In this document: positions 1-64,000 of the stretch, in pieces
Layout of the letters: each line of letters starts with the position of its first letter
How positions within the stretch are numbered: position 1 is the first letter of the stretch
Source: Bacteroidales bacterium
Lineage (GTDB): Bacteria > Bacteroidota > Bacteroidia > Bacteroidales > UBA932
DNA: 64,000 bases
Direction: 5' to 3'
Assembly (NCBI GenBank): GCA_017459075.1
Contig: JAFUDQ010000009.1
Coordinates: 1 to 64,000, forward strand
Made by a program: the position numbers and the translations under genes
The notes under the pieces: model-generated
Databases searched by the model: none
Told to the model about the DNA's origin: nothing
The model's input: only the letters and a program-made list of their open reading frames with translations

Positions 1-57
1 AATCGTCAAAAACAACATGTCAATGAGTGGATAAACGAACGCAATCGCTAGCCAAAG

Positions 58-71
58 CCCTCAGCTGAGGG
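58..71. repeat. 14-bp perfect palindrome
   Basis: CCCTCAGCTGAGGG is a perfect palindrome in the 211 bases before the first gene. No T-run follows on either strand, so it is not an obvious intrinsic terminator. No gene was found in positions 1-143; the rest of the gap holds the promoter of the first gene. Confidence 0.35.
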
Positions 72-143
72 ACTGATTCCGAAAGATTGTATCTGACGGA
101 ACGGCTTCCACTCGAATTTATGAATTAATAGAACCTACCTTTA

Positions 144-174
144 TTTGAAATATCATAGAATTTCATTAATTTTG
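144..174 (+). promoter_or_regulatory. Bacteroidota-type promoter of the first lipoprotein gene
   Basis: TTTG at 144-147, a 19-nt spacer and TAATTTTG at 167-174 match the Bacteroidota primary sigma consensus (TTTG, N19, TAnnTTTG). The expected transcription start is near 180, leaving a leader of about 30 nt before the ATG at 212. Confidence 0.65.
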
Positions 175-211
175 CCGAATACGCGAAAACAATCAACAAA
201 CAATACAAAGT

Positions 212-3200
212 ATGAAAAAATTTCTCCTTATGCTCCTTCCTTTGGCCGCACTGGTCACTGGCTGCCGTTACGACGACACCGAGATTTGGGAAGAGCTGAA
301 CAATCACGAGGCCAGGATTCTTGCCCTGGAAAAAACAATCAACTCAGACCTTGTAAACCTGCAAGGTATTGTTGCGCAGCTTGAGAAGAATGTTTATGTC
401 TCAGCTGTGGTTCCTACCGCAAATGGTTTCACCATCACTTTCACAGATGGCAAGACCTACACAATCTCTAACGGAACCAACGGTACCGACGGTACTGACG
501 GAACCAACGGCACCACCCCGGTTATCGGCGTAAAACAGGATACCGATGGCCATTATTACTGGACCGTTAACGGTAACTGGCTTCTTGATGCAAACGGCAA
601 CAAGGTTCGCACAACCGGAGACAAAGGTGACAAGGGTGAAGACGGCCAGGACGGTCAGGACGCCATCGCTCCCAAGGTTAAGCTTGAGAACAACACATGG
701 TACATCTCTGTTGATAATGGCGTAACCTGGACAGAGGCCGGTGCCGCTGCCGTTGTTGGTGAGTCTCTCTTCAAGAGCGTCGCCCCCGATGCCGCAGGCG
801 AGAATATCATCTTCACATTCCAGGATGATTCCACCATCGTCATTCCTATCGTTCACAAGGAGACAAAACTTCAGCTTCTCTTCGATGAGACCGCTATCTT
901 CAGCATTCTCTCCGGTGAGACCGCTACTGTTGATTATACTATCGTTATCCCTGAGGGCGAGACTGTAGAGTTCGATACCTTCGAGAACAATGGTTACTCT
1001 GTAAAGGTTACTCCCGCCGATGAGACTTCAGGTACCATCGCCGTAACCGCTCCGAACCCCGCTGTCAAGGGTAAGGTGCTCTTCATCCTTACCGGTTCAA
1101 AGGGCAGCTCATTCGTAAAGACCATTACCATCAACGGAGACCCTACAATGTCCGCAGACAAGACAGAGTACAATGTTGATGCAAAGGCCGGTGAGCTTAC
1201 AATCGCCCTTAAAGCCAACATCGCTTATACATCAGAGATTGAGGCAGGCAAGACCTGGATTACAGCAGGTCCCGCTCCCAACAAATTCAATATCGAGGCT
1301 AATGACACAGAGGATGACCGCAGCGCCAACATTACCTTCAAGGCCGACGGCCTTTCAGACGTTGTCGTTAAGGTTACCCAGGCCGGAAAGAATGCCATCG
1401 TGCTTGTTACCGCCGACCCTGTCATTGAGGCTACCACTTCTACTCTTGACGTTGTAATTACAACCAACGCCGTTGTAACTGCTACTCCCGATGTTAGCTG
1501 GATTCACATTGCAGAGCCTACAAAGGCTGCCAAGACCAACAAGACCTTCAGCTTTACCATCGATCCTAATGACACCGGAGCACCCCGTACCGGTCATGTA
1601 AACTTCACCGCAGAGGATGTTAAGCAGACTATTACCATTACCCAGGAGGCTGTCCTGCTTACTGTTGCCGATATTAAGAAGGCTGAAAACGGAGCAGTTT
1701 CCGGCTACTTCAAGAACGTTAAGGTTTCTTATGTTGTAGGTGGTTATACTTACATTGAGGATGAGACCGGCGGTATCCCCGTTTATAAGAACGGTGGCGT
1801 AGGTCTTACCGCAGGACAGGTTATCAATGGTCCTGTTTCCGGTACCAAGGGCGAGTATGGAAAGGCTCCCCAGATGACTGCACTTGACATTACCGAGGCT
1901 ACTCTTACTGAAGGCGAGGCTCCTCTTACAGAGCTTACAATTGACGAGCTTCTTGCAGACTATGACAAATACTTCGGCCGCAGGGTTAAGCTTACTGATG
2001 TTACCGTAACCGTTGCTATGAACACAAGTGTAAGAACCGGTAAGGTTAAACAGGGTGAGACTGAGTATCAGCTTTACAACTCAGACAAGAACAATCCCCT
2101 TACTCTTGAGCTTGATGATTTGGTAGACGTAATCTGCTTCCCTGGTTCTTACAACGGAACTCTTCAGGGCTCTGTGTTCACTGGTCTTTCTACTTACAAG
2201 GGTAAAGAGAAACCGGTGCTCAAGTTCATTGAGAACTTCAGCCTTAAGGTTGGTGAGACTACTTCAATCAGCGGTTCTACCGATTCCGATGGCGCTATGA
2301 CCTATACTTCAAGCAAGCCTGAGGTTGCAACTATCGATGAGAACACTGGCTTTATCACCGCAGTAGCTGCCGGTACAACCACCATCACCGTATCCGTTGC
2401 AGAGACTGCCAACTTCAAAGCTGCATCCGCTTCAGCCACTCTGACTGTTACTGAGGCTGAACCTACTTATGATTTTGAGACAATTGCAGAGTTGAATGCG
2501 CTTGTGACTACCACTTCTAAAGAGTTCGTCGGCAAGCTCACAAATGCTGTAGTATCTTTTGTTCCTGCAACGAATCAGGCTGTGATTAAAGATGCAACAG
2601 GCTCAGTGCTTGTTGACAAATCATCACATGGACTCAAACAAGGTCAAACTTACTCCGGTGATATTACTGTTTCTGCGATCCTCTATAACAACCTATACTC
2701 AGAGGTAACTGCATTCAATGTATCATTTACTGGTGACGAGTCTGTCGTTGCTCCTGAAGAAGTTACACTTGCACAACTAAATGGAAATTACAGTAAATAT
2801 CAGAATGCTTATGTGAAAGCTGCTGGTTTGACTGTTACTTCTGTTAGTGCTAAAAATGTCAGTGTAACTGATGGAACAAATACATACGTCGTTTATACTA
2901 ATTACGCCAATGCAACCAATGTTGCCGGAGACGTTATCACCGCTACCGGAACTATTACCAAGTACGGCTCTACAGAGGAACTTAAGGTTTGGAAAGCTGA
3001 TGATTTGGTAGTAACTTCCGCTAGTACTACTCCTGTAATTGAGGTTACTGATATAACAGGTGTTGCTGCTGCCGGCGTTACCGACGCAACCAAGACCATT
3101 ACCATCAGCAATGCAGAGGGTTGGACCGCATCCGTAACCCCTGACGGCACTGTAGTAACCGCTGCATCCATTGCAGGCGCCGTTATTACTTACACCGTTG

Positions 3201-3703
3201 CTGCCAATACCGGCGAGGCTCGCGAAGGAAAGATTACCGTTAAGCTCTCCAAGGCCGGTGAAACCGACATCACCAAGGACATCAAAGTTAGCCAGCTCGC
3301 TCCTTCAACTGGTGGTGGAAGTGTTCCCGATCCGGAAACAATTACTTTCTCAGAACTCGGTTTGACCAATGCAGTTCAGTATTTGGATCCGTTCGATGGC
3401 GGTCATTTCACCGTTACATTTGCCGGCGGTGCAAATGATGGAAAATATTATACTACTGGAACAGGTATAAGAATCTATGGTGGCGGTAATTTTACAGTAG
3501 CTTCCACAACAAATAAGATTGCTAAAATAGAATTAACTTGGGCTGGTTCAACCTATGCTCCTGCAGGTGATGTTGCAACTCCTACTGGTTATGACACAGC
3601 AACATCTACTTGGACAGGCTCTGCAAGCAGCGTTGTGTTTGCCCGTCCTAGCGGCAGCGGACATTGGAGGCTCCAGGCTGTGAAAGTTACCTTTGGAGAA
3701 TAA
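212..3703 (+). CDS. Large modular surface lipoprotein with collagen-like, BACON and Ig-like domains
   Basis: A 1163-residue predicted outer-membrane lipoprotein. The signal peptide ends in a lipobox with Cys18. Residues about 20-60 look like a coiled coil, followed by a DUF4988/PL29-type N-terminal region with two short Gly-X-Y stretches (NGTDGTDGTNG near residue 90 and GDKGDKGEDGQDGQD near 140). Two BACON-like beta-sandwiches follow (about 310-490), then an OB-fold-like DUF5689-type region (about 490-660), a Big_2 Ig-like domain (about 670-760), a second OB-like pair (about 765-940), another BACON-like unit, a Gly/Ser/Pro linker and a C-terminal beta-rich domain. No catalytic motif is recognisable, so a carbohydrate- or surface-binding role is inference. 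Codon use is mixed: roughly 2460-2900 and 3340-3700 are richer in A/T than the rest, which suggests domain shuffling. A strong terminator follows. Confidence 0.8.
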   Translation: MKKFLLMLLPLAALVTGCRYDDTEIWEELNNHEARILALEKTINSDLVNLQGIVAQLEKNVYVSAVVPTANGFTITFTDGKTYTISNGTNGTDGTDGTNGTTPVIGVKQDTDGHYYWTVNGNWLLDANGNKVRTTGDKGDKGEDGQDGQDAIAPKVKLENNTWYISVDNGVTWTEAGAAAVVGESLFKSVAPDAAGENIIFTFQDDSTIVIPIVHKETKLQLLFDETAIFSILSGETATVDYTIVIPEGETVEFDTFENNGYSVKVTPADETSGTIAVTAPNPAVKGKVLFILTGSKGSSFVKTITINGDPTMSADKTEYNVDAKAGELTIALKANIAYTSEIEAGKTWITAGPAPNKFNIEANDTEDDRSANITFKADGLSDVVVKVTQAGKNAIVLVTADPVIEATTSTLDVVITTNAVVTATPDVSWIHIAEPTKAAKTNKTFSFTIDPNDTGAPRTGHVNFTAEDVKQTITITQEAVLLTVADIKKAENGAVSGYFKNVKVSYVVGGYTYIEDETGGIPVYKNGGVGLTAGQVINGPVSGTKGEYGKAPQMTALDITEATLTEGEAPLTELTIDELLADYDKYFGRRVKLTDVTVTVAMNTSVRTGKVKQGETEYQLYNSDKNNPLTLELDDLVDVICFPGSYNGTLQGSVFTGLSTYKGKEKPVLKFIENFSLKVGETTSISGSTDSDGAMTYTSSKPEVATIDENTGFITAVAAGTTTITVSVAETANFKAASASATLTVTEAEPTYDFETIAELNALVTTTSKEFVGKLTNAVVSFVPATNQAVIKDATGSVLVDKSSHGLKQGQTYSGDITVSAILYNNLYSEVTAFNVSFTGDESVVAPEEVTLAQLNGNYSKYQNAYVKAAGLTVTSVSAKNVSVTDGTNTYVVYTNYANATNVAGDVITATGTITKYGSTEELKVWKADDLVVTSASTTPVIEVTDITGVAAAGVTDATKTITISNAEGWTASVTPDGTVVTAASIAGAVITYTVAANTGEAREGKITVKLSKAGETDITKDIKVSQLAPSTGGGSVPDPETITFSELGLTNAVQYLDPFDGGHFTVTFAGGANDGKYYTTGTGIRIYGGGNFTVASTTNKIAKIELTWAGSTYAPAGDVATPTGYDTATSTWTGSASSVVFARPSGSGHWRLQAVKVTFGE

Positions 3704-3743
3704 GCTGTTTTTTGATAACTAGTTGATATTCAATCTTTTATGT

Positions 3744-3777
3744 AAAAGCCTGGTGCAGGAATCCGTACCAGGCTTTT
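3744..3777. terminator. Bidirectional intrinsic terminator
   Basis: An 11-bp perfect stem (AAAAGCCTGGT pairing with ACCAGGCTTTT) around a 12-nt loop, ending in T5. It sits between the convergent lipoprotein gene and the DUF4252 gene, and the A-run on the left arm lets it serve both strands. Confidence 0.85.
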
Positions 3778-3839
3778 TGCTAAAATAGTATCATTCAGTT
3801 ACTTACGAAAAACGCTCCATGTCCCGTCCTGAAAAAAGT

Positions 3840-4328
3840 TTACATATTCTTCATGGCCTCTGCGAGAATCTTATCCAAATCCTCGCGCTTCATTTTGCCG
3901 TCAAGGCAGATGAAAACAGTCTCAGAGGACTCAACAGAAAGCATAACAAAGCTATCTACAATTGTATCGCTGCCGGTCGTGTACATCCTCACCAGCTGAT
4001 TCCTTTCTTTGGCTTCCATAAGAAGCTCGTACTTTCCGGAGGCAACGAATCTCTCCACATCGGATTTAAGGGCATTGCCGGTAGATTCATCCTGGGCATT
4101 CAGTATATAAAGCCCCGAGAGTGTCTGGATGACAGGACTTAAGTCAACACCATTCCCAGCTATGTTCATGTCAGGGATGTTGCCAATCAGGCGGAACATC
4201 GCCGGGGAAATGTAAACGGCACTGACATTATCGGCATTTGAATATTTCTGATAAACAGACCTGCCGCTCTGGGCAGATGCGGTGATAAAGCTAAGCAGCA
4301 GCGCTGCAAATATAATTATACGTTTCAT
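3840..4328 (-). CDS. DUF4252 family secreted protein
   Basis: A 162-residue protein with a cleavable signal peptide (MKRIIIFAALLLSFITASAQ). The body matches the DUF4252 pattern seen in Bacteroidota, including a terminal segment that reads roughly as VFICLDGKMKREDLDKIL. It has no lipobox, unlike its relative at 5195-5695. Its start codon overlaps the stop of the upstream anti-sigma-like gene by 4 bases, so it is the last gene of a four-gene operon. The function of DUF4252 is not known to me; the operon suggests it is an envelope component controlled by, or signalling to, the neighbouring sigma factor. Confidence 0.8.
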   Translation of the reverse strand: MKRIIIFAALLLSFITASAQSGRSVYQKYSNADNVSAVYISPAMFRLIGNIPDMNIAGNGVDLSPVIQTLSGLYILNAQDESTGNALKSDVERFVASGKYELLMEAKERNQLVRMYTTGSDTIVDSFVMLSVESSETVFICLDGKMKREDLDKILAEAMKNM

Positions 4329-4729
4329 CGTTCTGTAATTTTATTCATAATATCTATCTGTCTTCCCATGGCGGCCCTGGCTTCCACGGCCTTGTCCATA
4401 CCGACGGACATTTTGTCCGAGATGGTCTGAAATACCTGTTCTACCTGAGCGTAGGCTAGATAAGGGTCATCAAAGGTGTCCCTTAGTTCGGGCTCGCCAC
4501 TCCCGGGAATAACCAGCAGGGCTGTAGCTGCTGCCGCAGCGGCAAGGGTGGCGGCAGGGAGCCATCGTGCCGGCTTTTTAAGTGGCTGGGTTTCCTTGGC
4601 GATGGTTGCTGCCGTCAGGCTTGTCTTAATTCTTTCTTCCAGGCCTGCCGGGACTTTGATATCCTCCCGGAGGGCGGCTTCTTCAAGCTGCTCGGCATCC
4701 ATCATTTCTATGTCTTCCAGGCGTTTCAT
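4325..4729 (-). CDS. Putative membrane anti-sigma factor
   Basis: A 134-residue protein with a charged N-terminal part (about 1-50), one hydrophobic segment (about residues 55-75, WLPAATLAAAAAATALLVIP) and an extracytoplasmic C-terminal part. This one-helix layout and the 4-base overlap with the upstream ECF sigma gene are typical of an anti-sigma factor. No classical zinc-binding HxxxCxxC motif is visible, so the assignment rests on topology and position. Confidence 0.6.
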   Translation of the reverse strand: MKRLEDIEMMDAEQLEEAALREDIKVPAGLEERIKTSLTAATIAKETQPLKKPARWLPAATLAAAAAATALLVIPGSGEPELRDTFDDPYLAYAQVEQVFQTISDKMSVGMDKAVEARAAMGRQIDIMNKITER

Positions 4730-5202
4730 AATCTTTTCAACTTTGACCGTGCCTGCGAAAGCAGGACGCGAAGGGTTAAGTAATTAATACCGGTCCGCTC
4801 TGTTATCTCATCGTAAGATAATCCTTCCATAGTGCGGAGAATGAGTACTTGCCTCTGCCGCTCCGGAAGGGCTTTGACCGCCTCCAGGATATTGTTAAGA
4901 CGCTTTCTGGCATCCATCGCCTCATCGCCAGGCTGGCCGGGCTCCGGCTCCGGGATCTCTTCCGGGAATGAAAGGTGCCGGGCTTTGCGGATGCGGTCTA
5001 TGCAAAGGTTTTTGAGCATCCGCACGCAGTAGCCCTTGGGATTGCTTATGCCTTCAAGCGTGTCGCGCGATTCCCACAGCTTCAGGAAGACCTCCTGTAC
5101 CGCATCCTCTGCTTCCGACTCTGATTCAAGCATGTAATATGCTATCCTGTACAGGGTGCCGGCCAGGGGTAGAAAACCCGTATGAAACTGCTGCTCAGAC
5201 AT
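4726..5202 (-). CDS. ECF-type RNA polymerase sigma factor
   Basis: A 158-residue sigma-70 family protein with region 2 (EAEDAVQEVFLKLWES, residues about 31-46) and region 4 (LPERQRQVLILRTMEGLSYD and the following helix-turn-helix with the RVLLSQARSKLKR end). It should direct RNA polymerase to a small regulon, probably including its own operon. The ATG overlaps the end of the DUF4252 lipoprotein gene by 8 bases, and its stop overlaps the anti-sigma-like gene by 4. The order lipoprotein, sigma, anti-sigma, DUF4252 points to an envelope-responsive unit. Confidence 0.92.
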   Translation of the reverse strand: MSEQQFHTGFLPLAGTLYRIAYYMLESESEAEDAVQEVFLKLWESRDTLEGISNPKGYCVRMLKNLCIDRIRKARHLSFPEEIPEPEPGQPGDEAMDARKRLNNILEAVKALPERQRQVLILRTMEGLSYDEITERTGINYLTLRVLLSQARSKLKRL

Positions 5203-5695
5203 TTATCATCTGCGTAAGGTCTTCAAGGGATATCGACCCGAACAGGCAAACGACGGTACATGACGTTGGGATGTAGACAATGACGTCATTGACTAAATTC
5301 GTCCCTTCTTTGCTTGTGCCAAAAATACGCACCGCCTCTCCGTCGTCATTGGCCTCCATCAGGACTTCAGCTTTTTCAAAAATTATGTCCAGCTTGTCTG
5401 TAATGGCTTTCTTGTCTTCGTCAGAGCAGCCCTCAAACGTCACGACAGAGAGCTCGTCAACGTCCTTTAAGGCATCCATTGCTTTCTTGGTGTCATCGTC
5501 AATCTGTTCGCCGGCAAGGCTTGCAAAGCCTTTGATGAGATTTGCAGCGTTGCCAAGTTCCATTACTTTGGCGCCTTTGTACTGCCTGAATTCGCTGAAA
5601 GCTTTGCTTAAAGCTTGGTTTACTTCGCTTTTAGGAGTACCCACGCAGGCTGCCATGGGTAAAAGCAAACTAAGGAAAAGAAGGATTCGTTTCAT
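5195..5695 (-). CDS. DUF4252 family lipoprotein
   Basis: A 166-residue lipoprotein: the signal peptide ends LLLPMAAC with the lipid-modified Cys at residue 17. The body is a second DUF4252-type sequence, related in length and layout to the 3840-4328 product, with a similar end (VVCLFGSISLEDLTQMI). It is the first gene of the sigma/anti-sigma operon. A lipoprotein paired with a secreted homologue is consistent with sensing or protecting the envelope, but this is inference. Confidence 0.8.
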   Translation of the reverse strand: MKRILLFLSLLLPMAACVGTPKSEVNQALSKAFSEFRQYKGAKVMELGNAANLIKGFASLAGEQIDDDTKKAMDALKDVDELSVVTFEGCSDEDKKAITDKLDIIFEKAEVLMEANDDGEAVRIFGTSKEGTNLVNDVIVYIPTSCTVVCLFGSISLEDLTQMINV

Positions 5696-5714
5696 AATAC
5701 AATTATTTACTTAC

Positions 5715-5737
5715 CGGGCCGTTTTTCCTGCGGCCCG
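5715..5737. promoter_or_regulatory. Leader hairpin before the DUF4252/sigma operon
   Basis: CGGGCCG and CGGCCCG form a 7-bp GC-only stem around a 9-nt loop, about 20 nt upstream of the start codon at 5695. It lacks a T-run in the direction of transcription, so a role as a leader structure is possible but untested. Confidence 0.35.
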
Positions 5738-5854
5738 ATAGTATGACGAAGTGATTGCGATAATGTTAAGGCAAATTTTTTAAAATAGTTCGCCCCCGGT
5801 TCCGACAAGCCCTGCCACCAGAACCATCGCCATTATAATAAATGCAAACTTAAT

Positions 5855-6778
5855 CTATTCAGGGTCTGCAATATCAAGGGTGACAAGGGCGATACCTTCT
5901 GCGAATTGCTTCTGTCGGAACTCCTTGATAACTTTCCATTTGTCCGGGAAGTCCCTCTTCCACTGCTCGTAAGCGTCATTGAACTCTTTCCACTCTTCTT
6001 CGGTCTCAAGGGAGTCGAACTCTCCGAAACCGTAATCTACGCCGTAGAAACGGTCCATATCGTCCTTGACGATGGAGTCGTAAAAGGCTTCCTGGAATTC
6101 AACGGCGGCTTTGGCGGCTGGAGAAAGCTCACTTCCGTTCCTTACGTTCTGGGCGGGAGGGGTTACGGGACGGATTGGGCGGCCGGCGTTTCTGAAAGCG
6201 ATTGATATAAGCCTTCTGCCTGGGGTCATTACAAGGGTTTTTCCCTGAGTGCCGGTAACAGTGTTCATGTCCGATGTCCAATATTCCAGACCGTCGCCTT
6301 TCATGGCGAAGAAAATGAAGTTTCCACTAGGACCGGTTACTTTGTATCCCTTTCCTTCGATATATTCCCAGCGGCAGCGCTCTATAAGTTCGCGGGCCTC
6401 ATCCTTGGTTGGCATCCTCCATGTTCCGCCCCAGTTTGCATTGGCAGCATCGTCCTCCCTCTCCAGGCGGCTTTTTCCGTCGGTGGTGTCGAAGAAGATT
6501 CCCCTGCGGACCTCATATTTCGTGTATCCGCGTTCCCCGCGGAATGGCTCATTCTCCGGTTTGAAATCCTTGGTTGACTGGGTCGCTCCCCAAGCGAAGA
6601 ACGGTCCTACTTCATACGGGTTGTCTGCGCCAACATCCTGGCTTGCCCACATTACCGAGAGGCCTAGGTCTACGGCCTCGTGGCCATTGACCATTGTTCC
6701 GTTTCCACCGCCGCATGATGTGAGGAACATGGTTCCTGCGGCTGCCAAACCCAAGATTATGTTTGCGAACTTTTTCAT
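5855..6778 (-). CDS. Lipoprotein with Fib_succ_major-like domain
   Basis: A 307-residue lipoprotein: signal peptide ending FLTSC (Cys22). Residues about 30-210 carry the pattern EAVDLGLSVMWASQDVG ... WRMPTKDEARELIERC, typical of the Fibrobacter succinogenes major paralogous (FISUMP/DUF1566-like) domain found in many Bacteroidota surface proteins. A separate acidic, helical C-terminal region of about 80 residues follows. The substrate or partner is unknown. It is transcribed alone from a clear promoter, divergent from tRNA-Ser. Confidence 0.75.
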   Translation of the reverse strand: MKKFANIILGLAAAGTMFLTSCGGGNGTMVNGHEAVDLGLSVMWASQDVGADNPYEVGPFFAWGATQSTKDFKPENEPFRGERGYTKYEVRRGIFFDTTDGKSRLEREDDAANANWGGTWRMPTKDEARELIERCRWEYIEGKGYKVTGPSGNFIFFAMKGDGLEYWTSDMNTVTGTQGKTLVMTPGRRLISIAFRNAGRPIRPVTPPAQNVRNGSELSPAAKAAVEFQEAFYDSIVKDDMDRFYGVDYGFGEFDSLETEEEWKEFNDAYEQWKRDFPDKWKVIKEFRQKQFAEGIALVTLDIADPE

Positions 6779-6804
6779 AGTGTTTATTGTTAATTATGTC
6801 GATG

Positions 6805-6851
6805 TCAATGTTGATTCACTGTTTATTCAATGTTGATTCAATGTTGATTCA
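6805..6851. repeat. Three direct repeats in a 5' leader
   Basis: TCAATGTTGATTCA occurs three times (6805-6818, 6827-6840 and 6838-6851, the last two sharing TCA). All copies lie in the predicted untranslated leader of the lipoprotein gene at 5855-6778. They may be a regulator-binding or structural element, or simple slippage. Confidence 0.6.
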
Positions 6852-6862
6852 CCGGATTTACG

Positions 6863-6893
6863 CAAATATAATATTTTATGGTTATTTCTCAAA
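6863..6893 (-). promoter_or_regulatory. Promoter of the 5855-6778 lipoprotein gene
   Basis: Read on the minus strand: TTTG (6893-6890), 19-nt spacer, TATATTTG (6870-6863). This is a full match to the Bacteroidota consensus and gives a leader of roughly 80 nt. Confidence 0.65.
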
Positions 6894-6901
6894 AAAAGAA
6901 C

Positions 6902-6909
6902 TACCTTTG
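6902..6909 (+). promoter_or_regulatory. -7 element upstream of tRNA-Ser
   Basis: TACCTTTG, 42 bases before the tRNA, matches the TAnnTTTG element. No convincing TTTG is found at the expected -33 distance, so only the -7 part is claimed. It would be divergent from the lipoprotein promoter at 6863-6893. Confidence 0.45.
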
Positions 6910-6951
6910 CAGTCCCAAAATGAAGCGGGATTCTTAAGAATCCCTGTATTT

Positions 6952-7038
6952 GGTGAGTTGTCCGAGTGGTTGAAGGAGCCTGCCTCGAAAACAGGTTTGC
7001 GCGCGAGTGCAACGGGGGTTCGAATCCCTCACTCACCG
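6952..7038 (+). tRNA. tRNA-Ser(CGA)
   Basis: An 87-nt cloverleaf: acceptor GGTGAGT pairs with ACTCACC, the discriminator is G, the T-arm is GGGGG TTCGAAT CCCTC, and there is a long class II variable arm. The anticodon loop CTCGAAA places anticodon CGA at 6986-6988 (codon UCG). The base pair closing the anticodon loop is C-A rather than Watson-Crick. The 3' CCA is not encoded. Confidence 0.93.
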
Positions 7039-7070
7039 CAATAACGACTGATTTTCAGTCAATTACATGG

Positions 7071-7092
7071 TTTACGCACAAATTTACGCACA
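7071..7092 (+). repeat. Tandem decamer downstream of tRNA-Ser
   Basis: TTTACGCACA occurs twice (7071-7080 and 7083-7092) with a 12-bp period, 33 bases past the tRNA. A repeat next to a tRNA 3' end can be a remnant of an integrase arm or attachment site, but no integrase or second att copy is in the window. Confidence 0.4.
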
Positions 7093-7128
7093 CGATTCGA
7101 GAAATCCCTAAGAGTGAGGGATACCTTT

Positions 7129-7160
7129 CATACTGGGGGTACTTTTCGCTCCCCCAGGCC
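7129..7160 (+). repeat. Intergenic block shared with 36832-36865 (inverted)
   Basis: CTGGGGG and CCCCCAG arms around an 11-nt loop. It matches the mraZ-ssb gap copy at most positions, in the opposite orientation. Confidence 0.7.
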
Positions 7161-7215
7161 CCCTGGCACCTTTTAGTTGACTTGAGCCGATGGAACCGTA
7201 GTCTGCCCAGTTGTT

Positions 7216-7249
7216 CCAGGTGCAGGAAGGGCTGTTTTGCACCGCGAGG
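7216..7249 (+). repeat. GTGCAGG hairpin repeat, copy 1
   Basis: CCAGGTGCAGGAAGGGCTGT continues into TTTGCACCGCGAGG. GGTGCA and TGCACC form the stem. Copies with the same flanks CCAGG and CGCGAG occur at 36978-37013 and 44114-44147. Confidence 0.75.
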
Positions 7250-7267
7250 GCGGAAAAAAGATGGTCC

Positions 7268-7299
7268 CTGGTGCAGGAAGGGCGGTTTTGCACCTGGAA
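7268..7299 (+). repeat. GTGCAGG hairpin repeat, copy 2
   Basis: A second copy (CTGGTGCAGGAAGGGCGGTT then TTGCACCTGGAAC) 20 bases after copy 1. Here the right flank is CTGG rather than CGCGAG, so the outer part of the stem is longer. Confidence 0.75.
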
Positions 7300-7539
7300 C
7301 CTGAAGTAATGCCGTTGCCGGAATATACGATGTCCGGCAGCTACTGCGTGGGATGCACCGCAGCCGCTCGGAAACGAAGAGCGTCTGCTACGGGCACGGG
7401 TAGTCCCGGGCCTATACTTGCAAGTAACTACCCTAAAAATGGGGAATGTGCAAATAGGTAGCCATATTCTTGCAGGACGTACTTCTCGCAAGGGGCTTAA
7501 AGCCCATATGACGGGCGTTTCGTGGATTCAGCTCGGAGC

Positions 7540-7577
7540 GAGATTTCTCCACTCGCTTCGCTCGGTCGAAATGACAG
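7540..7577 (-). repeat. GTCATTTCGA palindromic repeat, intergenic copy
   Basis: On the minus strand it starts CTGTCATTTCGACCGAGCGA and ends GGAGAAATCTC, a single full-length copy of the family that is also inserted in truB, aroK and other genes. It lies 40 bases past the serB stop codon. Confidence 0.85.
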
Positions 7578-7616
7578 AAAGAGATGCCCGGTCTAGCCGG
7601 GAATGACAGGCTAGGT

Positions 7617-8852
7617 TTAGAGGCGGCCTTGGTCGCCGAGGTGGGAGTCTTTGAAGCCGAGGAAGTAGAGGACGCCGTCAAGGCCGATGGTACTGAGGCT
7701 CTGGCGGGCGCTTTCCTTGACACGGGGCTTGGCGTGGAAGGCTATGCCAAGGCCCGCCTCCATGAGCATCGGCAAGTCATTCGCCCCGTCGCCAACGGCA
7801 ATGGTCTGGGACAGATTTACCTTCTCAGTCATGGCAATAAGCTTCAGGAGGTCTGCCTTACGCCGCCCGTCAACAATCTCACCAACATAGCGGCCGGTAA
7901 GCTTACCATCCTCGCCAACCTCAAGCTCATTAGCATAAACGTAATCAATGCCGTATTTACGCTGCAAATACTCTCCAAAGAAAGTAAAGCCTCCGCTAAG
8001 GATGGCAATCTTGTACCCGCAGGTCTTAAGCACGCTCATAAGGCGGTCAGTACCCTCAGTAATAGGCAGGTTCTCTGCAATATCCCTCATGACAGACACG
8101 TCCAAGCCCTTAAGCAGCGCCACCCGCTCCGTAAAACTCTCGCGGAAATCAATCTCTCCGCGCATAGCGCGCTCAGTAATGGCAGCCACCTTGTCGTAGA
8201 CCCCGTGGCGACGCGCCAGCTCGTCAATACACTCTGCCTGAATAAGGGTGGAATCCATATCAAAGCAGATAAGACGGCGCATACGGCGGTACATATCGTC
8301 CTTCTGGAAAGAAAAATCCATTCCGGAATCGGCAGAAAGAGCCATAAGCTCCTTCTGGAAGGAAGCTTTGTCCTCCAGGCTTCCACGAATGGAAAACTCC
8401 ACGCAGGCGCGCACATTCCTCTCGGGATGCTTAATGCTCATTCGGCCCGTAAGACGCTTGATGGCATCAATATTCAGGTTGTGCCGGGCAATAATCTCAG
8501 AAGCCGCTTCAATCTGTGCCGCGCTCAGGCTTCGGCCAATAGCAGTAAGAATGTAGCGGTTTTTCCCCTGACGGCCGGCCCAAGCCTCGTAATCATCGTC
8601 AGAAATAGGTTCGAAACCAATGGTTACACCAAGCTCCGTAGTCTTGAACAGAAGCTCTTTCATAACCTGGCCGGACAAGGACTCGTCAATCCTAATCAGT
8701 ATACCCAATGACAGGGTACTATGAATATCGGCCTGTCCAATATCCAGAATCTGGGCATCGTATCGGGCCAGGATAGCCATCACCTCGGCCGTCAGGCCAA
8801 TCCGGTCTTTGCCGGCAATTCGTATAAGTATCTGTTCTTTACGGTTTTCCAT
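7617..8852 (-). CDS. serB: Phosphoserine phosphatase SerB
   Basis: A 411-residue cytoplasmic enzyme for the last step of serine biosynthesis (O-phosphoserine to serine). Two ACT-type regulatory domains fill the N-terminal part (about 1-185), starting with IRIAGKDRIGLTAEVMAIL. The HAD phosphatase domain follows: motif I FDMDSTLIQ with the nucleophilic Asp, motif II SGGF, and the motif III/IV region VGDGANDLPML. Length and layout match the ACT-containing SerB of Bacteroidota. The gene starts 12 bases after the nuclease gene stop on the same strand, so the two may be cotranscribed although their functions are unrelated. Confidence 0.95.
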   Translation of the reverse strand: MENRKEQILIRIAGKDRIGLTAEVMAILARYDAQILDIGQADIHSTLSLGILIRIDESLSGQVMKELLFKTTELGVTIGFEPISDDDYEAWAGRQGKNRYILTAIGRSLSAAQIEAASEIIARHNLNIDAIKRLTGRMSIKHPERNVRACVEFSIRGSLEDKASFQKELMALSADSGMDFSFQKDDMYRRMRRLICFDMDSTLIQAECIDELARRHGVYDKVAAITERAMRGEIDFRESFTERVALLKGLDVSVMRDIAENLPITEGTDRLMSVLKTCGYKIAILSGGFTFFGEYLQRKYGIDYVYANELEVGEDGKLTGRYVGEIVDGRRKADLLKLIAMTEKVNLSQTIAVGDGANDLPMLMEAGLGIAFHAKPRVKESARQSLSTIGLDGVLYFLGFKDSHLGDQGRL

Positions 8853-8864
8853 CGTCTTAAAAAG

Positions 8865-10388
8865 TTACAGTCCCCAGTCAGAAGCGGAATACGTTGTCTT
8901 TGGAGCATTGGGAACGGAAGGGAAGTAGGTGAAACCTGTAATCTTCTCCAGTTCCGCCACGCTCATCATCTCCTTAGACGACGGCTTCTGGCCCTTGAGG
9001 TCATTGGTGTGAGCCCTTACAAAAGCGGCGCACTTGATTTCAGATGCAGAGCAGTTGGCCAGCGACTTGCCGGTGCTGCCGCTCTTTGTACGCATCAGGA
9101 TATAATAGAACATGGTAGGGAATGCAACATCGGAACGGCCTCCGAAGTCAATAGTCTTAGGCTGAACCGTGTTTCCGTAACCATCGGTATATTTGTCAAA
9201 ATAGCATCCGATTACAACGTAGAGGGTGTCTGAGCAAACCTGTGTATCGACCCAGTCTTCGAGGATGTTCCATCCGCCTCCGCCGGTGTTGAAGCCGGTT
9301 GAAAGCTGCGGGGCGATGTTGCTGTAATAGAACACCTGGCGGTTGGTTCCGGAGGTGGAGGTGCGCTCTGCGCTGCCAAGCATGTGGCCCTTGTTGCAGC
9401 CGCCTCCCGTGCTCTTGCTGTTATACTGGATATTGGAAGGAATGTCGGGGTCCTTGCCATAAGCCTCAGACCTGCCGGAGCCGCCTACATAAGCCTTGTG
9501 GCGGGGTGCGGCAACCCACAGCGGGCAGTGGCGCTTCGCACTGAAGCATACGGTATAGTTTCGGGCCTGCTTTCCGCCGATATACATGTCCGGGCTAATG
9601 TGATATGCATAATATTCATCGCTGTTTTTGGCGTTATACATATAGTTACCACTGGTGGCGATGTTCATGAGCGGAAGCTCGAACCACCCTCTCTGGCCGC
9701 CTGCGGGCGGATTAACGATGGAGCCTTCTGTGTTAAAGCTTCGCATCTGTCCGTAGAAGGTGAGAATCTCACTGTCTTCCTGGATGATGACATAAGCCCT
9801 GTAATAGTAGGTCTTACCCTCGCCAAGGTCTGTGATGTTATATGTGAAAGTGCCCGATGAGCCGGAAGGAGTGTTTGAAACCTGGAAGGTGCGGCTCATT
9901 GAAGAGTCATCCCCAAACTCGAAGCCAACCTCGCGCGGAGCGCTTGAAGCGTTGGCGTAAGAAGCTGATATAGTTGCACTTACCTTTGTAATTGCGGTTG
10001 CGTCACCGGTAGATACCGATGCCTTTGGAGTTGTGGTCAGGCCTTTTTGGGTGAGGGTTGTCATTGCCGAGCCGCCGGAGGCTTTAAGAACCAGGCTTGC
10101 AGAGCGGGACTCCTTGGCTTCGTTGGAGGAATAGGTTACAACGACACTGCCGGAGCCGTTTCCCGACGTTGAACCAAGGCTTACCCACTGCGCGGAACAG
10201 GAAAGTGTCCAGGCACCGTCGCACTCAATATCCATGAACTGGCTGCCGGCCTTGGCTTCCACGGTCGCACTCTTAAGGGCCACGGAAACCTCTGCCGTAG
10301 GTTTGTTATCTGAACCGCTGCTCTTGCTGCATGAGGCAGTTGCAACGCAAATCATAATTGCTGTAACAAATTTTGATATTAGTCTCAT
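8865..10388 (-). CDS. Secreted DNA/RNA non-specific endonuclease with BACON domain
   Basis: A 507-residue lipoprotein (signal peptide ending VATASC, Cys20). A BACON-like beta-sandwich covers about residues 33-118, an FN3-like domain about 125-215, and the C-terminal half is a DNA/RNA non-specific endonuclease domain (NUC/ENDO3c-type). The active-site segment reads NKGHMLGSAER, the variant of the DRGH motif common in Bacteroidota, followed by NRQVFYYSNIAPQ with the metal-binding Asn. It probably degrades extracellular nucleic acid at the cell surface for nutrients. Its promoter is at 10417-10424. Confidence 0.87.
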   Translation of the reverse strand: MRLISKFVTAIMICVATASCSKSSGSDNKPTAEVSVALKSATVEAKAGSQFMDIECDGAWTLSCSAQWVSLGSTSGNGSGSVVVTYSSNEAKESRSASLVLKASGGSAMTTLTQKGLTTTPKASVSTGDATAITKVSATISASYANASSAPREVGFEFGDDSSMSRTFQVSNTPSGSSGTFTYNITDLGEGKTYYYRAYVIIQEDSEILTFYGQMRSFNTEGSIVNPPAGGQRGWFELPLMNIATSGNYMYNAKNSDEYYAYHISPDMYIGGKQARNYTVCFSAKRHCPLWVAAPRHKAYVGGSGRSEAYGKDPDIPSNIQYNSKSTGGGCNKGHMLGSAERTSTSGTNRQVFYYSNIAPQLSTGFNTGGGGWNILEDWVDTQVCSDTLYVVIGCYFDKYTDGYGNTVQPKTIDFGGRSDVAFPTMFYYILMRTKSGSTGKSLANCSASEIKCAAFVRAHTNDLKGQKPSSKEMMSVAELEKITGFTYFPSVPNAPKTTYSASDWGL

Positions 10389-10416
10389 CGTTCTATATGG
10401 TTTTCATTTCATCTTG

Positions 10417-10424
10417 CAAAGATA
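10417..10424 (-). promoter_or_regulatory. -7 element of the nuclease gene
   Basis: On the minus strand TATCTTTG lies 29 bases before the ATG at 10388, matching TAnnTTTG. A TTTG at -33 is not evident. Confidence 0.5.
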
Positions 10425-10647
10425 ATCATTTATTGTATAGAATTGGTAAAAAAATATCAGCATCACTTTCCCTGCCGTCGCCCGTTGGGCGACCCCCTCC
10501 CATCGCAAGCGAAGGGCCGATGCTGCCTTGTCAGGAGCTTTTGATGTTCAAATAGTACAAAAAATTTAAAAAATTGTACCATATTCCATTCAATTTGCGA
10601 AAAATTCGTATATTTATGCCTTGATGAATCACTAACACCGGACCGAT

Positions 10648-11526
10648 ATGCCAAAAGTACTCAATGAAATCACAAAACTGTCAGACCAGGACTGCTTCTA
10701 CATCGTAGAAAGATACAAGAGCGAATTCGACTACCCGCTGCACGGGCATGAAGACTACGAACTTAACTTCATAGAGCGTGGGAAAGGCCTCAGGCGCGTA
10801 GTCGGGGACAGTGTAGAAGAAGTAGGGGAGTATGAACTCACCCTGGTAACAGGAAAGGACCTTGCCCATGTTTGGGAACAGGGCACCTGCTCCAACCCGG
10901 CCGTGCGCGAAATCACGATTCAGTTCTCTCCAAAGCTGTTTTCAGAGGAACTGCTGTCCCGCCGCCAGTTTGAGTCAATAAAACAGATGCTGAAGCGGGC
11001 GGAACTGGGCCTTAATTTTTCGCTGCAGACCATAATGAAGGTATATTCCCGCCTGGACAGCCTGCCTTCTGTCCCGGACGCCTTTGACCAGGTCCTGTCC
11101 ACATTCAAAATCCTGTATGAACTCTCACTGGCAACAGACAGCCGCGTACTGGCATCCTCGCCCATGGCACAGATTGCTCCCGGCCCGCAAAGCCGTCGCG
11201 TAAACAAGGTAAGAGAGTATATATCAGAGAATTACGCTTCTGAATTAAGCTTGGAAAAAATGGCGGAAATGGTAGGTATGGCACCTACGGCGTTCAGCCG
11301 ATTCTTTAAGATACATACGAACCGGACCCTCATGGAATACATTCTTGACGTAAGGCTTGGAAATGCGGCCAGGATGCTCATCGACACCTCCAAGAGCATC
11401 TCTGAAATCTGTTATGCCTGCGGCTTCAACAACCTGTCCAATTTCAACAGGATTTTCAAGAAGAGAAGAGGCTACACTCCGCGCGATTTCAGGGCTCTTT
11501 TCAAGGAAAACAGGGTCTATGTATAG
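10648..11526 (+). CDS. AraC family transcriptional regulator
   Basis: A 292-residue regulator with an N-terminal cupin-type sensor (YPLHGHEDYELNFIERGKG, residues about 31-50) and a C-terminal double helix-turn-helix of the AraC type (about 195-290: SLEKMAEMVGMAPTAFSRFF ... ISEICYACGFNNLSNFNRIF). This layout fits a sugar-responsive activator. It lies directly upstream of, and on the same strand as, the GH3/epimerase/symporter genes and is the best candidate for their regulator; that link is inferred from position. Confidence 0.9.
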   Translation: MPKVLNEITKLSDQDCFYIVERYKSEFDYPLHGHEDYELNFIERGKGLRRVVGDSVEEVGEYELTLVTGKDLAHVWEQGTCSNPAVREITIQFSPKLFSEELLSRRQFESIKQMLKRAELGLNFSLQTIMKVYSRLDSLPSVPDAFDQVLSTFKILYELSLATDSRVLASSPMAQIAPGPQSRRVNKVREYISENYASELSLEKMAEMVGMAPTAFSRFFKIHTNRTLMEYILDVRLGNAARMLIDTSKSISEICYACGFNNLSNFNRIFKKRRGYTPRDFRALFKENRVYV

Positions 11527-11588
11527 CCATTGTTAAAAAAGTATCATAATCTGATAAATTTTTGTCACTACACCTCGTTTTAACGCGC

Positions 11589-11596
11589 TATCTTTG
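11589..11596 (+). promoter_or_regulatory. -7 element of the GH3 gene
   Basis: TATCTTTG, 28 bases before the ATG at 11624. The nearest upstream TTTG (11561-11564) is 24 nt away, longer than the usual 19-21, so the promoter may need an activator such as the AraC protein encoded next door. Confidence 0.5.
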
Positions 11597-11597
11597 C

Positions 11598-11613
11598 ATC
11601 GTTTTAAAACGAT
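11598..11613. promoter_or_regulatory. 16-bp palindrome at the GH3 transcription start
   Basis: ATCGTTTTAAAACGAT is a perfect palindrome that begins one base after the -7 element, so it overlaps the expected transcription start. It is well placed for an operator. A shorter palindrome AAAACGTTTT has the same position in front of the SusC gene (47831-47840). Confidence 0.45.
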
Positions 11614-11623
11614 TAACCCGGGG

Positions 11624-13837
11624 ATGACCAAAATTTTCAGAAAAGCGATTCAGATCGCGACCCTTATTGCTGCCGTTTCTTCCTGCACCTGCGGGCAGGT
11701 TTCCTTCGTATCCGTGAAGGATGGGCAGTTTATGCGTGACGGCAAACCCTATACTTATGTAGGAACCAATTTCTGGTACGGTCCAATCCTGGCTGACAAG
11801 AGCATGGAAAGCATCGGCATACCATGTATTTACGGTCTTGATATGATTCATGGTGCAACATATCTTACCGATGGCTCTTTCTATCCGCAGGAGGTTAATA
11901 TCGCCGCTACTTTCAACCGTGAGTATGCCCGTCAGCTAGGTGCTGCAATGGCTTATGAGACCCGTGCCGCCCAGGTTCCGTGGGTGTTCTCCCCTGTCAT
12001 GGACCTTGGCCGTGATCCCCGCTGGCCGCGTATTTGGGAGAGCTTCGGAGAGGATCCTTTCCTTCAGGCAGAGATGGCCCGCGAAGAGACTGTTGCCATC
12101 CAGGGTACTGACCCCAATCATATCGACCTTGAGCATGCAGCTGTTTCCATCAAGCATTTCATGGGTTACGGAGTTCCTGCTTCCGGCAAGGACCGTACTC
12201 CGGCTTACATAGCAGGGAATGACCTTCGCGAGAAGTTCTTTGCGCCTTTCCTGGCTTGCTTCAAGGCAGGCGCCCTTACCGCTATGGTAAATTCTGCGTC
12301 CATCAACGGCATCCCTACCCATGCTAATAAGGAGCTTCTGACCGGTTGGGTTAAGGAGCAGCTTGGCTGGGACGGTATGTTTGTCACCGACTGGGCGGAT
12401 ATCGACAATCTCTTTAACCGTGACCATGTGGCTGCCAACAAGCGCGAGGCCGTTGCCATGGGAATCAATGCCGGCATCGACATGATTATGGATCCTTATG
12501 ACCCTGAGTGCGTCAATGATATAGTTGCCCTTGCCGAGTCCAGAGACATCCCTATGTCCCGCATTGACGATGCTGTGCGCCGTATCCTTCGACTTAAAGT
12601 CCGTCTGGGCCTCTTTGAGAATCCTCTTTGGGAGCATGATTACAAGGACTTTGCGTGCGAGCGTTTTGCCAAGGAGTCTTATGCTGCCGCCGTTGAGTCT
12701 GAGGTTCTTCTTAAGAACGATGGCATCCTGCCTCTCAAGGGTTCCGAGCGTATTCTTGTTACCGGCCCTAATGCTAACTCCCTGCGCACCATCAACGGTG
12801 GCTGGAGCTATACCTGGCAGGGTAATGCCGATGCCTATGTTCCCCAGTACAATACTATTTATGATGCCCTGAAGGCTCGTTTTGGCAAGGTTAGCTATGA
12901 GCCCGGCGTTGTTTACAGCAATGACCCTGACTGGCAGGCAGAGGATGCTTCCGGCATTGTCCGCGCTGTTGCTGCCGCCCGTGCGGCCGATGTTATTGTG
13001 GCTTGCGTTGGTGAGAATTCTTACTGCGAGACTCCGGGTAACATGGATGACCTTAACCTTTCCGCCAACCAGAAGGCTTTGGTAAAGGCTCTTGCCGCTA
13101 CCGGAAAGCCGGTTATCCTTGTGCTTAATGAGGGTCGTCCCCGCCTTATCGGCGATATCGAGCCTCTTGTAAAGGCTGTCATTGATGTTATGCTGCCTTC
13201 TAATTATGGTGCCGATGCCCTTGCAGCCCTTATGGCTGGCGATGAGAATTTCTCCGGCCGCCTGCCGTTCACTTATTCCAAGCATATCAACGCCCTGCAT
13301 ACTTACGATTACAAGGTTTCAGAGCACCGCGATACCATGGAGGGTTCATACAACTACGATGCTGTTATGGATGTTCAGTGGCCCTTCGGCTACGGCCTCA
13401 GCTACACCAGCTTCGAGTACAGCAACCTCCGCGTTGTCACCCCGAGCGACCCTTCTGTCACCCCGAGCGACTCTTCTGTCACCCCGAGCGAAGTCGAGGG
13501 GCCTCAATCCTTCAAGGCCGGCGACACCATCAAAGTGTCTGTTGATGTAAAGAATACCGGCGCTGTGGCTGGCAAGGAGGCTGTGCTTGTTTACAGCTCA
13601 GACCTTGTTGCTTCCCTTATTCCGGATGTTAAGCGTCTCCGCGCATTCGAAAAGGTTGCTCTTGAGCCCGGCCAGACGGTTACTGTTTCCTTCGAGATTC
13701 CGGCTTCCGCCCTTGCTTTCGTTGGTACAGATGGCAAATGGCGTCTTGAAAAGGGTGACTTCCGCATCAGCTGCGGCGGTCTTTCCGCAATGCTTAACTG
13801 CACTGAAACTAAAATTTGGGACAGTCCTAATATTTAG
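11624..13837 (+). CDS. GH3 glycoside hydrolase with a GH5_7-mannanase-like N-terminus (chimera)
   Basis: A 737-residue secreted enzyme. From residue 58 (DKSMESIGIPCIYGLDMIHG) it is a GH3 beta-glucosidase-type protein: Lys-His pair in SIKHFMGYG (K177, H178), nucleophile Asp256 in FVTDWAD, an alpha/beta sandwich domain, and a C-terminal FN3-like domain. Residues 1-57 do not look like GH3. They hold a signal peptide and then VKDGQFMRDGKPYTYVGTNF followed by WYGPILA, the mature N-terminus of Bacteroidota GH5_7 beta-mannanases. GH3 proteins normally have about 90 more residues before the DKSME segment, so the first part of the barrel is missing. This looks like an in-frame deletion fusing two neighbouring genes; activity is doubtful. 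I start at ATG 11624, because an earlier in-frame TTG lies inside the promoter. Residues about 605-628 are encoded by a GTCACCCCGA repeat. Confidence 0.85.
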   Translation: MTKIFRKAIQIATLIAAVSSCTCGQVSFVSVKDGQFMRDGKPYTYVGTNFWYGPILADKSMESIGIPCIYGLDMIHGATYLTDGSFYPQEVNIAATFNREYARQLGAAMAYETRAAQVPWVFSPVMDLGRDPRWPRIWESFGEDPFLQAEMAREETVAIQGTDPNHIDLEHAAVSIKHFMGYGVPASGKDRTPAYIAGNDLREKFFAPFLACFKAGALTAMVNSASINGIPTHANKELLTGWVKEQLGWDGMFVTDWADIDNLFNRDHVAANKREAVAMGINAGIDMIMDPYDPECVNDIVALAESRDIPMSRIDDAVRRILRLKVRLGLFENPLWEHDYKDFACERFAKESYAAAVESEVLLKNDGILPLKGSERILVTGPNANSLRTINGGWSYTWQGNADAYVPQYNTIYDALKARFGKVSYEPGVVYSNDPDWQAEDASGIVRAVAAARAADVIVACVGENSYCETPGNMDDLNLSANQKALVKALAATGKPVILVLNEGRPRLIGDIEPLVKAVIDVMLPSNYGADALAALMAGDENFSGRLPFTYSKHINALHTYDYKVSEHRDTMEGSYNYDAVMDVQWPFGYGLSYTSFEYSNLRVVTPSDPSVTPSDSSVTPSEVEGPQSFKAGDTIKVSVDVKNTGAVAGKEAVLVYSSDLVASLIPDVKRLRAFEKVALEPGQTVTVSFEIPASALAFVGTDGKWRLEKGDFRISCGGLSAMLNCTETKIWDSPNI
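13436..13505 (+). repeat. GTCACCCCGA repeat inside the GH3 gene
   Basis: Three heads with a 21-bp period and the tail GAAGTCGAGGGGCCTC. It encodes VTPSDPSVTPSDSSVTPSEV and a few further residues, sitting between the sandwich domain and the FN3-like domain. The reading frame is kept. Confidence 0.9.
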
Positions 13838-13986
13838 ATAACAACTGTACTTTTAAACCAGTGGATGCCCGCGACACCCCATAAATCCAAGATTTTCGGG
13901 GACCCCGTGTCCTCGTGAACGGGGGGACCATCGGTTCTACCGATGGTGGGATGAGCGTAGCGAAGGTTTAAAAGTACAGTTGTTAT
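13838..13986. mobile_element. 149-bp MITE-like element with perfect 22-bp terminal inverted repeats
   Basis: Positions 13838-13859 (ATAACAACTGTACTTTTAAA then CC) and 13965-13986 are perfect inverted copies of 22 bp. The 105-bp interior contains another perfect hairpin (ACCATCGG at 13927-13934, CCGATGGT at 13940-13947) and no gene. The left end starts at the base after the GH3 stop codon. No clear target duplication is seen. It could be a miniature transposable element or a large terminator-like structure; the arms are too far apart for a normal intrinsic terminator. Confidence 0.6.
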
Positions 13987-14003
13987 AAAAAAAACATAAA
14001 TGA

Positions 14004-15314
14004 ATGATAGAGGATTTTAAGAGAGAGGTAAGGTCTAACCTTACAGATAATATATTGCCATATTGGCTAGCGCTGAAGGACCCGGAGGGTGGTTTCTACG
14101 GAGAAGTTACGTCCGACGGCACAGTCCTTCGAGATGCCCCCCGCGGCGTAATCCTGAACGCCCGCATAATCTGGTCATTTGCAGCCGCATACCAGGCCAT
14201 CCCGGACAAAGAGTACCTGCTGGCCGCAATCCACGCCAAAGACTGGTTCCTGGCCCATTTCAGCGACCATAAATACGGTGGCGTCTACTGGTCTGTGAAT
14301 GCCGACGGCTCCCGGCTGGATGCCAAGAAACAGCTCTACGCCCAGGGCTTTGCCATCTACGGCCTTTCGGAACTGTACAAGGTTACCCATGACGATGAGG
14401 TACTTAAGGCTGCTGTGAACATCTACCGAGTGGTTGAGGCTCATTTTGCCGATGCTGCCAACGGTGGCTACATAGAAGCCCTTTCACGTGACTTCTCTCC
14501 GCTGGAGGACATGTCACTGTCGGCCCACGACATAAATGCCGATAAGACCATGAACTCGCATCTTCATATCCTTGAAGCTTATGCGAATCTTTATACCGTA
14601 TGGCCCGATGCCGGCCTGAAGAAGGCTGTTGAGGCTCTTCTGGACATCATCGGCACCAAGGTTATGGATGAGGCCGGGCATTTGCAGCTTTACTTTAAAC
14701 GTGACTGGAGCGTGCTTCCGGGCGGTATTTCCTACGGACATGACATTGAGACTTCCTGGCTGGCTCTGGAATGCGCCTTCGCCCTTAAGGACCAGGCCGT
14801 AGTGGAGCGCGTCCGTCCCTGGGCTTACGCCATGGGCCTTGCCGGCAATGAAGGCCTTCTCCCTGACGGTTCCATGCGTTATGAGCGGCTCGTCACGCCT
14901 GACTCTGATCGGGTATCTTATGACGATTCCCGCCAGTGGTGGGTCCAGGCTGAAACCGTTGTCGGCAATCTCTGGCTCCGGAAGTACCACGATGGCCTTT
15001 CGAGCTCTTCTTCTGTCATTTCGGACTCTTCTTCTGTCATTTCGGACTCTTCTTCTGTCATTTCGGACTCTTCTTCTGTCATTTCGGACTCTTCTTCTGT
15101 CATTTCGAGCGAAGTCGAGAAATCTCAATTCCTATTAAATTCCATAGCTGCTTGGAAATATATTAAGAACAACCTGGTAGATAATGACGGAGGCGAATGG
15201 TGGTGGGCCATACTGCCCGACGGCAGCATAGACAAAGCCAACCCCAAAGCCGGCTTCTGGAAATGCCCCTACCACAACACCAGAATGTGCCTTCAGGTTT
15301 TGAATTTGATATAA
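14004..15314 (+). CDS. Cellobiose/mannobiose 2-epimerase (AGE family)
   Basis: A 436-residue cytoplasmic (alpha/alpha)6-barrel enzyme of the N-acylglucosamine 2-epimerase superfamily, closest in motifs to cellobiose/mannobiose 2-epimerase: opening KDPEGGFYGEVTSDG, and the conserved His segments MNSHLHILEAYANLY, SYGHDIETSWL and PYHNTRMC. It would convert beta-1,4-mannobiose (or cellobiose) to mannosyl-glucose (or glucosyl-mannose) before phosphorolysis. The neighbours (GH3 with mannanase-like start, GPH symporter) favour a mannan pathway; the usual partner GH130 phosphorylase is not in the window. A 124-bp repeat insertion encodes a Ser-rich tract (five copies of a 7-residue SSSVISD-like unit) in a loop around residues 334-374, before the last barrel helices. 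Confidence 0.88.
   Translation: MIEDFKREVRSNLTDNILPYWLALKDPEGGFYGEVTSDGTVLRDAPRGVILNARIIWSFAAAYQAIPDKEYLLAAIHAKDWFLAHFSDHKYGGVYWSVNADGSRLDAKKQLYAQGFAIYGLSELYKVTHDDEVLKAAVNIYRVVEAHFADAANGGYIEALSRDFSPLEDMSLSAHDINADKTMNSHLHILEAYANLYTVWPDAGLKKAVEALLDIIGTKVMDEAGHLQLYFKRDWSVLPGGISYGHDIETSWLALECAFALKDQAVVERVRPWAYAMGLAGNEGLLPDGSMRYERLVTPDSDRVSYDDSRQWWVQAETVVGNLWLRKYHDGLSSSSSVISDSSSVISDSSSVISDSSSVISDSSSVISSEVEKSQFLLNSIAAWKYIKNNLVDNDGGEWWWAILPDGSIDKANPKAGFWKCPYHNTRMCLQVLNLI
15003..15126 (+). repeat. GTCATTTCGA repeat inside the epimerase gene, five tandem heads
   Basis: Five copies of TCTGTCATTTCGGACTCTTCT-like 21-bp units, the last continuing into the tail GCGAAGTCGAGAAATCTC. All units are in frame and code for SVISDSS-type heptapeptides. 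Four of the units are nearly identical, which suggests recent expansion. Confidence 0.92.
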
Positions 15315-15335
15315 TCCCAAAAAAGAGTATATTTG
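15305..15335 (+). promoter_or_regulatory. Promoter of the GPH symporter gene
   Basis: TTTG (15305-15308), 19-nt spacer, TATATTTG (15328-15335). It overlaps the end of the epimerase gene, so the symporter can be transcribed on its own. Confidence 0.65.
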
Positions 15336-15374
15336 TAGGTCAAGCTATTAAAGAACAAGAAAACACAGAATATA

Positions 15375-16724
15375 ATGGCAAAAGCAAAACTCTCAGAAAA
15401 AATCGGCTACGCACTGGGCGACGCCGCAGCCGGCGGTATTACCTGGAAGGTAATGTCTATCGCATTCCCCCTGTTTTTTACCAATATCTTTGGCCTTACG
15501 GTAGCAGATACCGCATCCCTCATGCTGATAGCCCGTCTGTTCGATGTAGTCACAGACCCCATCATGGGTGCCATCGCAGACCGTACCCAGTCCCGCTGGG
15601 GCACATATCGTCCCTGGCTTATCTTTGGAGCTATTCCGCTTGGCCTTATATTCGCCCTGCTGCTTTACACACCGGACTTCGGCCCCGCAGGCAAGCGCAT
15701 TTATGCCTATTCAATGTATCTGCTGATGATGGTAGTTTACACAGCTGTGAATGTGCCTTACGGCTCCCTGCTTGGTGTCATGACTGACGATGACAACGAG
15801 AAAAACCAGTTCTCATCGTACCGAATGGTAGGTGCCTATGCCATGGGTTTCATTATGCTGTTCACATTCCCTTATCTACAGAGAATGGTTGGAGGCGAGC
15901 CCAAGCATCAGTATGCCGTCCTGGGCGTAATCCTGGGTGGTGTCGCCGCCCTGGGTACCCTGGCTTGCGGATTGCTTACAAAAGAGCGTCTGAAGCCGGT
16001 TCGCGCAGAGAAGTTTTCCTTTAAGCCTTTTGCAGACCTCTTCCGTAACAAGCCATGGGTTTATCTTACCCTCATAGGTATCTGCACTAACTTCTTCAAC
16101 GGTTTCCGTTATGCCGTAGCTGCCTACCTGATGGAATACTGCCTGCATGGCGATGTGACTGTGATGGGCCTTGTAATCAACTACACAGTGTTTATGATGT
16201 TCGGAGAAGCTACCTGTATGATTTTCGGAGGCCTCTCCCCCTGGTTTACCAAGAAAGTGGGCTCCAAGAAGAAGGCTTTCGCTTGGGCTGCCACTATCTG
16301 TGCGGTATCATCCATTCTGTTTTTCTTCATTCCGATGGACCCGGCCTGGATTTGGGTTATGGTCGCAAACGTAATCATTACTTCTATCGGCATTGGTTTC
16401 TATTCTCCGCTTCTGTGGTCTATGTATGCCGATGTTGCCGATTATGCTACAGAGAAGAACGGCACATCTTCCACCGGTCTCATCTTCTCTTCCGGAACAA
16501 TGTCCCAGAAGTTCGGCTCGGCTATTTCCGGTGCTCTTGTCGCCCTTCTGCTTGGAATTGCCGGCTTTGTTTCCGGAACTGATGCACTCACTGGGGAAAC
16601 GGTTGTTACCATCACCAACGAGACATCTGTGCAGAACATGATCTGGGCCCTGTTCTCCCTCTTCCCGGCAGCCATCGCCCTTCTCATTCTTCTGCTCCTT
16701 AAACTTTACCCGATTAATAAATAA
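15375..16724 (+). CDS. GPH-family sugar:cation symporter
   Basis: A 449-residue inner-membrane transporter with about 12 hydrophobic segments. The N-terminal signature (SEKIGYALGDAAAGGITWKV ... LIARLFDVVTDPIMGAIADR) is that of the glycoside-pentoside-hexuronide (GPH/MelB-like) family, which imports disaccharides with Na+ or H+. Together with the epimerase it fits uptake of mannobiose or another short beta-glycan. It ends 3 bases before the stop codon of the convergent HPr-kinase-like gene. Confidence 0.88.
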   Translation: MAKAKLSEKIGYALGDAAAGGITWKVMSIAFPLFFTNIFGLTVADTASLMLIARLFDVVTDPIMGAIADRTQSRWGTYRPWLIFGAIPLGLIFALLLYTPDFGPAGKRIYAYSMYLLMMVVYTAVNVPYGSLLGVMTDDDNEKNQFSSYRMVGAYAMGFIMLFTFPYLQRMVGGEPKHQYAVLGVILGGVAALGTLACGLLTKERLKPVRAEKFSFKPFADLFRNKPWVYLTLIGICTNFFNGFRYAVAAYLMEYCLHGDVTVMGLVINYTVFMMFGEATCMIFGGLSPWFTKKVGSKKKAFAWAATICAVSSILFFFIPMDPAWIWVMVANVIITSIGIGFYSPLLWSMYADVADYATEKNGTSSTGLIFSSGTMSQKFGSAISGALVALLLGIAGFVSGTDALTGETVVTITNETSVQNMIWALFSLFPAAIALLILLLLKLYPINK

Positions 16725-16727
16725 GTG

Positions 16728-17780
16728 TTACTTGGGCGTAATGGTGTCTGCGCAGAGGTGGGCGGCGGAGGGGACCGGGAGACATGACAGGTGGAAAACC
16801 TTGGCGGAACCGATAGCCTTTTCTACCGAGCGGCTTAGGGCGTCCATAATAGCCCTGTTCCATCTGACAGATGAAACGGAACCAAGAAGGGAAGCATAGG
16901 CGTTAAGGCCATATTCCTGAGTGATTGAATTCTCCGGAGCCTGATCTAGCCGAACTATCGCATTTACCGGAGCACAAATATTTCTGTAGCAGGGAGTTTT
17001 GCCGCTCCAGGGAGTGCCGTAAACAATTAACTGTCCGGCCGCGTCAAAGCCGAGCGCCGGATTATCGTCATTAAGGAGCTCTGTACCGGGAATATTCTCC
17101 AGCCAAAGCCTGCTGTGGGTACTCTTACCAGTTCCGCTCTTGCCAAGGAAGATGTTTGCCCTGCCGTCCAGCCCTATAACGGAGGCGTGAAAAAGCATGA
17201 CTTCGCGGAGAGCCGCATTGTAGGTAAACATAATCATAAGGGCTGTCGACATCTGGAAAACAACCCCGTAAGGCCTCTGGCTGGCATCGGCATACATTAC
17301 TCCTTCTGAAAAGTCAGGGGACATTGCCAGAATTGCGGCAGGTTTTCCTGTTTCCAAATCTTCATCAAGGGTGTACTGTGTGCCTTCCGCAGATTCGTAG
17401 ATGCTGTAATATGGGGACTGTTCGTGAACTTCGGCCAGCAGTTTTCCAAGTTTGGGGGCGTTCTCCAGGCCTTTTTGTACCCTGAGGGTAAATACAGGGG
17501 GCTGAGATTTCTCCGCTCCGGCTTCGCCTTCGGTCGAAATGGCAAACGGGGCGTACTGGGAAAGGTCCAGGCCGCTGGCCCCGGGCAGGAGCTCCTCGCG
17601 GGACTGGATAAGGGTCCTGTGCGGTACATCGTCGCCGGCCCTTGTGGGACGGATATCAAGGCCTGCCTCTCCGCGGCTTGCCCTCTCAATCCTTTCCAGT
17701 ACTACAGGAGAGTATTCCATCTCCCGGTAGGGGTCCTCTAACAAAACTTCAAAAACTATCCCGGCAACTTTGTATTTCAT
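16728..17780 (-). CDS. HPr-kinase/PEPCK-like P-loop protein
   Basis: A 350-residue protein. The N-terminal part (about 1-180) has no family I recognise; the C-terminal part has a Walker A loop FLGKSGTGKSTHS and the downstream NDDNPALGF Asp pair found in HprK-type kinases and PEP-carboxykinase-like folds. Bacteroidota have many such HprK-related proteins of unknown substrate. The start at 17780 (MKYKVAG) is an ATG; a further in-frame TTG lies 18 bases upstream. It follows truB by 59 bases on the same strand and so may be the last gene of the dcw transcript. A short GTCATTTCGA-type repeat encodes part of residues 80-92 (around EGEAGAEKSQPP). Confidence 0.65.
   Translation of the reverse strand: MKYKVAGIVFEVLLEDPYREMEYSPVVLERIERASRGEAGLDIRPTRAGDDVPHRTLIQSREELLPGASGLDLSQYAPFAISTEGEAGAEKSQPPVFTLRVQKGLENAPKLGKLLAEVHEQSPYYSIYESAEGTQYTLDEDLETGKPAAILAMSPDFSEGVMYADASQRPYGVVFQMSTALMIMFTYNAALREVMLFHASVIGLDGRANIFLGKSGTGKSTHSRLWLENIPGTELLNDDNPALGFDAAGQLIVYGTPWSGKTPCYRNICAPVNAIVRLDQAPENSITQEYGLNAYASLLGSVSSVRWNRAIMDALSRSVEKAIGSAKVFHLSCLPVPSAAHLCADTITPK
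17504..17543 (-). repeat. GTCATTTCGA-family repeat inside the HPr-kinase-like gene
   Basis: On the minus strand it runs from GCCATTTCGACCGAAGGCGA to GGAGAAATCTC, one full unit of about 40 bp, in frame. Confidence 0.8.
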
Positions 17781-17839
17781 GGTTCTATTGATTTTCAATT
17801 AGTTACGCATTTTAACCTGGCAAATTTTGCTAAGTTGAA

Positions 17840-18775
17840 TTACGTAAGTGTCTGATTTTCAATGGTGGCTTTTTCCGGAGGGGCGAATAGAGCAGCGGCT
17901 TGCTCTACGGACAGGGCCTCGGAGGCGCGGAAGCCGCCGCAGGCGGTGCGCCGGAGACTGTCCAGGTGCGCTCCCGTGCCCAGGGCTTCGCCCAGGTCGC
18001 GGGCAAAGGCTCGTACGTACGTGCCTTTGGAGCATGCGAGCCGCACTTCGGCGCGCGGCAACCCCAGCGCGGTGTTGTCCGTAACGTTTATACGGCTGCT
18101 GGCGGTTGAGATTTCTCCGCTCCGTCCTTTGGACTCCGGTCGAAATGACATCGGCTTTTCTGTCCTTTCGAGCGAAGTCGAGAAATCTCCTTCCTTGAAT
18201 GACAATAATTCAATCTCATTAATCCTGATGAGTTGCTTGCTCAGAATAGCCTCAGCTTCACTGTCAAGGGCATCCAAAGCCCCCTGACGGTACATCTTCC
18301 GTGCAAGCTCATAGGCGCGAACCCCGTCCACGGACTTGGCAGAAAACAGCGGAGCAATCTGCTCCTGCTCCCCAATGAAACCCTCCAGGGCGCGGGCCAC
18401 GGCGGCCTCAGAAACCCCGTCCACGGGGAAAAACCTGTCAATAGGCTTCTCCAAGTCATAAGACGGAGTGGTAGCACCAAAGGTAATCCCGGCTACATAC
18501 TCCTTGTCACTTCGCTGGATTTCCTCTGCAAGCTTCGTAGCCTTCCCTATGCAAATAATGAGCACCCCGGTAGCCAAAGGATCCAGCGTACCGGCGTGCC
18601 CTACTTTCAAATTTTTCTGCCCGAAATGCTTCTTTGCGGCAAACTTCAGTTTCCTGACAACATCGGCCGAAGTCCATCTGTAAGGCTTGTCCACCGGAAC
18701 AATGATACCATCAGGATAATCGCCGATGCTACGGGACAAAACCCCTGTCCCACGGTTTGCCACAAGTACAGCCAT
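17840..18775 (-). CDS. truB: tRNA pseudouridine-55 synthase TruB
   Basis: A 311-residue enzyme that isomerises U55 to pseudouridine in the tRNA T-loop. The catalytic Asp65 is in GHAGTLDPLATGVL; the start DGIIVPVDKPYRWTSADVV and the RNA-binding segment CSKGTYVRAFARDLGEALG are also canonical. It shares its first base region with the end of rpiB. An 83-bp repeat insertion encodes about 28 extra residues between ELLSF and the beta-strand EVRLACSKGTYVRAF, a surface-loop position that should leave the fold intact. Confidence 0.95.
   Translation of the reverse strand: MAVLVANRGTGVLSRSIGDYPDGIIVPVDKPYRWTSADVVRKLKFAAKKHFGQKNLKVGHAGTLDPLATGVLIICIGKATKLAEEIQRSDKEYVAGITFGATTPSYDLEKPIDRFFPVDGVSEAAVARALEGFIGEQEQIAPLFSAKSVDGVRAYELARKMYRQGALDALDSEAEAILSKQLIRINEIELLSFKEGDFSTSLERTEKPMSFRPESKGRSGEISTASSRINVTDNTALGLPRAEVRLACSKGTYVRAFARDLGEALGTGAHLDSLRRTACGGFRASEALSVEQAAALFAPPEKATIENQTLT
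18108..18190. repeat. Head-to-head pair of GTCATTTCGA repeats inside truB
   Basis: A minus-orientation unit (GAGATTTCTCCGCTCCG ... GGTCGAAATGACA) is followed by a plus-orientation unit (TGTCCTTTCGAGCGAAGTCG ... AGAAATCTCC). The pair makes an 83-bp imperfect palindrome that keeps the truB frame open. Confidence 0.9.
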
Positions 18776-19227
18776 TACTTGCAGTCTATTTTGTCAATCC
18801 TTCTTTGGTGTCGTCCACCCTCGAACTCTGTCTCAAGCCAGGTCTTTACAAGCTCCTGAGCCTTTTCGTAAGGGATGAAACGAGCCGGCATAACAAGCAC
18901 ATTGGCATTGTTATGGCGTTTGACCAAAGCTGCAATTTCCTTTGACCAGGCCAGACCTGCACGGATACCCTGATGCTTGTTCAGGGTGATTGCCATGCCG
19001 TTCCCGGTACCGCAAAGGGCAATTCCAAGGTCAACCTTCCCGGCCAGTACGGCCTCTGCAAGCGGATGTGCAACATCAGTGTAATCCATGCTCTCAGTGC
19101 TGTCGGTTCCGAAGTTTACAACTTCCACCCCGCAGTCCTCAAGCCACTTCACAAGGTTGTTCTTGTAGTCTACTCCGGCGTGGTCGTTGGCAATACCAAT
19201 CTTTCCGGAAAAACTTAATGTGCTCAT
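18775..19227 (-). CDS. rpiB: Ribose-5-phosphate isomerase B
   Basis: A 150-residue LacA/RpiB-family isomerase that interconverts ribulose-5-phosphate and ribose-5-phosphate. It opens with IGIANDHAGVDYKNNLVKWL and carries the catalytic Cys in ALCGTGNGMAITLNKHQGIR. The length is typical. Its stop overlaps the truB start by one base, and it starts 2 bases after the gltX stop, so gltX, rpiB and truB are tightly coupled. Confidence 0.95.
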   Translation of the reverse strand: MSTLSFSGKIGIANDHAGVDYKNNLVKWLEDCGVEVVNFGTDSTESMDYTDVAHPLAEAVLAGKVDLGIALCGTGNGMAITLNKHQGIRAGLAWSKEIAALVKRHNNANVLVMPARFIPYEKAQELVKTWLETEFEGGRHQRRIDKIDCK

Positions 19228-19229
19228 TA

Positions 19230-20867
19230 TCAGTTGTTTTTGGTTTTGGCAAATTCAATGCGCGCTGCAAACTCCGCACGGCCAATGAAAGAGACGATAT
19301 CGGCAATTCCAAGACCGCTGGAAGCCCCTACAAGAGCCAGGCGCAGGCAGTTCATAACCTTGCCCATCGGCCATTCATGACCGCGGATGAAGCCCTCAAG
19401 TTTCTCCTCTACATTCTCTTTGGTAAGGGCGAAATCGCCGTCAATAATAAAGGCGGCAGCCTTAAGGGCCATGGCCACATTCTCTTCCTTCCAGAATTTA
19501 TCCACGTCTTTCTGGACAAACTCCGTAGGTGCAACAAAGAGGTATGATGCGATATCCCAGAAGTCAGCTACGAAGGTAGCCCTCTCCTTGATAAGTTCAA
19601 CAACCTTCTGAACATATTCACGCGTGTAAATCTTGTTGCCAAAGTCTGCTCCCTCGCCGGCAAATGAAGCACCTGCTGTAAGGGCGCAGACAGGGCAGTC
19701 CACAACCTTCAGCCCGTGGCTCTCAAGGACAGGAATAAAGAGGTCTGTAAGCTCGGAAGACGGTTTCATACGGAGATATTCCCTGTTGTACCAGCGGGCC
19801 TTATCAGGATTGAAACGGGCTCCGGACTTTACAATGCGGTCCAGAGAAAAAGCCTCTACAAGCTCATCCAGAGAGAAAACCTCCCTGTCATCGCCCGGAT
19901 TCCAGCCAAGGAAGGCCAGAAGATTCACGAAAGCCTCAGGGAAATAGCCGTCCTCACGGTATCCGCGGGAAACCTCGCCCTCCGGATTAACCCAGCGAAG
20001 AGGAAATACAGGGAAGCCCAGCTTATCGCCGTCGCGCTTGCTGAGTTTGCCTTTTCCGTCCGGCTTAAGAAGAAGGGAAAGATGGGCAAAACGGGGCTGT
20101 GAGTCAGTCCAGCCGAAGGCCTTGTACAGCAAATAATGAAGCGGCAGTGAAGGCAGCCACTCCTCTCCGCGGATAACCTCTGAAATCTCCATAAGATGGT
20201 CATCCACAATATTTGCAAGATGGTAGGTAGGCAGCTCATCGGCCCTCTTCCAAAGCACCTTGTCATCAAGGGTGTCGGTATTAACCTCCATATGGCCGCG
20301 AATCAGGTCGTCCATCTGCACCACGGTATCCTCCGGCATCTTGAAACGGATTGTCCAGTCAGTGCGTTCCTCAAGCAGGCGTGCGGTCTCTTCTGTACTC
20401 AGGGTCAGGGAGTTACGAAGCTCCATGCGGGTCTTCTGGTTGTAAATGAAAGTCTGTCCTGAAGCCTCTGCCGTAGCGCGACGCTCATTTAGTTCCTCTG
20501 CCGTGTCAAAGGCATAATAAGCGTTGCCGCTGGCTACCAGCTGCTCTGCGTACTGCCTGTAGATAGGCTTGCGCTCACTCTGGCGGTAAGGGGCGTGAGG
20601 GTGCTTGGCAGAAGCCTCGGAAACAACGTTTCCAGCCTCGTCCACGCCTTCATCGGCCTTGATTCCGCACCAGTTAAGGGCCTCAATGATATATTTCTCT
20701 GCCCCGGGAACAAAGCGGTGGGAATCGGTATCTTCGATTCTTATGATGAAGTCGCCCCCGTTCTGCTTTGCAAACAGGTAGTTATACAATGCCGTACGCA
20801 CGCCACCCATGTGAAGCGGTCCTGTAGGTGAGGGTGCAAATCTAACTCTGGTTCTTCTCTTTTCCAT
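19230..20867 (-). CDS. gltX: Glutamyl-tRNA synthetase
   Basis: A 545-residue class I aminoacyl-tRNA synthetase. The HIGH-type motif is in FAPSPTGPLHMGGVRTALYN and the KMSKS-type motif is GKLSKRDGDKLG. The C-terminal helical anticodon-binding domain is present. It carries the Bacteroidota-type stretch FPLRWVNPEGEVSRGYREDG after the KMSKS loop. The ATG overlaps the ftsZ stop by one base, making translational coupling to the division operon likely. Confidence 0.96.
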   Translation of the reverse strand: MEKRRTRVRFAPSPTGPLHMGGVRTALYNYLFAKQNGGDFIIRIEDTDSHRFVPGAEKYIIEALNWCGIKADEGVDEAGNVVSEASAKHPHAPYRQSERKPIYRQYAEQLVASGNAYYAFDTAEELNERRATAEASGQTFIYNQKTRMELRNSLTLSTEETARLLEERTDWTIRFKMPEDTVVQMDDLIRGHMEVNTDTLDDKVLWKRADELPTYHLANIVDDHLMEISEVIRGEEWLPSLPLHYLLYKAFGWTDSQPRFAHLSLLLKPDGKGKLSKRDGDKLGFPVFPLRWVNPEGEVSRGYREDGYFPEAFVNLLAFLGWNPGDDREVFSLDELVEAFSLDRIVKSGARFNPDKARWYNREYLRMKPSSELTDLFIPVLESHGLKVVDCPVCALTAGASFAGEGADFGNKIYTREYVQKVVELIKERATFVADFWDIASYLFVAPTEFVQKDVDKFWKEENVAMALKAAAFIIDGDFALTKENVEEKLEGFIRGHEWPMGKVMNCLRLALVGASSGLGIADIVSFIGRAEFAARIEFAKTKNN

Positions 20868-22129
20868 TATTTTTCCTCGTTGCGGTGTTTGTAAAACCTT
20901 CTTATTGCGGCCACAGACTCAAGTTCGCTCTTGCTCTCTCCCGGGTTCAGGATAAGCGCAGGCTTGTCCTCCGGGGTAAATGAGAATTTGCGAACGTTCT
21001 CTGTGGTGCTGTAGCCGATTTTGTTTATGTTGATATCCTCGTCCGGCAGCAGGATTTCTCCTGCAGGCTCGTCCTTATGATATTCAAAATCTTTGTCGAT
21101 GATGATGAGTTTGCCAAGGTCGGCCCCCGTGATGCTGACGAGATTCATTTTGAAGCCGGTGGCGATGACGGTAATCATCACCTTGTCCCCGAACTCCGGG
21201 TCATCGTTGAAAACGAGTCCGCTCTTGAAGATTGTGGCGATGCCGCCGGTCTGCTCGTCAATAAGGCTCTCTATCGTCTTGACATCGTCCATCTTAAGAC
21301 CCTTGTCGTTCCTTCCGCAGGTGATGTTCACAAGCAGGTTCTGGGAGGTCTTGAGGTCGTAGTCATTCAGAAGGGGAGACTCCAGTGCGCTGCGTACGGC
21401 GGTTTCAAGACGGTTTTCTCCTTCTCCTACGCCGCAGCCCATCAGGGCCATTCCGCTGTTCTTCATCATGTTGCTGATATCCTGGAAGTCCACGTTGCGG
21501 AAGCCGGTGGTCTCAAGAATCTCAGTTATACCCCTTACAGCAGTCGCAAGTACTTCATCTGCAAGAGGATAGGCCTCATGGACAAGCAAATTTCCGTAGT
21601 ATTCGTACAGCTTCTCATTGTTGATGATAAGGAGGCTGTCTACGTTATGCTCCAGCTCATGGATACCGTCAATAGCCTTGGAAATGGTGTTGTCGCCCTC
21701 GTTCTTGAAGGGGATGGTGACAACTGCAACCGTAAGATAGCCCTTGTCTTTGGCCATCTTTGCGATTACAGGCGATGCTCCTGTTCCGGTGCCTCCGCCC
21801 ATGCCTGCTGTTATGAAAACCATCCTGGTCTTGGGAGTGAAAAGCCTTGCGGCGATTACGTCCTGTGACGCCAGGGCGGCATTACGGCCTTCGGTAGGGT
21901 TGGTACCTGCTCCCAAACCCTCTCCAAGCTGGATTTTGTTGGGTACAGGGTATTTAACAAGAGACTGTCCGTCAGTGTTGCAGACAATGAAGTTGCAACC
22001 TTTGACCTTCTGCGTGTACATGTAGGAAACAGCATTGCAGCCGCCTCCGCCTACACCTATGACTTTTATTTTAGCATCGTCCTCGCCCCAGTCCGGAGGA
22101 GTAACGTCATTATTGAAAAGCTCTTCCAT
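20867..22129 (-). CDS. ftsZ: Cell division GTPase FtsZ
   Basis: A 420-residue tubulin-like GTPase that forms the cytokinetic ring. The opening IKVIGVGGGGCNAVSYMY and the tubulin signature GMGGGTGTGASPVIA bind GTP; the T7 loop region is NVDFQDISNMM. I place the start at 22129 (MEELFNNDVTPP). An in-frame extension to 22339 is basic, low-complexity and overlaps ftsA, so it is not coding. FtsA is encoded 4 bases upstream. Confidence 0.97.
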   Translation of the reverse strand: MEELFNNDVTPPDWGEDDAKIKVIGVGGGGCNAVSYMYTQKVKGCNFIVCNTDGQSLVKYPVPNKIQLGEGLGAGTNPTEGRNAALASQDVIAARLFTPKTRMVFITAGMGGGTGTGASPVIAKMAKDKGYLTVAVVTIPFKNEGDNTISKAIDGIHELEHNVDSLLIINNEKLYEYYGNLLVHEAYPLADEVLATAVRGITEILETTGFRNVDFQDISNMMKNSGMALMGCGVGEGENRLETAVRSALESPLLNDYDLKTSQNLLVNITCGRNDKGLKMDDVKTIESLIDEQTGGIATIFKSGLVFNDDPEFGDKVMITVIATGFKMNLVSITGADLGKLIIIDKDFEYHKDEPAGEILLPDEDININKIGYSTTENVRKFSFTPEDKPALILNPGESKSELESVAAIRRFYKHRNEEK

Positions 22130-22133
22130 AACC

Positions 22134-23636
22134 CTATACGTTTTGATTGTCCATCTCGTTTGACAAGTCGTCCAGCATATCCTTGAACCTCTTCCATGTA
22201 AGTTTGATAATTCCCGGCTTCTTGTCCTCTTCTTCCTTGTTCTCTTTTTCCTTCTTTCTCTTGCTCCTCCAGCCCTTTTCCTCCGTAGCCTTAACGGTAT
22301 CCTCTCCGAAGAGACTTGTCGGAATCGGTTCGTTTTCAACTACCTGCACTTCAGGCTGCTCTGCCGGGACTTCAGCCCCAGGCTCTTCCTGCACCGGCTG
22401 TACCGGCGTTATAGGCTGATTGTCAAGTATTTCCGGGTCGGGCATCGGCTCTTCTATACAGCTTGTCAGGTTATCCTCCTTAGCCGTCAGGATCATACCC
22501 AGTGCAGTGGAAGCATCAGGGTCGAAGATGCTGGGATATCCGGATGCGGAGAACTTCCTTCTTGGATAGCCGATTCTTACGTTATAACCCGATATGTCCT
22601 TGATATACAGGGCGATGTTTGCAAGGTTTGCACCTCCTCCCGTTATGACGATGCCGCCGCGGAGATTGTCTGCAAGGCCGCTCTTCTGGATCTCATAAAG
22701 CATGGCGTCCGTAATCTCCTTTACGCGGGCCGTGATGATTTCAGACAGGTATTTAACAGGAATCTGCTTGAAGCCCTCATGCTCGTTGCCCTCTATCTGG
22801 ATAATCTTCTCTCCAAGGGTAAGGAGCTTTTCAGGAATGCAGGCGCCGAAGGCCAGCTTGATATTCTCTGCCAGCTTTTCCGGGATGAAGCACTCGCTCC
22901 TGATATCGGAAGTGATAACCTTGCCTCCGAAAGGAATCGACGCATAATAGCGAAGGATATTGCCCTGATAGATGGTGACGGAGGTCGCTCCGGAGCCGAT
23001 ATCGATAAGAGCTACGCCGCTGGAAGTCTCATCCTCAGTAAGGACAGCCTTGGCCTGGGCGATAGGAGAGAAATACTTTTTAACGAGGGCGATGCCAAGC
23101 TTGTTGAAAATCTTGTCAACAGTCTTGACTGCGCTCTTCTTGCCGATGAACAGTTTGAAGTTACCCTCAAAATTGCGGCTGATTACCCCGATGATATCGT
23201 CCTCAATGAGCTGGAAATTCTCATCGTCTGAGAAAGACTGGGCAAAGGCGCCGTAAATGACGTCTTTTTCAGGGTCCTGGAGAGGATAGGTGTTCTGTGC
23301 CATGGACTTCAGGCTTTCAACCTCTTCCTTGGTAATGCTGTCGTCCGGGTTCGTACGCTCCACCGTAGCGGTAGCGGTCTCCTGGCGGATGTCGCAGCGG
23401 GGAAGTCCTACAACAACCTGCAAAATCTTGATTTTAAGCTCTTTCTCTGCTTCTTCAATCGCTGCCCTGATAGGTGCTGACGCCTTCTCGGGATTAAAGA
23501 CGGCACTGTTCCTGATGCCGTCGGACTTGTGTTTCTTGTAGTAGAGGATCTGGATGTCCTCTCCGTAAATCTTGGCCACCGTAAGCGTTATGAACGCCGA
23601 GCCAAGGTCTATCGCGGCAATGTAATTCTCATCCAT
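22134..23636 (-). CDS. ftsA: Cell division protein FtsA
   Basis: A 500-residue actin-like ATPase that tethers FtsZ to the membrane. It opens IAAIDLGSAFITLTVAKIYG (phosphate 1 loop), with phosphate 2 at ALIDIGSGATSVTIYQG and the adenosine motif GGIVITGGGANLANI. The C-terminal 100 residues are a Pro/Glu-rich linker and a Lys/Glu-rich stretch ending in a short helix (WKRFKDMLDDLSNEM) suited to membrane binding; this long tail is common in Bacteroidota. Confidence 0.95.
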   Translation of the reverse strand: MDENYIAAIDLGSAFITLTVAKIYGEDIQILYYKKHKSDGIRNSAVFNPEKASAPIRAAIEEAEKELKIKILQVVVGLPRCDIRQETATATVERTNPDDSITKEEVESLKSMAQNTYPLQDPEKDVIYGAFAQSFSDDENFQLIEDDIIGVISRNFEGNFKLFIGKKSAVKTVDKIFNKLGIALVKKYFSPIAQAKAVLTEDETSSGVALIDIGSGATSVTIYQGNILRYYASIPFGGKVITSDIRSECFIPEKLAENIKLAFGACIPEKLLTLGEKIIQIEGNEHEGFKQIPVKYLSEIITARVKEITDAMLYEIQKSGLADNLRGGIVITGGGANLANIALYIKDISGYNVRIGYPRRKFSASGYPSIFDPDASTALGMILTAKEDNLTSCIEEPMPDPEILDNQPITPVQPVQEEPGAEVPAEQPEVQVVENEPIPTSLFGEDTVKATEEKGWRSKRKKEKENKEEEDKKPGIIKLTWKRFKDMLDDLSNEMDNQNV

Positions 23637-23648
23637 ATCTTGTTGTTT

Positions 23649-24428
23649 TTATCTGCAGATTATCTGTCCTTTGTACCTGACATTCACCGTCTTGTACTTC
23701 TTTCCTTCTTCCCTTGGAGCTATGTACTCGTAGTATTTCTCCATCTTTTCAAATTTCTCCTTCCAATGCTCCGGGTATCCGAAAATGAATTTCTCATCCC
23801 CCTGTGCCGGAACAAGGATAAGGGAACCATCGGCGGAAGAAGTAATCTGGACGATGGCATCCCTCCAGGTCTTGTTTTTCTCCAAATATGTCAGCAGGCC
23901 AATCATACCCTTCATCCATTCGCGGCCTTTCTTGTCCGTAATCTCGCCCTTGAACTCCCTGTCCTCGTGGAAGGGGAAGTCTCCGTCTACAATGGGAAGG
24001 CGGGCGGCGTATTTCTTCCGGATAGGGAAGATAAAGCCGGAAGCATCGGCGTAAAAGCTACTGGACGGGCTGTGGAAGCGGGCCACAGGCTTGCGCTGCC
24101 TGACCTCTACGTGCAGTATTCCGTCGGAACTCATATAGGCCTCGCTGCCAAGTATTGCGGCCTTGCCCTTAAGGTTTTCCTCTATGCGCCAGAGCTTTAT
24201 GCTGTCCGCCCTTTTGCCCACAAGGGGGCCTTCTTCGGCCAGAATATACTCTTTTATGTCTGCCGCGGTGACGAAGGAACCCTGGGCGCTGTCCACGATG
24301 TTAACCTTGAGCCCCTGGCAGGAAAGCAGGCCGCGCCTCCTGGAGTTTTCACTGTTCAAAACCACCAGAAGGACTATGCAGGCCACGCCTGCAGCAATTG
24401 TAAGAGTATATTTCAGAGCCGGTTTCAT
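23649..24428 (-). CDS. ftsQ: Cell division protein FtsQ
   Basis: A 259-residue single-pass membrane protein: short cytoplasmic N-terminus, one hydrophobic segment (about residues 7-25) and a periplasmic POTRA-like region (GLKVNIVDSAQGSFVTAADI onward) followed by the FtsQ/DivIB beta domain. Divergisome scaffold role is inferred from family and position between murC and ftsA. Its start overlaps the murC stop by 4 bases. Confidence 0.88.
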   Translation of the reverse strand: MKPALKYTLTIAAGVACIVLLVVLNSENSRRRGLLSCQGLKVNIVDSAQGSFVTAADIKEYILAEEGPLVGKRADSIKLWRIEENLKGKAAILGSEAYMSSDGILHVEVRQRKPVARFHSPSSSFYADASGFIFPIRKKYAARLPIVDGDFPFHEDREFKGEITDKKGREWMKGMIGLLTYLEKNKTWRDAIVQITSSADGSLILVPAQGDEKFIFGYPEHWKEKFEKMEKYYEYIAPREEGKKYKTVNVRYKGQIICR

Positions 24429-25780
24429 TTCCTGTCCTCAAGCATTTGCGTTATGGGGCCGATGTACCTGTCTACATTGCCTGCCCCGAAGGTTACGAGC
24501 ACGTCAAGCTTCTCGTTTTCAAGTACTTGCATAAGCTCTTCTTTCTTGATGAGCACCTTTTCCGGTGCCGTTACCTTATCAAATATCAAAGCCGATGTCA
24601 CCCCGGGGATAGGTTCTTCCCTGGCGGGGTAGATATCAAGCAGTATAAGCTTGTCAACCGCACTCAGCGCGCGGGCGAAGTCGTCGGCAAAATCCCTTGT
24701 CCTGGTGTACAGGTGCGGCTGGAAAATGGCTGTAACCTTGCGCCCCGGGAATATATCCCTTATTGAGCGGATGGCGGAAGCAAGCTCCTCCGGATGATGG
24801 GCATAATCGTCGATGTAAGCCAGTCCCGGCTTGTTTACATGAATGTCCATCCTTCTGGAAACGCCCTTGAAAGTGCCTATTCCGGCCTTTACCTTTTCCG
24901 GCTTAAGGCCGTAGGATAGGCAAAGCGCTGCTGCGGCAATGCTGTTTTCTGCATTGAAGCGTCCGGGAGTACCCACTTTGACGTCGCGAATAATTCCGCC
25001 CGGCCACACAAGGTCAAAGATATAGTGTCCGGTCTCGTCTATGTGAACATTTTCGGGATGGAAATCGGCGGAGCCGCTCTCAAGGCTGTAGGTGAAAATC
25101 CGTGCTTTTGTATCCTCAGGACTGATTGGAAGGCCTTCTTTCTTAATGAGGATGTTGGATATAAGGGCTGCAAATTCGCGGAAAGCCTTCTGGTAGCTTT
25201 CCAGGGTGCCGTAAATATCCAGATGGTCTGCGTCCATCGCCGTAATTACGGCAATTGAGGGGCGCAACTGCAGGAAGGAGCGGTCGAACTCATCGGCTTC
25301 AACAACAACCACAGGATTTTTGCTTACAAGAAGATTTGTCCCGTAATTCTTGGAAATTCCGCCAAGGAAGGCGCTGCATCCTTCTTCGCAGTCTGTGAAA
25401 ATATGGGCTGCAAGCGTTGATGTGGATGTTTTTCCATGGGTTCCGGCCACTGCGAGGCACTGCTGGCCACGGGTGATTTCCCCAAGTATGGCGGAACGCT
25501 TTATAACCGTATAGCCCTGGGCGTTCACGTACATGAGCTCACCCATATCGTGTGGAATAGCGGGAGTGTAAACCACAAGGGTATGCTCCCTGTCCGCAGG
25601 CACATACAGCGAATTGTCTGTGTAATGGACGCTGATGCCCTCCTGCTCAAGCTCTTTTGTAAGGGCCGACGGAGTTTTGTCATAGCCGCTGACTTTCAAG
25701 CCTTTGCGGTGGTAATACCTTGCAATGGCGCTCATCCCGATGCCGCCGATGCCAATGAAATATACCTCTTTCCAGTCCAT
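24425..25780 (-). CDS. murC: UDP-N-acetylmuramate--L-alanine ligase
   Basis: A 451-residue Mur ligase that adds L-Ala to UDP-MurNAc. The Rossmann opening is FIGIGGIGMSAIARYY, the ATP loop is VAGTHGKTSTSTLAAH and the C-terminal domain includes IDDYAHHPEEL. The order murG, murC, ftsQ is that of Bacteroidota dcw clusters. It shares one base with murG at 25780. Confidence 0.96.
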   Translation of the reverse strand: MDWKEVYFIGIGGIGMSAIARYYHRKGLKVSGYDKTPSALTKELEQEGISVHYTDNSLYVPADREHTLVVYTPAIPHDMGELMYVNAQGYTVIKRSAILGEITRGQQCLAVAGTHGKTSTSTLAAHIFTDCEEGCSAFLGGISKNYGTNLLVSKNPVVVVEADEFDRSFLQLRPSIAVITAMDADHLDIYGTLESYQKAFREFAALISNILIKKEGLPISPEDTKARIFTYSLESGSADFHPENVHIDETGHYIFDLVWPGGIIRDVKVGTPGRFNAENSIAAAALCLSYGLKPEKVKAGIGTFKGVSRRMDIHVNKPGLAYIDDYAHHPEELASAIRSIRDIFPGRKVTAIFQPHLYTRTRDFADDFARALSAVDKLILLDIYPAREEPIPGVTSALIFDKVTAPEKVLIKKEELMQVLENEKLDVLVTFGAGNVDRYIGPITQMLEDRK

Positions 25781-26925
25781 TATTTGTCAAGTACTTTATA
25801 GATTTCTTCTACTATTGTGCGGCCGGCATCCGTAAGGGCCATGGCCGAAATGTTCTCTTCCAGCTGCACTATTTTCTCGTCGTCCTTTATAAGCTCAAGA
25901 GCCGTTGGCATAAGGTCCCTGACCGCATCGGCATCCTTTACGATAAGGGCCGCATCCTTGCGCACAAGGGCCATGGCGTTGTGGGTCTGGTGGTCTTCCG
26001 CCACGTTGGGGGAGGGAACGAAGATGGAAGCCTTTCCGGCGGCGCAGAGCTCTGATACCGTGCTGGCTCCCGAGCGGGAAATAACCACATCGGCAACCGC
26101 ATAGGCAAGGTCCATCCGGCCTATGAAGTCCGTGTGATGTATTTTGTCCAGGTTCATGCCCTTGGCCTTCATCTCTTCCATGAAGCTGTCCACTCCGGCC
26201 TTGTAATATTTGCCGCACTGCCACAATACTTCCACATCCTCTCCTCCGGGGCAGCCTGCCTCTATCCAGGCCCTCATCGCATTGTTAAGAGTGCCGCTTC
26301 CAAGGCTTCCGCCAAGAATAAGGATATGGTCAAGGCCTGGGTTAAGCTTGTAATAATCAAGACCTTCCTGCACCATCTCCACAGTTGCGGGAACGATGTC
26401 GCTGCGGATAGGGTTGCCGGTCATCACTATCTTGTCATTCGGGAAGAATCTTTCCATGCCCTCGTAGGCCACGCAAATCCTGTCCGCCTTGCCTCCGAGA
26501 AGCTTGTTCGTAAGGCCGGCGAAGCCGTTCTGCTCCTGAAGCAGGGTGGGAATGCCCAGCTTCTGGGCTGCCTTCAGCAGCGGCCCGCTGGCATATCCGC
26601 CTACGCCTACCGCAATCTCCGGCTTGAATTCCTTAAGCACCCTCTTGGCCTTGCGTGAGCTGGCCAGGAGCTTGAAGGGAACCTTCAGGTCGTTGATTAT
26701 GTTATGAAGGCTCAGCTGGCGCTGAAGTCCCACTATGGGAAGGCCTGTGATTTTGTAACCGGCAGCAGGGACCTTTTCCATCTCCATTTTGCCCTCCGCT
26801 CCTACAAACAGTATTTCCGTCTCAGGGTTGGCTTCCTTCAGGGAATTGGCAATGGAAATGGCCGGGAAAATGTGACCTCCCGTTCCGCCTCCGCTTATTA
26901 TTACTCTTAACTTCCTGTGCTCCAT
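25780..26925 (-). CDS. murG: UDP-GlcNAc:lipid I N-acetylglucosaminyltransferase
   Basis: A 381-residue GT28 peripheral membrane enzyme that makes lipid II. It shows the N-terminal GGGTGGHIFPAISIANSL loop, the GLQRQLSLHNI region, and the donor-binding segment VVISRSGASTVSELCAAGKAS. It lies 4 bases downstream of ftsW. Confidence 0.96.
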   Translation of the reverse strand: MEHRKLRVIISGGGTGGHIFPAISIANSLKEANPETEILFVGAEGKMEMEKVPAAGYKITGLPIVGLQRQLSLHNIINDLKVPFKLLASSRKAKRVLKEFKPEIAVGVGGYASGPLLKAAQKLGIPTLLQEQNGFAGLTNKLLGGKADRICVAYEGMERFFPNDKIVMTGNPIRSDIVPATVEMVQEGLDYYKLNPGLDHILILGGSLGSGTLNNAMRAWIEAGCPGGEDVEVLWQCGKYYKAGVDSFMEEMKAKGMNLDKIHHTDFIGRMDLAYAVADVVISRSGASTVSELCAAGKASIFVPSPNVAEDHQTHNAMALVRKDAALIVKDADAVRDLMPTALELIKDDEKIVQLEENISAMALTDAGRTIVEEIYKVLDK

Positions 26926-26929
26926 ATAT

Positions 26930-28309
26930 TTACATTTTTTCCAACTGGTCCAAATCGTTCATGCTGTCCTGCACGCTGTCGCCGCTTGAAATAAGAGGCG
27001 TAGCTCCTTCAACTTCCTTGTCCATATTCTTCTTGACCATGCGGCTCACGGCCAGGATAATTCCGAAGGCCATGCTGAAGGCAAGGAAAGAAGCCTTTCC
27101 GTGGCTAATCATAGGCAGGGTCTGTCCCGTGAGCGGGCCAAGGTCCACATTGATGAACATGTGCATTAGCGCCTGCCCTGAAATCATCACCACAAGCCCG
27201 GCAATCGCCGTTTTGGTAAAGGCATTTGAAGCGTTCCTTACCAGGATTACACCCCTTGCCAGCAAACTGCCGTACAGCATGATTATGATGAGCGCTCCTA
27301 TGATGCCGTACTCTTCAACTATGAAGCTGAACATATAGTCCTCGAACATGATGGGAACCACATACCTTTGGGTGCTGCCGCCGGGGCCCTTGCCAATGAT
27401 GCCGCCTTCGCTGACAGCTACCTTTGCGCTTATCGGCTGCTTCACCCTGGCCTCTGCCATCTTGAACTCCTGGGTGTTCTTCTTACCTTCCCTGACCAGC
27501 CGTACAAGCTCTTCTTCAGGGTCTTCACGCGCCAGCGAAATTCTTTCCACTGCGGTGCCGATTCGGCCGAACACGCTTCCTCCGCTAATCTTATATATGC
27601 CGATGCAGCCAATGAACAGGCCTGCTCCGACTGCGGCCAGCCCCATTATGTATTTGAATTTTATTCCGCCGATGAGTATGGTAATCGTCATCACAAGAGC
27701 TACGAAAAGTGTGCTGGAGACTCCTCCAAGAAGGGTGAGGAGGCAAACAGTCACCATCGGCAGGAATATATAAAGAATAAGGCGGTAAATGTCTTTCTTC
27801 ATGAAATTCATGCCCCAGCCGACCATGCGGTCCGCCAGCCTCATCTTGCCTTCCTTGTAGGCCTGTACGGCCCAGGCAAGATACATTATCATAAGCACTT
27901 TCGTAAACTCAAACACGTGCAGCTGGAAGCCGAAGATAGACAGGGCTCGTACTGCATTGTTCACCCTGAGGGCCCTTACGATGGGGGTGTTGATCCTTAT
28001 CGCCAGCATCGCCAGCAAAATGAAAGAGAGCAGGAAACCCAGCTTGGATACAAAGCGTATGACGCCAATCTTCTTTACGAAATGGTAGAAGAACAGGATG
28101 ATGGCAAGGCCGGCGACTGACACCAGTACCTGCTCATTGATGATGGCGCCCCTGGTGCTTTTGTTCATCAGGGCAAGAAGAGGGGTGGATGACGAAATGG
28201 TCACGATGGATATCATGATAAGCATGAGCACGATAATCCAGATGACCTTGTCACCTTCAATCCTGTCTATAAGCCGGAATATGTTCAGTTTCTTCTTGTT
28301 CTCGCTCAT
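26930..28309 (-). CDS. ftsW: Septal peptidoglycan polymerase FtsW
   Basis: A 459-residue SEDS-family integral membrane protein with about ten hydrophobic segments; it polymerises lipid II together with FtsI. The conserved features are the large periplasmic loop after ISAKVAVSEGGIIGKGPGGS and the C-terminal GLTGQTLPMISHGKASF-like segment (here LGPLTGQTLPMISHGKASFL). It is placed between murD and murG as in other Bacteroidota. Confidence 0.95.
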   Translation of the reverse strand: MSENKKKLNIFRLIDRIEGDKVIWIIVLMLIMISIVTISSSTPLLALMNKSTRGAIINEQVLVSVAGLAIILFFYHFVKKIGVIRFVSKLGFLLSFILLAMLAIRINTPIVRALRVNNAVRALSIFGFQLHVFEFTKVLMIMYLAWAVQAYKEGKMRLADRMVGWGMNFMKKDIYRLILYIFLPMVTVCLLTLLGGVSSTLFVALVMTITILIGGIKFKYIMGLAAVGAGLFIGCIGIYKISGGSVFGRIGTAVERISLAREDPEEELVRLVREGKKNTQEFKMAEARVKQPISAKVAVSEGGIIGKGPGGSTQRYVVPIMFEDYMFSFIVEEYGIIGALIIIMLYGSLLARGVILVRNASNAFTKTAIAGLVVMISGQALMHMFINVDLGPLTGQTLPMISHGKASFLAFSMAFGIILAVSRMVKKNMDKEVEGATPLISSGDSVQDSMNDLDQLEKM

Positions 28310-28316
28310 AGTTGTT

Positions 28317-29663
28317 TTAGAGGTTTCTTACGGCCTCCTTGAATTTTTTTCCGCGGTCTTCGTAGTTCTTGAAAAGGTCGAAGCTTGCGCAGCAGGGGCT
28401 CAGCAGTACAACGTCGCCGTCTTCTGCAAAGCTGCTGGCCAGTTTTACGGCTTCCTCTGCGCTGCCGGCATCCTTGATTTTGTCTTCGCCAAGGATGGGA
28501 CCGAAGCTTGCGTGAAGCTTGGCATTGTCTACGCCAAGGCAGATGAGGGCCTTGACCTTCTCACGTACAAGTTCATCAAGGACGCTGTAGTCATTGCCTT
28601 TGTCCGTGCCGCCTGCAATCCATACCACAGGCTTTTTCTGGCACTCAAGAGCATACCAGGCAGAGTCTACGTTGGTGGCCTTGGAGTCGTTTATGTAAAG
28701 GACACCTTTCACGCTCAGGACGGGCTCAAGCCTGTGCTCTATGGGCTGGAAGGTCTCCAGGGAGTTGCGAATAATCTTGTTGTCGATGCCGGAGGCCTTG
28801 GCTGCGAGGGCTGCCGCCATCGAATTGTAAATATTGTGCTTGCCGCCAAGAGCCAGCTCTTCAAGGTAAAGGTCGCATTCGTCTTTCTCGTAGCGGACAA
28901 TCATCTTGCCCTCGCGCAGGAAGGCGCCCTGCTCAAGTTCAACGTTCTCTTTCTGGGTGAAAGGAAGCATCTTGGCCTGGGTTACTATCTTGCTCAGGTG
29001 GCCCACGGTTATGGCGTCGTCTGAATCGAAGATGAAGCAGTCATCGCTACGTAAATTCCTGATAATGCGGAACTTGGAGCGGACGTAATTCTCCATCTTG
29101 TAGTCGTAGCGGTCAAGGTGGTCAGGGGTGATGTTGGTGATGATGGCAATGTCCGGGCGGAAGTCATAGCAGTTGTCCAGCTGGAAGCTGCTTATCTCAA
29201 GGACATAGTAGTCATGCTTTTCAGTTGCCACCTGGTATGCATAGCTTGCGCCGATGTTGCCTCCGAGGCCTACGTTCAGCCCTGCCTGCTGCAGCAGGTA
29301 GTAGATGAGCGAGGTGGTAGTGGTTTTGCCGTTGCTTCCGGTAATGCAGATTTTCTTGGCATTATCGTACCTTCCGGCAAATTCAATCTCTGAAATGATA
29401 TGTATACCCTTGTCCTCAAGGAGTTTAACCATGGGGGCAGAGGAGGGGATACCGGGGCTCTTTACAACCTCGTCGGCAGAGAGAATGAGGCTCTCTGTAT
29501 GGCCGCCCTGCTCAAAGGGAATATCCCATTTCTTCAGGGTCTCTACATATTTGTCGGCAATCTTTCCCTTGTCTGAGAGAAAGACATCGAATCCTTTCAC
29601 TTTTGCGAGCACGGCAGCTCCTACGCCGCTCTCTGCTCCTCCCAATACTACCAGTCTTGACAT
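28317..29663 (-). CDS. murD: UDP-N-acetylmuramoyl-L-alanine--D-glutamate ligase
   Basis: A 448-residue Mur ligase that adds D-Glu. It has the N-terminal VVLGGAESGVGAAVLA loop, the ATP-binding CITGSNGKTTTTSLIYYLL motif and the central ITPDHLDRYDYKMENY segment with the catalytic His. The gene lies 1 base from mraY. Confidence 0.96.
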   Translation of the reverse strand: MSRLVVLGGAESGVGAAVLAKVKGFDVFLSDKGKIADKYVETLKKWDIPFEQGGHTESLILSADEVVKSPGIPSSAPMVKLLEDKGIHIISEIEFAGRYDNAKKICITGSNGKTTTTSLIYYLLQQAGLNVGLGGNIGASYAYQVATEKHDYYVLEISSFQLDNCYDFRPDIAIITNITPDHLDRYDYKMENYVRSKFRIIRNLRSDDCFIFDSDDAITVGHLSKIVTQAKMLPFTQKENVELEQGAFLREGKMIVRYEKDECDLYLEELALGGKHNIYNSMAAALAAKASGIDNKIIRNSLETFQPIEHRLEPVLSVKGVLYINDSKATNVDSAWYALECQKKPVVWIAGGTDKGNDYSVLDELVREKVKALICLGVDNAKLHASFGPILGEDKIKDAGSAEEAVKLASSFAEDGDVVLLSPCCASFDLFKNYEDRGKKFKEAVRNL

Positions 29664-29664
29664 A

Positions 29665-30957
29665 CTATCTAACTTTTAACAAAGCCATTGTGGCAACAGC
29701 CAATATAATTCCTATAATCCAGAAACGGGTGACAATCTTGGCCTCAGGAATAGCCCTTGCCGGGCTCTGAATCTTGGCCGGGATGCCCTCTTTCTGGAAA
29801 TGATGGTGCAGGGGAGACATCTTGAAGATGCGGCGGCCCTCGCCATATTTCTTTCTTGTATACTTAAAGTAGAAGCGCTGCATAAGCACAGACAGGCTTT
29901 CTACGAAGAATATTCCGCAAAGCAGGGGGAGGAGGAGCTCCTTCCTGATAAGCACGGCTGATACGCCGATGATTCCTCCTATTGTAAGGCTTCCGGTATC
30001 GCCCATGAAGACCTGTGCCGGATAAGAGTTGTACCAGAGGAAGCCTACGAGAGCTCCTACAAAGGCGGACATGAATATGGCAATCTCTCCTGAGCCTGGG
30101 ATATACATGATATTCAGGTAGTTGGAGTCTACCAGGTTGCCTCCCAGCCAGGCCAGGATACCCAGTACAACGCCTACGATTGCTGAAGTCCCGGCTGCCA
30201 GGCCGTCCATTCCGTCCGTAAGGTTGGTTCCATTGGAGCATGCAGTAATGACAATTACTATCATGAGTACATAAAAGAACCATTTGAAATACCAGCCCCA
30301 TCTTCCTTCAAAGGGAGACAGGCCCTTGTAGTCAAACTCATGGCTGCTGACGAAGGGGATGGTGGTCTTTGTGCTCTTTACCACATTCTCATCCTTCCAC
30401 TGTCCGGTGGTGACATGAAGGTCTGTGTCCTTGTCAAGTACCTGAGTCTCAGTTATTTCCTCTGCTTCGGCCTTTACTTTTTCACGTACGACGATGTTGT
30501 TGCTCTGCCATACGGTGATGCCGATTACAAGGCCAAGGATTATCTGAAGGATGAGTTTCATCTTCTCGCTCATTCCTTCCTTGTTGTGCTTGAATACTTT
30601 GATGTAATCGTCCCTGAAACCTATCGCACCGCACCAAAGTGTGGTGAAGATAAGGAGGATGATGTAGATGTTGGTAAGGTCGCAAACCAGCAGGACGCCT
30701 GCCAAAATGGCGACTATGATTATGATTCCGCCCATGGTGGGGGTACCTTTCTTGCTGAGCTGCCCCTCCAGTCCAAGGTCGCGGATCGTCTCTCCAATCT
30801 GGAGCCTCTGGAGCTTGCGGATAATCTTCTTGCCGGCCAGCAGGGCGGTAAGCATGGAAATCACAGCAGCCAGGAAAGCCCTGAATGACAGGTAGTTCAT
30901 CAGTCCCTGGCCGGGAATGTCAAAATCTTTCAGTGCATCAAACAAGTGGTAAATCAT
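29665..30957 (-). CDS. mraY: Phospho-N-acetylmuramoyl-pentapeptide transferase
   Basis: A 430-residue integral membrane enzyme that makes lipid I. Visible signatures are KKGTPTMGGIIIIVAIL, FRDDYIKVFKHNKEGMSEK and NLTDGMDGLAAGTSAIV, and the HHHFQKEG end segment. A 60-residue hydrophilic insertion (around VKAEAEEITETQVLDKDTDL to FEGRWGWYFKW) between transmembrane helices also occurs in Bacteroides homologues. It overlaps murE by 4 bases. Confidence 0.96.
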   Translation of the reverse strand: MIYHLFDALKDFDIPGQGLMNYLSFRAFLAAVISMLTALLAGKKIIRKLQRLQIGETIRDLGLEGQLSKKGTPTMGGIIIIVAILAGVLLVCDLTNIYIILLIFTTLWCGAIGFRDDYIKVFKHNKEGMSEKMKLILQIILGLVIGITVWQSNNIVVREKVKAEAEEITETQVLDKDTDLHVTTGQWKDENVVKSTKTTIPFVSSHEFDYKGLSPFEGRWGWYFKWFFYVLMIVIVITACSNGTNLTDGMDGLAAGTSAIVGVVLGILAWLGGNLVDSNYLNIMYIPGSGEIAIFMSAFVGALVGFLWYNSYPAQVFMGDTGSLTIGGIIGVSAVLIRKELLLPLLCGIFFVESLSVLMQRFYFKYTRKKYGEGRRIFKMSPLHHHFQKEGIPAKIQSPARAIPEAKIVTRFWIIGIILAVATMALLKVR

Positions 30958-32420
30958 AGCGCCTCAATGCTTTTAAAAATGTCTCTTACTATTTCTCTTT
31001 CGTCAAAATGACGGTGTTCGCTCCCAATAATCTGGTAGGTCTCATGTCCTTTCCCGGCCAGCAGGATTGCGGCTCCGTCCGGGGCGGTCATTATGGCCGT
31101 GCGAATGGCTTCAGCCCTGTCTGCTATGCTCAGGGTTTTTGCAAGGCCGCGGGCACTGAGTCCGGTTTTCATCTCTGCGATGATGTCTTCCGTGCGCTCT
31201 GAGCGGCTGTTGTCTGAGGTGAGGATAATCCTGTCGGCGTATTTTTCCGCAACTGCGGCCATCTCCGGCCTCTTTGTGCGGTCGCGATCTCCTCCGCAGC
31301 CGAAGACTGCGATGACCTGCTGTCCGTCGCAGGCAATGTCCTTCAGGGTGGTGAGTACATTCTCAAGGGCGTCCGGGGTGTGGGCGTAGTCCAGGATGAT
31401 TGACAGTTCCCTTGGGCCGCGGATGGTCTCCAGACGACCTTTTGCAGACTCCAGCTTGCTGATACCTACCAAAGCTTCTTCCTTGCTTGCTCCAAGCTCG
31501 ATGGCTGTTGAGTATATTGCAAGGATATTGTATGCGTTGTGGCGGCCGATGAGCCTTGTCCACACTTCCTCCCCATCAATCTTAAGTAGCATGCCGTCAA
31601 AGCTTTCCTCCATGATGCGGCAGCTGTGGTCAGCCATCTTGCCAAGGGAATAAGTGATTATCTTGGCGGCGGTGTTCTGCACCATTACGGGGCCGTTTTT
31701 GTCGTCGATGTTTATAATGGCGGCGGCGTCTGCCGGCAGGGAGTCAAAGAAAAGCTTCTTGCAACGGAGGTACTCTGCGAAGGTCTTGTGATAGTCCAGG
31801 TGGTCGTGGGTCAGGTTTGAGAAGATGCCTGCCCTGAATTTAAGGGCTGCCACTCTCTGCTGCTCCATGCCGATGGAGCTGACTTCCATGAAGCAATACT
31901 CGCAGCCTTCGTCTACCATCTGTGCCATAAGGCGGTTTATGGTAACGGGGTCCGATGTTGTATTGGTGGTCTCCGTTTCAGTGCGGCCTACGTAGTTGGC
32001 TATTGTGGACAGGAGTCCGCAGTTGTATCCGAGAGACATAAACAGCTGGTACAGAAGTGTTACCGTGGTGGTTTTGCCGTTTGTGCCGGTAATTCCTATT
32101 AATTTCAGCTTCTGCGAAGGATGGTCGTAGAAGTTGTCGGCCGCCTGGGCCAGTGCAAAACGTGATTCTTCTGTCTTTACAAGGGCGATGCCGGTGGTTA
32201 ATCCCTCCGGAAGGACGTCGTCGTATATGATGGCCGACGCTCCTTTTTCAATTGCCTGGCCGATGTAGGCGTGGCCGTCGCTTGCAAAGCCCTTGACGGC
32301 TACGAACAGGCTTCCGGGAACAACTTTCCTGGAGTCTGCTGTGACCAGACTTACCTCTGTGTCAGTGTTGCCTGTCACGGAGATTACCTTGCAATTCTGT
32401 ATTATGTCTTTAACTTTCAT
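30954..32420 (-). CDS. murE: UDP-MurNAc-tripeptide synthetase
   Basis: A 488-residue Mur ligase that adds the third peptide residue. It has the ATP loop GITGTNGKTTTVTLLYQL, the carbamoylated-Lys region LDYHKTFAEYLRCKKLFF and the KGHETYQI end. The residue-selecting motif reads DNSR; meso-diaminopimelate-adding enzymes usually have DNPR, so mDAP specificity is likely (Arg kept) but the Pro-to-Ser change is unusual. murF does not follow, as is normal in this phylum. Confidence 0.95.
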   Translation of the reverse strand: MKVKDIIQNCKVISVTGNTDTEVSLVTADSRKVVPGSLFVAVKGFASDGHAYIGQAIEKGASAIIYDDVLPEGLTTGIALVKTEESRFALAQAADNFYDHPSQKLKLIGITGTNGKTTTVTLLYQLFMSLGYNCGLLSTIANYVGRTETETTNTTSDPVTINRLMAQMVDEGCEYCFMEVSSIGMEQQRVAALKFRAGIFSNLTHDHLDYHKTFAEYLRCKKLFFDSLPADAAAIINIDDKNGPVMVQNTAAKIITYSLGKMADHSCRIMEESFDGMLLKIDGEEVWTRLIGRHNAYNILAIYSTAIELGASKEEALVGISKLESAKGRLETIRGPRELSIILDYAHTPDALENVLTTLKDIACDGQQVIAVFGCGGDRDRTKRPEMAAVAEKYADRIILTSDNSRSERTEDIIAEMKTGLSARGLAKTLSIADRAEAIRTAIMTAPDGAAILLAGKGHETYQIIGSEHRHFDEREIVRDIFKSIEAL

Positions 32421-32421
32421 T

Positions 32422-34566
32422 TTATTTCAGTGTTATTTCTACGGTTTTTCCTTTACCAAGTTTGCTTCCTGCGGACGGGCTTTGGCTCTTTACGTGTCCG
32501 CTGCCGTGCCATACGGCCGTGTAACCGCAGCTTTCAAGGGCGTAAACTGCATCCCTCAGCCCCATTCCTTTTACGTCGGGGATATGGCCTTCTTCCGTGG
32601 CCGGGATTTCAGCGACTGTCATCTGGGGCTTTTCCCCGCTCTTTTCCAGGACCTCTCCTCTATCTGAATCAAAGGCATAGAGCTTGTCTACCAGCTCCCT
32701 GAAGGCCAGGGCGGGGTTGTTCCCTCCGTAAACGGCCTCTGAAACGTACAGGGGCTGGGTGTACATTGTGACAATTGCGCTGTATTTAGGTTTGTCGGCC
32801 GGGAAGAAGCCTACGAAAGTGGCCTGATACTGGCGTTTTCCGTCAAGTTCGCGAACTGCTATCTTCTTGCCTTTCAGGTATTTGGGCTCAATTACCATCT
32901 GGGCTGTTCCTGTCTTTCCGGCAATCGGCACCTTTGCACCGAAGAGCTTGCTGTGTCCGGTTCCCCTGGGGTTGCTCACAACTCCGGCAAGGGCGGAGCG
33001 AAGTGTGTCCGCCGTTTTACGGGAGCAGATGCTGGCATTCAGGACCATCGGCCCACGCTTTTCTACAACTTCACGGCCACGGTCAAGGCTTTCCACAAGG
33101 TATGGCTTCATCATCTTGCCGCCGTTAGCAATGGCGTTGTAGAATGTAAGTATGTGCAGCGGAGTCTCCTTTACAGAGTAGCCGATGGCAACGGAGGGAA
33201 GGTCAGTAAGGCTCCAGGTGTTCTTGTTGTCCGGATTTGGCAGGGTGGGGGCGGCAAGACCGTCAAGGTCGAACTCCATGGGACTGTTGCCCAGATTGTA
33301 GCGGTACAGCTTGTCCAGCATAACCTTGGGGGTCTTTCCGTAATGCTTGAGGGCAAGGTAGCGGAAGGCGTAGTTGGAGGATATTTCAAGGCAGTGCCTT
33401 ACGGTGATTGAATCCCTCTTGGACCTTGCCATGTAGTTTGTGATGTAATGGTCGGAGCCGAACGTGGCGTATCCCGGAACGATACCCTTGTTGGTGGGAA
33501 TCTCGTCGTCAATCTTTACGTAACCGTCTTCCAGAAGGCTCATCAGGGTTGTTACCTTGAATACGGAACCGGGCTCTCCCGCCTTGGTTACTGCCATGTT
33601 GTAGCTTTCGCTAAGGCTGTTGGCCGATGAGTCCCTGAGCAGGTTCACCATCGCCCTGATGGCACCGGTCTCCACTTCCATGACCACCATGCAGCCGCCG
33701 TAAATCTTGGGATTCAGGTTCATGCTGTTCCTCATTGCCTTGTCTGCAATGTCCTGAATATCAATATCCAGGGTGGTGTGAAGGTCAAGGCCGTTCTCTG
33801 CGGCAACATAGGTGCTGTCGTAATTCTGGATTTTTCCGTGCAAGTCGGTGTCTTTCATCCACTTGCGACCGTCTTTTCCATGAAGGTAGAAGTCGAATTT
33901 GCCCTCAAGCCCTATGTGGCTGTTCTTGTCCTGGTTATTTTTTACATAGCCGATGGTCCTGCGGGCCAGGCTGCCGTAAGGATACATGCGGGTGTCTACA
34001 ATTTCCACTTTGAGGCCGCCTTTGTACGGGTCTTCGTTGAAGAGGGGCAGCTTCTTCAGTTCCTGCAGGAAGTTGTGGTCAACGAGGCCTCCTATTTTGT
34101 AATAGGTCTGGTTGTTCTTCCTGCCGTTTATGATTTCATCATAGTAGGTCTTGGCGGATTTGTTCTTGTACAATGCTGCAAGGCCGTCGGCAAGTTTCTT
34201 AGCCTTCTCTTTCCAGAGTTTCTCTCCTTCCTCTCCTTTCTTTACCTTTGCGGGGTCCTTGCTTGCCATGAGCTCTTCAAATTCAGCTTTTCTGACTGAG
34301 CAGTCCATGGAGATGCGGTACATTGGCAGGGACATGGCAAGGAGCCTTCCGTCCTGGGCAAGGATGGCGCCTCGCTCCGGATAGAGGGTCTGTTTGGTGT
34401 TCTTGGGCTTGAACAGGCCGGCTATCTCTTTCGGCGGCTCGTACCTTACCTGTATGTCGATTATCCTGATGACCAGGATTATACCTGCCACCACATACAA
34501 AAGATATATGAGATAGAGCATTCGCCCTATCCTTTTGCTGTCTTCGTTATTTCCGCTTTTTGCCAT
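32422..34566 (-). CDS. ftsI: Septal class B penicillin-binding protein (FtsI) with PASTA domain
   Basis: A 714-residue bitopic transpeptidase. One transmembrane helix (about 18-37) precedes the dimerisation domain and the transpeptidase domain with SxxK (GEPGSVFKVTTLM), SxN (EISSNYAFRYLAL) and KTG (IAGKTGTAQMV) motifs. A single PASTA domain ends the protein (HIPDVKGMGLRDAVYALESC). It partners FtsW. The adjoining gene encodes the FtsL-like protein. Confidence 0.95.
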   Translation of the reverse strand: MAKSGNNEDSKRIGRMLYLIYLLYVVAGIILVIRIIDIQVRYEPPKEIAGLFKPKNTKQTLYPERGAILAQDGRLLAMSLPMYRISMDCSVRKAEFEELMASKDPAKVKKGEEGEKLWKEKAKKLADGLAALYKNKSAKTYYDEIINGRKNNQTYYKIGGLVDHNFLQELKKLPLFNEDPYKGGLKVEIVDTRMYPYGSLARRTIGYVKNNQDKNSHIGLEGKFDFYLHGKDGRKWMKDTDLHGKIQNYDSTYVAAENGLDLHTTLDIDIQDIADKAMRNSMNLNPKIYGGCMVVMEVETGAIRAMVNLLRDSSANSLSESYNMAVTKAGEPGSVFKVTTLMSLLEDGYVKIDDEIPTNKGIVPGYATFGSDHYITNYMARSKRDSITVRHCLEISSNYAFRYLALKHYGKTPKVMLDKLYRYNLGNSPMEFDLDGLAAPTLPNPDNKNTWSLTDLPSVAIGYSVKETPLHILTFYNAIANGGKMMKPYLVESLDRGREVVEKRGPMVLNASICSRKTADTLRSALAGVVSNPRGTGHSKLFGAKVPIAGKTGTAQMVIEPKYLKGKKIAVRELDGKRQYQATFVGFFPADKPKYSAIVTMYTQPLYVSEAVYGGNNPALAFRELVDKLYAFDSDRGEVLEKSGEKPQMTVAEIPATEEGHIPDVKGMGLRDAVYALESCGYTAVWHGSGHVKSQSPSAGSKLGKGKTVEITLK

Positions 34567-34568
34567 AA

Positions 34569-34901
34569 TCAGTCACCAAGTTTATCTGCCGGCTTCTCCG
34601 GGAGGGTAATGTCAGACCCATGTTCCTTCAGTAAGTCTTCTACAGTCTGAAGACGGCCAAGGCTTACAAGCTGTACTGTCTTGTAAGAGTGGTTTATCTT
34701 CAGGTCGTTCACCGCGCTACGGTTCTTTTCTACCTTGGCAAGTGTACCCTGCACCATCATGCTGTACAGGATAATCAGCCAGAATAGCAGGAAGGTATAG
34801 GCAATGTGGATGAAATACTTGTCCACGCCCATCCTCAGCAGGAGTTCTCCCTTGAGGATAGCCATGAAAACATTCTTTATCGCCAATAATACCTTCTTCA
34901 T
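34569..34901 (-). CDS. ftsL: FtsL-like division protein
   Basis: A 110-residue bitopic protein: a basic cytoplasmic N-terminus, one hydrophobic helix (about residues 30-50, IAYTFLLFWLIILYSMMVQG) and a short helical periplasmic part (LAKVEKNRSAVNDLKINHSY). Size, topology and its place between rsmH and ftsI identify it as the FtsL equivalent; sequence similarity in this family is low. Confidence 0.8.
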   Translation of the reverse strand: MKKVLLAIKNVFMAILKGELLLRMGVDKYFIHIAYTFLLFWLIILYSMMVQGTLAKVEKNRSAVNDLKINHSYKTVQLVSLGRLQTVEDLLKEHGSDITLPEKPADKLGD

Positions 34902-34942
34902 ATCTGTTCTTTTTAGTCTTTTAAGTTCTTCTCCAGTCTTCT

Positions 34943-35866
34943 TTAGTCTTCCAGCCTTACAGCCGTACGCAGTTTTGCGCTTCGTGCCCGGGTGTTCCCG
35001 GATATTTCTTTCTCCGATGGCAGCAGGGGCTTGCGGTCCAGGGCTTCGAAGGGCGTCTTCATTCTGCCGAATGTGTCTTTGTCCTGCCTTCCTTCCACAT
35101 TTCCTGTCTTGATGAAATTCTTCACCATCCTGTCTTCCAGGGAGTGGTAGGTTATGATTGCCAGTCTTCCTCCCGGGGCTACTACGTCAGGCAGGGCCTT
35201 CAGGAATTTTTCCAGTGAGCGCATTTCCTGGTTTACTTCTATTCGCAGTGCCTGGTAAACTTTTGCCAGGAATTTGTGCTCTGCTAGTTTCGGCAGGGCG
35301 GGCTCCAGGGCCTTGTCCAGGTCTGCGGTAGTCACAATCGGCGCTTTGCTCCTGGCTGATGCAATCAGGGCCGCCAGTTTGCCGGGTTTGTCAACTTCTC
35401 CGTACAGCCGCAGAATCCTTTCCAGGTCTGCGGTGTCGTAATTGTTGACGACATCGGCTGCACTCATCGGGGCCTGAGTGTTCATTCTCATGTCCAGTGG
35501 TGCATCGTACCGGAAGGAGAAGCCTCTTTCCGGGGTGTCGAACTGATGGGAGGATACTCCCAGGTCCGCCAGTACTCCGTCTGCTTTGGCGGGAAGTCCG
35601 TTTTCCTTTGACAGCAGCTTTACGTAGTTGCCTACAAAGCGGAAGTTGTTGTGAACCAGTATAAGACGACTGTCGTCCGGGGCGTTCCGGAGTGCATCAG
35701 TGTCACGATCGAAGGCGATGACCTTGCCACTGCCATTTAAGCGTGAAAGAATCTCGGCGGTGTGACCACCGCCCCCGAAAGTGGCATCTATATATAATCC
35801 TGATGGGTTGGTAACCAGTGCGCTTACACTTGCGTCAAGCAGTACAGGTGTATGATATTCGCTCAT
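34943..35866 (-). CDS. rsmH: 16S rRNA m4C1402 methyltransferase
   Basis: A 307-residue SAM-dependent methyltransferase (MraW/RsmH). It opens YHTPVLLDASVSALV and shows the SAM-binding YIDATFGGGGHTAEIL and the LADLGVSSHQFDTPERGFSF segment; the catalytic-domain end has ITYHSLEDRMVKNF. It follows mraZ by 17 bases. Confidence 0.97.
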   Translation of the reverse strand: MSEYHTPVLLDASVSALVTNPSGLYIDATFGGGGHTAEILSRLNGSGKVIAFDRDTDALRNAPDDSRLILVHNNFRFVGNYVKLLSKENGLPAKADGVLADLGVSSHQFDTPERGFSFRYDAPLDMRMNTQAPMSAADVVNNYDTADLERILRLYGEVDKPGKLAALIASARSKAPIVTTADLDKALEPALPKLAEHKFLAKVYQALRIEVNQEMRSLEKFLKALPDVVAPGGRLAIITYHSLEDRMVKNFIKTGNVEGRQDKDTFGRMKTPFEALDRKPLLPSEKEISGNTRARSAKLRTAVRLED

Positions 35867-35883
35867 TATGCCTCCTCCTTATC

Positions 35884-36336
35884 TTATAAAGATAAATTCT
35901 CGGCAAATGCTTTATAGTCTTCTGTGGACATCTCCTTCTCCCTGTAAGCCGCTGCATCCCAGATTTCAATTTTGAAGCCTTTGCCTGCAAATATCACATC
36001 TTTCTTTAAACCAGAAAGTTCCAAAAGATTTCCGGGGATGGATATGCGGCCAAGCTTCGGGTCAGGAACGACGATGGCGCTGTCCTGCATATATTTTCTC
36101 CAGAAGTTGGCGTGATTGGGGTTGAAGAAGTTGAGTTTGTTTTTTGTGTATTCGGCCTGGGCGTGCCACTCTTCAAAGGTGTACATTTCCAGGCAGTTTT
36201 GGAATATGTCCTTGTGCAGGACGAACTTCATCTCACATTCTGCGGGGACAAGGGCTTTGAGGCCGGCAGGGAATACTACTCTTCCCTTGTCGTCCAACTT
36301 GGCTGTAAAGTCTCCTATGAATGATGAGATGTTCAT
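35884..36336 (-). CDS. mraZ: Transcriptional regulator MraZ
   Basis: A 150-residue protein with two SpoVT/AbrB-like units, the first opening FIGDFTAKLDDKGRVVFPAG and the second RISIPGNLLELSGL. MraZ regulates the dcw operon, of which this is the first gene. I start at ATG 36336 (MNISSFIG); a longer in-frame extension would overlap the promoter and is discarded. Confidence 0.94.
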   Translation of the reverse strand: MNISSFIGDFTAKLDDKGRVVFPAGLKALVPAECEMKFVLHKDIFQNCLEMYTFEEWHAQAEYTKNKLNFFNPNHANFWRKYMQDSAIVVPDPKLGRISIPGNLLELSGLKKDVIFAGKGFKIEIWDAAAYREKEMSTEDYKAFAENLSL

Positions 36337-36364
36337 TATCTTCTGTTGTCTTTCACGCTGGGTA

Positions 36365-36372
36365 CAAAGGTA
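36365..36372 (-). promoter_or_regulatory. -7 element of the dcw operon
   Basis: On the minus strand TACCTTTG lies 28 bases before the mraZ ATG. No clear TTTG is present at -33. Confidence 0.5.
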
Positions 36373-36498
36373 GGAAAAATGTTTCAGATTCCTACCATTT
36401 CTTTCCACTTTTTTACAAATTTTTCCACCGCCCCCTTTCCAGCCCTCCCCAGGCCGTTTTTTCCCGCCGCTCAAACGGAATGCCCTTCGCACCCTCCT

Positions 36499-36527
36499 GT
36501 CATTTCGACCGTAGCGGAGAAATCTCC
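36499..36527 (+). repeat. GTCATTTCGA repeat, intergenic short copy
   Basis: TGTCATTTCGACCGTAGCGG runs into AGAAATCTCC: the minimal head-plus-tail unit of about 30 bp, without tandem heads. Confidence 0.85.
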
Positions 36528-36581
36528 CTTCCCTTTCCCCGATTCATTTCATCATCAATGTTTTCATTTACCAATGCGTGG

Positions 36582-36659
36582 CAGGTGGGATAGAACAGAG
36601 CCCACCTGTTAAACTTTTGCGGCAATTTTTGAGCAGGTGGGTAAAAACAATCCCACCTG
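36582..36659. repeat. Twin CAGGTGGG hairpins
   Basis: Two successive hairpins with the same 8-bp stem, CAGGTGGG / CCCACCTG, at 36582-36608 and 36634-36659. The loops differ in sequence and have similar lengths (11 and 10 nt). Confidence 0.75.
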
Positions 36660-36831
36660 TCATCATTATCGCAGGCTTTATACCCCTTACAAAATACCCG
36701 TAACGCCCATATTAACCACAAAACTGACCCATTGGCAATGAAAATTCGTTCGCTTTCCCACCTCCGGCGAAAACAAGTAGCAACGGGCCGGTAGTCCCGG
36801 GCCCCTATGTAGAATGTGTTGGGAAGTTTAG

Positions 36832-36865
36832 GGGCTTGGGGGAGCGAATAGTTCCCCCAGTATTG
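36832..36865 (-). repeat. Intergenic block shared with 7129-7160 (inverted)
   Basis: Read on the minus strand this block gives CAATACTGGGGGAACTATTC followed by GCTCCCCCAAGCCC; the 7129-7160 block reads CATACTGGGGGTACTTTTCG followed by CTCCCCCAGGCC. GGGGG and CCCCC form the stem of a hairpin in both. Confidence 0.7.
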
Positions 36866-36977
36866 ACTCTCCCGTGGTTGCGAAGCAACCGCCGCACTTA
36901 GTGGTCGTGCGGCTGCGATGCCTGTCATGTAGTAGCTGCCGGAGGTCGCTTATTCCGGCAGAGGTATTCTTCAAGTT

Positions 36978-37013
36978 CCAGGTGCAGGAAGGGCGGTTTT
37001 GCACCGCGAGAAA
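36978..37013 (+). repeat. GTGCAGG hairpin repeat, copy 3
   Basis: CCAGGTGCAGGAAGGGCGGT then TTTGCACCGCGAGAAA, nearly identical to the copy at 7216-7249, about 110 bases before ssb. Confidence 0.75.
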
Positions 37014-37054
37014 GTTTTTTTCTGACAATATTTTATATTGTCAAGTCTTTTGCG

Positions 37055-37062
37055 TACCTTTG
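37055..37062 (+). promoter_or_regulatory. -7 element of the ssb operon
   Basis: TACCTTTG, 59 bases before the ssb ATG. It is the only recognisable promoter element before the six-gene run ssb to the thioredoxin-like gene. Confidence 0.5.
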
Positions 37063-37121
37063 GGGATATTCCCGGGCGCTGCCGGGGATGCCCTAATGGC
37101 AACAACTAAAATACTATAGAT

Positions 37122-37685
37122 ATGTCACTTAACAAAGCAATGCTTATCGGTAACGTGGGCCAGGACCCTACAGTACGTTACCTTGATGGAAACTCAGCAA
37201 ACGGCACTAACACAAAAGTCGCCACCTTCACCCTTGCAACCACCGAGCGCTACCGCGACCGCTCCGGAAACCTTCAGGAAAACACCGAATGGCATAACAT
37301 CGTAGCCTGGAGGGGACTGGCAGACACAGTAGAGCGTTTCGTAAAGAAAGGCACGCAGATTTACGTAGAAGGCCATCTTCGCTCCCGCTCATGGACAGAC
37401 CAGGCCGGCCAGAAACGCTATATCACAGAAATAGTAGCAGATAACATCCAGCTTCTTACAAGAAGGAATGACAGGGATGACGCCCCTGCACAGGGCGGAT
37501 ACCAGTCCCAGGGTGGCTACCAGCAAAGCCAGCCCCAGAATAGCTATCAGTCCCAAAACAATTATCAGCCCCAGAACAATTATCAGCAACAGGGTGGATA
37601 CCAGAACAACGTCCCCGCCGGCTTCACCGCACAGAATGCTGCTCCGATAGGCCCGGACCAGGGCTCAGACGACCTTCCGTTCTAA
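37122..37685 (+). CDS. ssb: Single-stranded DNA-binding protein
   Basis: A 187-residue SSB: OB-fold domain in residues 1-110 (SLNKAMLIGNVGQDPTVRYL, TEWHNIVAWRGLADTVERF), then a Gln/Asn/Tyr-rich flexible linker with repeated SQ-NNYQ motifs, and the acidic protein-interaction tip GSDDLPF. It is the first gene of a run with spacings of 22 bases or less that continues into purA and the glycan-degrading genes. Confidence 0.96.
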   Translation: MSLNKAMLIGNVGQDPTVRYLDGNSANGTNTKVATFTLATTERYRDRSGNLQENTEWHNIVAWRGLADTVERFVKKGTQIYVEGHLRSRSWTDQAGQKRYITEIVADNIQLLTRRNDRDDAPAQGGYQSQGGYQQSQPQNSYQSQNNYQPQNNYQQQGGYQNNVPAGFTAQNAAPIGPDQGSDDLPF

Positions 37686-37707
37686 TCAAATAATAAAGCA
37701 GACGGAC

Positions 37708-38982
37708 ATGCACAAGATAGACGTAGCCCTCGGCCTCCAGTGGGGCGATGAGGGCAAAGGAAAGATTGTTGACGTTCTTGCAGGCCGCTACGGCGTTGTA
37801 GCCCGCTTCCAGGGCGGTCCCAACGCAGGCCACTCACTCCATTTCGACGGAAAATCCTTCGTCGTCAGAAGCATACCTTCAGGAATATTCCGCGAAGGCT
37901 CCACAAACATCGTTGGAAATGGCGTTGTACTTGACCCCATCGCCTTTATATCTGAATGTGACAGCATAAAGGAAGCCACCGGAATCGTTCCGGAAGAGAA
38001 GCTGGTAATCGCACGCAAAGCCCATCTTATCCTCCCCACCCACAGGTTGCTGGACGCAGCTCGCGAAGCCGCTGCCGGAAAAGGCAAAATCGGCTCCACA
38101 CTTAAAGGTATCGGCCCTTGCTATAGTGACAAAACAGGCCGTAACGGCCTGAGGGTTGGAGATATAGAGCTCCCTGACTTCAAGGATAAATACTTGAAAA
38201 TCACCGCCAAACACAAGGAGCAGCTGAAAAACCTGAATTTTGAATTCACGGAAGAAGCCCTGGGTGAGGCCCAGTTCTTCGCAGCAGTGGAAAGGATGAA
38301 AAGCTTCAAGTTCGTTGACTGCGAATTCTTTGTAGACGACGTTTTAAAAGAGCAGCCCATCCTTGCAGAAGGAGCGCAGGGCTCCATGCTTGACATCGAC
38401 TACGGCTCATATCCCTTCGTAACCTCTTCCAATACCACAGCCGGCGGAGTTTGCACCGGACTGGGCGCAGCTCCCAGCCGCATCGGCAAAGTATACGGAA
38501 TATTCAAGGCCTATTGCACAAGGGTTGGCAGCGGCCCCTTCCCCACAGAGCTGTTTGATGCTACAGGAGAGGAGCTCAGGCGTATCGGCCATGAATACGG
38601 CGCCGTCACAGGAAGGCCCCGCCGCTGCGGCTGGATAGACCTTGTAGCCCTGAAGTACGCCGTTACAATCAGCGGAGTCACAGACCTTATAATGATGAAG
38701 GCAGACTGCATGGACAGCTTTGATACCATACGCGCCTGCACATCTTACATGGTGGACGGCAAAGAAACAGACCGCTTCCCCTTTGACATTTCCGAAGGCA
38801 GGGTCACCCCCGTCTACACAGACTTCCCTGGATGGAAGACTTCCCTTGCCGATATCAGAAAGGAAGAAGACCTGCCGGAAGCCTTTATGAACTACCTGAA
38901 ATTCGTGGAAGGCTACCTTGGAACAAGGATTTCCATAATTTCACTTGGCCCGGACCGCGAGGCAACCATAGAAAGGGTATGA
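37708..38982 (+). CDS. purA: Adenylosuccinate synthetase
   Basis: A 424-residue enzyme that makes adenylosuccinate from IMP and aspartate using GTP. The N-terminal GLQWGDEGKGKIVDVLAGRY loop, the IGPCYSDKTGRNGLR segment and GRPRRCGWIDLVAL are canonical. Its TGA overlaps the fucosidase ATG (ATGA), which ties purine synthesis to the glycan genes by translational coupling. Confidence 0.97.
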   Translation: MHKIDVALGLQWGDEGKGKIVDVLAGRYGVVARFQGGPNAGHSLHFDGKSFVVRSIPSGIFREGSTNIVGNGVVLDPIAFISECDSIKEATGIVPEEKLVIARKAHLILPTHRLLDAAREAAAGKGKIGSTLKGIGPCYSDKTGRNGLRVGDIELPDFKDKYLKITAKHKEQLKNLNFEFTEEALGEAQFFAAVERMKSFKFVDCEFFVDDVLKEQPILAEGAQGSMLDIDYGSYPFVTSSNTTAGGVCTGLGAAPSRIGKVYGIFKAYCTRVGSGPFPTELFDATGEELRRIGHEYGAVTGRPRRCGWIDLVALKYAVTISGVTDLIMMKADCMDSFDTIRACTSYMVDGKETDRFPFDISEGRVTPVYTDFPGWKTSLADIRKEEDLPEAFMNYLKFVEGYLGTRISIISLGPDREATIERV

Positions 38983-40349
38983 GAAAATTTCTGACACCTT
39001 GCCTTTTGGCCGCAGTTTTGGCACTGACCTCCTGTACTCAGGGGGCCGGTTCCATTTCTGATGGCCAGGCTGCCATTTCTGCGGAACAGGCCGGTAAAAT
39101 GAAGTGGTTTGATGAGGCTAAACTTGGTATTTTCATCCACTGGGGCATCTACGCCGTGGATGGAGTAAGCGAAAGCTGGTCTTTCCACAACGGCTATATT
39201 TCCCACGAAGAATACATGGCCCAGGCAAAGAGGTTCACGGCGCAGGCCTACGACCCTGAAGAATGGGCAGATCTGATTGCGTCTTCCGGTGCCCGCTACA
39301 CGGTTATAACCTCCAAGCACCATGACGGCGTTGCCCTCTGGGATACAAAGGCCGATGACAAAAGTCTTGTGAAAATGTCTCCTGCAGCGCGTGATGTCCT
39401 GACCCCTTTTGTCAATGCGATACGCAGCCGCGGGGTAAAACTCGGGCTGTATTACTCCCTCATCGACTGGTCCCACCCCGACTATCCGAACATTTACCGA
39501 AACGGCCCCGCCCGCTATGATATAGCCAAGGAACCGGAACGGTGGCAGAAGTTCCTGGACTTCAACACCGCCCAGCTGAACGAACTTACGCAGCAATATC
39601 GTCCGGACCTCTGGTGGTTCGATGGTGACTGGGAGCAAAGCGCGGAGACCTGGAAGGCAAAAGAGCTTACTGACAAGCTTCGCAGCGACAACCCCTCCTG
39701 CATAATCAATTCACGCATACAGGGTTACGGGGATTACGGCACACCTGAAATAGGTGTTCCGGTTGTCCGTCCGGCAGAGCGTTATTGGGAACTTTGCTAT
39801 ACCATTAATGATTCCTGGGGCTTCCAGCACAAGGATGTAAACTTCAAGACTCCGCAGATGGTGCTCCGCACCCTTGTGGACTGCATCTCAGGCGGCGGAA
39901 ACCTGCTTTTGGACATTGGCCCGCGTGAAGACGGCGCCATTCCTGAAGAAGAGGTCGCCGTTCTTAAAGAGCTTGGCAGATGGACTTCCAAGCATGCAGA
40001 AGCCGTTTACGGCACCCGCGCCGGCATTCCCGACGAGCATGTAAAAGCATACACCAGCGTCAATGCCTCAGGTGACATCCTTTATATATATCTGCCATAC
40101 AAACCCATCGGACCGGTAGAAGTAAAAGGACTCATCGACAATATAAAAAAGATTAGAGTGGTAGGCAGCACGGTGGAGCCGCAGTGGAAGGTTTACAACA
40201 AACTTTCATGGTCAGAGGTGCCCGGCCTTGTAGAAATTCAGGTGCCGCAGGAGGCCCTGGACAGCGCCATAACTGTGCTTGCAATAGAAACTGACGGTCC
40301 CGTTCAGCTGTATCGCGGCGCCGGTCAGGTTATAACAATGAATGAATAA
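38979..40349 (+). CDS. GH29 alpha-L-fucosidase
   Basis: A 456-residue secreted lipoprotein (signal ending ALTSC, Cys20). The GH29 domain shows GIFIHWGIYAV, TSKHHDGVALWD and the nucleophile-containing LWWFDGDWEQ, plus a C-terminal beta-sandwich. It should remove alpha-linked fucose (such as core or antennary fucose of N-glycans). The start MRKFLTPC at 38979 gives a proper signal peptide; an extension inside purA does not. Confidence 0.92.
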   Translation: MRKFLTPCLLAAVLALTSCTQGAGSISDGQAAISAEQAGKMKWFDEAKLGIFIHWGIYAVDGVSESWSFHNGYISHEEYMAQAKRFTAQAYDPEEWADLIASSGARYTVITSKHHDGVALWDTKADDKSLVKMSPAARDVLTPFVNAIRSRGVKLGLYYSLIDWSHPDYPNIYRNGPARYDIAKEPERWQKFLDFNTAQLNELTQQYRPDLWWFDGDWEQSAETWKAKELTDKLRSDNPSCIINSRIQGYGDYGTPEIGVPVVRPAERYWELCYTINDSWGFQHKDVNFKTPQMVLRTLVDCISGGGNLLLDIGPREDGAIPEEEVAVLKELGRWTSKHAEAVYGTRAGIPDEHVKAYTSVNASGDILYIYLPYKPIGPVEVKGLIDNIKKIRVVGSTVEPQWKVYNKLSWSEVPGLVEIQVPQEALDSAITVLAIETDGPVQLYRGAGQVITMNE

Positions 40350-40350
40350 A

Positions 40351-42303
40351 ATGAAGAGAAGTTTTTTATGGACGGCTCTTGCAGGAGTTATCGCCCTCCT
40401 GGCCGGATGCTCAAAGTCCGGCACTGAAATAGAGCCCACTCCTGAGCCGAAAGATGAAAAAGTAGCTATTACCAGCCTGAATATTTCGCCTGCAACCGTC
40501 AGCCTTAAAGTTGGTGAAACCGCTGTGCTTTACACAGTTATAAAGCCTTCGAATGCGACGGACAAGACCGTCACCTGGAGTTCCAACAAGACGGAAGTGG
40601 CCACCGTCAACTCATACGGAACGGTGACTGCGATTTCCGCAGGTACGGCTGTTATTACGGCAAAGGCCAATTCCGGAGACAAATCAGCTACTTCCATAAT
40701 CACGGTAATTAATCCGGAGGTCCCCACAGTGGAGGTTACAAAGATTACAGTCTCACCAACTTCCGTCAGTTTGAAGGTGGGGGAGACAGCTGTTCTTGAA
40801 GCCGTCATTGAGCCTTCGGATGCTACTTACAAGACTGTTTCATGGGTCTCTGACAAGACAGATGTTGCAACTGTAGACGAGTCCGGAAAGGTTACTGCAT
40901 TAGCCGCCGGAAGCGCTGTCATTACGGCAACGGCCGTTGGTGGAAAAACGGCAGCATCGACAATTACCGTCACTTCCCCTGATTCACCGCCCGCCTCTGA
41001 CCGCTGGCAGGATACAGGAGCCGACGTGCCCGCGTATCCTACATATAATAAGGTTTCTACGCTCCCCAACTTCCCCAGAATTGACATTACTACCGACGAC
41101 GGCCGTGCCATAACGAGCAAAACCACTTACAAGAGCGGCAAGGTTACTTTCAAGGACCCCGCCAAGATGTACTCCGACGTAACCTCGCTGGGGGCGCTTA
41201 CGATGCAGATAAAGGGACGCGGCAACACTACATGGAATGCCGAAGGCGGTATCAAGAATCCTTACCGTATGAAGCTGAATGAGCATAACAAAGTGTTCGG
41301 AATGAAGGGAGACAAGGACTGGATACTGCTGGCAGACGTTCAGGACCCCACCTTGCTCCGCAACGCCGTGGCCCTACGTATCGCCCGCCTTGTAAGTATG
41401 CCGTGGACTCCTAAATACCGCGCCGCTGAGGTCTACATAAATGGCTCATACGCAGGATGTTACCTTATTGTTGAGGCTAAGGAGGCAGACCGCGAGAACA
41501 AAGTCCCGGTTACTCCCGTCACAGGCTCGCAGACAGACGGCGGCTATTATATGGAAATCGATGACAAGAGCGATGATGACCAGTATTTCTGGTCATCGAC
41601 CTTCGGCAAAAAGATAAAATACAAGGAGCCTGAAGCGCCGACATCGGCACAGAAAAAGTTTATCGAAGACTATATCAATGATGTAGAAAAGCTGTTGCAG
41701 CAGCAGAAGTTTGACAAGACCACCGGATACTGGAGCAAGATGGAGGTTTCAACATTCATCAACCAGTACATCGTGCAGGAGCTTACGATGAATGTGGACG
41801 GCAATATGAGGCTTTCCACTTACTTTGCAAAAGATACTGACACAAAGTTGTTTATGCCGATGGTGTGGGACTTCGACCTTGCCCTTGGCAACTGCACCTA
41901 TCTTGGAAAAGACTTCAACCTGCCTTATTATGACGGCAGCAGGGATGGTCCGAAGGGCTGGTTCATCAAGATTCGCGGAGGATACCCGGGAGAGAATTAC
42001 GGCCAGAAGGACACCTATTACCAGTATATGTTCAAGGATCCGCAGTTTGTGTCTGAGCTTAAGGCAAGGTGGAACCAGGTTAAGAGCCGCCTGGACAAGA
42101 TTCCGGATTTCATTGACAAAATGAGCGAATACAATTCCCTGGCTTACGACCACAACCGTTCCGGAGGTAAGAATCCGCGCGCGAACCGCAGCTATACTTC
42201 GGCTCCCGATGCCTTTACCTCCTGGACCGCGGCCCGCGACTGGCTCAAGGACTGGTACAAGACCCGCCTTTCATGGCTTGACACTGAAATTAACAAACTG
42301 TAG
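40351..42303 (+). CDS. CotH-family lipoprotein with two Big_2 domains
   Basis: A 650-residue lipoprotein (signal ending LLAGC). Two Ig-like Big_2 domains in tandem (about 28-115 and 118-205; each with the pattern LKVGETAVL ... GTAVITA) precede a CotH kinase-like domain (about 230-560) with MQIKGRGNTTW, DKDWILLADVQDPTLLRNAV and the metal-binding MVWDFDLALGN. CotH homologues phosphorylate spore coat proteins in Bacillus, but the substrate here is unknown. An ATG 9 bases upstream inside the fucosidase gene is also possible. It is flanked by fucosidase and PNGase F, so a role in surface glycoprotein handling is inferred. Confidence 0.85.
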   Translation: MKRSFLWTALAGVIALLAGCSKSGTEIEPTPEPKDEKVAITSLNISPATVSLKVGETAVLYTVIKPSNATDKTVTWSSNKTEVATVNSYGTVTAISAGTAVITAKANSGDKSATSIITVINPEVPTVEVTKITVSPTSVSLKVGETAVLEAVIEPSDATYKTVSWVSDKTDVATVDESGKVTALAAGSAVITATAVGGKTAASTITVTSPDSPPASDRWQDTGADVPAYPTYNKVSTLPNFPRIDITTDDGRAITSKTTYKSGKVTFKDPAKMYSDVTSLGALTMQIKGRGNTTWNAEGGIKNPYRMKLNEHNKVFGMKGDKDWILLADVQDPTLLRNAVALRIARLVSMPWTPKYRAAEVYINGSYAGCYLIVEAKEADRENKVPVTPVTGSQTDGGYYMEIDDKSDDDQYFWSSTFGKKIKYKEPEAPTSAQKKFIEDYINDVEKLLQQQKFDKTTGYWSKMEVSTFINQYIVQELTMNVDGNMRLSTYFAKDTDTKLFMPMVWDFDLALGNCTYLGKDFNLPYYDGSRDGPKGWFIKIRGGYPGENYGQKDTYYQYMFKDPQFVSELKARWNQVKSRLDKIPDFIDKMSEYNSLAYDHNRSGGKNPRANRSYTSAPDAFTSWTAARDWLKDWYKTRLSWLDTEINKL

Positions 42304-42306
42304 TAT

Positions 42307-43563
42307 ATGACAAAGAAGCTTTTTCTCTTAGCCGGGATTCTGGCCGCAGGACTGCTGTTTTCCTGCACAAAGACTTACAAAAGTGTAGGTGACACACATC
42401 TTTGCGTGTTTCAGAAGGAGGCCCTGCGCTGGGTCCCTGATTCTCTTGGCAGCTACAATGCGGCCGATGCCAATGGCATTATCCGTCTTGGGAACGGCCG
42501 TATCATACTTAAGAAAATTGAATTGCCTGCTTACGAAAGGGATGTCAAGGCTTCCATTACTGTTAGGGTTGAGTCTGCCGGAGACCGCTGGGACAAGAGT
42601 GGTTCTGTCTTTGTCATTTCCGGGGCCCAGGCCGTAAACATGATGACTGTGGCTTCAGGAGAGGCTGCCTACCCTTCGGTAGACTCACTGGTTTACGAAA
42701 AGCTGGTTGGTGTTGCGGCTACGGAGGGTTATCTCCCGGCTACGGAACTTCTGCGGTTTATGACGCCTTTTGGTGTAGGCTACTACAGCCGTCTGGACAC
42801 TGCCAAGGTTAGTAAAACCCGCCCGGTCTACGTGGACGGATGGGCTCCCGAGGCTGTTTGGGAGGCCGATATCACTGATTTGTTCCCTCTTCTTAAGGAC
42901 GATGCCTATGTGGGTGTTTTCATTGATACATGGACGCCGGAGGGTTATATTGCCAGTGTGGATATTGACATAACCGAGGCCGGGAATGAGTACACTCCTC
43001 TTCCCAAGCGCCACGTGATGCCCCTTGTGAATACCATGTACTATTACGGCCAGGAGTACCCGGATATTTTTGCCCGCAAAGACCTCTCTGTTGACTTTGA
43101 ACTGCCCCAGATGCCGTCATCTGCCCGTCTTGCCTATATTACTACAGGTCACGGCGGACACAGTGAGGGTGATGAGTTTACAAAGCAGAGGAATATTGTG
43201 TCGATTGACGGGGAAGCCCTTATTGACTATACTCCTTGGCGTACTGACTGCGCGTCTTTCCGCAGGTTTAATCCTACTTCCGGAGTTTGGACAGAGAGGC
43301 GTACGGCGTCTTACGTGGCGTGGACGGCCAACGGCCCTCGCAGAGTAGAAAAAGAGATTGATGAGATTATTGCTTCTTCTGATTATTCCCGTTCCAACTG
43401 GTGTCCGGGGTCCCAGGTTGCGCCTGTGGTTGTTCCTCTTGAGGGGCTTGCTGCCGGGGCTCACCGTCTTACCGTTAGCATTCCCACGGCCCAGCCTCTT
43501 TCACATGAGAAGAACGAGATGAACTTCTGGCTTGTTTCCGCCTACCTTGTCTGGGATGAATAA
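42307..43563 (+). CDS. Peptide-N-glycosidase F (PNGase F)
   Basis: A 418-residue secreted enzyme (signal ending LLFSC, so probably a lipoprotein) that cleaves the amide bond between Asn and the first GlcNAc and releases whole N-glycans. The C-terminal half matches PNGase F closely: TTGHGGHSEGDEFTKQRN (residues from 279), YTPWRTDCASFRRFNP (from 308) and SSDYSRSNWCPGSQVAPV (from about 357). The N-terminal part forms the other jelly-roll domain. It lies 3 bases after the CotH-like gene. Confidence 0.95.
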   Translation: MTKKLFLLAGILAAGLLFSCTKTYKSVGDTHLCVFQKEALRWVPDSLGSYNAADANGIIRLGNGRIILKKIELPAYERDVKASITVRVESAGDRWDKSGSVFVISGAQAVNMMTVASGEAAYPSVDSLVYEKLVGVAATEGYLPATELLRFMTPFGVGYYSRLDTAKVSKTRPVYVDGWAPEAVWEADITDLFPLLKDDAYVGVFIDTWTPEGYIASVDIDITEAGNEYTPLPKRHVMPLVNTMYYYGQEYPDIFARKDLSVDFELPQMPSSARLAYITTGHGGHSEGDEFTKQRNIVSIDGEALIDYTPWRTDCASFRRFNPTSGVWTERRTASYVAWTANGPRRVEKEIDEIIASSDYSRSNWCPGSQVAPVVVPLEGLAAGAHRLTVSIPTAQPLSHEKNEMNFWLVSAYLVWDE

Positions 43564-43574
43564 AATCTACTACC

Positions 43575-44078
43575 ATGAAAAAAATAATCCTTGCAGCCAT
43601 TGCACTGCTCCTGCCATTTTTGGCAAGCGCCCAGAACAAAAAGCTGGAGCCCGTTTACGACGAAACCCTTAACCCTCTTGAGCAGATTGAAGCTGCTGTT
43701 GCAAAGGCATCCGCTGAGGGGAAATTCGTTGTCTGCCAGGTTGGTGGAAACTGGTGCCCCTGGTGCCTGAAATTTGCCGCCTTTGTGAATGCCGATGCCG
43801 ATATCACCAAGGTTATCGAAGACAACTTCGTCTTCATCCACGTAAACTATAAGCCCGGAAAAACTGCCGATGCCGCCAAGGCAGAGCAGAACAAGGCCCT
43901 GCAGAAGCGCCTGAACAATTTCGGCCGCTTTGGCTATCCCGTTTTCGTTGTCCTTGACGGCGATGGCAAAGTCATCCACCTTCAGGACTCCTCATACCTT
44001 GAAGAAGGCGACGGCTACAGCAAAGCAAAAGTCCTCTCTTTCTTCAAGCACTGGACCCCTTCTGCCGTTCGCGGCTAA
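43575..44078 (+). CDS. Periplasmic thioredoxin-fold protein (CPWC)
   Basis: A 167-residue exported protein (signal peptide ending FLASAQ). The thioredoxin fold carries a CPWC active site in GGNWCPWCLKFAAFVN, plus the cis-Pro region YPVFVVLDGDGK. It belongs with the DUF255/thioredoxin_7 type. As the last gene of the ssb to PNGase F run, it may keep disulfides of the secreted glycosidases correct, but this is inference. Confidence 0.82.
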   Translation: MKKIILAAIALLLPFLASAQNKKLEPVYDETLNPLEQIEAAVAKASAEGKFVVCQVGGNWCPWCLKFAAFVNADADITKVIEDNFVFIHVNYKPGKTADAAKAEQNKALQKRLNNFGRFGYPVFVVLDGDGKVIHLQDSSYLEEGDGYSKAKVLSFFKHWTPSAVRG

Positions 44079-44113
44079 GAACCGAGGCGGCTAAAGTGGA
44101 CTGCTGACTAGGT

Positions 44114-44147
44114 CCAGGTGCAAAACCGGCCTTCCTGCACCGCGAGA
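44114..44147 (+). repeat. GTGCAGG hairpin repeat, copy 4 (inverted core)
   Basis: CCAGGTGCAAAACCGGCCTT then CCTGCACCGCGAGA. The flanks CCAGG and CGCGAG match other copies, but the core is reverse-complemented, as if inverted at the palindrome. It lies between the convergent thioredoxin and aroE genes. Confidence 0.75.
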
Positions 44148-44184
44148 ACCTGATGTTTAGATAGCTATTTACTTTGAAACGATG

Positions 44185-45093
44185 TTAGAAGGGGTTGGGG
44201 AGGGTGCCGGTGAGGAGGGGGAAGCCGGCGAGGGCCTGGAGGCGGAGCCAGTCAAGGCCGGAGACGTGGATGCCGCCGGCGCGGAGCACGTTCATAAGGA
44301 TGGCGTCCTTTATGGATGGGTTTTTATAGTTGGCCTCTACGACGATTTTTGGGTGATGAGGGCCGATTTTTTCGAAATCCCGGATTTCAAGATCCGATAG
44401 TTCCGTGATATGAGCCGATGCTGCGTAGATAATTACGTCACAGCTTTTTACGGCAGCCTTCAGGTCCTGAAGACCGCAGATGGCGAAGCCATATTCCGGG
44501 AGACTCATGGCAAAATCAGCCGCCCTGGCCTGGGTGCGGTTGGTCAGAATCACGTCAAAGCCCAGCTCTGCTGCGGCCACCGCCGCCGCACGGCCAGCCC
44601 CGCCGCAGCCAACAACCAGAGCCTGGCCCCCGCCGGGGTACAGGACGCTGAACTGCTGCCTGAAGAACTGATGGACCCGCTTTACAAAGTCCGCCCCGAA
44701 CTCCCGACGGAATTCGCTGACGATTTCTGGGAAGCAGGCTTCTGCCAGCCCCAGTATAACGGCGGAAAAGTCAGAGTTGTCGCCGTAGATAATCTCACTG
44801 GAATCGGGCCCTAGCTGCTTTACCGCCAGGTTTACAGCCCCGGCCCTGAATGCCGGGCCGGACAAAGCCCCAAGACCGTCGGCCGTCAGGGCCGCTATTT
44901 GAGCAAAGGCTTTTTCCTTAAATGGAGCGGTAATGTTTATGCCCTCATAGCCGCTAAGGAAGCGCTTCCAAAGTGCCTGGAAATCAGCGCCTTCAATAAT
45001 GTCGTACGGCCATTTGCCTCCATAAGCCGTCCGGAACAGGTCCGGGCTGCCGGAATGGCTGATATCGCTGCCCATTAGTCCGAATTTTTTCAT
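44185..45093 (-). CDS. aroE: Shikimate dehydrogenase
   Basis: A 302-residue enzyme that reduces 3-dehydroshikimate with NADPH. It has the GLMGSDISHSGSPDLFRTAY opening, the catalytic Lys in NITAPFKEKAF, and a Rossmann NADP loop VVGCGGAGRAAAVAAAEL followed by NRTQAR. Its ATG overlaps the stop of the TrmH-type gene (ATGA), and the repeat at 45094-45172 ends right at that ATG. Another shikimate gene, aroK, is at the end of the window. Confidence 0.93.
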   Translation of the reverse strand: MKKFGLMGSDISHSGSPDLFRTAYGGKWPYDIIEGADFQALWKRFLSGYEGINITAPFKEKAFAQIAALTADGLGALSGPAFRAGAVNLAVKQLGPDSSEIIYGDNSDFSAVILGLAEACFPEIVSEFRREFGADFVKRVHQFFRQQFSVLYPGGGQALVVGCGGAGRAAAVAAAELGFDVILTNRTQARAADFAMSLPEYGFAICGLQDLKAAVKSCDVIIYAASAHITELSDLEIRDFEKIGPHHPKIVVEANYKNPSIKDAILMNVLRAGGIHVSGLDWLRLQALAGFPLLTGTLPNPF

Positions 45094-46094
45094 AGATTTC
45101 TCGACTCGCTTCGCTCGCTCGAAATGACAGAATTTGTGCTCGAAATGACAGAATTTGTGCTCTGAATGACAGAAGACTGTCTTTGGCGGACGGCCTCGAA
45201 GAGAAGGATGGCGGCGGAAACGGACACATTCAGGGAATCAAGGCGGCCCAGCATAGGGATGCGTATGTGCTCGTCAGCAGCCTGCCGCCAAGCATCCGAG
45301 AGGCCGGTAGCCTCCGTCCCCATAACCAGTGCAACCCCGCGGCTCATGTCAGAATTGTAGTATAAGACAGAGTCCTGAAGCTGCGCAGTCAGAATGCGTA
45401 TCCCCTTGTTTTTCAGGTATTTAATTGCTTCTTCCGATGTTGCTGTTACAACTGGTACGGTGAATACTGCGCCGATGGAAGCGCGGATTAGGTTAGGGTT
45501 GAAAAGGTCCGTCAGGGGGTCGCAGACAATGACAGCGCCGGCCCCGGCGGCATCGGCGCTGCGAAGCACTGCGCCAAGATTCCCCGGTTTCTCTACAGAC
45601 TCCAGAACCATAACCAGCGGATTCTCCGGCAGGGACAGGCTGTCAAGGTTGCGCTCTGGCGTAACCATTTCTGCGATAATGCCTTCCGTGCCCTCACGGT
45701 AGGCGATTTTGCTGTATACGGCAGGGGAGACCTCGAAGTAGGAGAGATTTCTCGACTCGCTTCGCTCGCTCGAAATGACAGAGGACTCGCTCGAAATGAC
45801 AGAGGACTCGCTCGAAATGACAGAGGACTCGCTCGAAATGACAAATTTGTCATCCCGAGCGAAGCCGAGGGGTCTCAGAACCTTGCACAGCAGGGGCGTT
45901 TCGGCGGTCAGTTCCAGAATCTCCGGGCAAATGAACAGCGTATCTATCCGGAAACCAGCTTCAAGTGCGTGCTCCAGTTCCCTTCTGCCTTCCAAAACAA
46001 AAAGGCCCTTCTCCCGCCGCAGTTTAGACTTCTCCTGCAACGCCAGCAACTCCTTAACCTTCGGATTCTGTCCAGATGTAATTCTCTCTGCCAT
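45090..46094 (-). CDS. TrmH/SpoU-family RNA methyltransferase with repeat insertions
   Basis: A 334-residue SPOUT methyltransferase (2'-O-ribose type). The N-terminal substrate-binding domain starts SGQNPKVKELLALQEKSKLR; the SPOUT knot motifs are ESVEKPGNLGAVLRSADAAG, MGTEATGLSD and LDSLNVSVSAAILLFEAV. Two repeat blocks interrupt it: about 45 residues between CKVLRPLG and LSYFEVSPAV (a 7-residue SSVISSE unit four times), and a C-terminal extension with SSVIQST/NSVISST units. Both are outside the knot. Which rRNA or tRNA site it modifies cannot be told. Confidence 0.9.
   Translation of the reverse strand: MAERITSGQNPKVKELLALQEKSKLRREKGLFVLEGRRELEHALEAGFRIDTLFICPEILELTAETPLLCKVLRPLGFARDDKFVISSESSVISSESSVISSESSVISSERSESRNLSYFEVSPAVYSKIAYREGTEGIIAEMVTPERNLDSLSLPENPLVMVLESVEKPGNLGAVLRSADAAGAGAVIVCDPLTDLFNPNLIRASIGAVFTVPVVTATSEEAIKYLKNKGIRILTAQLQDSVLYYNSDMSRGVALVMGTEATGLSDAWRQAADEHIRIPMLGRLDSLNVSVSAAILLFEAVRQRQSSVIQSTNSVISSTNSVISSERSESRNL
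45094..45172 (-). repeat. GTCATTTCGA repeat at the TrmH stop / aroE start
   Basis: Three heads with a 21-bp period, then the tail GAGTCGAGAAATCT that runs directly into the ATG of aroE. It encodes the C-terminal tail of the methyltransferase and replaces the native upstream region of aroE. Confidence 0.92.
45744..45844 (-). repeat. GTCATTTCGA repeat inside the TrmH-type gene, four tandem heads
   Basis: Four heads with a 21-bp period (CTCGAAATGACAGAGGACTCG on the plus strand) and a full tail GAGCGAAGCGAGTCGAGAAA then TCTC on the minus strand. All units are in frame. Confidence 0.92.
45849..45876 (+). repeat. GTCATCCCGA repeat, opposed copy inside the TrmH-type gene
   Basis: TGTCATCCCGAGCGAAGCCG followed by AGGGGTCT, the GTCACCCCGA subtype in plus orientation, head-to-head with the neighbouring minus unit. 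Confidence 0.85.
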
Positions 46095-46104
46095 ACGTGT
46101 TATG

Positions 46105-47622
46105 CTATAAAGACTTCTCCGGCCTCATCTGAGGGAAGAACAGCACATCCTGAATGGTAGTCTGCCCGGTCATGAACATAGTCAGACGGTCAATACCCAT
46201 TCCAAGACCGGAAGTCGGCGGCATACCATACTCAAGCGCACGAACAAAATCATAATCGATAAACATCGCCTCATCGTCACCGCCAGCCTTAAGCTTAGCC
46301 TGATCCTCAAAACGCTCAAGCTGGTCGACAGGATCGTTAAGCTCTGAATAAGCATTAGCCAGCTCCTTGCCGCATACAAAGAGCTCGAAACGCTCTGTAA
46401 GGGCAGGATTCGTACGATGCCTCTTCGTAAGAGGAGACATCTCCACCGGATAATCAATCACAAAGGTAGGCTGAACAAAGTTCTTCTCACAATACTCGCC
46501 AAAAATAGCATCGATCAGCTTGCCAACACCCATCGAAGGAGTAATCTCAGCATTCAGCTTCTTGCAAACCTCGCGAAGCTCATCAACACCCATACCTGCA
46601 ACATCGACACCGGCATACTCCTTAATCGCATCAAGAATGCCGATGCGGCGGTAAGGAGCCTTGAAATCAACCTCATTGCCGTTGATGGTAACCTTGGTAG
46701 CGCCGTTGACTGCGGTAGAAACCTTCTCCAGCATCTTCTCCACGAACTCCATCATCCAGATATAATCCTTGTAGGCAACGTAAATCTCCATGCAGGTGAA
46801 CTCCGGGTTGTGAGTCTTGTCCATACCCTCGTTGCGGAAGTCCTTTGCAAACTCGTAAACGCCGGGGAATCCGCCTACAATAAGTCTCTTAAGGTAAAGC
46901 TCGTTGGCAATCCTCATATATAAAGGAATGTCAAGGGCGTTGTGGTGGGTGATGAAAGGACGGGCTGTGGCGCCTCCAGGAATAGCCTGGAGGATAGGAG
47001 TCTCAACCTCAAGGCAGCCGGCAGCATTGAAGTATTCACGCATCGTGGCGATAATCTTCGCCCTCTTCACAAATACATCCTTAACCTGAGGGTTGACGAT
47101 GAGGTCAACATACCTCTGGCGGTAGCGGAGCTCCGGGTCTGTAAAGGCATCATGCACCTTGCCATCGGCCTCCTTCACGATAGGAAGAACCTTCAGCGAT
47201 TTGCTGAGGACGGTGAGCTCCTTTGCGTGAACGGACAGCTGACCGGTCTGGGTAATGAATGCAAAGCCCTTTATACCAACGATATCGCCAATGTCCAGGA
47301 GCCTTTTGAAGACGGTGTTGTACATGGTCTTATCTTCTCCGGGGCAAATCTCGTCACGTTTCACGTAAACCTGGATACGTCCTGATTCGTCCTGAAGTTC
47401 CATGAATGAAGCCGCTCCCATGATTCTGCGGGACATTATACGGCCTGCAATGCACAAATCCTGAAGATTATGCTCTTCCGGATTATACTCAACAGCAATT
47501 TTGGCTGCATTTGAATTTACCGGATAAAGCGGGGCAGGGTAGGGTTCAATACCAAGCTCCCTGAGTTTGTTCATTGATTCGCGTCTTAAGATTTCCTGTT
47601 CACTAAGCTGTTGTGTTGCCAT
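46105..47622 (-). CDS. lysS: Lysyl-tRNA synthetase (class II)
   Basis: A 505-residue class IIb synthetase. The N-terminal OB-fold anticodon-binding domain ([20 protein letters not shown]) is followed by the catalytic domain with motif 2 ([20 protein letters not shown]) and motif 3 ([15 protein letters not shown]). Its length is typical for Bacteroidota, slightly shorter than forms with a C-terminal extension. It is transcribed from its own promoter and runs into the TrmH-type gene 10 bases later. Confidence 0.97.
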
Positions 47623-47649
47623 TTTTACCTCTTTTTATGTTACAATCTA

Positions 47650-47657
47650 CAAAGGTA
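47650..47657 (-). promoter_or_regulatory. -7 element of lysS
   Basis: TACCTTTG on the minus strand, 27 bases before the lysS ATG. Confidence 0.5.
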
Positions 47658-47792
47658 AGAAAAAATTCTCCAAAACTGCAATCTATTATTGTCTGTGACA
47701 CTTTTTTAATAAGACGTGAATTGTGGTGTACTGTGACGCAAAATGAATAATATGCATAATTAAATGAATATAAGTGTTTCGGTTAAAAAAGT

Positions 47793-47824
47793 ATTGTTTT
47801 ATTCACTCCAAATGCGTAATTTTG
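47793..47824 (+). promoter_or_regulatory. Promoter of the SusC operon
   Basis: ATTG (47793-47796), 20-nt spacer, TAATTTTG (47817-47824). The leader to the SusC ATG is about 100 nt. The rest of the 307-base gap between lysS and susC holds no gene. Confidence 0.55.
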
Positions 47825-47830
47825 CAGTTT

Positions 47831-47840
47831 AAAACGTTTT
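47831..47840. promoter_or_regulatory. 10-bp palindrome at the SusC transcription start
   Basis: AAAACGTTTT sits 6 bases past the -7 element, overlapping the expected transcript start, like the 16-bp palindrome at the GH3 promoter. Possible operator, weak evidence because it is short and AT-rich. Confidence 0.3.
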
Positions 47841-47929
47841 CTTGCGGTTCTGCGGCCATGTGCTTTTCAGGGACTTGCATGAAAGAGTACTAAACGAACC
47901 TATTAATTACTAACTATTTATAAAAACGT

Positions 47930-50900
47930 ATGAGAAAAAAACTAATTCTTGTGCTGTTTCTTATGAGCGTGGCTCTGACGGTTTTCGCCCAGAATTCACG
48001 TAAGTTCACCGGTACGGTTACAGACGTACTTGGTGAACCCCTCATTGGAGCTGCAGTCCTGGTCGAGGGCACCACAGAAGGTGCCGTCACCGACTTTGAC
48101 GGAAAGTACGAGCTTGTGACCACGGTCGCAAATCCGGTTCTCAGGTTTACCAGCATGGGCTATCGCGACGCAGTCGTAACCCCTGCTGCAGACCAGACAG
48201 TCGTGGACGTAGTGCTCGAAGACGATTCCACCCTGCTTGAAGGAACGGTTGTTACCGCCCTCGGTATCCGTCGTTCAGAGAAAGCGCTGAGCTACAATGT
48301 TCAGCAGGTAGATGGCGAGAAACTCACCAACGTGAAGACCGCCAACGTAATGTCCTCGCTGGCCGGTAAGATTGCCGGTGTTAACATCAACACATCTTCT
48401 GCCGGTGTCGGTGGTGCAACCAGGGTTGTGATGAGAGGTCCCAAATCTCTCTCCCAGTCCAACCAGGCCCTCTATGTAATTGACGGTGTTCCTATCAACA
48501 ACCGCAACAACGGAGAGGTTTCCAATGGTATTTATTCTTCCCAGCCTGGTTCAGAGGGTATCTCCGACCTTAACCCTGAGGACATCGAGTCCATCTCCGT
48601 CCTCTCAGGTCCTGCCGCAGCCGCTCTTTACGGCTCAGCAGCCGCCCAGGGTGTTATCATGATTACCACCAAGAAAGGCAAGGAAGGCCACATCAGCGTA
48701 ACAGTCGCCAACAATACCTCTTTCTCCAACGCATTCATCATGCCGGAGTTCCAGAACACTTACGGAAACCGTCCCGGTGAAACCAAGTCATGGGGAGAGG
48801 AAGGAGCAGGCACAAATTACGATCCCAAGAATTTCTTCCAGACCGGTTACGATATCCAGAATAGTATCGCCCTTACCACCGGAAACGAGAAGAACCAGAC
48901 CTATGTATCAATAGGTACTGACAATGCCCGCGGTATCATCACAGGCAACACCTATGACAGGTACAACGCAGCATTCCGCAATACAACCTCCATGCTGGAT
49001 GACAAGCTCACCCTTGACTTCTCACTCAGCGTAACCAAGGAAAAAGATGCCAACCTTATGTCCCAGGGCCAGTATTTCAACCCTCTGACATCTGTTTACC
49101 TTTTCCCTCGCGGAGAGGACTTTAACGCAGTACGTGCATTCGAGCTTTATGACGCTTCCCGCGAAGTTGCAGTCCAGAACTGGAACTTTGGAAACGACCT
49201 CCAGATGCAGAACCCTTACTGGGTGGCTAAGAGGATGGTCCGCTCAAACAACAAGCTTCGCTACATGCTCAGCACCTCCCTCAAATATGAGATCGCAAAA
49301 TGGATAAACATCACCGGCCGTCTGCGTTGGGACGATGCTTCCACGAAATTTGAGGACAAGCGCTACGCATCAACCCTCACCCTCTTCACAGCCGGTTCCA
49401 TCTATGGTTTCTATGGCCACAGCAACACTGCTGACCGCTCCCTCTACGGAGACATCATGGCCAACATCAACCATAACTGGGAGAAGGTTTCACTCTCTGC
49501 CAACATCGGTACTTCATACAACCTCACCGCTTACGATGTATCCGGTTTCCAGGGCGGTCTCCGCGGTCCTTCAAACATCTTCTGGGACACCGCAATCGAC
49601 CATCGTACCGCACACAATGACAACAGGCCGATATTCGCAAAGACCCGCCACAACATCCAGGCAGTATTCGCCAATGTTGAGCTTGGCTGGAACAGCCTCG
49701 TTTACCTCACCCTCACCGGACGTAATGACTGGGATTCCGCTCTTGCTGGAACTAACCACGAGTCATTCTTCTATCCTTCTGTGGGTGTTTCCACCATCCT
49801 TTCCAAACTTCTCGGACTTCCTTCATGGTGGAACTTCCTCAAGGTTCGTGGCAGCTGGGCTTCCGTAGGTTCCGCAATCTCTCCCGGCATCACCACACCT
49901 TGGACATACAACTATGCTTCAAGTTCTTACAACTACTCAACCAATACCTATAAATATCCTGATTCATTCTATCCTGAGAAGACAAATTCCTGGGAGGTAG
50001 GTATCCAGTCACAGTGGTTCGACGGTGACCTTACCCTGGATGCAACCTGGTATCGTTCCAACACCTACAAGCAGACCTTCCTTCGTCCGCTCTCCGGTGC
50101 AACAGGTTATTCTTCAGAGTATTATCAGGCAGGTAACGTACAGAATGTGGGTATAGAGCTCGCCCTTGGTTTCAAACACACCTGGGGCAACTTCGGATGG
50201 AGCACCAACTTCACCTATTCCGCAAACCGCAACAAGATCGTTGAGCTTTACGCCGACAACAAGGACGAGGTTATCTCCAAGGGAGGCCTCAACGGTATCG
50301 GTGTAATCCTTAAGACCGGCGGTACCATGGGTGACATCTATGACTATTCTTCATTCGAGGTAGACCACGAGGGCAACATCGCCCTTGACGCCAGCGGAAA
50401 TATCATCCGCAAGACCCTCACCAACCCTGTTTACCGTGGCTCAGTTCTTCCCAAGGGCAACTTCGGATGGAACAACGAGTTCACCTTCAAGGGTGTGAAC
50501 GTAGGCGCTCTCGTTACAGCAAGAGTCGGTGGTATCGTAATGTCACAGACCCAGGCTATCCTTGATGAGTACGGCGTATCCAAGGCTTCCGCAGAGGCTC
50601 GTGCAGCAGGCGGATTCCGTGTCAATACCGGCGTGCTCAGCGCAGAGCAGTACTATTCAGTTGTAGGTGGTTCCAACCCTATCTGGCAGGACTACATTTA
50701 CAGCGCAGACAACGTACGTATCCAGGAGGCTCACATCGGTTACAACTTCCCTGAGAAGTGGCTTGGTGGCAAGTCCCTGTACGTAGGTCTCACAGCCAAC
50801 AATATCTTGATGATTTACAAGAAGGCTCCGTTCGATCCCGAGTCTGTCGCCTCTACCGGCACATACTACCAGGGCTTCGATTACTTCATGCAGCCTAGTC

Positions 50901-50938
50901 TCAGGTCTTGGGGTTTCAACGTAAGATTCAAATTCTAA
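47930..50938 (+). CDS. SusC-like TonB-dependent outer-membrane transporter
   Basis: A 1002-residue TonB-dependent porin. Signal peptide (about 1-20), CarboxypepD_reg-like domain (about 24-100: FTGTVTDVLGEPLIGAAVLV), plug domain with the SusC signature YVIDGVPINNRNNG and SVLSGPAAAALYGSAAAQG, then the 22-strand barrel ending NVRFKF (aromatic C-terminus). It has no STN domain, so no direct sigma/anti-sigma signalling is expected. It forms a pedal-bin transporter with the SusD-like protein encoded next and should import oligosaccharides released by the GH18 enzyme. Confidence 0.95.
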   Translation: MRKKLILVLFLMSVALTVFAQNSRKFTGTVTDVLGEPLIGAAVLVEGTTEGAVTDFDGKYELVTTVANPVLRFTSMGYRDAVVTPAADQTVVDVVLEDDSTLLEGTVVTALGIRRSEKALSYNVQQVDGEKLTNVKTANVMSSLAGKIAGVNINTSSAGVGGATRVVMRGPKSLSQSNQALYVIDGVPINNRNNGEVSNGIYSSQPGSEGISDLNPEDIESISVLSGPAAAALYGSAAAQGVIMITTKKGKEGHISVTVANNTSFSNAFIMPEFQNTYGNRPGETKSWGEEGAGTNYDPKNFFQTGYDIQNSIALTTGNEKNQTYVSIGTDNARGIITGNTYDRYNAAFRNTTSMLDDKLTLDFSLSVTKEKDANLMSQGQYFNPLTSVYLFPRGEDFNAVRAFELYDASREVAVQNWNFGNDLQMQNPYWVAKRMVRSNNKLRYMLSTSLKYEIAKWINITGRLRWDDASTKFEDKRYASTLTLFTAGSIYGFYGHSNTADRSLYGDIMANINHNWEKVSLSANIGTSYNLTAYDVSGFQGGLRGPSNIFWDTAIDHRTAHNDNRPIFAKTRHNIQAVFANVELGWNSLVYLTLTGRNDWDSALAGTNHESFFYPSVGVSTILSKLLGLPSWWNFLKVRGSWASVGSAISPGITTPWTYNYASSSYNYSTNTYKYPDSFYPEKTNSWEVGIQSQWFDGDLTLDATWYRSNTYKQTFLRPLSGATGYSSEYYQAGNVQNVGIELALGFKHTWGNFGWSTNFTYSANRNKIVELYADNKDEVISKGGLNGIGVILKTGGTMGDIYDYSSFEVDHEGNIALDASGNIIRKTLTNPVYRGSVLPKGNFGWNNEFTFKGVNVGALVTARVGGIVMSQTQAILDEYGVSKASAEARAAGGFRVNTGVLSAEQYYSVVGGSNPIWQDYIYSADNVRIQEAHIGYNFPEKWLGGKSLYVGLTANNILMIYKKAPFDPESVASTGTYYQGFDYFMQPSLRSWGFNVRFKF

Positions 50939-50960
50939 ACACCTGTAAACGAACAAGATT

Positions 50961-52490
50961 ATGAAGAAAATATTTATATACGCACTCTCAGTTCTCGCAG
51001 GTATTGCAGCCCTTTCTGCTTGTACCAAGAATTTCGAGGATTTGAACCGCCCCGGCGGAAACCTGAGCAAAGAGGAATTGAGCCGCGACGGATGGGCACT
51101 CATGTCCTTCATCCAGCAGCTTGAGGATCAGGCTTTCCCTGAGCAGGAGAACACTTACCAGATGAATGTTGACCTCATAGGAAACTATTGCGGCCGCTTC
51201 ATGACTCACGCCAATCCTGGCTTCAGCAACAACAACTTCCAGAGGATGAACGCTCCGGAGGGTTGGGCGCGCTATCCATTCTCTGACTGTACACCTAAGG
51301 TGGCCAGCGCAATGCGTGAAATCGCTGCCAGGGTAGACAGTGACAATGCTTTCTATGCATGGGCTCTTGTGGTACGTGCTGCAAGCCTTCTCCGCCTTAC
51401 CGATATTTACGGACCTTTCCCTATTGGCGAGGACTCCAAATATTCTTCACAGAAGGACGTTTACTACAGTCTTCTCAGCGACCTTGACCACGCTACCGAT
51501 ATCCTTGGTCCCCTTGTGGCGGCAAACCCAGCACTCACAATGGGTGATCCCGCACAGGACAGGGTTTACGGCGGCAACATGGGCCAGTGGGTAAGATATG
51601 CAAACTCCCTGAAACTCCGTATGGCAATCCGCATGCGTTTTGCAGATCCCGCCAAGGCAAAGGAAGTTGCAGAGGCTGCCGTTTCTGCCGGTGTCATCAC
51701 AGACAACGCAGACAACTGCAAGACCAACTATCGTCCTAACGGCCAGTACAAGACATCCGTTGAATGGGGTGACAGCCGCGTATGCGCAGACATCGAGTCT
51801 TACATGACCGGTTACAACGACCCTCGTGAAGGCAAGTACTTCAGCGCTACCGAGACTGCAGGAAACCGTCCTTACATCGGCTGCCCCGCTGCTGCAACAA
51901 TCACCAACAAGGATGCTGCAGACGCTCTCTATTCAGCTGCCAATGTTTCTTCTGATACCGATGGTGTATGGCTCACCGCAGCCGAGGTTGCTTTCTGCCG
52001 CGCAGAGGGCGCACTTGCAGGCTGGGAGATGGGTGGCACAGCCAAGAACTTCTATGAGAAAGGTATCGCCCTCTCATTCGAGCAGTGGGGCGCCGGCTCA
52101 GCCGATGCTTACATCGCCGATTCTTCTTCACTTCCTGCCAACTACAGCAATGCTGCCGGCGGTTACGGCCGTTCAAGCTACACAAGGGTAAGCAACATCA
52201 CCATCGCTTGGAGTGACAGCGCATCAGACGAGGTTAAGCTTGAGCGCATCATCACCCAGAAGTGGATTGCCCTTTATCCGGAAGGCCAGGAGGCATGGTG
52301 CGAAATCCGTCGTACCGGTTATCCCAAGGTATTCCCTCTTGCCACTACTTCAGTTACCGGCGAGGACGTTCCCAACAGGGTTCCTTTCGATCCCCGCGAG
52401 GCAACTAACAACAGGGAAAACTATCTTGATGCTGTCGCTCTCCTTGGAGGCACTGATTCTTATACTACCAAATTGTGGTGGCAGCGTTAA
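50961..52490 (+). CDS. SusD-like glycan-binding lipoprotein
   Basis: A 509-residue lipoprotein (signal ending ALSAC, Cys21) of the SusD/RagB superfamily, most like the SusD-like_2 branch: NFEDLNRPGG start, helical TPR-type repeats and segments such as LRLTDIYGPFPIGED and VRYANSLKLRMAIRMRF. It caps the SusC barrel and binds the imported glycan. It lies 22 bases after susC. Confidence 0.92.
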   Translation: MKKIFIYALSVLAGIAALSACTKNFEDLNRPGGNLSKEELSRDGWALMSFIQQLEDQAFPEQENTYQMNVDLIGNYCGRFMTHANPGFSNNNFQRMNAPEGWARYPFSDCTPKVASAMREIAARVDSDNAFYAWALVVRAASLLRLTDIYGPFPIGEDSKYSSQKDVYYSLLSDLDHATDILGPLVAANPALTMGDPAQDRVYGGNMGQWVRYANSLKLRMAIRMRFADPAKAKEVAEAAVSAGVITDNADNCKTNYRPNGQYKTSVEWGDSRVCADIESYMTGYNDPREGKYFSATETAGNRPYIGCPAAATITNKDAADALYSAANVSSDTDGVWLTAAEVAFCRAEGALAGWEMGGTAKNFYEKGIALSFEQWGAGSADAYIADSSSLPANYSNAAGGYGRSSYTRVSNITIAWSDSASDEVKLERIITQKWIALYPEGQEAWCEIRRTGYPKVFPLATTSVTGEDVPNRVPFDPREATNNRENYLDAVALLGGTDSYTTKLWWQR

Positions 52491-52511
52491 ACCATTAAAA
52501 CAAGGACGAAC

Positions 52512-53639
52512 ATGAAATCAATTTATAAATCATTGCTTGTCTGTGCAGGTATCTGCGCCTTGGTTGTCGGCTGCCAGAAATGGACTGACACAGAAATCAA
52601 GGACCCGCTTGACCTCACCAAAATCGACAAGTCGGAGGCTTACTATCAGGCGCTCCGCGACTACAAGCTGAACGATAAGCACTCTGTTGCTTTCGGTTGG
52701 TTCGGAAACTGGACCGGTACCGGAACTTCAATGGAGAACTCCCTCATGGGTCTTCCGGACAGCGTTGACTTCGTTTCCCTTTGGGGTAACTGGGCCAATC
52801 CCGGAGAGGACCGTATAGCAGATTTCAAGAAGGTTAAGGAACTCAAGGGCACCCGCGCTCTCGTCTGCTTCCTTGTCTTCGATATCGGTGACCAGATTAC
52901 TCCTGCAATGCCGGAGAACTATCCCGGTTCAGATGCCGATGGTTTCAACTGGAAGCATGAATACTGGGGATGGGGAACCACCCTTGAGGAGCATGTTGCC
53001 GCTACTGAGAAGTATGCAAGGGCAATCCTTGACACCATCGCAAAATATGACTATGACGGCTTTGACCTTGATGCAGAGCCTTCTTACGCACAGCCGTTCC
53101 CTACAGACAAGGAACTCTGGCGCGGTGGAAAGGAAATCATGGAAGCCTTCGTAAGGACTCTTGCTACAGAGCTCGGCCCCAAGGCCGGCAAGGGTAAACT
53201 CCTTGTAATTGACGGTGAGCCCGAGGCTATGGCAAAGGAATTCTGCGACTACTTTGATTACTTCATCATCCAGGCTTACGGTTCATACAGCGATGCCAGC
53301 CTTGATTCCCGCTACTCAACCCAGCTCAACCACTGGCTTAAGAGGGAGGGCGACGAGGTAGGCCTTACTCCTGAGGAAATCGCAAACAAACTCATCGTTT
53401 GCGAGAACTTCGAGGCTTACGCCCAGAACGGCGGTGTGAACTTTACCAGGTCAAATGGCTCTACCACAAGGTCCCTTGACGGTTTTGCACACTGGAATCC
53501 TACTTATAACGGTGAAACCTTGAGGAAAGGTGGACTCGGTACTTATCACATGGAGTACGAATACAAGGTTAGCGGCTATGAAGCAACCTATCCTTATATG
53601 AGGCACGCCATTCAGGTTATGAATCCGAGAATTGACTAA
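52512..53639 (+). CDS. GH18 endo-beta-N-acetylglucosaminidase
   Basis: A 375-residue lipoprotein (signal ending VVGC, Cys17). The GH18 active-site motif DxxDxDxE is complete as DGFDLDAE (D182 to catalytic acid E189). With NWTGTGTSMENSLMGLPDSV DFVSLWGNW it resembles the single-domain Bacteroidota ENGases that cut between the two core GlcNAc residues of N-glycans. The following two genes resemble the surface glycan-binding proteins of the Bacteroides N-glycan loci. Whether it prefers high-mannose or complex glycans cannot be told. Confidence 0.87.
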   Translation: MKSIYKSLLVCAGICALVVGCQKWTDTEIKDPLDLTKIDKSEAYYQALRDYKLNDKHSVAFGWFGNWTGTGTSMENSLMGLPDSVDFVSLWGNWANPGEDRIADFKKVKELKGTRALVCFLVFDIGDQITPAMPENYPGSDADGFNWKHEYWGWGTTLEEHVAATEKYARAILDTIAKYDYDGFDLDAEPSYAQPFPTDKELWRGGKEIMEAFVRTLATELGPKAGKGKLLVIDGEPEAMAKEFCDYFDYFIIQAYGSYSDASLDSRYSTQLNHWLKREGDEVGLTPEEIANKLIVCENFEAYAQNGGVNFTRSNGSTTRSLDGFAHWNPTYNGETLRKGGLGTYHMEYEYKVSGYEATYPYMRHAIQVMNPRID

Positions 53640-53654
53640 AACTTAGATTCGACT

Positions 53655-54854
53655 ATGAAAAAGACAATTATATTGACTGCCGTTGTGGCACTTGGCGCTC
53701 TCTTTACATCCTGCAAGGATGCAGAGTACACTCCGCTTGAGGGACAGGCTTTCATCGCCCAGACCCAGACCCGCGGCAACGCATACCAGACTATTACTGT
53801 AGGTAAATCTGTTGTATCGGCAGACCTTAACGTCCGTCTTTCCAACGTAGCAAAGAAGAGCTGTTCATTTACCGTAGCTCCCGATGCCGCTGCGCTTGAG
53901 AAATTCAACAAAACCAATTCTACTACCTATGTCATGCTTCCGGCCGATGGTTACACCATCACCGATGCAAGTGACGTAGTTACCAACAAGCTTGTCATCG
54001 AGCAGGGACAGAGCATGTCTCCTTCACTCAGGGTCAACATCAGCCCTCTCTCAGAGGAGCTGCTTGAAACCGGCCAGAAATATGCCGTTGCCCTTACCAT
54101 CAAGAATGATGATAACAATTCAACTCTTCTGCCTACGGCAAAGACAATGGTATATGTAATTGACCGCGTTGTTATCCAGCCGGTTCCTGTTATCTTCAAC
54201 AACGCCACCACAGGTACACAGATTCGTGGCCAGTTCGGTGAGCGCGGCATCTCTTTCCGCGAGTGGACATGGGAGGCCAACGTCAACATGGACAGGCTTG
54301 GAGTAGGCATCGGCCAGATGAACAACCAGGCCCTCCTGTCAGTAAACAGCACAAATGAGATTTATATCCGTTTCGGTGATGCTCCTATTGACGGCCGTGT
54401 TCTCCAGATCAAGACCCAGGGCACCCAGATGAACTCCAACATGATGTTCACTGCAAACACCTGGTATCATCTTGCATTTGCATGTACAGGCAACAAACTC
54501 TACCTGTATGTAAACGGTGAGCTTGACAACTCCATGGATCTTCCTGATACCGGTTATACACTTGCCGGAACAGGCGATGCACAGGATTTCACAATCGCAG
54601 ACAGCGGTACCTATTTCAAGGCTAACATGATGATTGCCGAGTGGAGGTTCTGGACTGTTGCCCGTTCACAGGCAGAGATTAAGAACAACATGTATTCTTG
54701 TGATCCCAAGACCGCCGGCCTTCTTGGCTACTTCAAGTTCAATGAAGGTGAGGGCAAAGACTACAGGGATGCTACAGGAAAGGGCGGAAACGCAGCTTCC
54801 CTGAATGTTCCTACCTGGGTTCCTGACGTAAGAATTGACGGTAAATCTGAATAA
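53655..54854 (+). CDS. Surface lipoprotein with DUF1735 and LamG/concanavalin domains
   Basis: A 399-residue lipoprotein (signal ending LFTSC). Residues about 25-165 fit DUF1735 (BT_3987-like N-terminal domain: SADLNVRLSNVAKKSCSFTV), and about 180-395 form a LamG/concanavalin-like lectin domain (FREWTWEANVNMDRL ... FKFNEGEGKDYRDATG). It probably holds N-glycan or peptide at the surface for the GH18 enzyme. It lies 15 bases after the GH18 gene. Confidence 0.82.
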   Translation: MKKTIILTAVVALGALFTSCKDAEYTPLEGQAFIAQTQTRGNAYQTITVGKSVVSADLNVRLSNVAKKSCSFTVAPDAAALEKFNKTNSTTYVMLPADGYTITDASDVVTNKLVIEQGQSMSPSLRVNISPLSEELLETGQKYAVALTIKNDDNNSTLLPTAKTMVYVIDRVVIQPVPVIFNNATTGTQIRGQFGERGISFREWTWEANVNMDRLGVGIGQMNNQALLSVNSTNEIYIRFGDAPIDGRVLQIKTQGTQMNSNMMFTANTWYHLAFACTGNKLYLYVNGELDNSMDLPDTGYTLAGTGDAQDFTIADSGTYFKANMMIAEWRFWTVARSQAEIKNNMYSCDPKTAGLLGYFKFNEGEGKDYRDATGKGGNAASLNVPTWVPDVRIDGKSE

Positions 54855-54868
54855 AAATGCTACGACTT

Positions 54869-56626
54869 ATGAAAAAGAATATACTTGCAATTCTTGCCAT
54901 GGGAGCAATGCTCCTGGCATCCTGCGCAGACGAACTTGAAGTCGGCACAAAACTGTACGAAGAAGAGTCAGAGGACTATACCTCCCTCAAAGTCTTCATC
55001 AACGAGCTTACATCGGACAATACGCATGTCACAGAGTATGATTCTACACCTCTGTTCGTTTCCGTTCCTGAAGATACAGCTTCCTTCTTCGTTAAATTAA
55101 ATATGGTTTCTTCCAAGGATGTTGTTGTTAAGGCTACCCTTAGCGGCCTCCCAGAGGGAACATACAAATTCGACCGTGATCAGGTTACCATCAAGGCCGG
55201 TTCAAAGGTGTCTGAAGAAGATATCCGTGTAGTTCTTGTAGAGAACGATGTTCTCAGGAACTTCGATGAATATACAGACGCTACCATCAGCATTGATGTA
55301 GTAAGCGGCGAGGCTACCGTCGGAAAGACCATGAATACTTTCAAGTGGACTGTCCGCAACCGTTATACCATTATCTACCTTGGCGACATCGAAGGCCTTG
55401 AAGACAAGCAGTACAAGGGTGGCGACGACTGGACTCCTTACAGCACATCCGCTTATCCGGAGCGTTTCTATGACGGCATCTATTCTTCTTATATTTATCT
55501 GACTGCAGACGCTGCCGCCACAGCTCCTACAATGTATATTGAGATGTACGGCAAGGCTCCTATCGATGGTATCGGCTTTGTTCCTTATGGCTCAAGCGCT
55601 ACATACCTTACAAGATACTGGCCCGGTGAGGCTGAGTTCTATATCAGCGACAACGGTGAGCAGTGGACCAGTGTGGGCGTTATCCAGTTCAAGGAAGGAG
55701 AGGCTGCCACATGGCAGATTATCCGCTTCTACGAGCCTGTAACCGCCAAGTACATCGGCTGCAAGTTTAACAGGAACTTTGCAAGCTATTACTCAAGCGT
55801 TTACTTCTCTGAGGTTGGTATCTTCGGAGACCAGACCCTGAATACATTCGTCATCACTCCTGAAGAGCCTAATGTACGCGTTGGCAAGACTATCCAGCTC
55901 AGTGCTGCAAAACGTCCTGTAAATGCTCCTGAAGAGGTTAACTTCGTATGGTCATCTTCCGATTCTTCAGTTGCTACTGTAGACCAGGAAGGTAACGTTA
56001 CAGGCGTTAGCGAGGGTGTCGCCCAAATTTCCGTATCTTCCAACGGCCTCACTTCAAGTGTCAATGTCCTTGTCCGTGCAGCTGGTGCCCAGGAATTCTT
56101 CGGCAACTATACTATGATGGCTCCGACCAGTTCAAGCGGCTCACCTACACAGAGGAAGATTGAAATCCTTAAGGTTGACGATTCCCATGTAACATTCCGC
56201 TTCACTGATGATGCCCAGAAACGCGTTATCGATGGCAAGGATACATGGCTTATCGGTACGCTTCCTTATGAGAAGATTGACGACGACCACCACCGCATTG
56301 TTTGGGAGGCAGGTACGATGTTCGCAACCGACTTCCTTACCGCAAGCGGCCTGAAGGCTCCTAAGGTATACGCATGTATGTATCGTGGTACCGGTACTTC
56401 TGCAACTTACCGCAGCATTGCCGACACTTCAGTTGACATCGACTTCTCTTACGATGAGGCTTCCGGCAAGTTCAAAGCCGCCTTCGGTGAAACCCATAAC
56501 TGGACTTACACCGCATCCGGTATCGGTCTTGCTTACGACTACATCAACGCAAGCGGCCGTGAGTACACGAACCAGAGCTGGCTTGTCATGTGGGGAGGCG
56601 CCAACTTCTCAATGACTCAGGACTAG
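54869..56626 (+). CDS. Surface lipoprotein with DUF1735, F5/8 type C-like and Big_2 domains
   Basis: A 585-residue lipoprotein (signal ending LLASC). The N-terminal DUF1735-like domain (about 30-165) is followed by an F5/8 type C (discoidin-like) domain of about 140 residues ending KYIGCKFNRNFASYYSSVYF, a Big_2 Ig-like domain (PEEPNVRVGKTIQLSAAKRP) and a C-terminal beta domain. A second surface glycan-binding protein is the likely role. I start at MKKNILAILA (54869); another ATG 12 bases upstream is in frame and also possible. Confidence 0.8.
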   Translation: MKKNILAILAMGAMLLASCADELEVGTKLYEEESEDYTSLKVFINELTSDNTHVTEYDSTPLFVSVPEDTASFFVKLNMVSSKDVVVKATLSGLPEGTYKFDRDQVTIKAGSKVSEEDIRVVLVENDVLRNFDEYTDATISIDVVSGEATVGKTMNTFKWTVRNRYTIIYLGDIEGLEDKQYKGGDDWTPYSTSAYPERFYDGIYSSYIYLTADAAATAPTMYIEMYGKAPIDGIGFVPYGSSATYLTRYWPGEAEFYISDNGEQWTSVGVIQFKEGEAATWQIIRFYEPVTAKYIGCKFNRNFASYYSSVYFSEVGIFGDQTLNTFVITPEEPNVRVGKTIQLSAAKRPVNAPEEVNFVWSSSDSSVATVDQEGNVTGVSEGVAQISVSSNGLTSSVNVLVRAAGAQEFFGNYTMMAPTSSSGSPTQRKIEILKVDDSHVTFRFTDDAQKRVIDGKDTWLIGTLPYEKIDDDHHRIVWEAGTMFATDFLTASGLKAPKVYACMYRGTGTSATYRSIADTSVDIDFSYDEASGKFKAAFGETHNWTYTASGIGLAYDYINASGREYTNQSWLVMWGGANFSMTQD

Positions 56627-56647
56627 CCTGTAGGTTATTCTAATAAT

Positions 56648-56676
56648 GGAGCGGCTCCGCCTGGGGCCGCTCCTTT
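56648..56676 (+). terminator. Hairpin between the N-glycan locus and the nan genes
   Basis: GGAGCGGC / GCCGCTCC (8 bp, GC-rich) around a 10-nt loop, followed by only TTT and then A-rich DNA. It may be a partial terminator that lowers, rather than blocks, transcription into nanA. Confidence 0.6.
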
Positions 56677-56689
56677 AAAAAAAATCGCA

Positions 56690-57607
56690 ATGGAAAAAAT
56701 CATCGGACTTATAAACGCTCCGTTCACACCAATGAAACCGAACGGGGAAGTAAATCTTGAACCTGTCCCCGCCTATGCAGCAATGCTGGCAAAGAACGGG
56801 CTCAAAGGTGTATTCATCAACGGTTCTTCGGGTGAAGGCTATATGCTTACCAAGGAAGAGCGCATGGCCCTTGCAGAGGCCTGGATTGCCGCAGCTCCCA
56901 AGGATTTCAAAGTAATAGTTCATGTCGGCAGCTGCTGCCTTAAGGAATCAGCTGAACTTGCTGCACATGCTGCAAAGACTGGCGCTTGGGGCATCGGGGC
57001 AATGGCTCCGCCATTCCCTAAAATCGGCCGTATTGAAGAGCTTGTAAAATATTGTGAGACTATCTGCGCCGCAGCTCCCGAACTCCCGTTCTATTACTAT
57101 CATATTCCCGCATTCAACGGTGCCTTCCTGCCAATGACAGAGTTCCTGAAGGCTGTTGACGGCCGTATCCCCAATTTTGCCGGAATAAAGTACACCTTCG
57201 AAAGCCTGTACGAGTACAATCAGTGCCGCCTTTACAAGGAAGGCAAATACGATATGCTCCATGGTCAGGACGAGACCTACCTCGCTTCCCTTGCACAGGG
57301 TGGAGCCCAGGGCGGAATCTGCGGTACTACCAATTATAACGGCAGGGTACAGGTCGCCATCGGCGAGGCCTGGAAGGCCGGGGACCTTGAAAAGGCCCGC
57401 GAACTCCAGAACTACTCCCAGGAGGTTATCAATGTGATTTGCAATTTCCGCGGAAACATCGTCGGCGGCAAACGCATCATGAAGCTCATCGGCCTTGACC
57501 TTGGCCCCAACAGGGTGCCGTTCCGCAATATGACGGACGAAGAGGAAGCTCAGCTTAAGAGCCAGCTGGAAGCTATAGATTTCTTTAACAGATGTAATCA
57601 GTTTTAG
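56690..57607 (+). CDS. nanA: N-acetylneuraminate lyase
   Basis: A 305-residue class I aldolase of the DHDPS/NAL family that splits sialic acid into N-acetylmannosamine and pyruvate. It carries FINGSSGEGYMLTKEER, the Tyr-containing LPFYYYHIPAFNGAF and the Schiff-base Lys167 in FAGIKYT. It is the first gene of a four-gene sialic acid operon; the next gene begins 2 bases later. Confidence 0.95.
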   Translation: MEKIIGLINAPFTPMKPNGEVNLEPVPAYAAMLAKNGLKGVFINGSSGEGYMLTKEERMALAEAWIAAAPKDFKVIVHVGSCCLKESAELAAHAAKTGAWGIGAMAPPFPKIGRIEELVKYCETICAAAPELPFYYYHIPAFNGAFLPMTEFLKAVDGRIPNFAGIKYTFESLYEYNQCRLYKEGKYDMLHGQDETYLASLAQGGAQGGICGTTNYNGRVQVAIGEAWKAGDLEKARELQNYSQEVINVICNFRGNIVGGKRIMKLIGLDLGPNRVPFRNMTDEEEAQLKSQLEAIDFFNRCNQF

Positions 57608-57609
57608 CC

Positions 57610-58827
57610 ATGACAATAGAGCAGGAATTGTTTCTCAGGGATTGTCGTGAGAAAGTGTCTCATGACTTTGTGCTTAACATCCTTCCTTTCTGGCTTGAGC
57701 ACGGCCTGGACAAGGTAAACGGAGGTATCTACACCTGCCTTGACAGGGATGGCAAACTTATGGACAGCACCAAGAGTGTGTGGTTCCAGGGCCGATGGGG
57801 CTATATCGCCTCTTTGGCAGCCATCAAAATGAATAATCCGTATAAGAGAAAATGCCTTGAAGCGGCAGCATCGGCATTAAAATTCATTGAAGACCATTGT
57901 TTTGATACCGATGGCCATATGTTTTTCTCTGTTACCGCAGAGGGAAAGCCTGTGCAGAAGCGCCGTTATGTGTTCTCTGAATGCTTCGCTGCAATGGCGA
58001 TGGCTGAGTACAGCCTGGCCACAGGGGACAAGGAGTATGCTGCAAAAGCGCTGGAGCTTTTCAAAAGGATTCAGCACATGCTGGAAGAGCCCGGTTTCCT
58101 GGCTCCGAAATTCAATTTCGAGGCCCGCGGACACTCCATAACAATGATGCTTATCAATGTTGCAAACGTTATCAAGCAGGTTTGTGACGATCCTGTCCTG
58201 GACCGGCAGATAGACAAGTCCCTGTACGAGCTTAAGACCTATTTCATGAAGCCGGAATTCCATACCGTACTGGAGATGGTAGGTCCTGACGGAGAGTTTA
58301 TAGATACCCTTGCAGGCCGTACCATCAACCCCGGACATTGCATGGAGACAGGCTGGTTCATCCTGGATATAGCCAAGAACCGCGGCTGGGACAAGGAGCT
58401 TGTGGAAATGGGTACCACCATCATTGACTGGGCCTGGGAATGGGGCTGGGACCAGGAATATGAGGGCATGATCAATTTCAAGGACTGCCGCAACTTCCCC
58501 AACCAGGATTACTCCCAGGATATGAAGTTCTGGTGGCCGCAGTGCGAGACCATCCTTGCCGGACTGTATGCTTATGAGGCAACCGGTGATAGCAAGTATC
58601 TGGATATGCATGAAAAGGCCTTCAATTATGCCTACAAGTACTTTGCGGACGACCCTAACTACGGAGAGTGGTTCGGCTACCTGCATCGCGACGGCTCTGT
58701 TGCACAGCCTGCCAAGGGCAACCTTTTCAAAGGCCCCTTCCACATTCCAAGAATGATGCTCAAGGCCCGCGACCTTTACAAAGAGATACTGCCTACCTTG
58801 TCTGAATGGGAAGAAGAATTGTATTAA
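57610..58827 (+). CDS. N-acylglucosamine 2-epimerase (sialic acid type)
   Basis: A 405-residue (alpha/alpha)6-barrel AGE enzyme expected to turn N-acetylmannosamine into N-acetylglucosamine. The usual segments are VNGGIYTCLDRDGKLMDSTK, MWFQGR-like VWFQGRWGYIASL, the His in RGHSITMML and NPGHCMETGWFIL, and FKGPFHIPRMM at the end. It is a non-phosphorylating route, unlike NanE/NanK. Its end overlaps the next gene. Confidence 0.9.
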   Translation: MTIEQELFLRDCREKVSHDFVLNILPFWLEHGLDKVNGGIYTCLDRDGKLMDSTKSVWFQGRWGYIASLAAIKMNNPYKRKCLEAAASALKFIEDHCFDTDGHMFFSVTAEGKPVQKRRYVFSECFAAMAMAEYSLATGDKEYAAKALELFKRIQHMLEEPGFLAPKFNFEARGHSITMMLINVANVIKQVCDDPVLDRQIDKSLYELKTYFMKPEFHTVLEMVGPDGEFIDTLAGRTINPGHCMETGWFILDIAKNRGWDKELVEMGTTIIDWAWEWGWDQEYEGMINFKDCRNFPNQDYSQDMKFWWPQCETILAGLYAYEATGDSKYLDMHEKAFNYAYKYFADDPNYGEWFGYLHRDGSVAQPAKGNLFKGPFHIPRMMLKARDLYKEILPTLSEWEEELY

Positions 58828-59831
58828 TGGCTGCGCTTCTGTGCGCCATTGCCTGTAATAAAAGCGAAATGAAAGTTAACGAACTGATACAAATTCCTGA
58901 TGCTGCATATGCAAAAGGCGTTTCTGCGCCTTTCTGCGGTATGATTGGCGATGCCCTTGTGGTTGCCGGCGGTGCCAACTTTCCTGATAAACCTTTGTTG
59001 GAAGGTGGTGCAAAGCGGGTTTATGCCGATATCTGGTGTTATGCCGATGCTGCCTGGACCCATGCCGGCGTGCTTCCGGATTCAACCGCCTACGGTGCCA
59101 CTTTTGCCTTTGATGGCAAACTGCTTTTTGCCGGAGGAAACGTTAACGGAAAGACCACGGACAAAGTTTATTCCGTTTCCTTGAATGACGGAATAGCATC
59201 CGTTACTGACTTCGCTTCCTTGCCTGAGCCGATGGAGCAGGCTGGCTGGGCCCAGGACTGGAGCCGTATGATAATAGGCGGCGGGGTTGGTACGAAAAAC
59301 ATTTATTGTTTTGATGCCGCTTCGGGCCAGTGGCAGAAGTTCGCAGAATTGCCTGAGCCCCTTGTACAGCCGGTTTTCTATCTTACCGGCGGCAAGCTGT
59401 ATGTTTGGGGAGGCTTTAATCCGGAGACCCTTGAAGTATCTGATAAAGGACTTTGCTATGCCGATGGTGCATGGACGGAGGCTCCTGGAATTCCTGACGG
59501 AGGCACTTTTACCGGTGCAACCGGCGCCGTCCTTCCGGACGGCCGCCTTGCCGTAATTGGCGGAGTGAACCGCGAGATTTTCGCGCGTGCCCTCCACAAC
59601 ACCCCGGAGGACAGGATTCCTTATCTTTCAAAAGAGCCTCAGGAATACAGGTTTCGTAAAGATGTTTACGTGTTTGACGCATCCTCCGGCTGGTCGCTTG
59701 CAGCTACTGCCGATGTGTGCGCCCTTGCCGGTCCTGGCATTGCTGCGGCTGGTGAAAACGCCCTTTACGTAGCCGGAGGCGAGCTTAAGCCCGGAGTCCG
59801 CAGCCCCCGCATTTTTAAAATTGAATGGTAA
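58806..59831 (+). CDS. N-acetylneuraminate epimerase-like kelch protein
   Basis: A 341-residue exported six-bladed kelch beta-propeller (repeat motif LVVAGGANF, LLFAGGNVNG, LYVWGGFN, LAVIGGVN, LYVAGGEL), the NanM-type cyclically permuted mutarotase that converts alpha to beta anomers of sialic acid. The start at 58806 overlaps the epimerase by 22 bases and gives a lipoprotein-type signal (MGRRIVLMAALLCAIAC); the ATG at 58827 would lack the basic N-terminus. Confidence 0.87.
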   Translation: MGRRIVLMAALLCAIACNKSEMKVNELIQIPDAAYAKGVSAPFCGMIGDALVVAGGANFPDKPLLEGGAKRVYADIWCYADAAWTHAGVLPDSTAYGATFAFDGKLLFAGGNVNGKTTDKVYSVSLNDGIASVTDFASLPEPMEQAGWAQDWSRMIIGGGVGTKNIYCFDAASGQWQKFAELPEPLVQPVFYLTGGKLYVWGGFNPETLEVSDKGLCYADGAWTEAPGIPDGGTFTGATGAVLPDGRLAVIGGVNREIFARALHNTPEDRIPYLSKEPQEYRFRKDVYVFDASSGWSLAATADVCALAGPGIAAAGENALYVAGGELKPGVRSPRIFKIEW

Positions 59832-59836
59832 CCCAT

Positions 59837-61078
59837 ATGAAAGGAAAACTTCAAAAATATTACCCCTGGCTTGTCGTAGCCATGCTTTGGGTTGTAGCCC
59901 TGCTTAACTACATGGACAGGCAGATGCTTTCCACAATGCAGGGAGCGATGGCCCAGGATATCAAGGAGCTTGAACTGGCCCAGAATTTTGGCCGCCTGAT
60001 GGCTATTTTCCTCTGGATTTATGCGATTGTAAGCCCCTTCGCCGGAACAGTCGCAGACAGGGTCAGCCGCAAGTGGCTGATTGTGGGCTCGTTGGCTGTG
60101 TGGTCTACCGTAACCCTTCTCATGGGGCACTGCACCACCTTCAACCAGCTTTACTGGCTGCGAGCCCTCATGGGCGTGAGCGAGGCTCTGTATATTCCTT
60201 CCAGCCTTTCCCTTATTGCCGATTATCATACCGGCAAGGCCAGGTCTCTGGCTGTGGGAATACACATGACGGGCCTTTATCTTGGCCAGGCTATCGGCGG
60301 ATTCGGAGCAAGTTTTGCCCAGAACCTCAGCTGGCAGGAGACCTTCCACTGGTTCGGTCTTGTGGGTGTGCTGTATGCGGTTGTACTCATGGTTTGCCTT
60401 CGCGACAAGCGTTCAGAGCCCCAGCCTTTGGCTGAGTCCAATCTGGCAAAACCGGCAAAGGAGTCTGTATTCAAGTCGTTTGCGCTTATTTTTACCAATA
60501 TCGCATTCTGGGCTATACTGTTCTTCTTCGCCTCGTCTTCACTTCCGGGCTGGGCAACAAAGAACTGGCTTCCTACCCTGTTCTCTGACAGTCTTGGAAT
60601 AGACATGACAAAGGCCGGACCTATGGCAACCATCGTCATAGCGGCAGCCTCTTTCGTGGGTGTGTTCATCGGCGGTATCCTGTCTGACAAATGGGTCAAG
60701 AAGAATCTTAAAGGACGCGTTTATACAAGCGCCATCGGCCTTAGTATGATGGTGCCCGCCCTTGTCCTGATTGGCCTTGGCAAGGGCAGCGTTGCTGCAA
60801 TTTCCGCCGGAGTGCTCTTCGGAATAGGTTACGGTATGTTCGATACCAATAATATGCCTATCCTCTGCCAGTTCGTTCCTGCGCGCCAGAGGGCTACGGC
60901 TTATGGCTTCATGAATACCATAGGCGTGGCGATGGGTGCCGTTTGTACAATGGTTCTGGGCAGCATGAAGGACAGCGGCCATCTTGGCCTTGCCTTCGCC
61001 CTTCTTGGCCTTGTTACGGCCCTGGCTCTCATAGTTCAGCTGACTGTTCTCCGCCCTACAACTGACGACAAGCAGTAG
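59837..61078 (+). CDS. MFS transporter, probable sialic acid permease
   Basis: A 413-residue major facilitator with 12 hydrophobic segments. The first loop carries LLNYMDRQMLSTMQGAMAQD and SPFAGTVADRVSRKWLIVGS, typical MFS A-motif sequences. It is the last gene of the nan operon, so it likely moves N-acetylneuraminate across the inner membrane. A further in-frame ATG at 59825 overlaps the upstream stop. Confidence 0.83.
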   Translation: MKGKLQKYYPWLVVAMLWVVALLNYMDRQMLSTMQGAMAQDIKELELAQNFGRLMAIFLWIYAIVSPFAGTVADRVSRKWLIVGSLAVWSTVTLLMGHCTTFNQLYWLRALMGVSEALYIPSSLSLIADYHTGKARSLAVGIHMTGLYLGQAIGGFGASFAQNLSWQETFHWFGLVGVLYAVVLMVCLRDKRSEPQPLAESNLAKPAKESVFKSFALIFTNIAFWAILFFFASSSLPGWATKNWLPTLFSDSLGIDMTKAGPMATIVIAAASFVGVFIGGILSDKWVKKNLKGRVYTSAIGLSMMVPALVLIGLGKGSVAAISAGVLFGIGYGMFDTNNMPILCQFVPARQRATAYGFMNTIGVAMGAVCTMVLGSMKDSGHLGLAFALLGLVTALALIVQLTVLRPTTDDKQ

Positions 61079-61097
61079 ATTCTGAAATACATTTTGT

Positions 61098-61170
61098 GAT
61101 TCTTCACTTCTTTCATGTGACTCTGAACGAAATTCATGTCATTCTGAACGAAGTGAAGAATCTCTTTTTT
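61098..61170 (+). terminator. Terminator-like palindrome built from a repeat copy
   Basis: A 13-bp inverted repeat (GATTCTTCACTTC at 61098-61110 and GAAGTGAAGAATC at 61150-61162) with T-rich end TCTCTTTTTT. The loop contains two head units with a 21-bp period (CATGTGACTCTGAACGAAAT and CATGTCATTCTGAACGAAGT). It ends the nan operon and shows that a diverged member of the GTCATT repeat family can act as a terminator. Confidence 0.6.
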
Positions 61171-61184
61171 CCTCTGCAATTACT

Positions 61185-61215
61185 TTTGATATAAGAACAA
61201 AAAATTATATATTTG
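61185..61215 (+). promoter_or_regulatory. Promoter of recJ (leaderless mRNA likely)
   Basis: TTTG (61185-61188), 19-nt spacer, TATATTTG (61208-61215). The expected transcription start falls on or next to the ATG at 61222, so the transcript should have almost no 5' leader. Confidence 0.65.
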
Positions 61216-61221
61216 CAAACT

Positions 61222-62961
61222 ATGGAAAAAGCAGCAGCAAGGAAATGGATAGTCAGGGAGCCTTCGGACGCGGAGGCCGTAAGCCGGCTCTCGGCAGAGC
61301 TGGGCATTGACCCTGTGCTCTCCTCCCTCCTTGTCCAGCGCGGAGTTGAGACCTTTGAAGAGGCCCGCGCCTTTTTCCGTCCGGACCTTTCATCCCTTCA
61401 TGATCCCTTCCTGATGAAGGACATGGACAAGGCTGTAGCCCGCCTTCGCAAAGCCGTTATTTCAGGAGAAAAAATCCTGGTTTACGGAGACTATGACGTG
61501 GACGGAACCACTGCCGTAGCCCTTGTCTATTCCTTCCTCCGCCGTTTCACTTCAAGGGTAGACTTCTACATCCCTGACCGTTATGACGAGGGTTACGGCG
61601 TCTCCCGCAAGGGCATCGAGTGGGCCTCAGAAAACGGATTCAAGCTAATCATTACCCTGGACTGCGGCATCAAGGCCATAGAGAAGGTTGAATATGCTGC
61701 ATCCAAGGGCATCGATGTAGTCATCTGCGACCATCATCTTCCGGAGGAAGGCCTTCCGGCCGCCGTAGCAGTGCTTGACCCGAAGAGGGAAGACTGCCAC
61801 TATCCTTTCGATGATTTATGCGGATGCGGCGTCGGCTTCAAGCTGGTCCAGGCTTATGCACAGACAGAGGGAATCGCCTTTGAAGAGTTGCTACCGCTGC
61901 TTGACCTGCTGGTTGTAAGTATTGCATCGGACCTTGTATCCGTCCGCGGAGAGAACAGGGTGCTGGCCCACTTCGGCCTTAAACGGCTCAATGAACAGCC
62001 CCGCAAGGGCCTTCAGGCCATCATCAACCTGTCGAACCTGGAGAGCAGCCATGTCACAATAGACGATATCGTCTTTAAAATCGGCCCCAGAATCAATGCT
62101 GCCGGCCGTATAGAGAGCGGCCGCCTGGCAGTGGAACTTCTGACGGCTCAGGACGATGCTGAGGCTGCGCGCATCGCTTCGCAGATAAATGACAATAATA
62201 ACGAGCGAAAGAGTATAGACCGCGAGATTACCAGGGAGGCTATTGAAATGGTAATGACCGGGAACTGCGTTTCGTCAGAGAATGCCACCATCGTTTACAA
62301 CCCTTCATGGAACAAGGGAGTTGTGGGTATCGTGGCTTCCCGCCTTGTAGAGGCCTTCTACAAGCCTACCTTCGTGCTTACCAAATCCAACGGCTTTGTG
62401 ACCGGTTCCGCCCGCAGCGTACGCGGCTTTGACCTTTATGATTCGATTGAGTCCCAGGCAGACCTTCTGGAAAACTTCGGCGGCCATATTTACGCTGCCG
62501 GACTTACGATGAAAGAGGAGAACCTGCCGGAGTTCGCCCGCCGTATTGACGAGTATGTTGCAGCCCATCTAAGCAAGGAAATGTCCACTCCCGTGGTTGA
62601 GGTGGATTCAGTCCTGGACTTCTCTCATATCACTCCCAAGTTCTTCAGGATTCTGAAGCAGTTCCAGCCCTTCGGCCCCGGCAACAGCGCTCCTGTTTTC
62701 CTGACGGAGAATGTGTATGACGACGGTAACGGGCGCAAGGTTGGTCCCGCAGCCCAGCATCTTAAGCTGGAGCTTATCCAGGAGTCGCAGCCTTATCACC
62801 AGATTGGTGCCATTGGCTTTAATATGTCAGAGTATTTTGACCATATCAAGGCCGGCAATCCCTTCGATATCTGCTATTCAATTGTGGAGAATTACTATCG
62901 CGGCAACTCTACCATCCAGCTCCGCATCAAAGATATCCGCGAGCGGGAGGATGTTATCTGA
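61222..62961 (+). CDS. recJ: Single-stranded-DNA exonuclease RecJ
   Basis: A 579-residue DHH-superfamily 5'-3' nuclease for recombination and repair. The DHH motifs read YGDYDVDGTTAVAL, DCGIKAIE and ICDHHLPEEG; the DHHA1 domain includes GVVGIVASRLVEAF and GSARSVRGFDLYDSI, and a C-terminal OB domain ends the protein. The ATG at 61222 is preferred over an upstream TTG that lies within the promoter. The 3' end overlaps aroK by 8 bases, tail to tail. Confidence 0.95.
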   Translation: MEKAAARKWIVREPSDAEAVSRLSAELGIDPVLSSLLVQRGVETFEEARAFFRPDLSSLHDPFLMKDMDKAVARLRKAVISGEKILVYGDYDVDGTTAVALVYSFLRRFTSRVDFYIPDRYDEGYGVSRKGIEWASENGFKLIITLDCGIKAIEKVEYAASKGIDVVICDHHLPEEGLPAAVAVLDPKREDCHYPFDDLCGCGVGFKLVQAYAQTEGIAFEELLPLLDLLVVSIASDLVSVRGENRVLAHFGLKRLNEQPRKGLQAIINLSNLESSHVTIDDIVFKIGPRINAAGRIESGRLAVELLTAQDDAEAARIASQINDNNNERKSIDREITREAIEMVMTGNCVSSENATIVYNPSWNKGVVGIVASRLVEAFYKPTFVLTKSNGFVTGSARSVRGFDLYDSIESQADLLENFGGHIYAAGLTMKEENLPEFARRIDEYVAAHLSKEMSTPVVEVDSVLDFSHITPKFFRILKQFQPFGPGNSAPVFLTENVYDDGNGRKVGPAAQHLKLELIQESQPYHQIGAIGFNMSEYFDHIKAGNPFDICYSIVENYYRGNSTIQLRIKDIREREDVI

Positions 62962-63598
62962 CCTCTTTTGCGGCGGCCTGGTAGTTGGCCTTGCGGGTTT
63001 CATAAAGATTTTTCAAGAGCTCTGTGAGCTCTTTTTTTGTTTTTGCCGATGCCAGCAGTGGTCTTGAGTCGATGGCGCCTTGTTCCCACAGTCGTTCTGC
63101 TATTACCTCTATCGGCGTATCCAGCCAGATGCAGTAGCTGTTTTTCTTCACCAGTTCCAGATTCTCTGGATCCTCCAGTGTGCCACCTCCAAGAGCAAGG
63201 AAAGAGATGTCTCGACTTCGCTCGACATGACAGGAAGAATGCTCGACATGACAGGAAGAATGTTCGACCGTACCCTTTTCTGCCATTTCTACCGGGTTAT
63301 TTTTTGTCATTTCTACCGGGTTATTTTTTGTCATTTCGACCGAAGTCCGATAGGACGGAGTGGAGAAATCTCCTTCCAGAATATCCATTAGGCATTCTTT
63401 TTCAAGGGAACGAAAGGCAGCTTCCCCGTCTTCCGCGAAGATGCGTGCGACGGCCTTGCCGGCGCGGCGCTCCACCTCTGCGTCCAAATCTATCCACCGG
63501 GCAGGCTGGCCGGAAGCAGAAAGCTGCGCTGCAAGCTCCCTCGCAGCCCAGCTCTTCCCGCTTCCCGGCATCCCCGCTATGGTTATAATCCTTTTCAA
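62954..63598 (-). CDS. aroK: Shikimate kinase with a large repeat insertion
   Basis: A 214-residue kinase for shikimate 3-phosphate (normal length about 175). The P-loop is AGMPGSGKSWAARELA, the Asp and Arg of the acceptor site are in WIDLDAEVERRAGKAVARIF, and the GGGT segment (LALGGGTLED) and lid IEVIAERLWEQG follow. Residues about 76-132 come from the 170-bp repeat at 63204-63373 and sit just before the strand that leads into GGGT. The start codon is TTG and overlaps the stop of the upstream gene (TTGA). Confidence 0.9.
   Translation of the reverse strand: MKRIITIAGMPGSGKSWAARELAAQLSASGQPARWIDLDAEVERRAGKAVARIFAEDGEAAFRSLEKECLMDILEGDFSTPSYRTSVEMTKNNPVEMTKNNPVEMAEKGTVEHSSCHVEHSSCHVERSRDISFLALGGGTLEDPENLELVKKNSYCIWLDTPIEVIAERLWEQGAIDSRPLLASAKTKKELTELLKNLYETRKANYQAAAKEVR
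63204..63373. repeat. 170-bp compound GTCATTTCGA repeat inside aroK
   Basis: A plus-side unit (GAGATGTCTCGACTTCGCTC and two ATGACAGGAAGAATGCTCGAC heads, 21 bp apart) opposes a minus-side block with three heads at 24-bp spacing (GTCATTTCTACCGGGTTATT) and a full tail GAGAAATCTCC. The aroK frame stays open through all of it. Confidence 0.92.
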
Positions 63599-64000
63599 AT
63601 ATTGAAAAGATTCGGCTCCTCTTCGTCGCCAAACGACATGTCGTCAATTCCAAGGTCAATCACATCCCCCGCCACTGCATCCCGCTTCTTGGAGGTATTC
63701 TTTTTTTGAGACCCCTCGACTTCGCTCGGGGTGACAGAAGAATCGCTCGGGGTGACAGAAGAATCGCTCGGGGTGACAGAAGAATCGCTCGGGGCTTTCT
63801 CTGTCATTTCGACCGGAGGCGCAGCCGGGGTGGAGAAATCTCCTTCCTCCGGGACAGAAAGAAGGTCTATCGGCTCGTCCTCAGATTCCTCGACTTCGCT
63901 CGGAATGACAGAGGACTCGCTCGGAACAGGAAGCGGCTCGCCAAAAGCGACAGCCTTGAGGTCTAAAGCCGAACACTTCTTACCCTTAGCCGTGAACCCC
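63595..64000 (-). CDS. parC: C-terminal end of probable DNA topoisomerase IV subunit A (partial)
   Basis: An open frame enters from the right edge and ends at 63595; at least 134 residues are seen. The first 20 residues (GFTAKGKKCSALDLKAVAFG) resemble the end of the ParC C-terminal beta-propeller in Bacteroidota (pattern AKGKR near the last strand). What follows is a poorly conserved acidic tail with three repeat blocks encoding SVIPSEVEES, DFSTPAAPPVEMTEK and SDSSVTPSDSSVTPSEVEGS, then a short tail DLGIDDMSFGDEEEPNLFNI. The ParC call is a recollection of family pattern and only the tail is visible. Confidence 0.55.
   Translation of the reverse strand, partial: GFTAKGKKCSALDLKAVAFGEPLPVPSESSVIPSEVEESEDEPIDLLSVPEEGDFSTPAAPPVEMTEKAPSDSSVTPSDSSVTPSDSSVTPSEVEGSQKKNTSKKRDAVAGDVIDLGIDDMSFGDEEEPNLFNI
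63708..63794 (-). repeat. GTCACCCCGA repeat in the parC tail, tandem heads
   Basis: On the minus strand, three complete heads plus a partial one with a 21-bp period, then the tail GAAGTCGAGGGGTCTC. The units encode SVTPSDS heptapeptides. Confidence 0.92.
63801..63843 (+). repeat. GTCATTTCGA repeat in the parC tail, opposed copy
   Basis: CTGTCATTTCGACCGGAGGC through GGGGTGGAGAAATCTCC, plus orientation, head-to-head with the preceding block. Confidence 0.88.
63883..63926 (-). repeat. GTCATTCCGA repeat in the parC tail, third copy
   Basis: On the minus strand: a partial head, then TGTCATTCCGAGCGAAGTCG, then AGGAATCT, encoding SESSVIPSEVEES. A third subtype (ATTCC) of the same family in one gene. 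Confidence 0.85.

What the first reader, a model, noticed from the sequence alone, without database searches (positions are those of the whole stretch)
7540..63926. Family of short palindromic repeats inserted in frame into at least seven protein genes
Seen directly: units with head GTCATTTCGA (or the subtypes GTCACCCCGA, GTCATTCCGA) and tail GAGAAATCTC / GAGGGGTCTC occur at more than a dozen places. They lie inside the GH3, epimerase, HPr-kinase-like, truB, TrmH-type, aroK and parC-tail genes as well as in intergenic DNA. Every intragenic copy keeps the frame and sits in a linker or surface loop, before or between conserved segments. Rickettsia palindromic elements are the closest known analogue (established). 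The inference is that this is an active, protein-tolerated element; no transposase or RAYT-type gene for it is in the window.
Basis: partly seen in the sequence, partly recalled or inferred. Interest (0 to 1): 0.93.

Follow-up and report, generated by a model that had tools for sequence, protein, structure and literature searches.

The report
In-frame, length-variable DNA repeats inside genes
A rumen bacterium carries a short palindromic DNA repeat at many sites, including in frame inside at least 27 predicted protein genes, where tandem copies add stretches of amino acids predicted to form floppy loops; because the copies are spaced in whole codons in all 34 tested arrays that an open reading frame spans, and their number differs between near-identical sequences, the repeat is likely a tolerated genomic parasite that is still changing.

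Summary
The window carries the units at about 13 places, in seven genes and in intergenic DNA. The genome has 82 exact TGTCATTTCGANNGNNG against 0 for the reversed control. The unit is a TGTC-tagged, REP-like palindrome whose arms covary (92 of 99). It closely resembles the published CGTC-tagged REPs, which include two Rickettsia RPE families, but differs in tail, stem and dimer arrangement. I count 27 solid host genes in about a fifth of the genome, including aroK, aroC, recR, truA, truB, parC, metG and dnaX. Beyond the published picture: the head half of the unit forms tandem arrays. Where one ORF spans an array, all head spacings are multiples of three in 34 of 34 arrays from three species; elsewhere 15 of 45, the chance rate. 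Duplicate contigs of the bin (46.9 kb aligned, one substitution) differ at three arrays, one of them by two 7-codon units in aroK. A sister species shows empty sites and other unit numbers. The AroK insert is predicted disordered within an intact fold. Mobilisation by RAYT-like transposases is plausible but only correlative. Verdict: real, a new variant of a known kind.

The parts
7540..7576 (-). single unit, ATTTC type, intergenic, downstream of a serB-like gene; an imperfect TGTCATTCCCGG..CCGGGCAT palindrome lies directly before it on the same strand
11594..13837 (+). host gene: GH3 glycosidase
   Evidence: Pfam
13435..13507 (+). ACCCC-type array in GH3: three heads at 21 bp and one tail; the sister species has no such unit here but a CGTCATTGCCGG..CCGGCAATCC palindrome
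14004..15314 (+). host gene: 2-epimerase family (cellobiose 2-epimerase-like)
14994..15126 (+). array in the epimerase: five heads at 21 bp and one tail (VISDSSS repeats); three heads in the sister species
16728..17798 (-). host gene: HPr-kinase/PEPCK-like ORF (weakly identified)
17504..17544 (-). single unit with a TGCC head in the HPr-like gene; the sister has a different unit at the same place
17840..18775 (-). host gene: truB
18108..18189 (.). two units in opposite orientation in truB (18108-18150 on -, 18161-18189 on +), shared with the sister species
36498..36526 (+). single unit, intergenic, upstream of the mraZ ORF
45090..46094 (-). host gene: TrmH/SpoU-type RNA methyltransferase
45093..45171 (-). 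array at the C-terminus of the TrmH-type gene: three heads at 21 bp and a tail; one unit in L011, none in L012
45744..45876 (.). array of four heads (on -) plus one opposite unit (45848-45876 on +) in an internal loop of the TrmH-type gene
61112..61165 (+). ATTCT-type unit with one degenerate upstream head, intergenic
62954..63598 (-). host gene: shikimate kinase (aroK)
63204..63372 (.). composite insert in aroK: two ATGTC heads at 21 bp (-) and three ATTTC-type heads at 24 bp (+); absent in the sister species; four instead of two 21-bp units on duplicate contig C42
63595..64000 (-). host gene: C-terminal end of topoisomerase IV subunit A (gene continues beyond the window)
63706..63778 (-). 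ACCCC-type array in the parC tail: three heads at 21 bp and a tail
63802..63842 (+). ATTTC-type unit in the parC tail
63882..63910 (-). ATTCC-type unit in the parC tail

Best explanation
This is a family of short TGTC-tagged, REP-like palindromic repeats, dispersed through this rumen Bacteroidales genome and present in frame inside at least 27 predicted protein genes, that likely spread as substrates of a transposase acting in trans and likely grow in place by replication slippage of the head half of the unit. Shown: copies genome-wide, covarying arms, in-frame position in genes, presence/absence and unit-number differences between sister species, unit-number differences between duplicate contigs of one bin, and spacings divisible by three in all tested arrays that an ORF spans. 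Inferred: new copies land widely; in genes only landings survive that add a multiple of three, bring no stop and fall in a dispensable loop; a duplication of flank plus head then founds an array; only arrays with a period divisible by three can gain or lose units without breaking the gene, so these accumulate. The encoded segments are predicted to be disordered (modelled for AroK only). Which enzyme moves the unit is not shown; RAYT-like HUH transposases are the best candidates.
For: 82 exact copies against 0 in the reversed control; 92 of 99 heads with a tail have complementary arms, shuffle maximum 62, eight arm pairings; 27 of 31 listed host ORFs judged solid, heads in five frames and never in the stop-bearing sixth; sister-species comparisons at aroK, GH3, epimerase, TrmH, truB, aroC and an intergenic site; solved RecR has 2 residues where this RecR has 41; arrays spanned by an ORF 34 of 34 with all spacings divisible by three against 15 of 45 others, in three species; 46.9 kb of duplicate contigs with one substitution but three array-length changes; both aroK alleles in database proteins; AroK model with insert residues 79-127 under pLDDT 50; three or more copies in 15 of 46 genus genomes with PF01797 and 0 of 15 without, p=0.013.
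Against: Single units fold weakly as DNA: of five folded, four have a positive z-score and none is below -1.03. No unit was seen next to either RAYT-like gene, both genes are below NCBIfam's cut-off, and G044 has seven PF01797 matches and no unit. The RAYT correlation is not corrected for phylogeny. A first, cruder frame test showed no effect (21/36 v 28/43, p=0.64). All sequence is from metagenome bins; the own bin has 8.16% reported contamination. No strain-level new insertion was seen.
Confidence: 0.78

Rival explanations
1. The units spread without any transposase, by ectopic gene conversion or template switching at sites that already resemble their ends; slippage then makes the arrays.
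For: The empty aroK site of the sister reads GGAAGGAGACATTTC, close to the unit's own tail. The sister carries a different REP-like palindrome at the GH3 site and a different unit at the HPr-like site. No transposase gene is flanked by units; CGTC REPs in general are reported to lack one (PMC3733652).
Against: Sites without any resemblance exist (the TrmH C-terminus empty in L012; the intergenic L221 site). Copy number is higher in genus genomes with PF01797.
Confidence: 0.35
2. The arrays or their length differences are artefacts of metagenome assembly and binning.
For: The genome is a 53-contig bin with 8.16% reported contamination, some contigs duplicate others and differ mainly at the repeats, and no reads could be checked.
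Against: The same arrays occur in separately named bins (epimerase, TrmH C-terminus and aroC in G061). Both aroK alleles recur on other long contigs, though these may be assemblies of the same sample. Whole-unit differences and the frame rule in three genomes are not what misassembly would give.
Confidence: 0.06
3. The segments are ancestral or functionally selected loops that merely resemble each other.
For: They lie in functional genes and keep the frame.
Against: The same DNA occurs in unrelated genes, on both strands, in five frames and in intergenic DNA. Orthologues and solved homologues lack it.
Confidence: 0.02

Closest known systems
CGTC-tagged REP superfamily (Di Nocera et al. 2013, PMC3733652; seen: abstract, section 15, part 1 of section 17, found passages)
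   Same: Four-letter tag at one end (the paper notes CGTC is often TGTC), stem starting with AT in most arm types, dispersed copies, dimers, intragenic copies, no transposase gene flanked by them; reported in Bacteroidetes among five phyla.
   Different: Tail is CTC and not CCA; the commonest unit has a 5-bp outer stem, a bulge and a short inner stem instead of an 8-9 bp stem; same-strand arrays of the head half are common, where the paper calls head-to-tail dimers negligible.
Rickettsia palindromic elements (RPE-4 and RPE-6, assigned to CGTC-4 and CGTC-1 in PMC3733652; original papers not held, so not read)
   Same: Short palindromes inserted in frame in many unrelated protein genes, a tRNA pseudouridine synthase B gene among them.
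   Different: Different sequence and phylum; head-half arrays with a multiple-of-three rule and unit-number alleles are not described in the passages that I read.
Intragenic variable-number tandem repeats (e.g. Legionella, PMC2639597; seen: search listing and start of abstract)
   Same: Coding tandem repeats that vary between strains.
   Different: Here the units are halves of a dispersed REP-like element, present in frame in many housekeeping genes of one genome.
REP/RAYT systems (GTAG-tagged REPs with REP-associated tyrosine transposases; passages in PMC3733652, listings)
   Same: Dispersed short palindromes in a genome that also encodes Y1-type proteins.
   Different: No GTAG tag and no unit in the fetched flanks of the two RAYT-like genes.

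Membership tests
CGTC-tagged REP superfamily | Terminal CGTC (often TGTC) tag that is not part of the stem | tested here: met
   TGTC precedes the arm in the units by the search pattern; the 82 exact genome copies carry it and the reversed control has none.
CGTC-tagged REP superfamily | Complementary arms, AT at the first two stem positions | tested here: inconclusive
   92 of 99 arms complementary; AT start in most types but ACCCC and ACCCT types start with AC.
CGTC-tagged REP superfamily | Stem of 8-9 bp and loop of 4-5 nt | tested here: not met
   The 29-nt unit has 5-nt outer arms and a bulge and folds at -1.5 kcal/mol, no better than shuffles. The separate GTCATTCCCG..CGGGAATC copies of the same genome do have stems of that length.
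CGTC-tagged REP superfamily | Unpaired tail, mostly CCA | tested here: not met
   Tails read CTC (window units; the scan required CTC).
CGTC-tagged REP superfamily | Head-to-head dimers predominate, head-to-tail negligible | tested here: not met
   Same-strand head arrays are common: 95 same-strand neighbour pairs at most 60 bp apart in 116 clusters, duplicate contigs included. Opposite-strand pairs also occur.
CGTC-tagged REP superfamily | Intragenic copies occur; no transposase flanked by copies | tested here: met
   27 solid host genes; no unit in the fetched flanks of the two PF01797 genes.
REP/RAYT system (GTAG type) | RAYT gene flanked by its own REPs | tested here: not met
   No TGTC-type unit within the 2.5 and 3.2 kb loci of the two genes; other palindromes at these genes were not searched.
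REP/RAYT system (GTAG type) | Tyrosine transposase of the RAYT family in the genome | tested here: inconclusive
   Two PF01797 genes over Pfam's cut-off match NF047646 at 30.7 and 38.5 bits, below its cut-off of 80.
Rickettsia palindromic elements | In-frame insertion in protein genes | tested here: met
Rickettsia palindromic elements | RPE sequence similarity | not tested
   No RPE sequence was compared.
Intragenic VNTR | Strain-level change in the number of frame-keeping units | tested here: met
   aroK: two 21-bp units between C42 and C48 over 12,125 aligned positions with no other difference; contigs of one bin, not isolates.

The most novel reading that the evidence does not exclude
A dispersed REP-like element seeds frame-keeping, fast-changing repeats in dozens of core enzymes at once (amino-acid synthesis, RNA modification, recombination, translation), so that one selfish repeat gives a whole proteome a set of adjustable disordered loops: a genome-wide source of heritable protein-length variation in gut Bacteroidales.
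Probability: 0.2. Interest if true: 0.9.

Novelty: new variant of a known kind. Interest (0 to 1): 0.72.

Why it matters
In-frame palindromic elements have been a puzzle since the Rickettsia RPEs: are they protein-coding parasites, and how do proteins survive them? Here three related species carry such insertions, a close relative has empty sites, and selection leaves a countable trace (34 of 34 arrays against a chance third). A conserved enzyme, shikimate kinase, has insert alleles that differ by 14 residues within one bin, which makes tolerance, cost and possible use testable by complementation of a laboratory E. coli strain. It also warns annotators that such segments lengthen gene models and split domain hits in these genomes.

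Tried and rejected
Rejected: ancestral loops (orthologues and solved homologues lack the segments); chance similarity; a described RNA family (Rfam at gathering scores finds one tRNA in the window and nothing else). Ends of insertion sequences were not searched for.

Tried, weak or failed: a flank-only coding classifier for the frame test gave no effect (21/36 v 28/43, p=0.64); it calls short gaps between co-directional genes 'genic', so I replaced it by a spanning-ORF test. I made that choice after seeing the first result, and both are reported. Left out of the count: six arrays at the ends of fetched stretches (the three-head parC array among them) and the duplicate contigs L150 and L241-L245. 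Three further sites (ABC transporter gene, rmlB, a 37-bp intergenic array) could not be aligned with the sister genome; one search shows only that the sister hits break there. At aroDA the alignment is poor on the left side and shows only a shorter insert. Letters of the unit searched in papers: 129 papers, 25 listed, none of those on a bacterial repeat as far as titles and abstract starts show. Copy number of the unit and of GTCATTCCCG-type copies across 61 genus genomes is only weakly correlated (rho 0.26, p=0.039). Statements that something is not in print rest alone; subscription papers, the original RPE papers among them, are not held.

Of the 31 host ORFs listed I count 27 as solid. Left out are the POT transporter and the sigma-54 regulator (units may lie before the true start) and the BNR and cyclomaltodextrinase ORFs (a single head that may be chance). 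The HPr-like gene is counted although the scan misses its TGCC head. ORFs without a Pfam hit (L215:6590, L237:15125, L238:3417, L242:282) and one partial ORF (L208:7144) were not listed.
Full report
What is there. The window holds units of the form TGTC-ATTTC-GA...-GAAAT-CTC at about 13 places, in both orientations, inside seven genes and in intergenic DNA. Most in-gene copies are not single units but arrays of the head half (TGTCA....GA plus about 10 nt) at 21 bp, or 24 bp in part of aroK, ended by one full palindrome. The window is G000:C48:1-64000 of a 2.32 Mb, 53-contig bin. That genome has 82 exact TGTCATTTCGANNGNNG and none of the reversed pattern. Of 61 genomes drawn from the genus (the own one included) 28 have at least one copy, very unevenly (82, 57, 40, 28, 27, 21, 17 and fewer); of 198 drawn from the order 37 have one. 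The nearest relatives by the TrmH-type protein are rumen bins labelled uncultured Prevotellaceae (hRUG909, L011 = G061, 79% identity) and uncultured Bacteroidales (RUG205, L012 = G062, 72%). G061 has 26 exact copies, G062 none.

The unit is a palindrome by covariation. I read about 447 kb of the own genome (duplicates included) around the hits. There 239 distinct TGTCA....GA contexts were found, chance ones included; 99 have a recognisable tail, and 92 of these have exactly complementary 5-nt arms. Shuffling the tails gives 54 on average and 62 at most. Eight complementary pairings occur, among them ATTTC/GAAAT (71), ATGTC/GACAT (7), ATTCT/AGAAT (4), ATTCC/GGAAT (4) and ACCCC/GGGGT (2); they may trace to as few founders. 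In the sister's fetched sequence the count is 22 of 25 (shuffle mean 13.9, maximum 21). As single-stranded DNA the units fold weakly: of five folded, the 29-nt unit has -1.5 kcal/mol (z 0.77) and only one has a negative z (-1.03). A stable hairpin is therefore not shown.

Host genes. Besides the seven in the window, ORFs with Pfam support and in-frame units are a urocanase, an arginase-family gene, a citrate-lyase-ligase/CitG fusion, a dTDP-glucose dehydratase, an ABC ATPase, TrmO, an AroD-AroA fusion, chorismate synthase, PurD, an iron alcohol dehydrogenase, RecR, an HU/CCDC81-type protein, GH97, an alpha-amylase, methionyl-tRNA synthetase, DnaX, a TrmB-type methyltransferase, a Mur ligase, an alpha-2-macroglobulin and TruA. 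I count 27 of the 31 ORFs listed as solid. The 100 heads in these ORFs use five frames (53, 19, 12, 11, 5); the sixth, which has a stop in the consensus, is not used. Arrays inflate these counts. Being open in five of six frames is not rare in itself: 732 of 5000 random permutations of the 29-mer have five or six open frames.

They are insertions. In shikimate kinase 58 of 61 genus genomes have a match. The listed orthologues align to about residues 2-85 and, where a second stretch is listed, to about 125-213, except G024, G026, G056 and G007, which align across at 31-37% identity; a few rows are hits to the repeat itself. The sister species has no insert, and neither has database protein P0005 (12 members, 117 contigs). 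The TrmH-type gene has an empty C-terminus in L012, one unit in L011 and three heads here. The sister lacks the GH3 unit, but has a CGTCATTGCCGG..CCGGCAATCC palindrome there, and lacks a unit of about 65 bp in an intergenic site. The epimerase has five heads here and three there, with the same unit; chorismate synthase three and two. TruB shares two units, and the sister has one more; the HPr-like gene has different units at the same place. RecR has 41 residues where solved RecR has two; RmlB has about 44 more residues than its solved relative at residues 123-183. The AlphaFold2 model of AroK has pLDDT block means of 86-97 outside residues 71-130, and residues 79-127 lie under 50, between a helix and a strand. 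In relatives the same AroK and TrmH loops hold other repeat-like peptides, so these loops look like repeated landing sites.

The frame rule. I took all groups of two or more same-strand heads at most 48 bp apart in the fetched sequence of three species (85 groups, six of them too near a stretch's end to test) and asked whether one ORF with coding-like codons on both sides spans the group. All spacings are divisible by three in 34 of 34 spanned groups and in 15 of 45 others, the chance third (Fisher 7.6e-11). By species: G000 18/18 v 8/20, G057 8/8 v 5/18, G061 8/8 v 2/7. By single spacings: 55 of 55 v 24 of 76. An ORF forces only the total length, not each spacing, to be a multiple of three; still, an array that runs through several frames meets stops more easily, so the test may lean that way. 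G061 shares some arrays with G000 (the epimerase one, for example), so the species are not fully independent. Five groups in real genes that the test did not accept (RecR, TrmO, arginase, the TrmH C-terminus, the 24-bp part of aroK) sit in the 'other' class, which works against the result. A first classifier that used flanking coding potential alone showed no effect (21/36 v 28/43, p=0.64), because it counts short gaps between co-directional genes as genic.

The arrays change fast. Six contigs or contig parts of the bin duplicate others (46.9 kb of alignment, gaps included) with one substitution in all; a seventh similar pair (477 bp at 95%) was not counted. Three arrays differ: by 42 bp (two 21-bp units in aroK, frame kept), 54 bp (three 18-bp units) and 20 bp (one 20-bp unit), the last two with no verified gene around them. 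Both aroK alleles recur in the protein database on contigs of up to 109,657 and 109,778 bases; these may be other assemblies of the same sample. A further pair, P0020/P0021, differs by one 8-residue unit in the same loop.

How it works. Shown: dispersal, covarying arms, in-frame insertion, unit-number change and frame filtering. Inferred: the mobile step. The two PF01797 genes of the genome are distant RAYT relatives below NCBIfam's cut-off, without a unit in the fetched flanks. Across the 61 genus genomes three or more copies occur in 15 of 46 with PF01797 and in 0 of 15 without (p=0.013); the rank correlation is 0.34. Phylogeny is not controlled, and G044 has seven matches and no unit. I commit to a transposase in trans for spread, with conversion or template switching as the main rival. 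For the arrays slippage is the simplest cause: in the epimerase the 21-bp period equals the distance between a TTTCGAG in the flank and the one in the last head (sequence).

Relation to known families. Di Nocera et al. 2013 (PMC3733652; abstract, section 15, part 1 of section 17 and found passages seen) sort REPs into GTAG- and CGTC-tagged superfamilies. They assign two Rickettsia RPE families to the CGTC type, note that the tag is often TGTC, report intragenic copies (in tRNA pseudouridine synthase B genes of several species, among others), and find no transposase flanked by CGTC REPs. Our unit shares the tag, the intragenic habit and the lack of a flanking transposase. It fails on tail, stem and dimer arrangement, so I do not file it in their families. 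The same genome also has 22 GTCATTCCCG..CGGGAATC copies; 12 of these 22 sit 31-35 bp before a TGTCATTTCGA unit on the same strand (one of the 12 is on a duplicate contig), so the two types are linked in this genome, though copy numbers are only weakly correlated across the genus. I found no report of head-half arrays, of the multiple-of-three contrast or of such alleles in the searches.

Verdict. Real, well supported as an insertion family, and a new variant of a known kind. The surprise lies in its reach into core enzymes and in the countable trace of selection on the reading frame.

Noticed in passing
G000:C7:20064 and 20098, C13:41082 and 41114, C22:76547 and 76582, and others: A second palindrome type, GTCATTCCCG..CGGGAATC, sits 31-35 bp before a TGTCATTTCGA unit on the same strand in 12 of its 22 genome copies: a composite head-to-tail pair that may move as one.
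   Followed up: partly
window 7198-7299, 36960-37010, 44096-44146: A further dispersed repeat of about 51 nt with a GGTGCA..TGCACC palindrome, four copies in the window (family D6).
   Followed up: no
window 7130-7162 and 36831-36863; 7308-7383 and 36893-36968: Two long inverted-repeat pairs link the stretches around 7.2 kb and 36.9 kb (I24 and I4).
   Followed up: no
window 6796-6851: An 11-bp tandem array (ATGTTGATTCA, five copies) between an ORF and the tRNA gene.
   Followed up: no
L013, L014, L016, L018, L021, L024, L026, L029 (TrmH loop): Relatives carry other, unrelated-looking repeat-like peptides in the same TrmH-type loop, so several repeat families seem to land there.
   Followed up: no
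G089:C30:38455-40732: In another Bacteroidales genome nine copies of the head pattern lie on one strand within 2.3 kb.
   Followed up: no
G000:C42, C45, C43, C40, C41, C39: The bin holds contigs that duplicate parts of others almost letter for letter, which may explain part of its reported contamination.
   Followed up: partly
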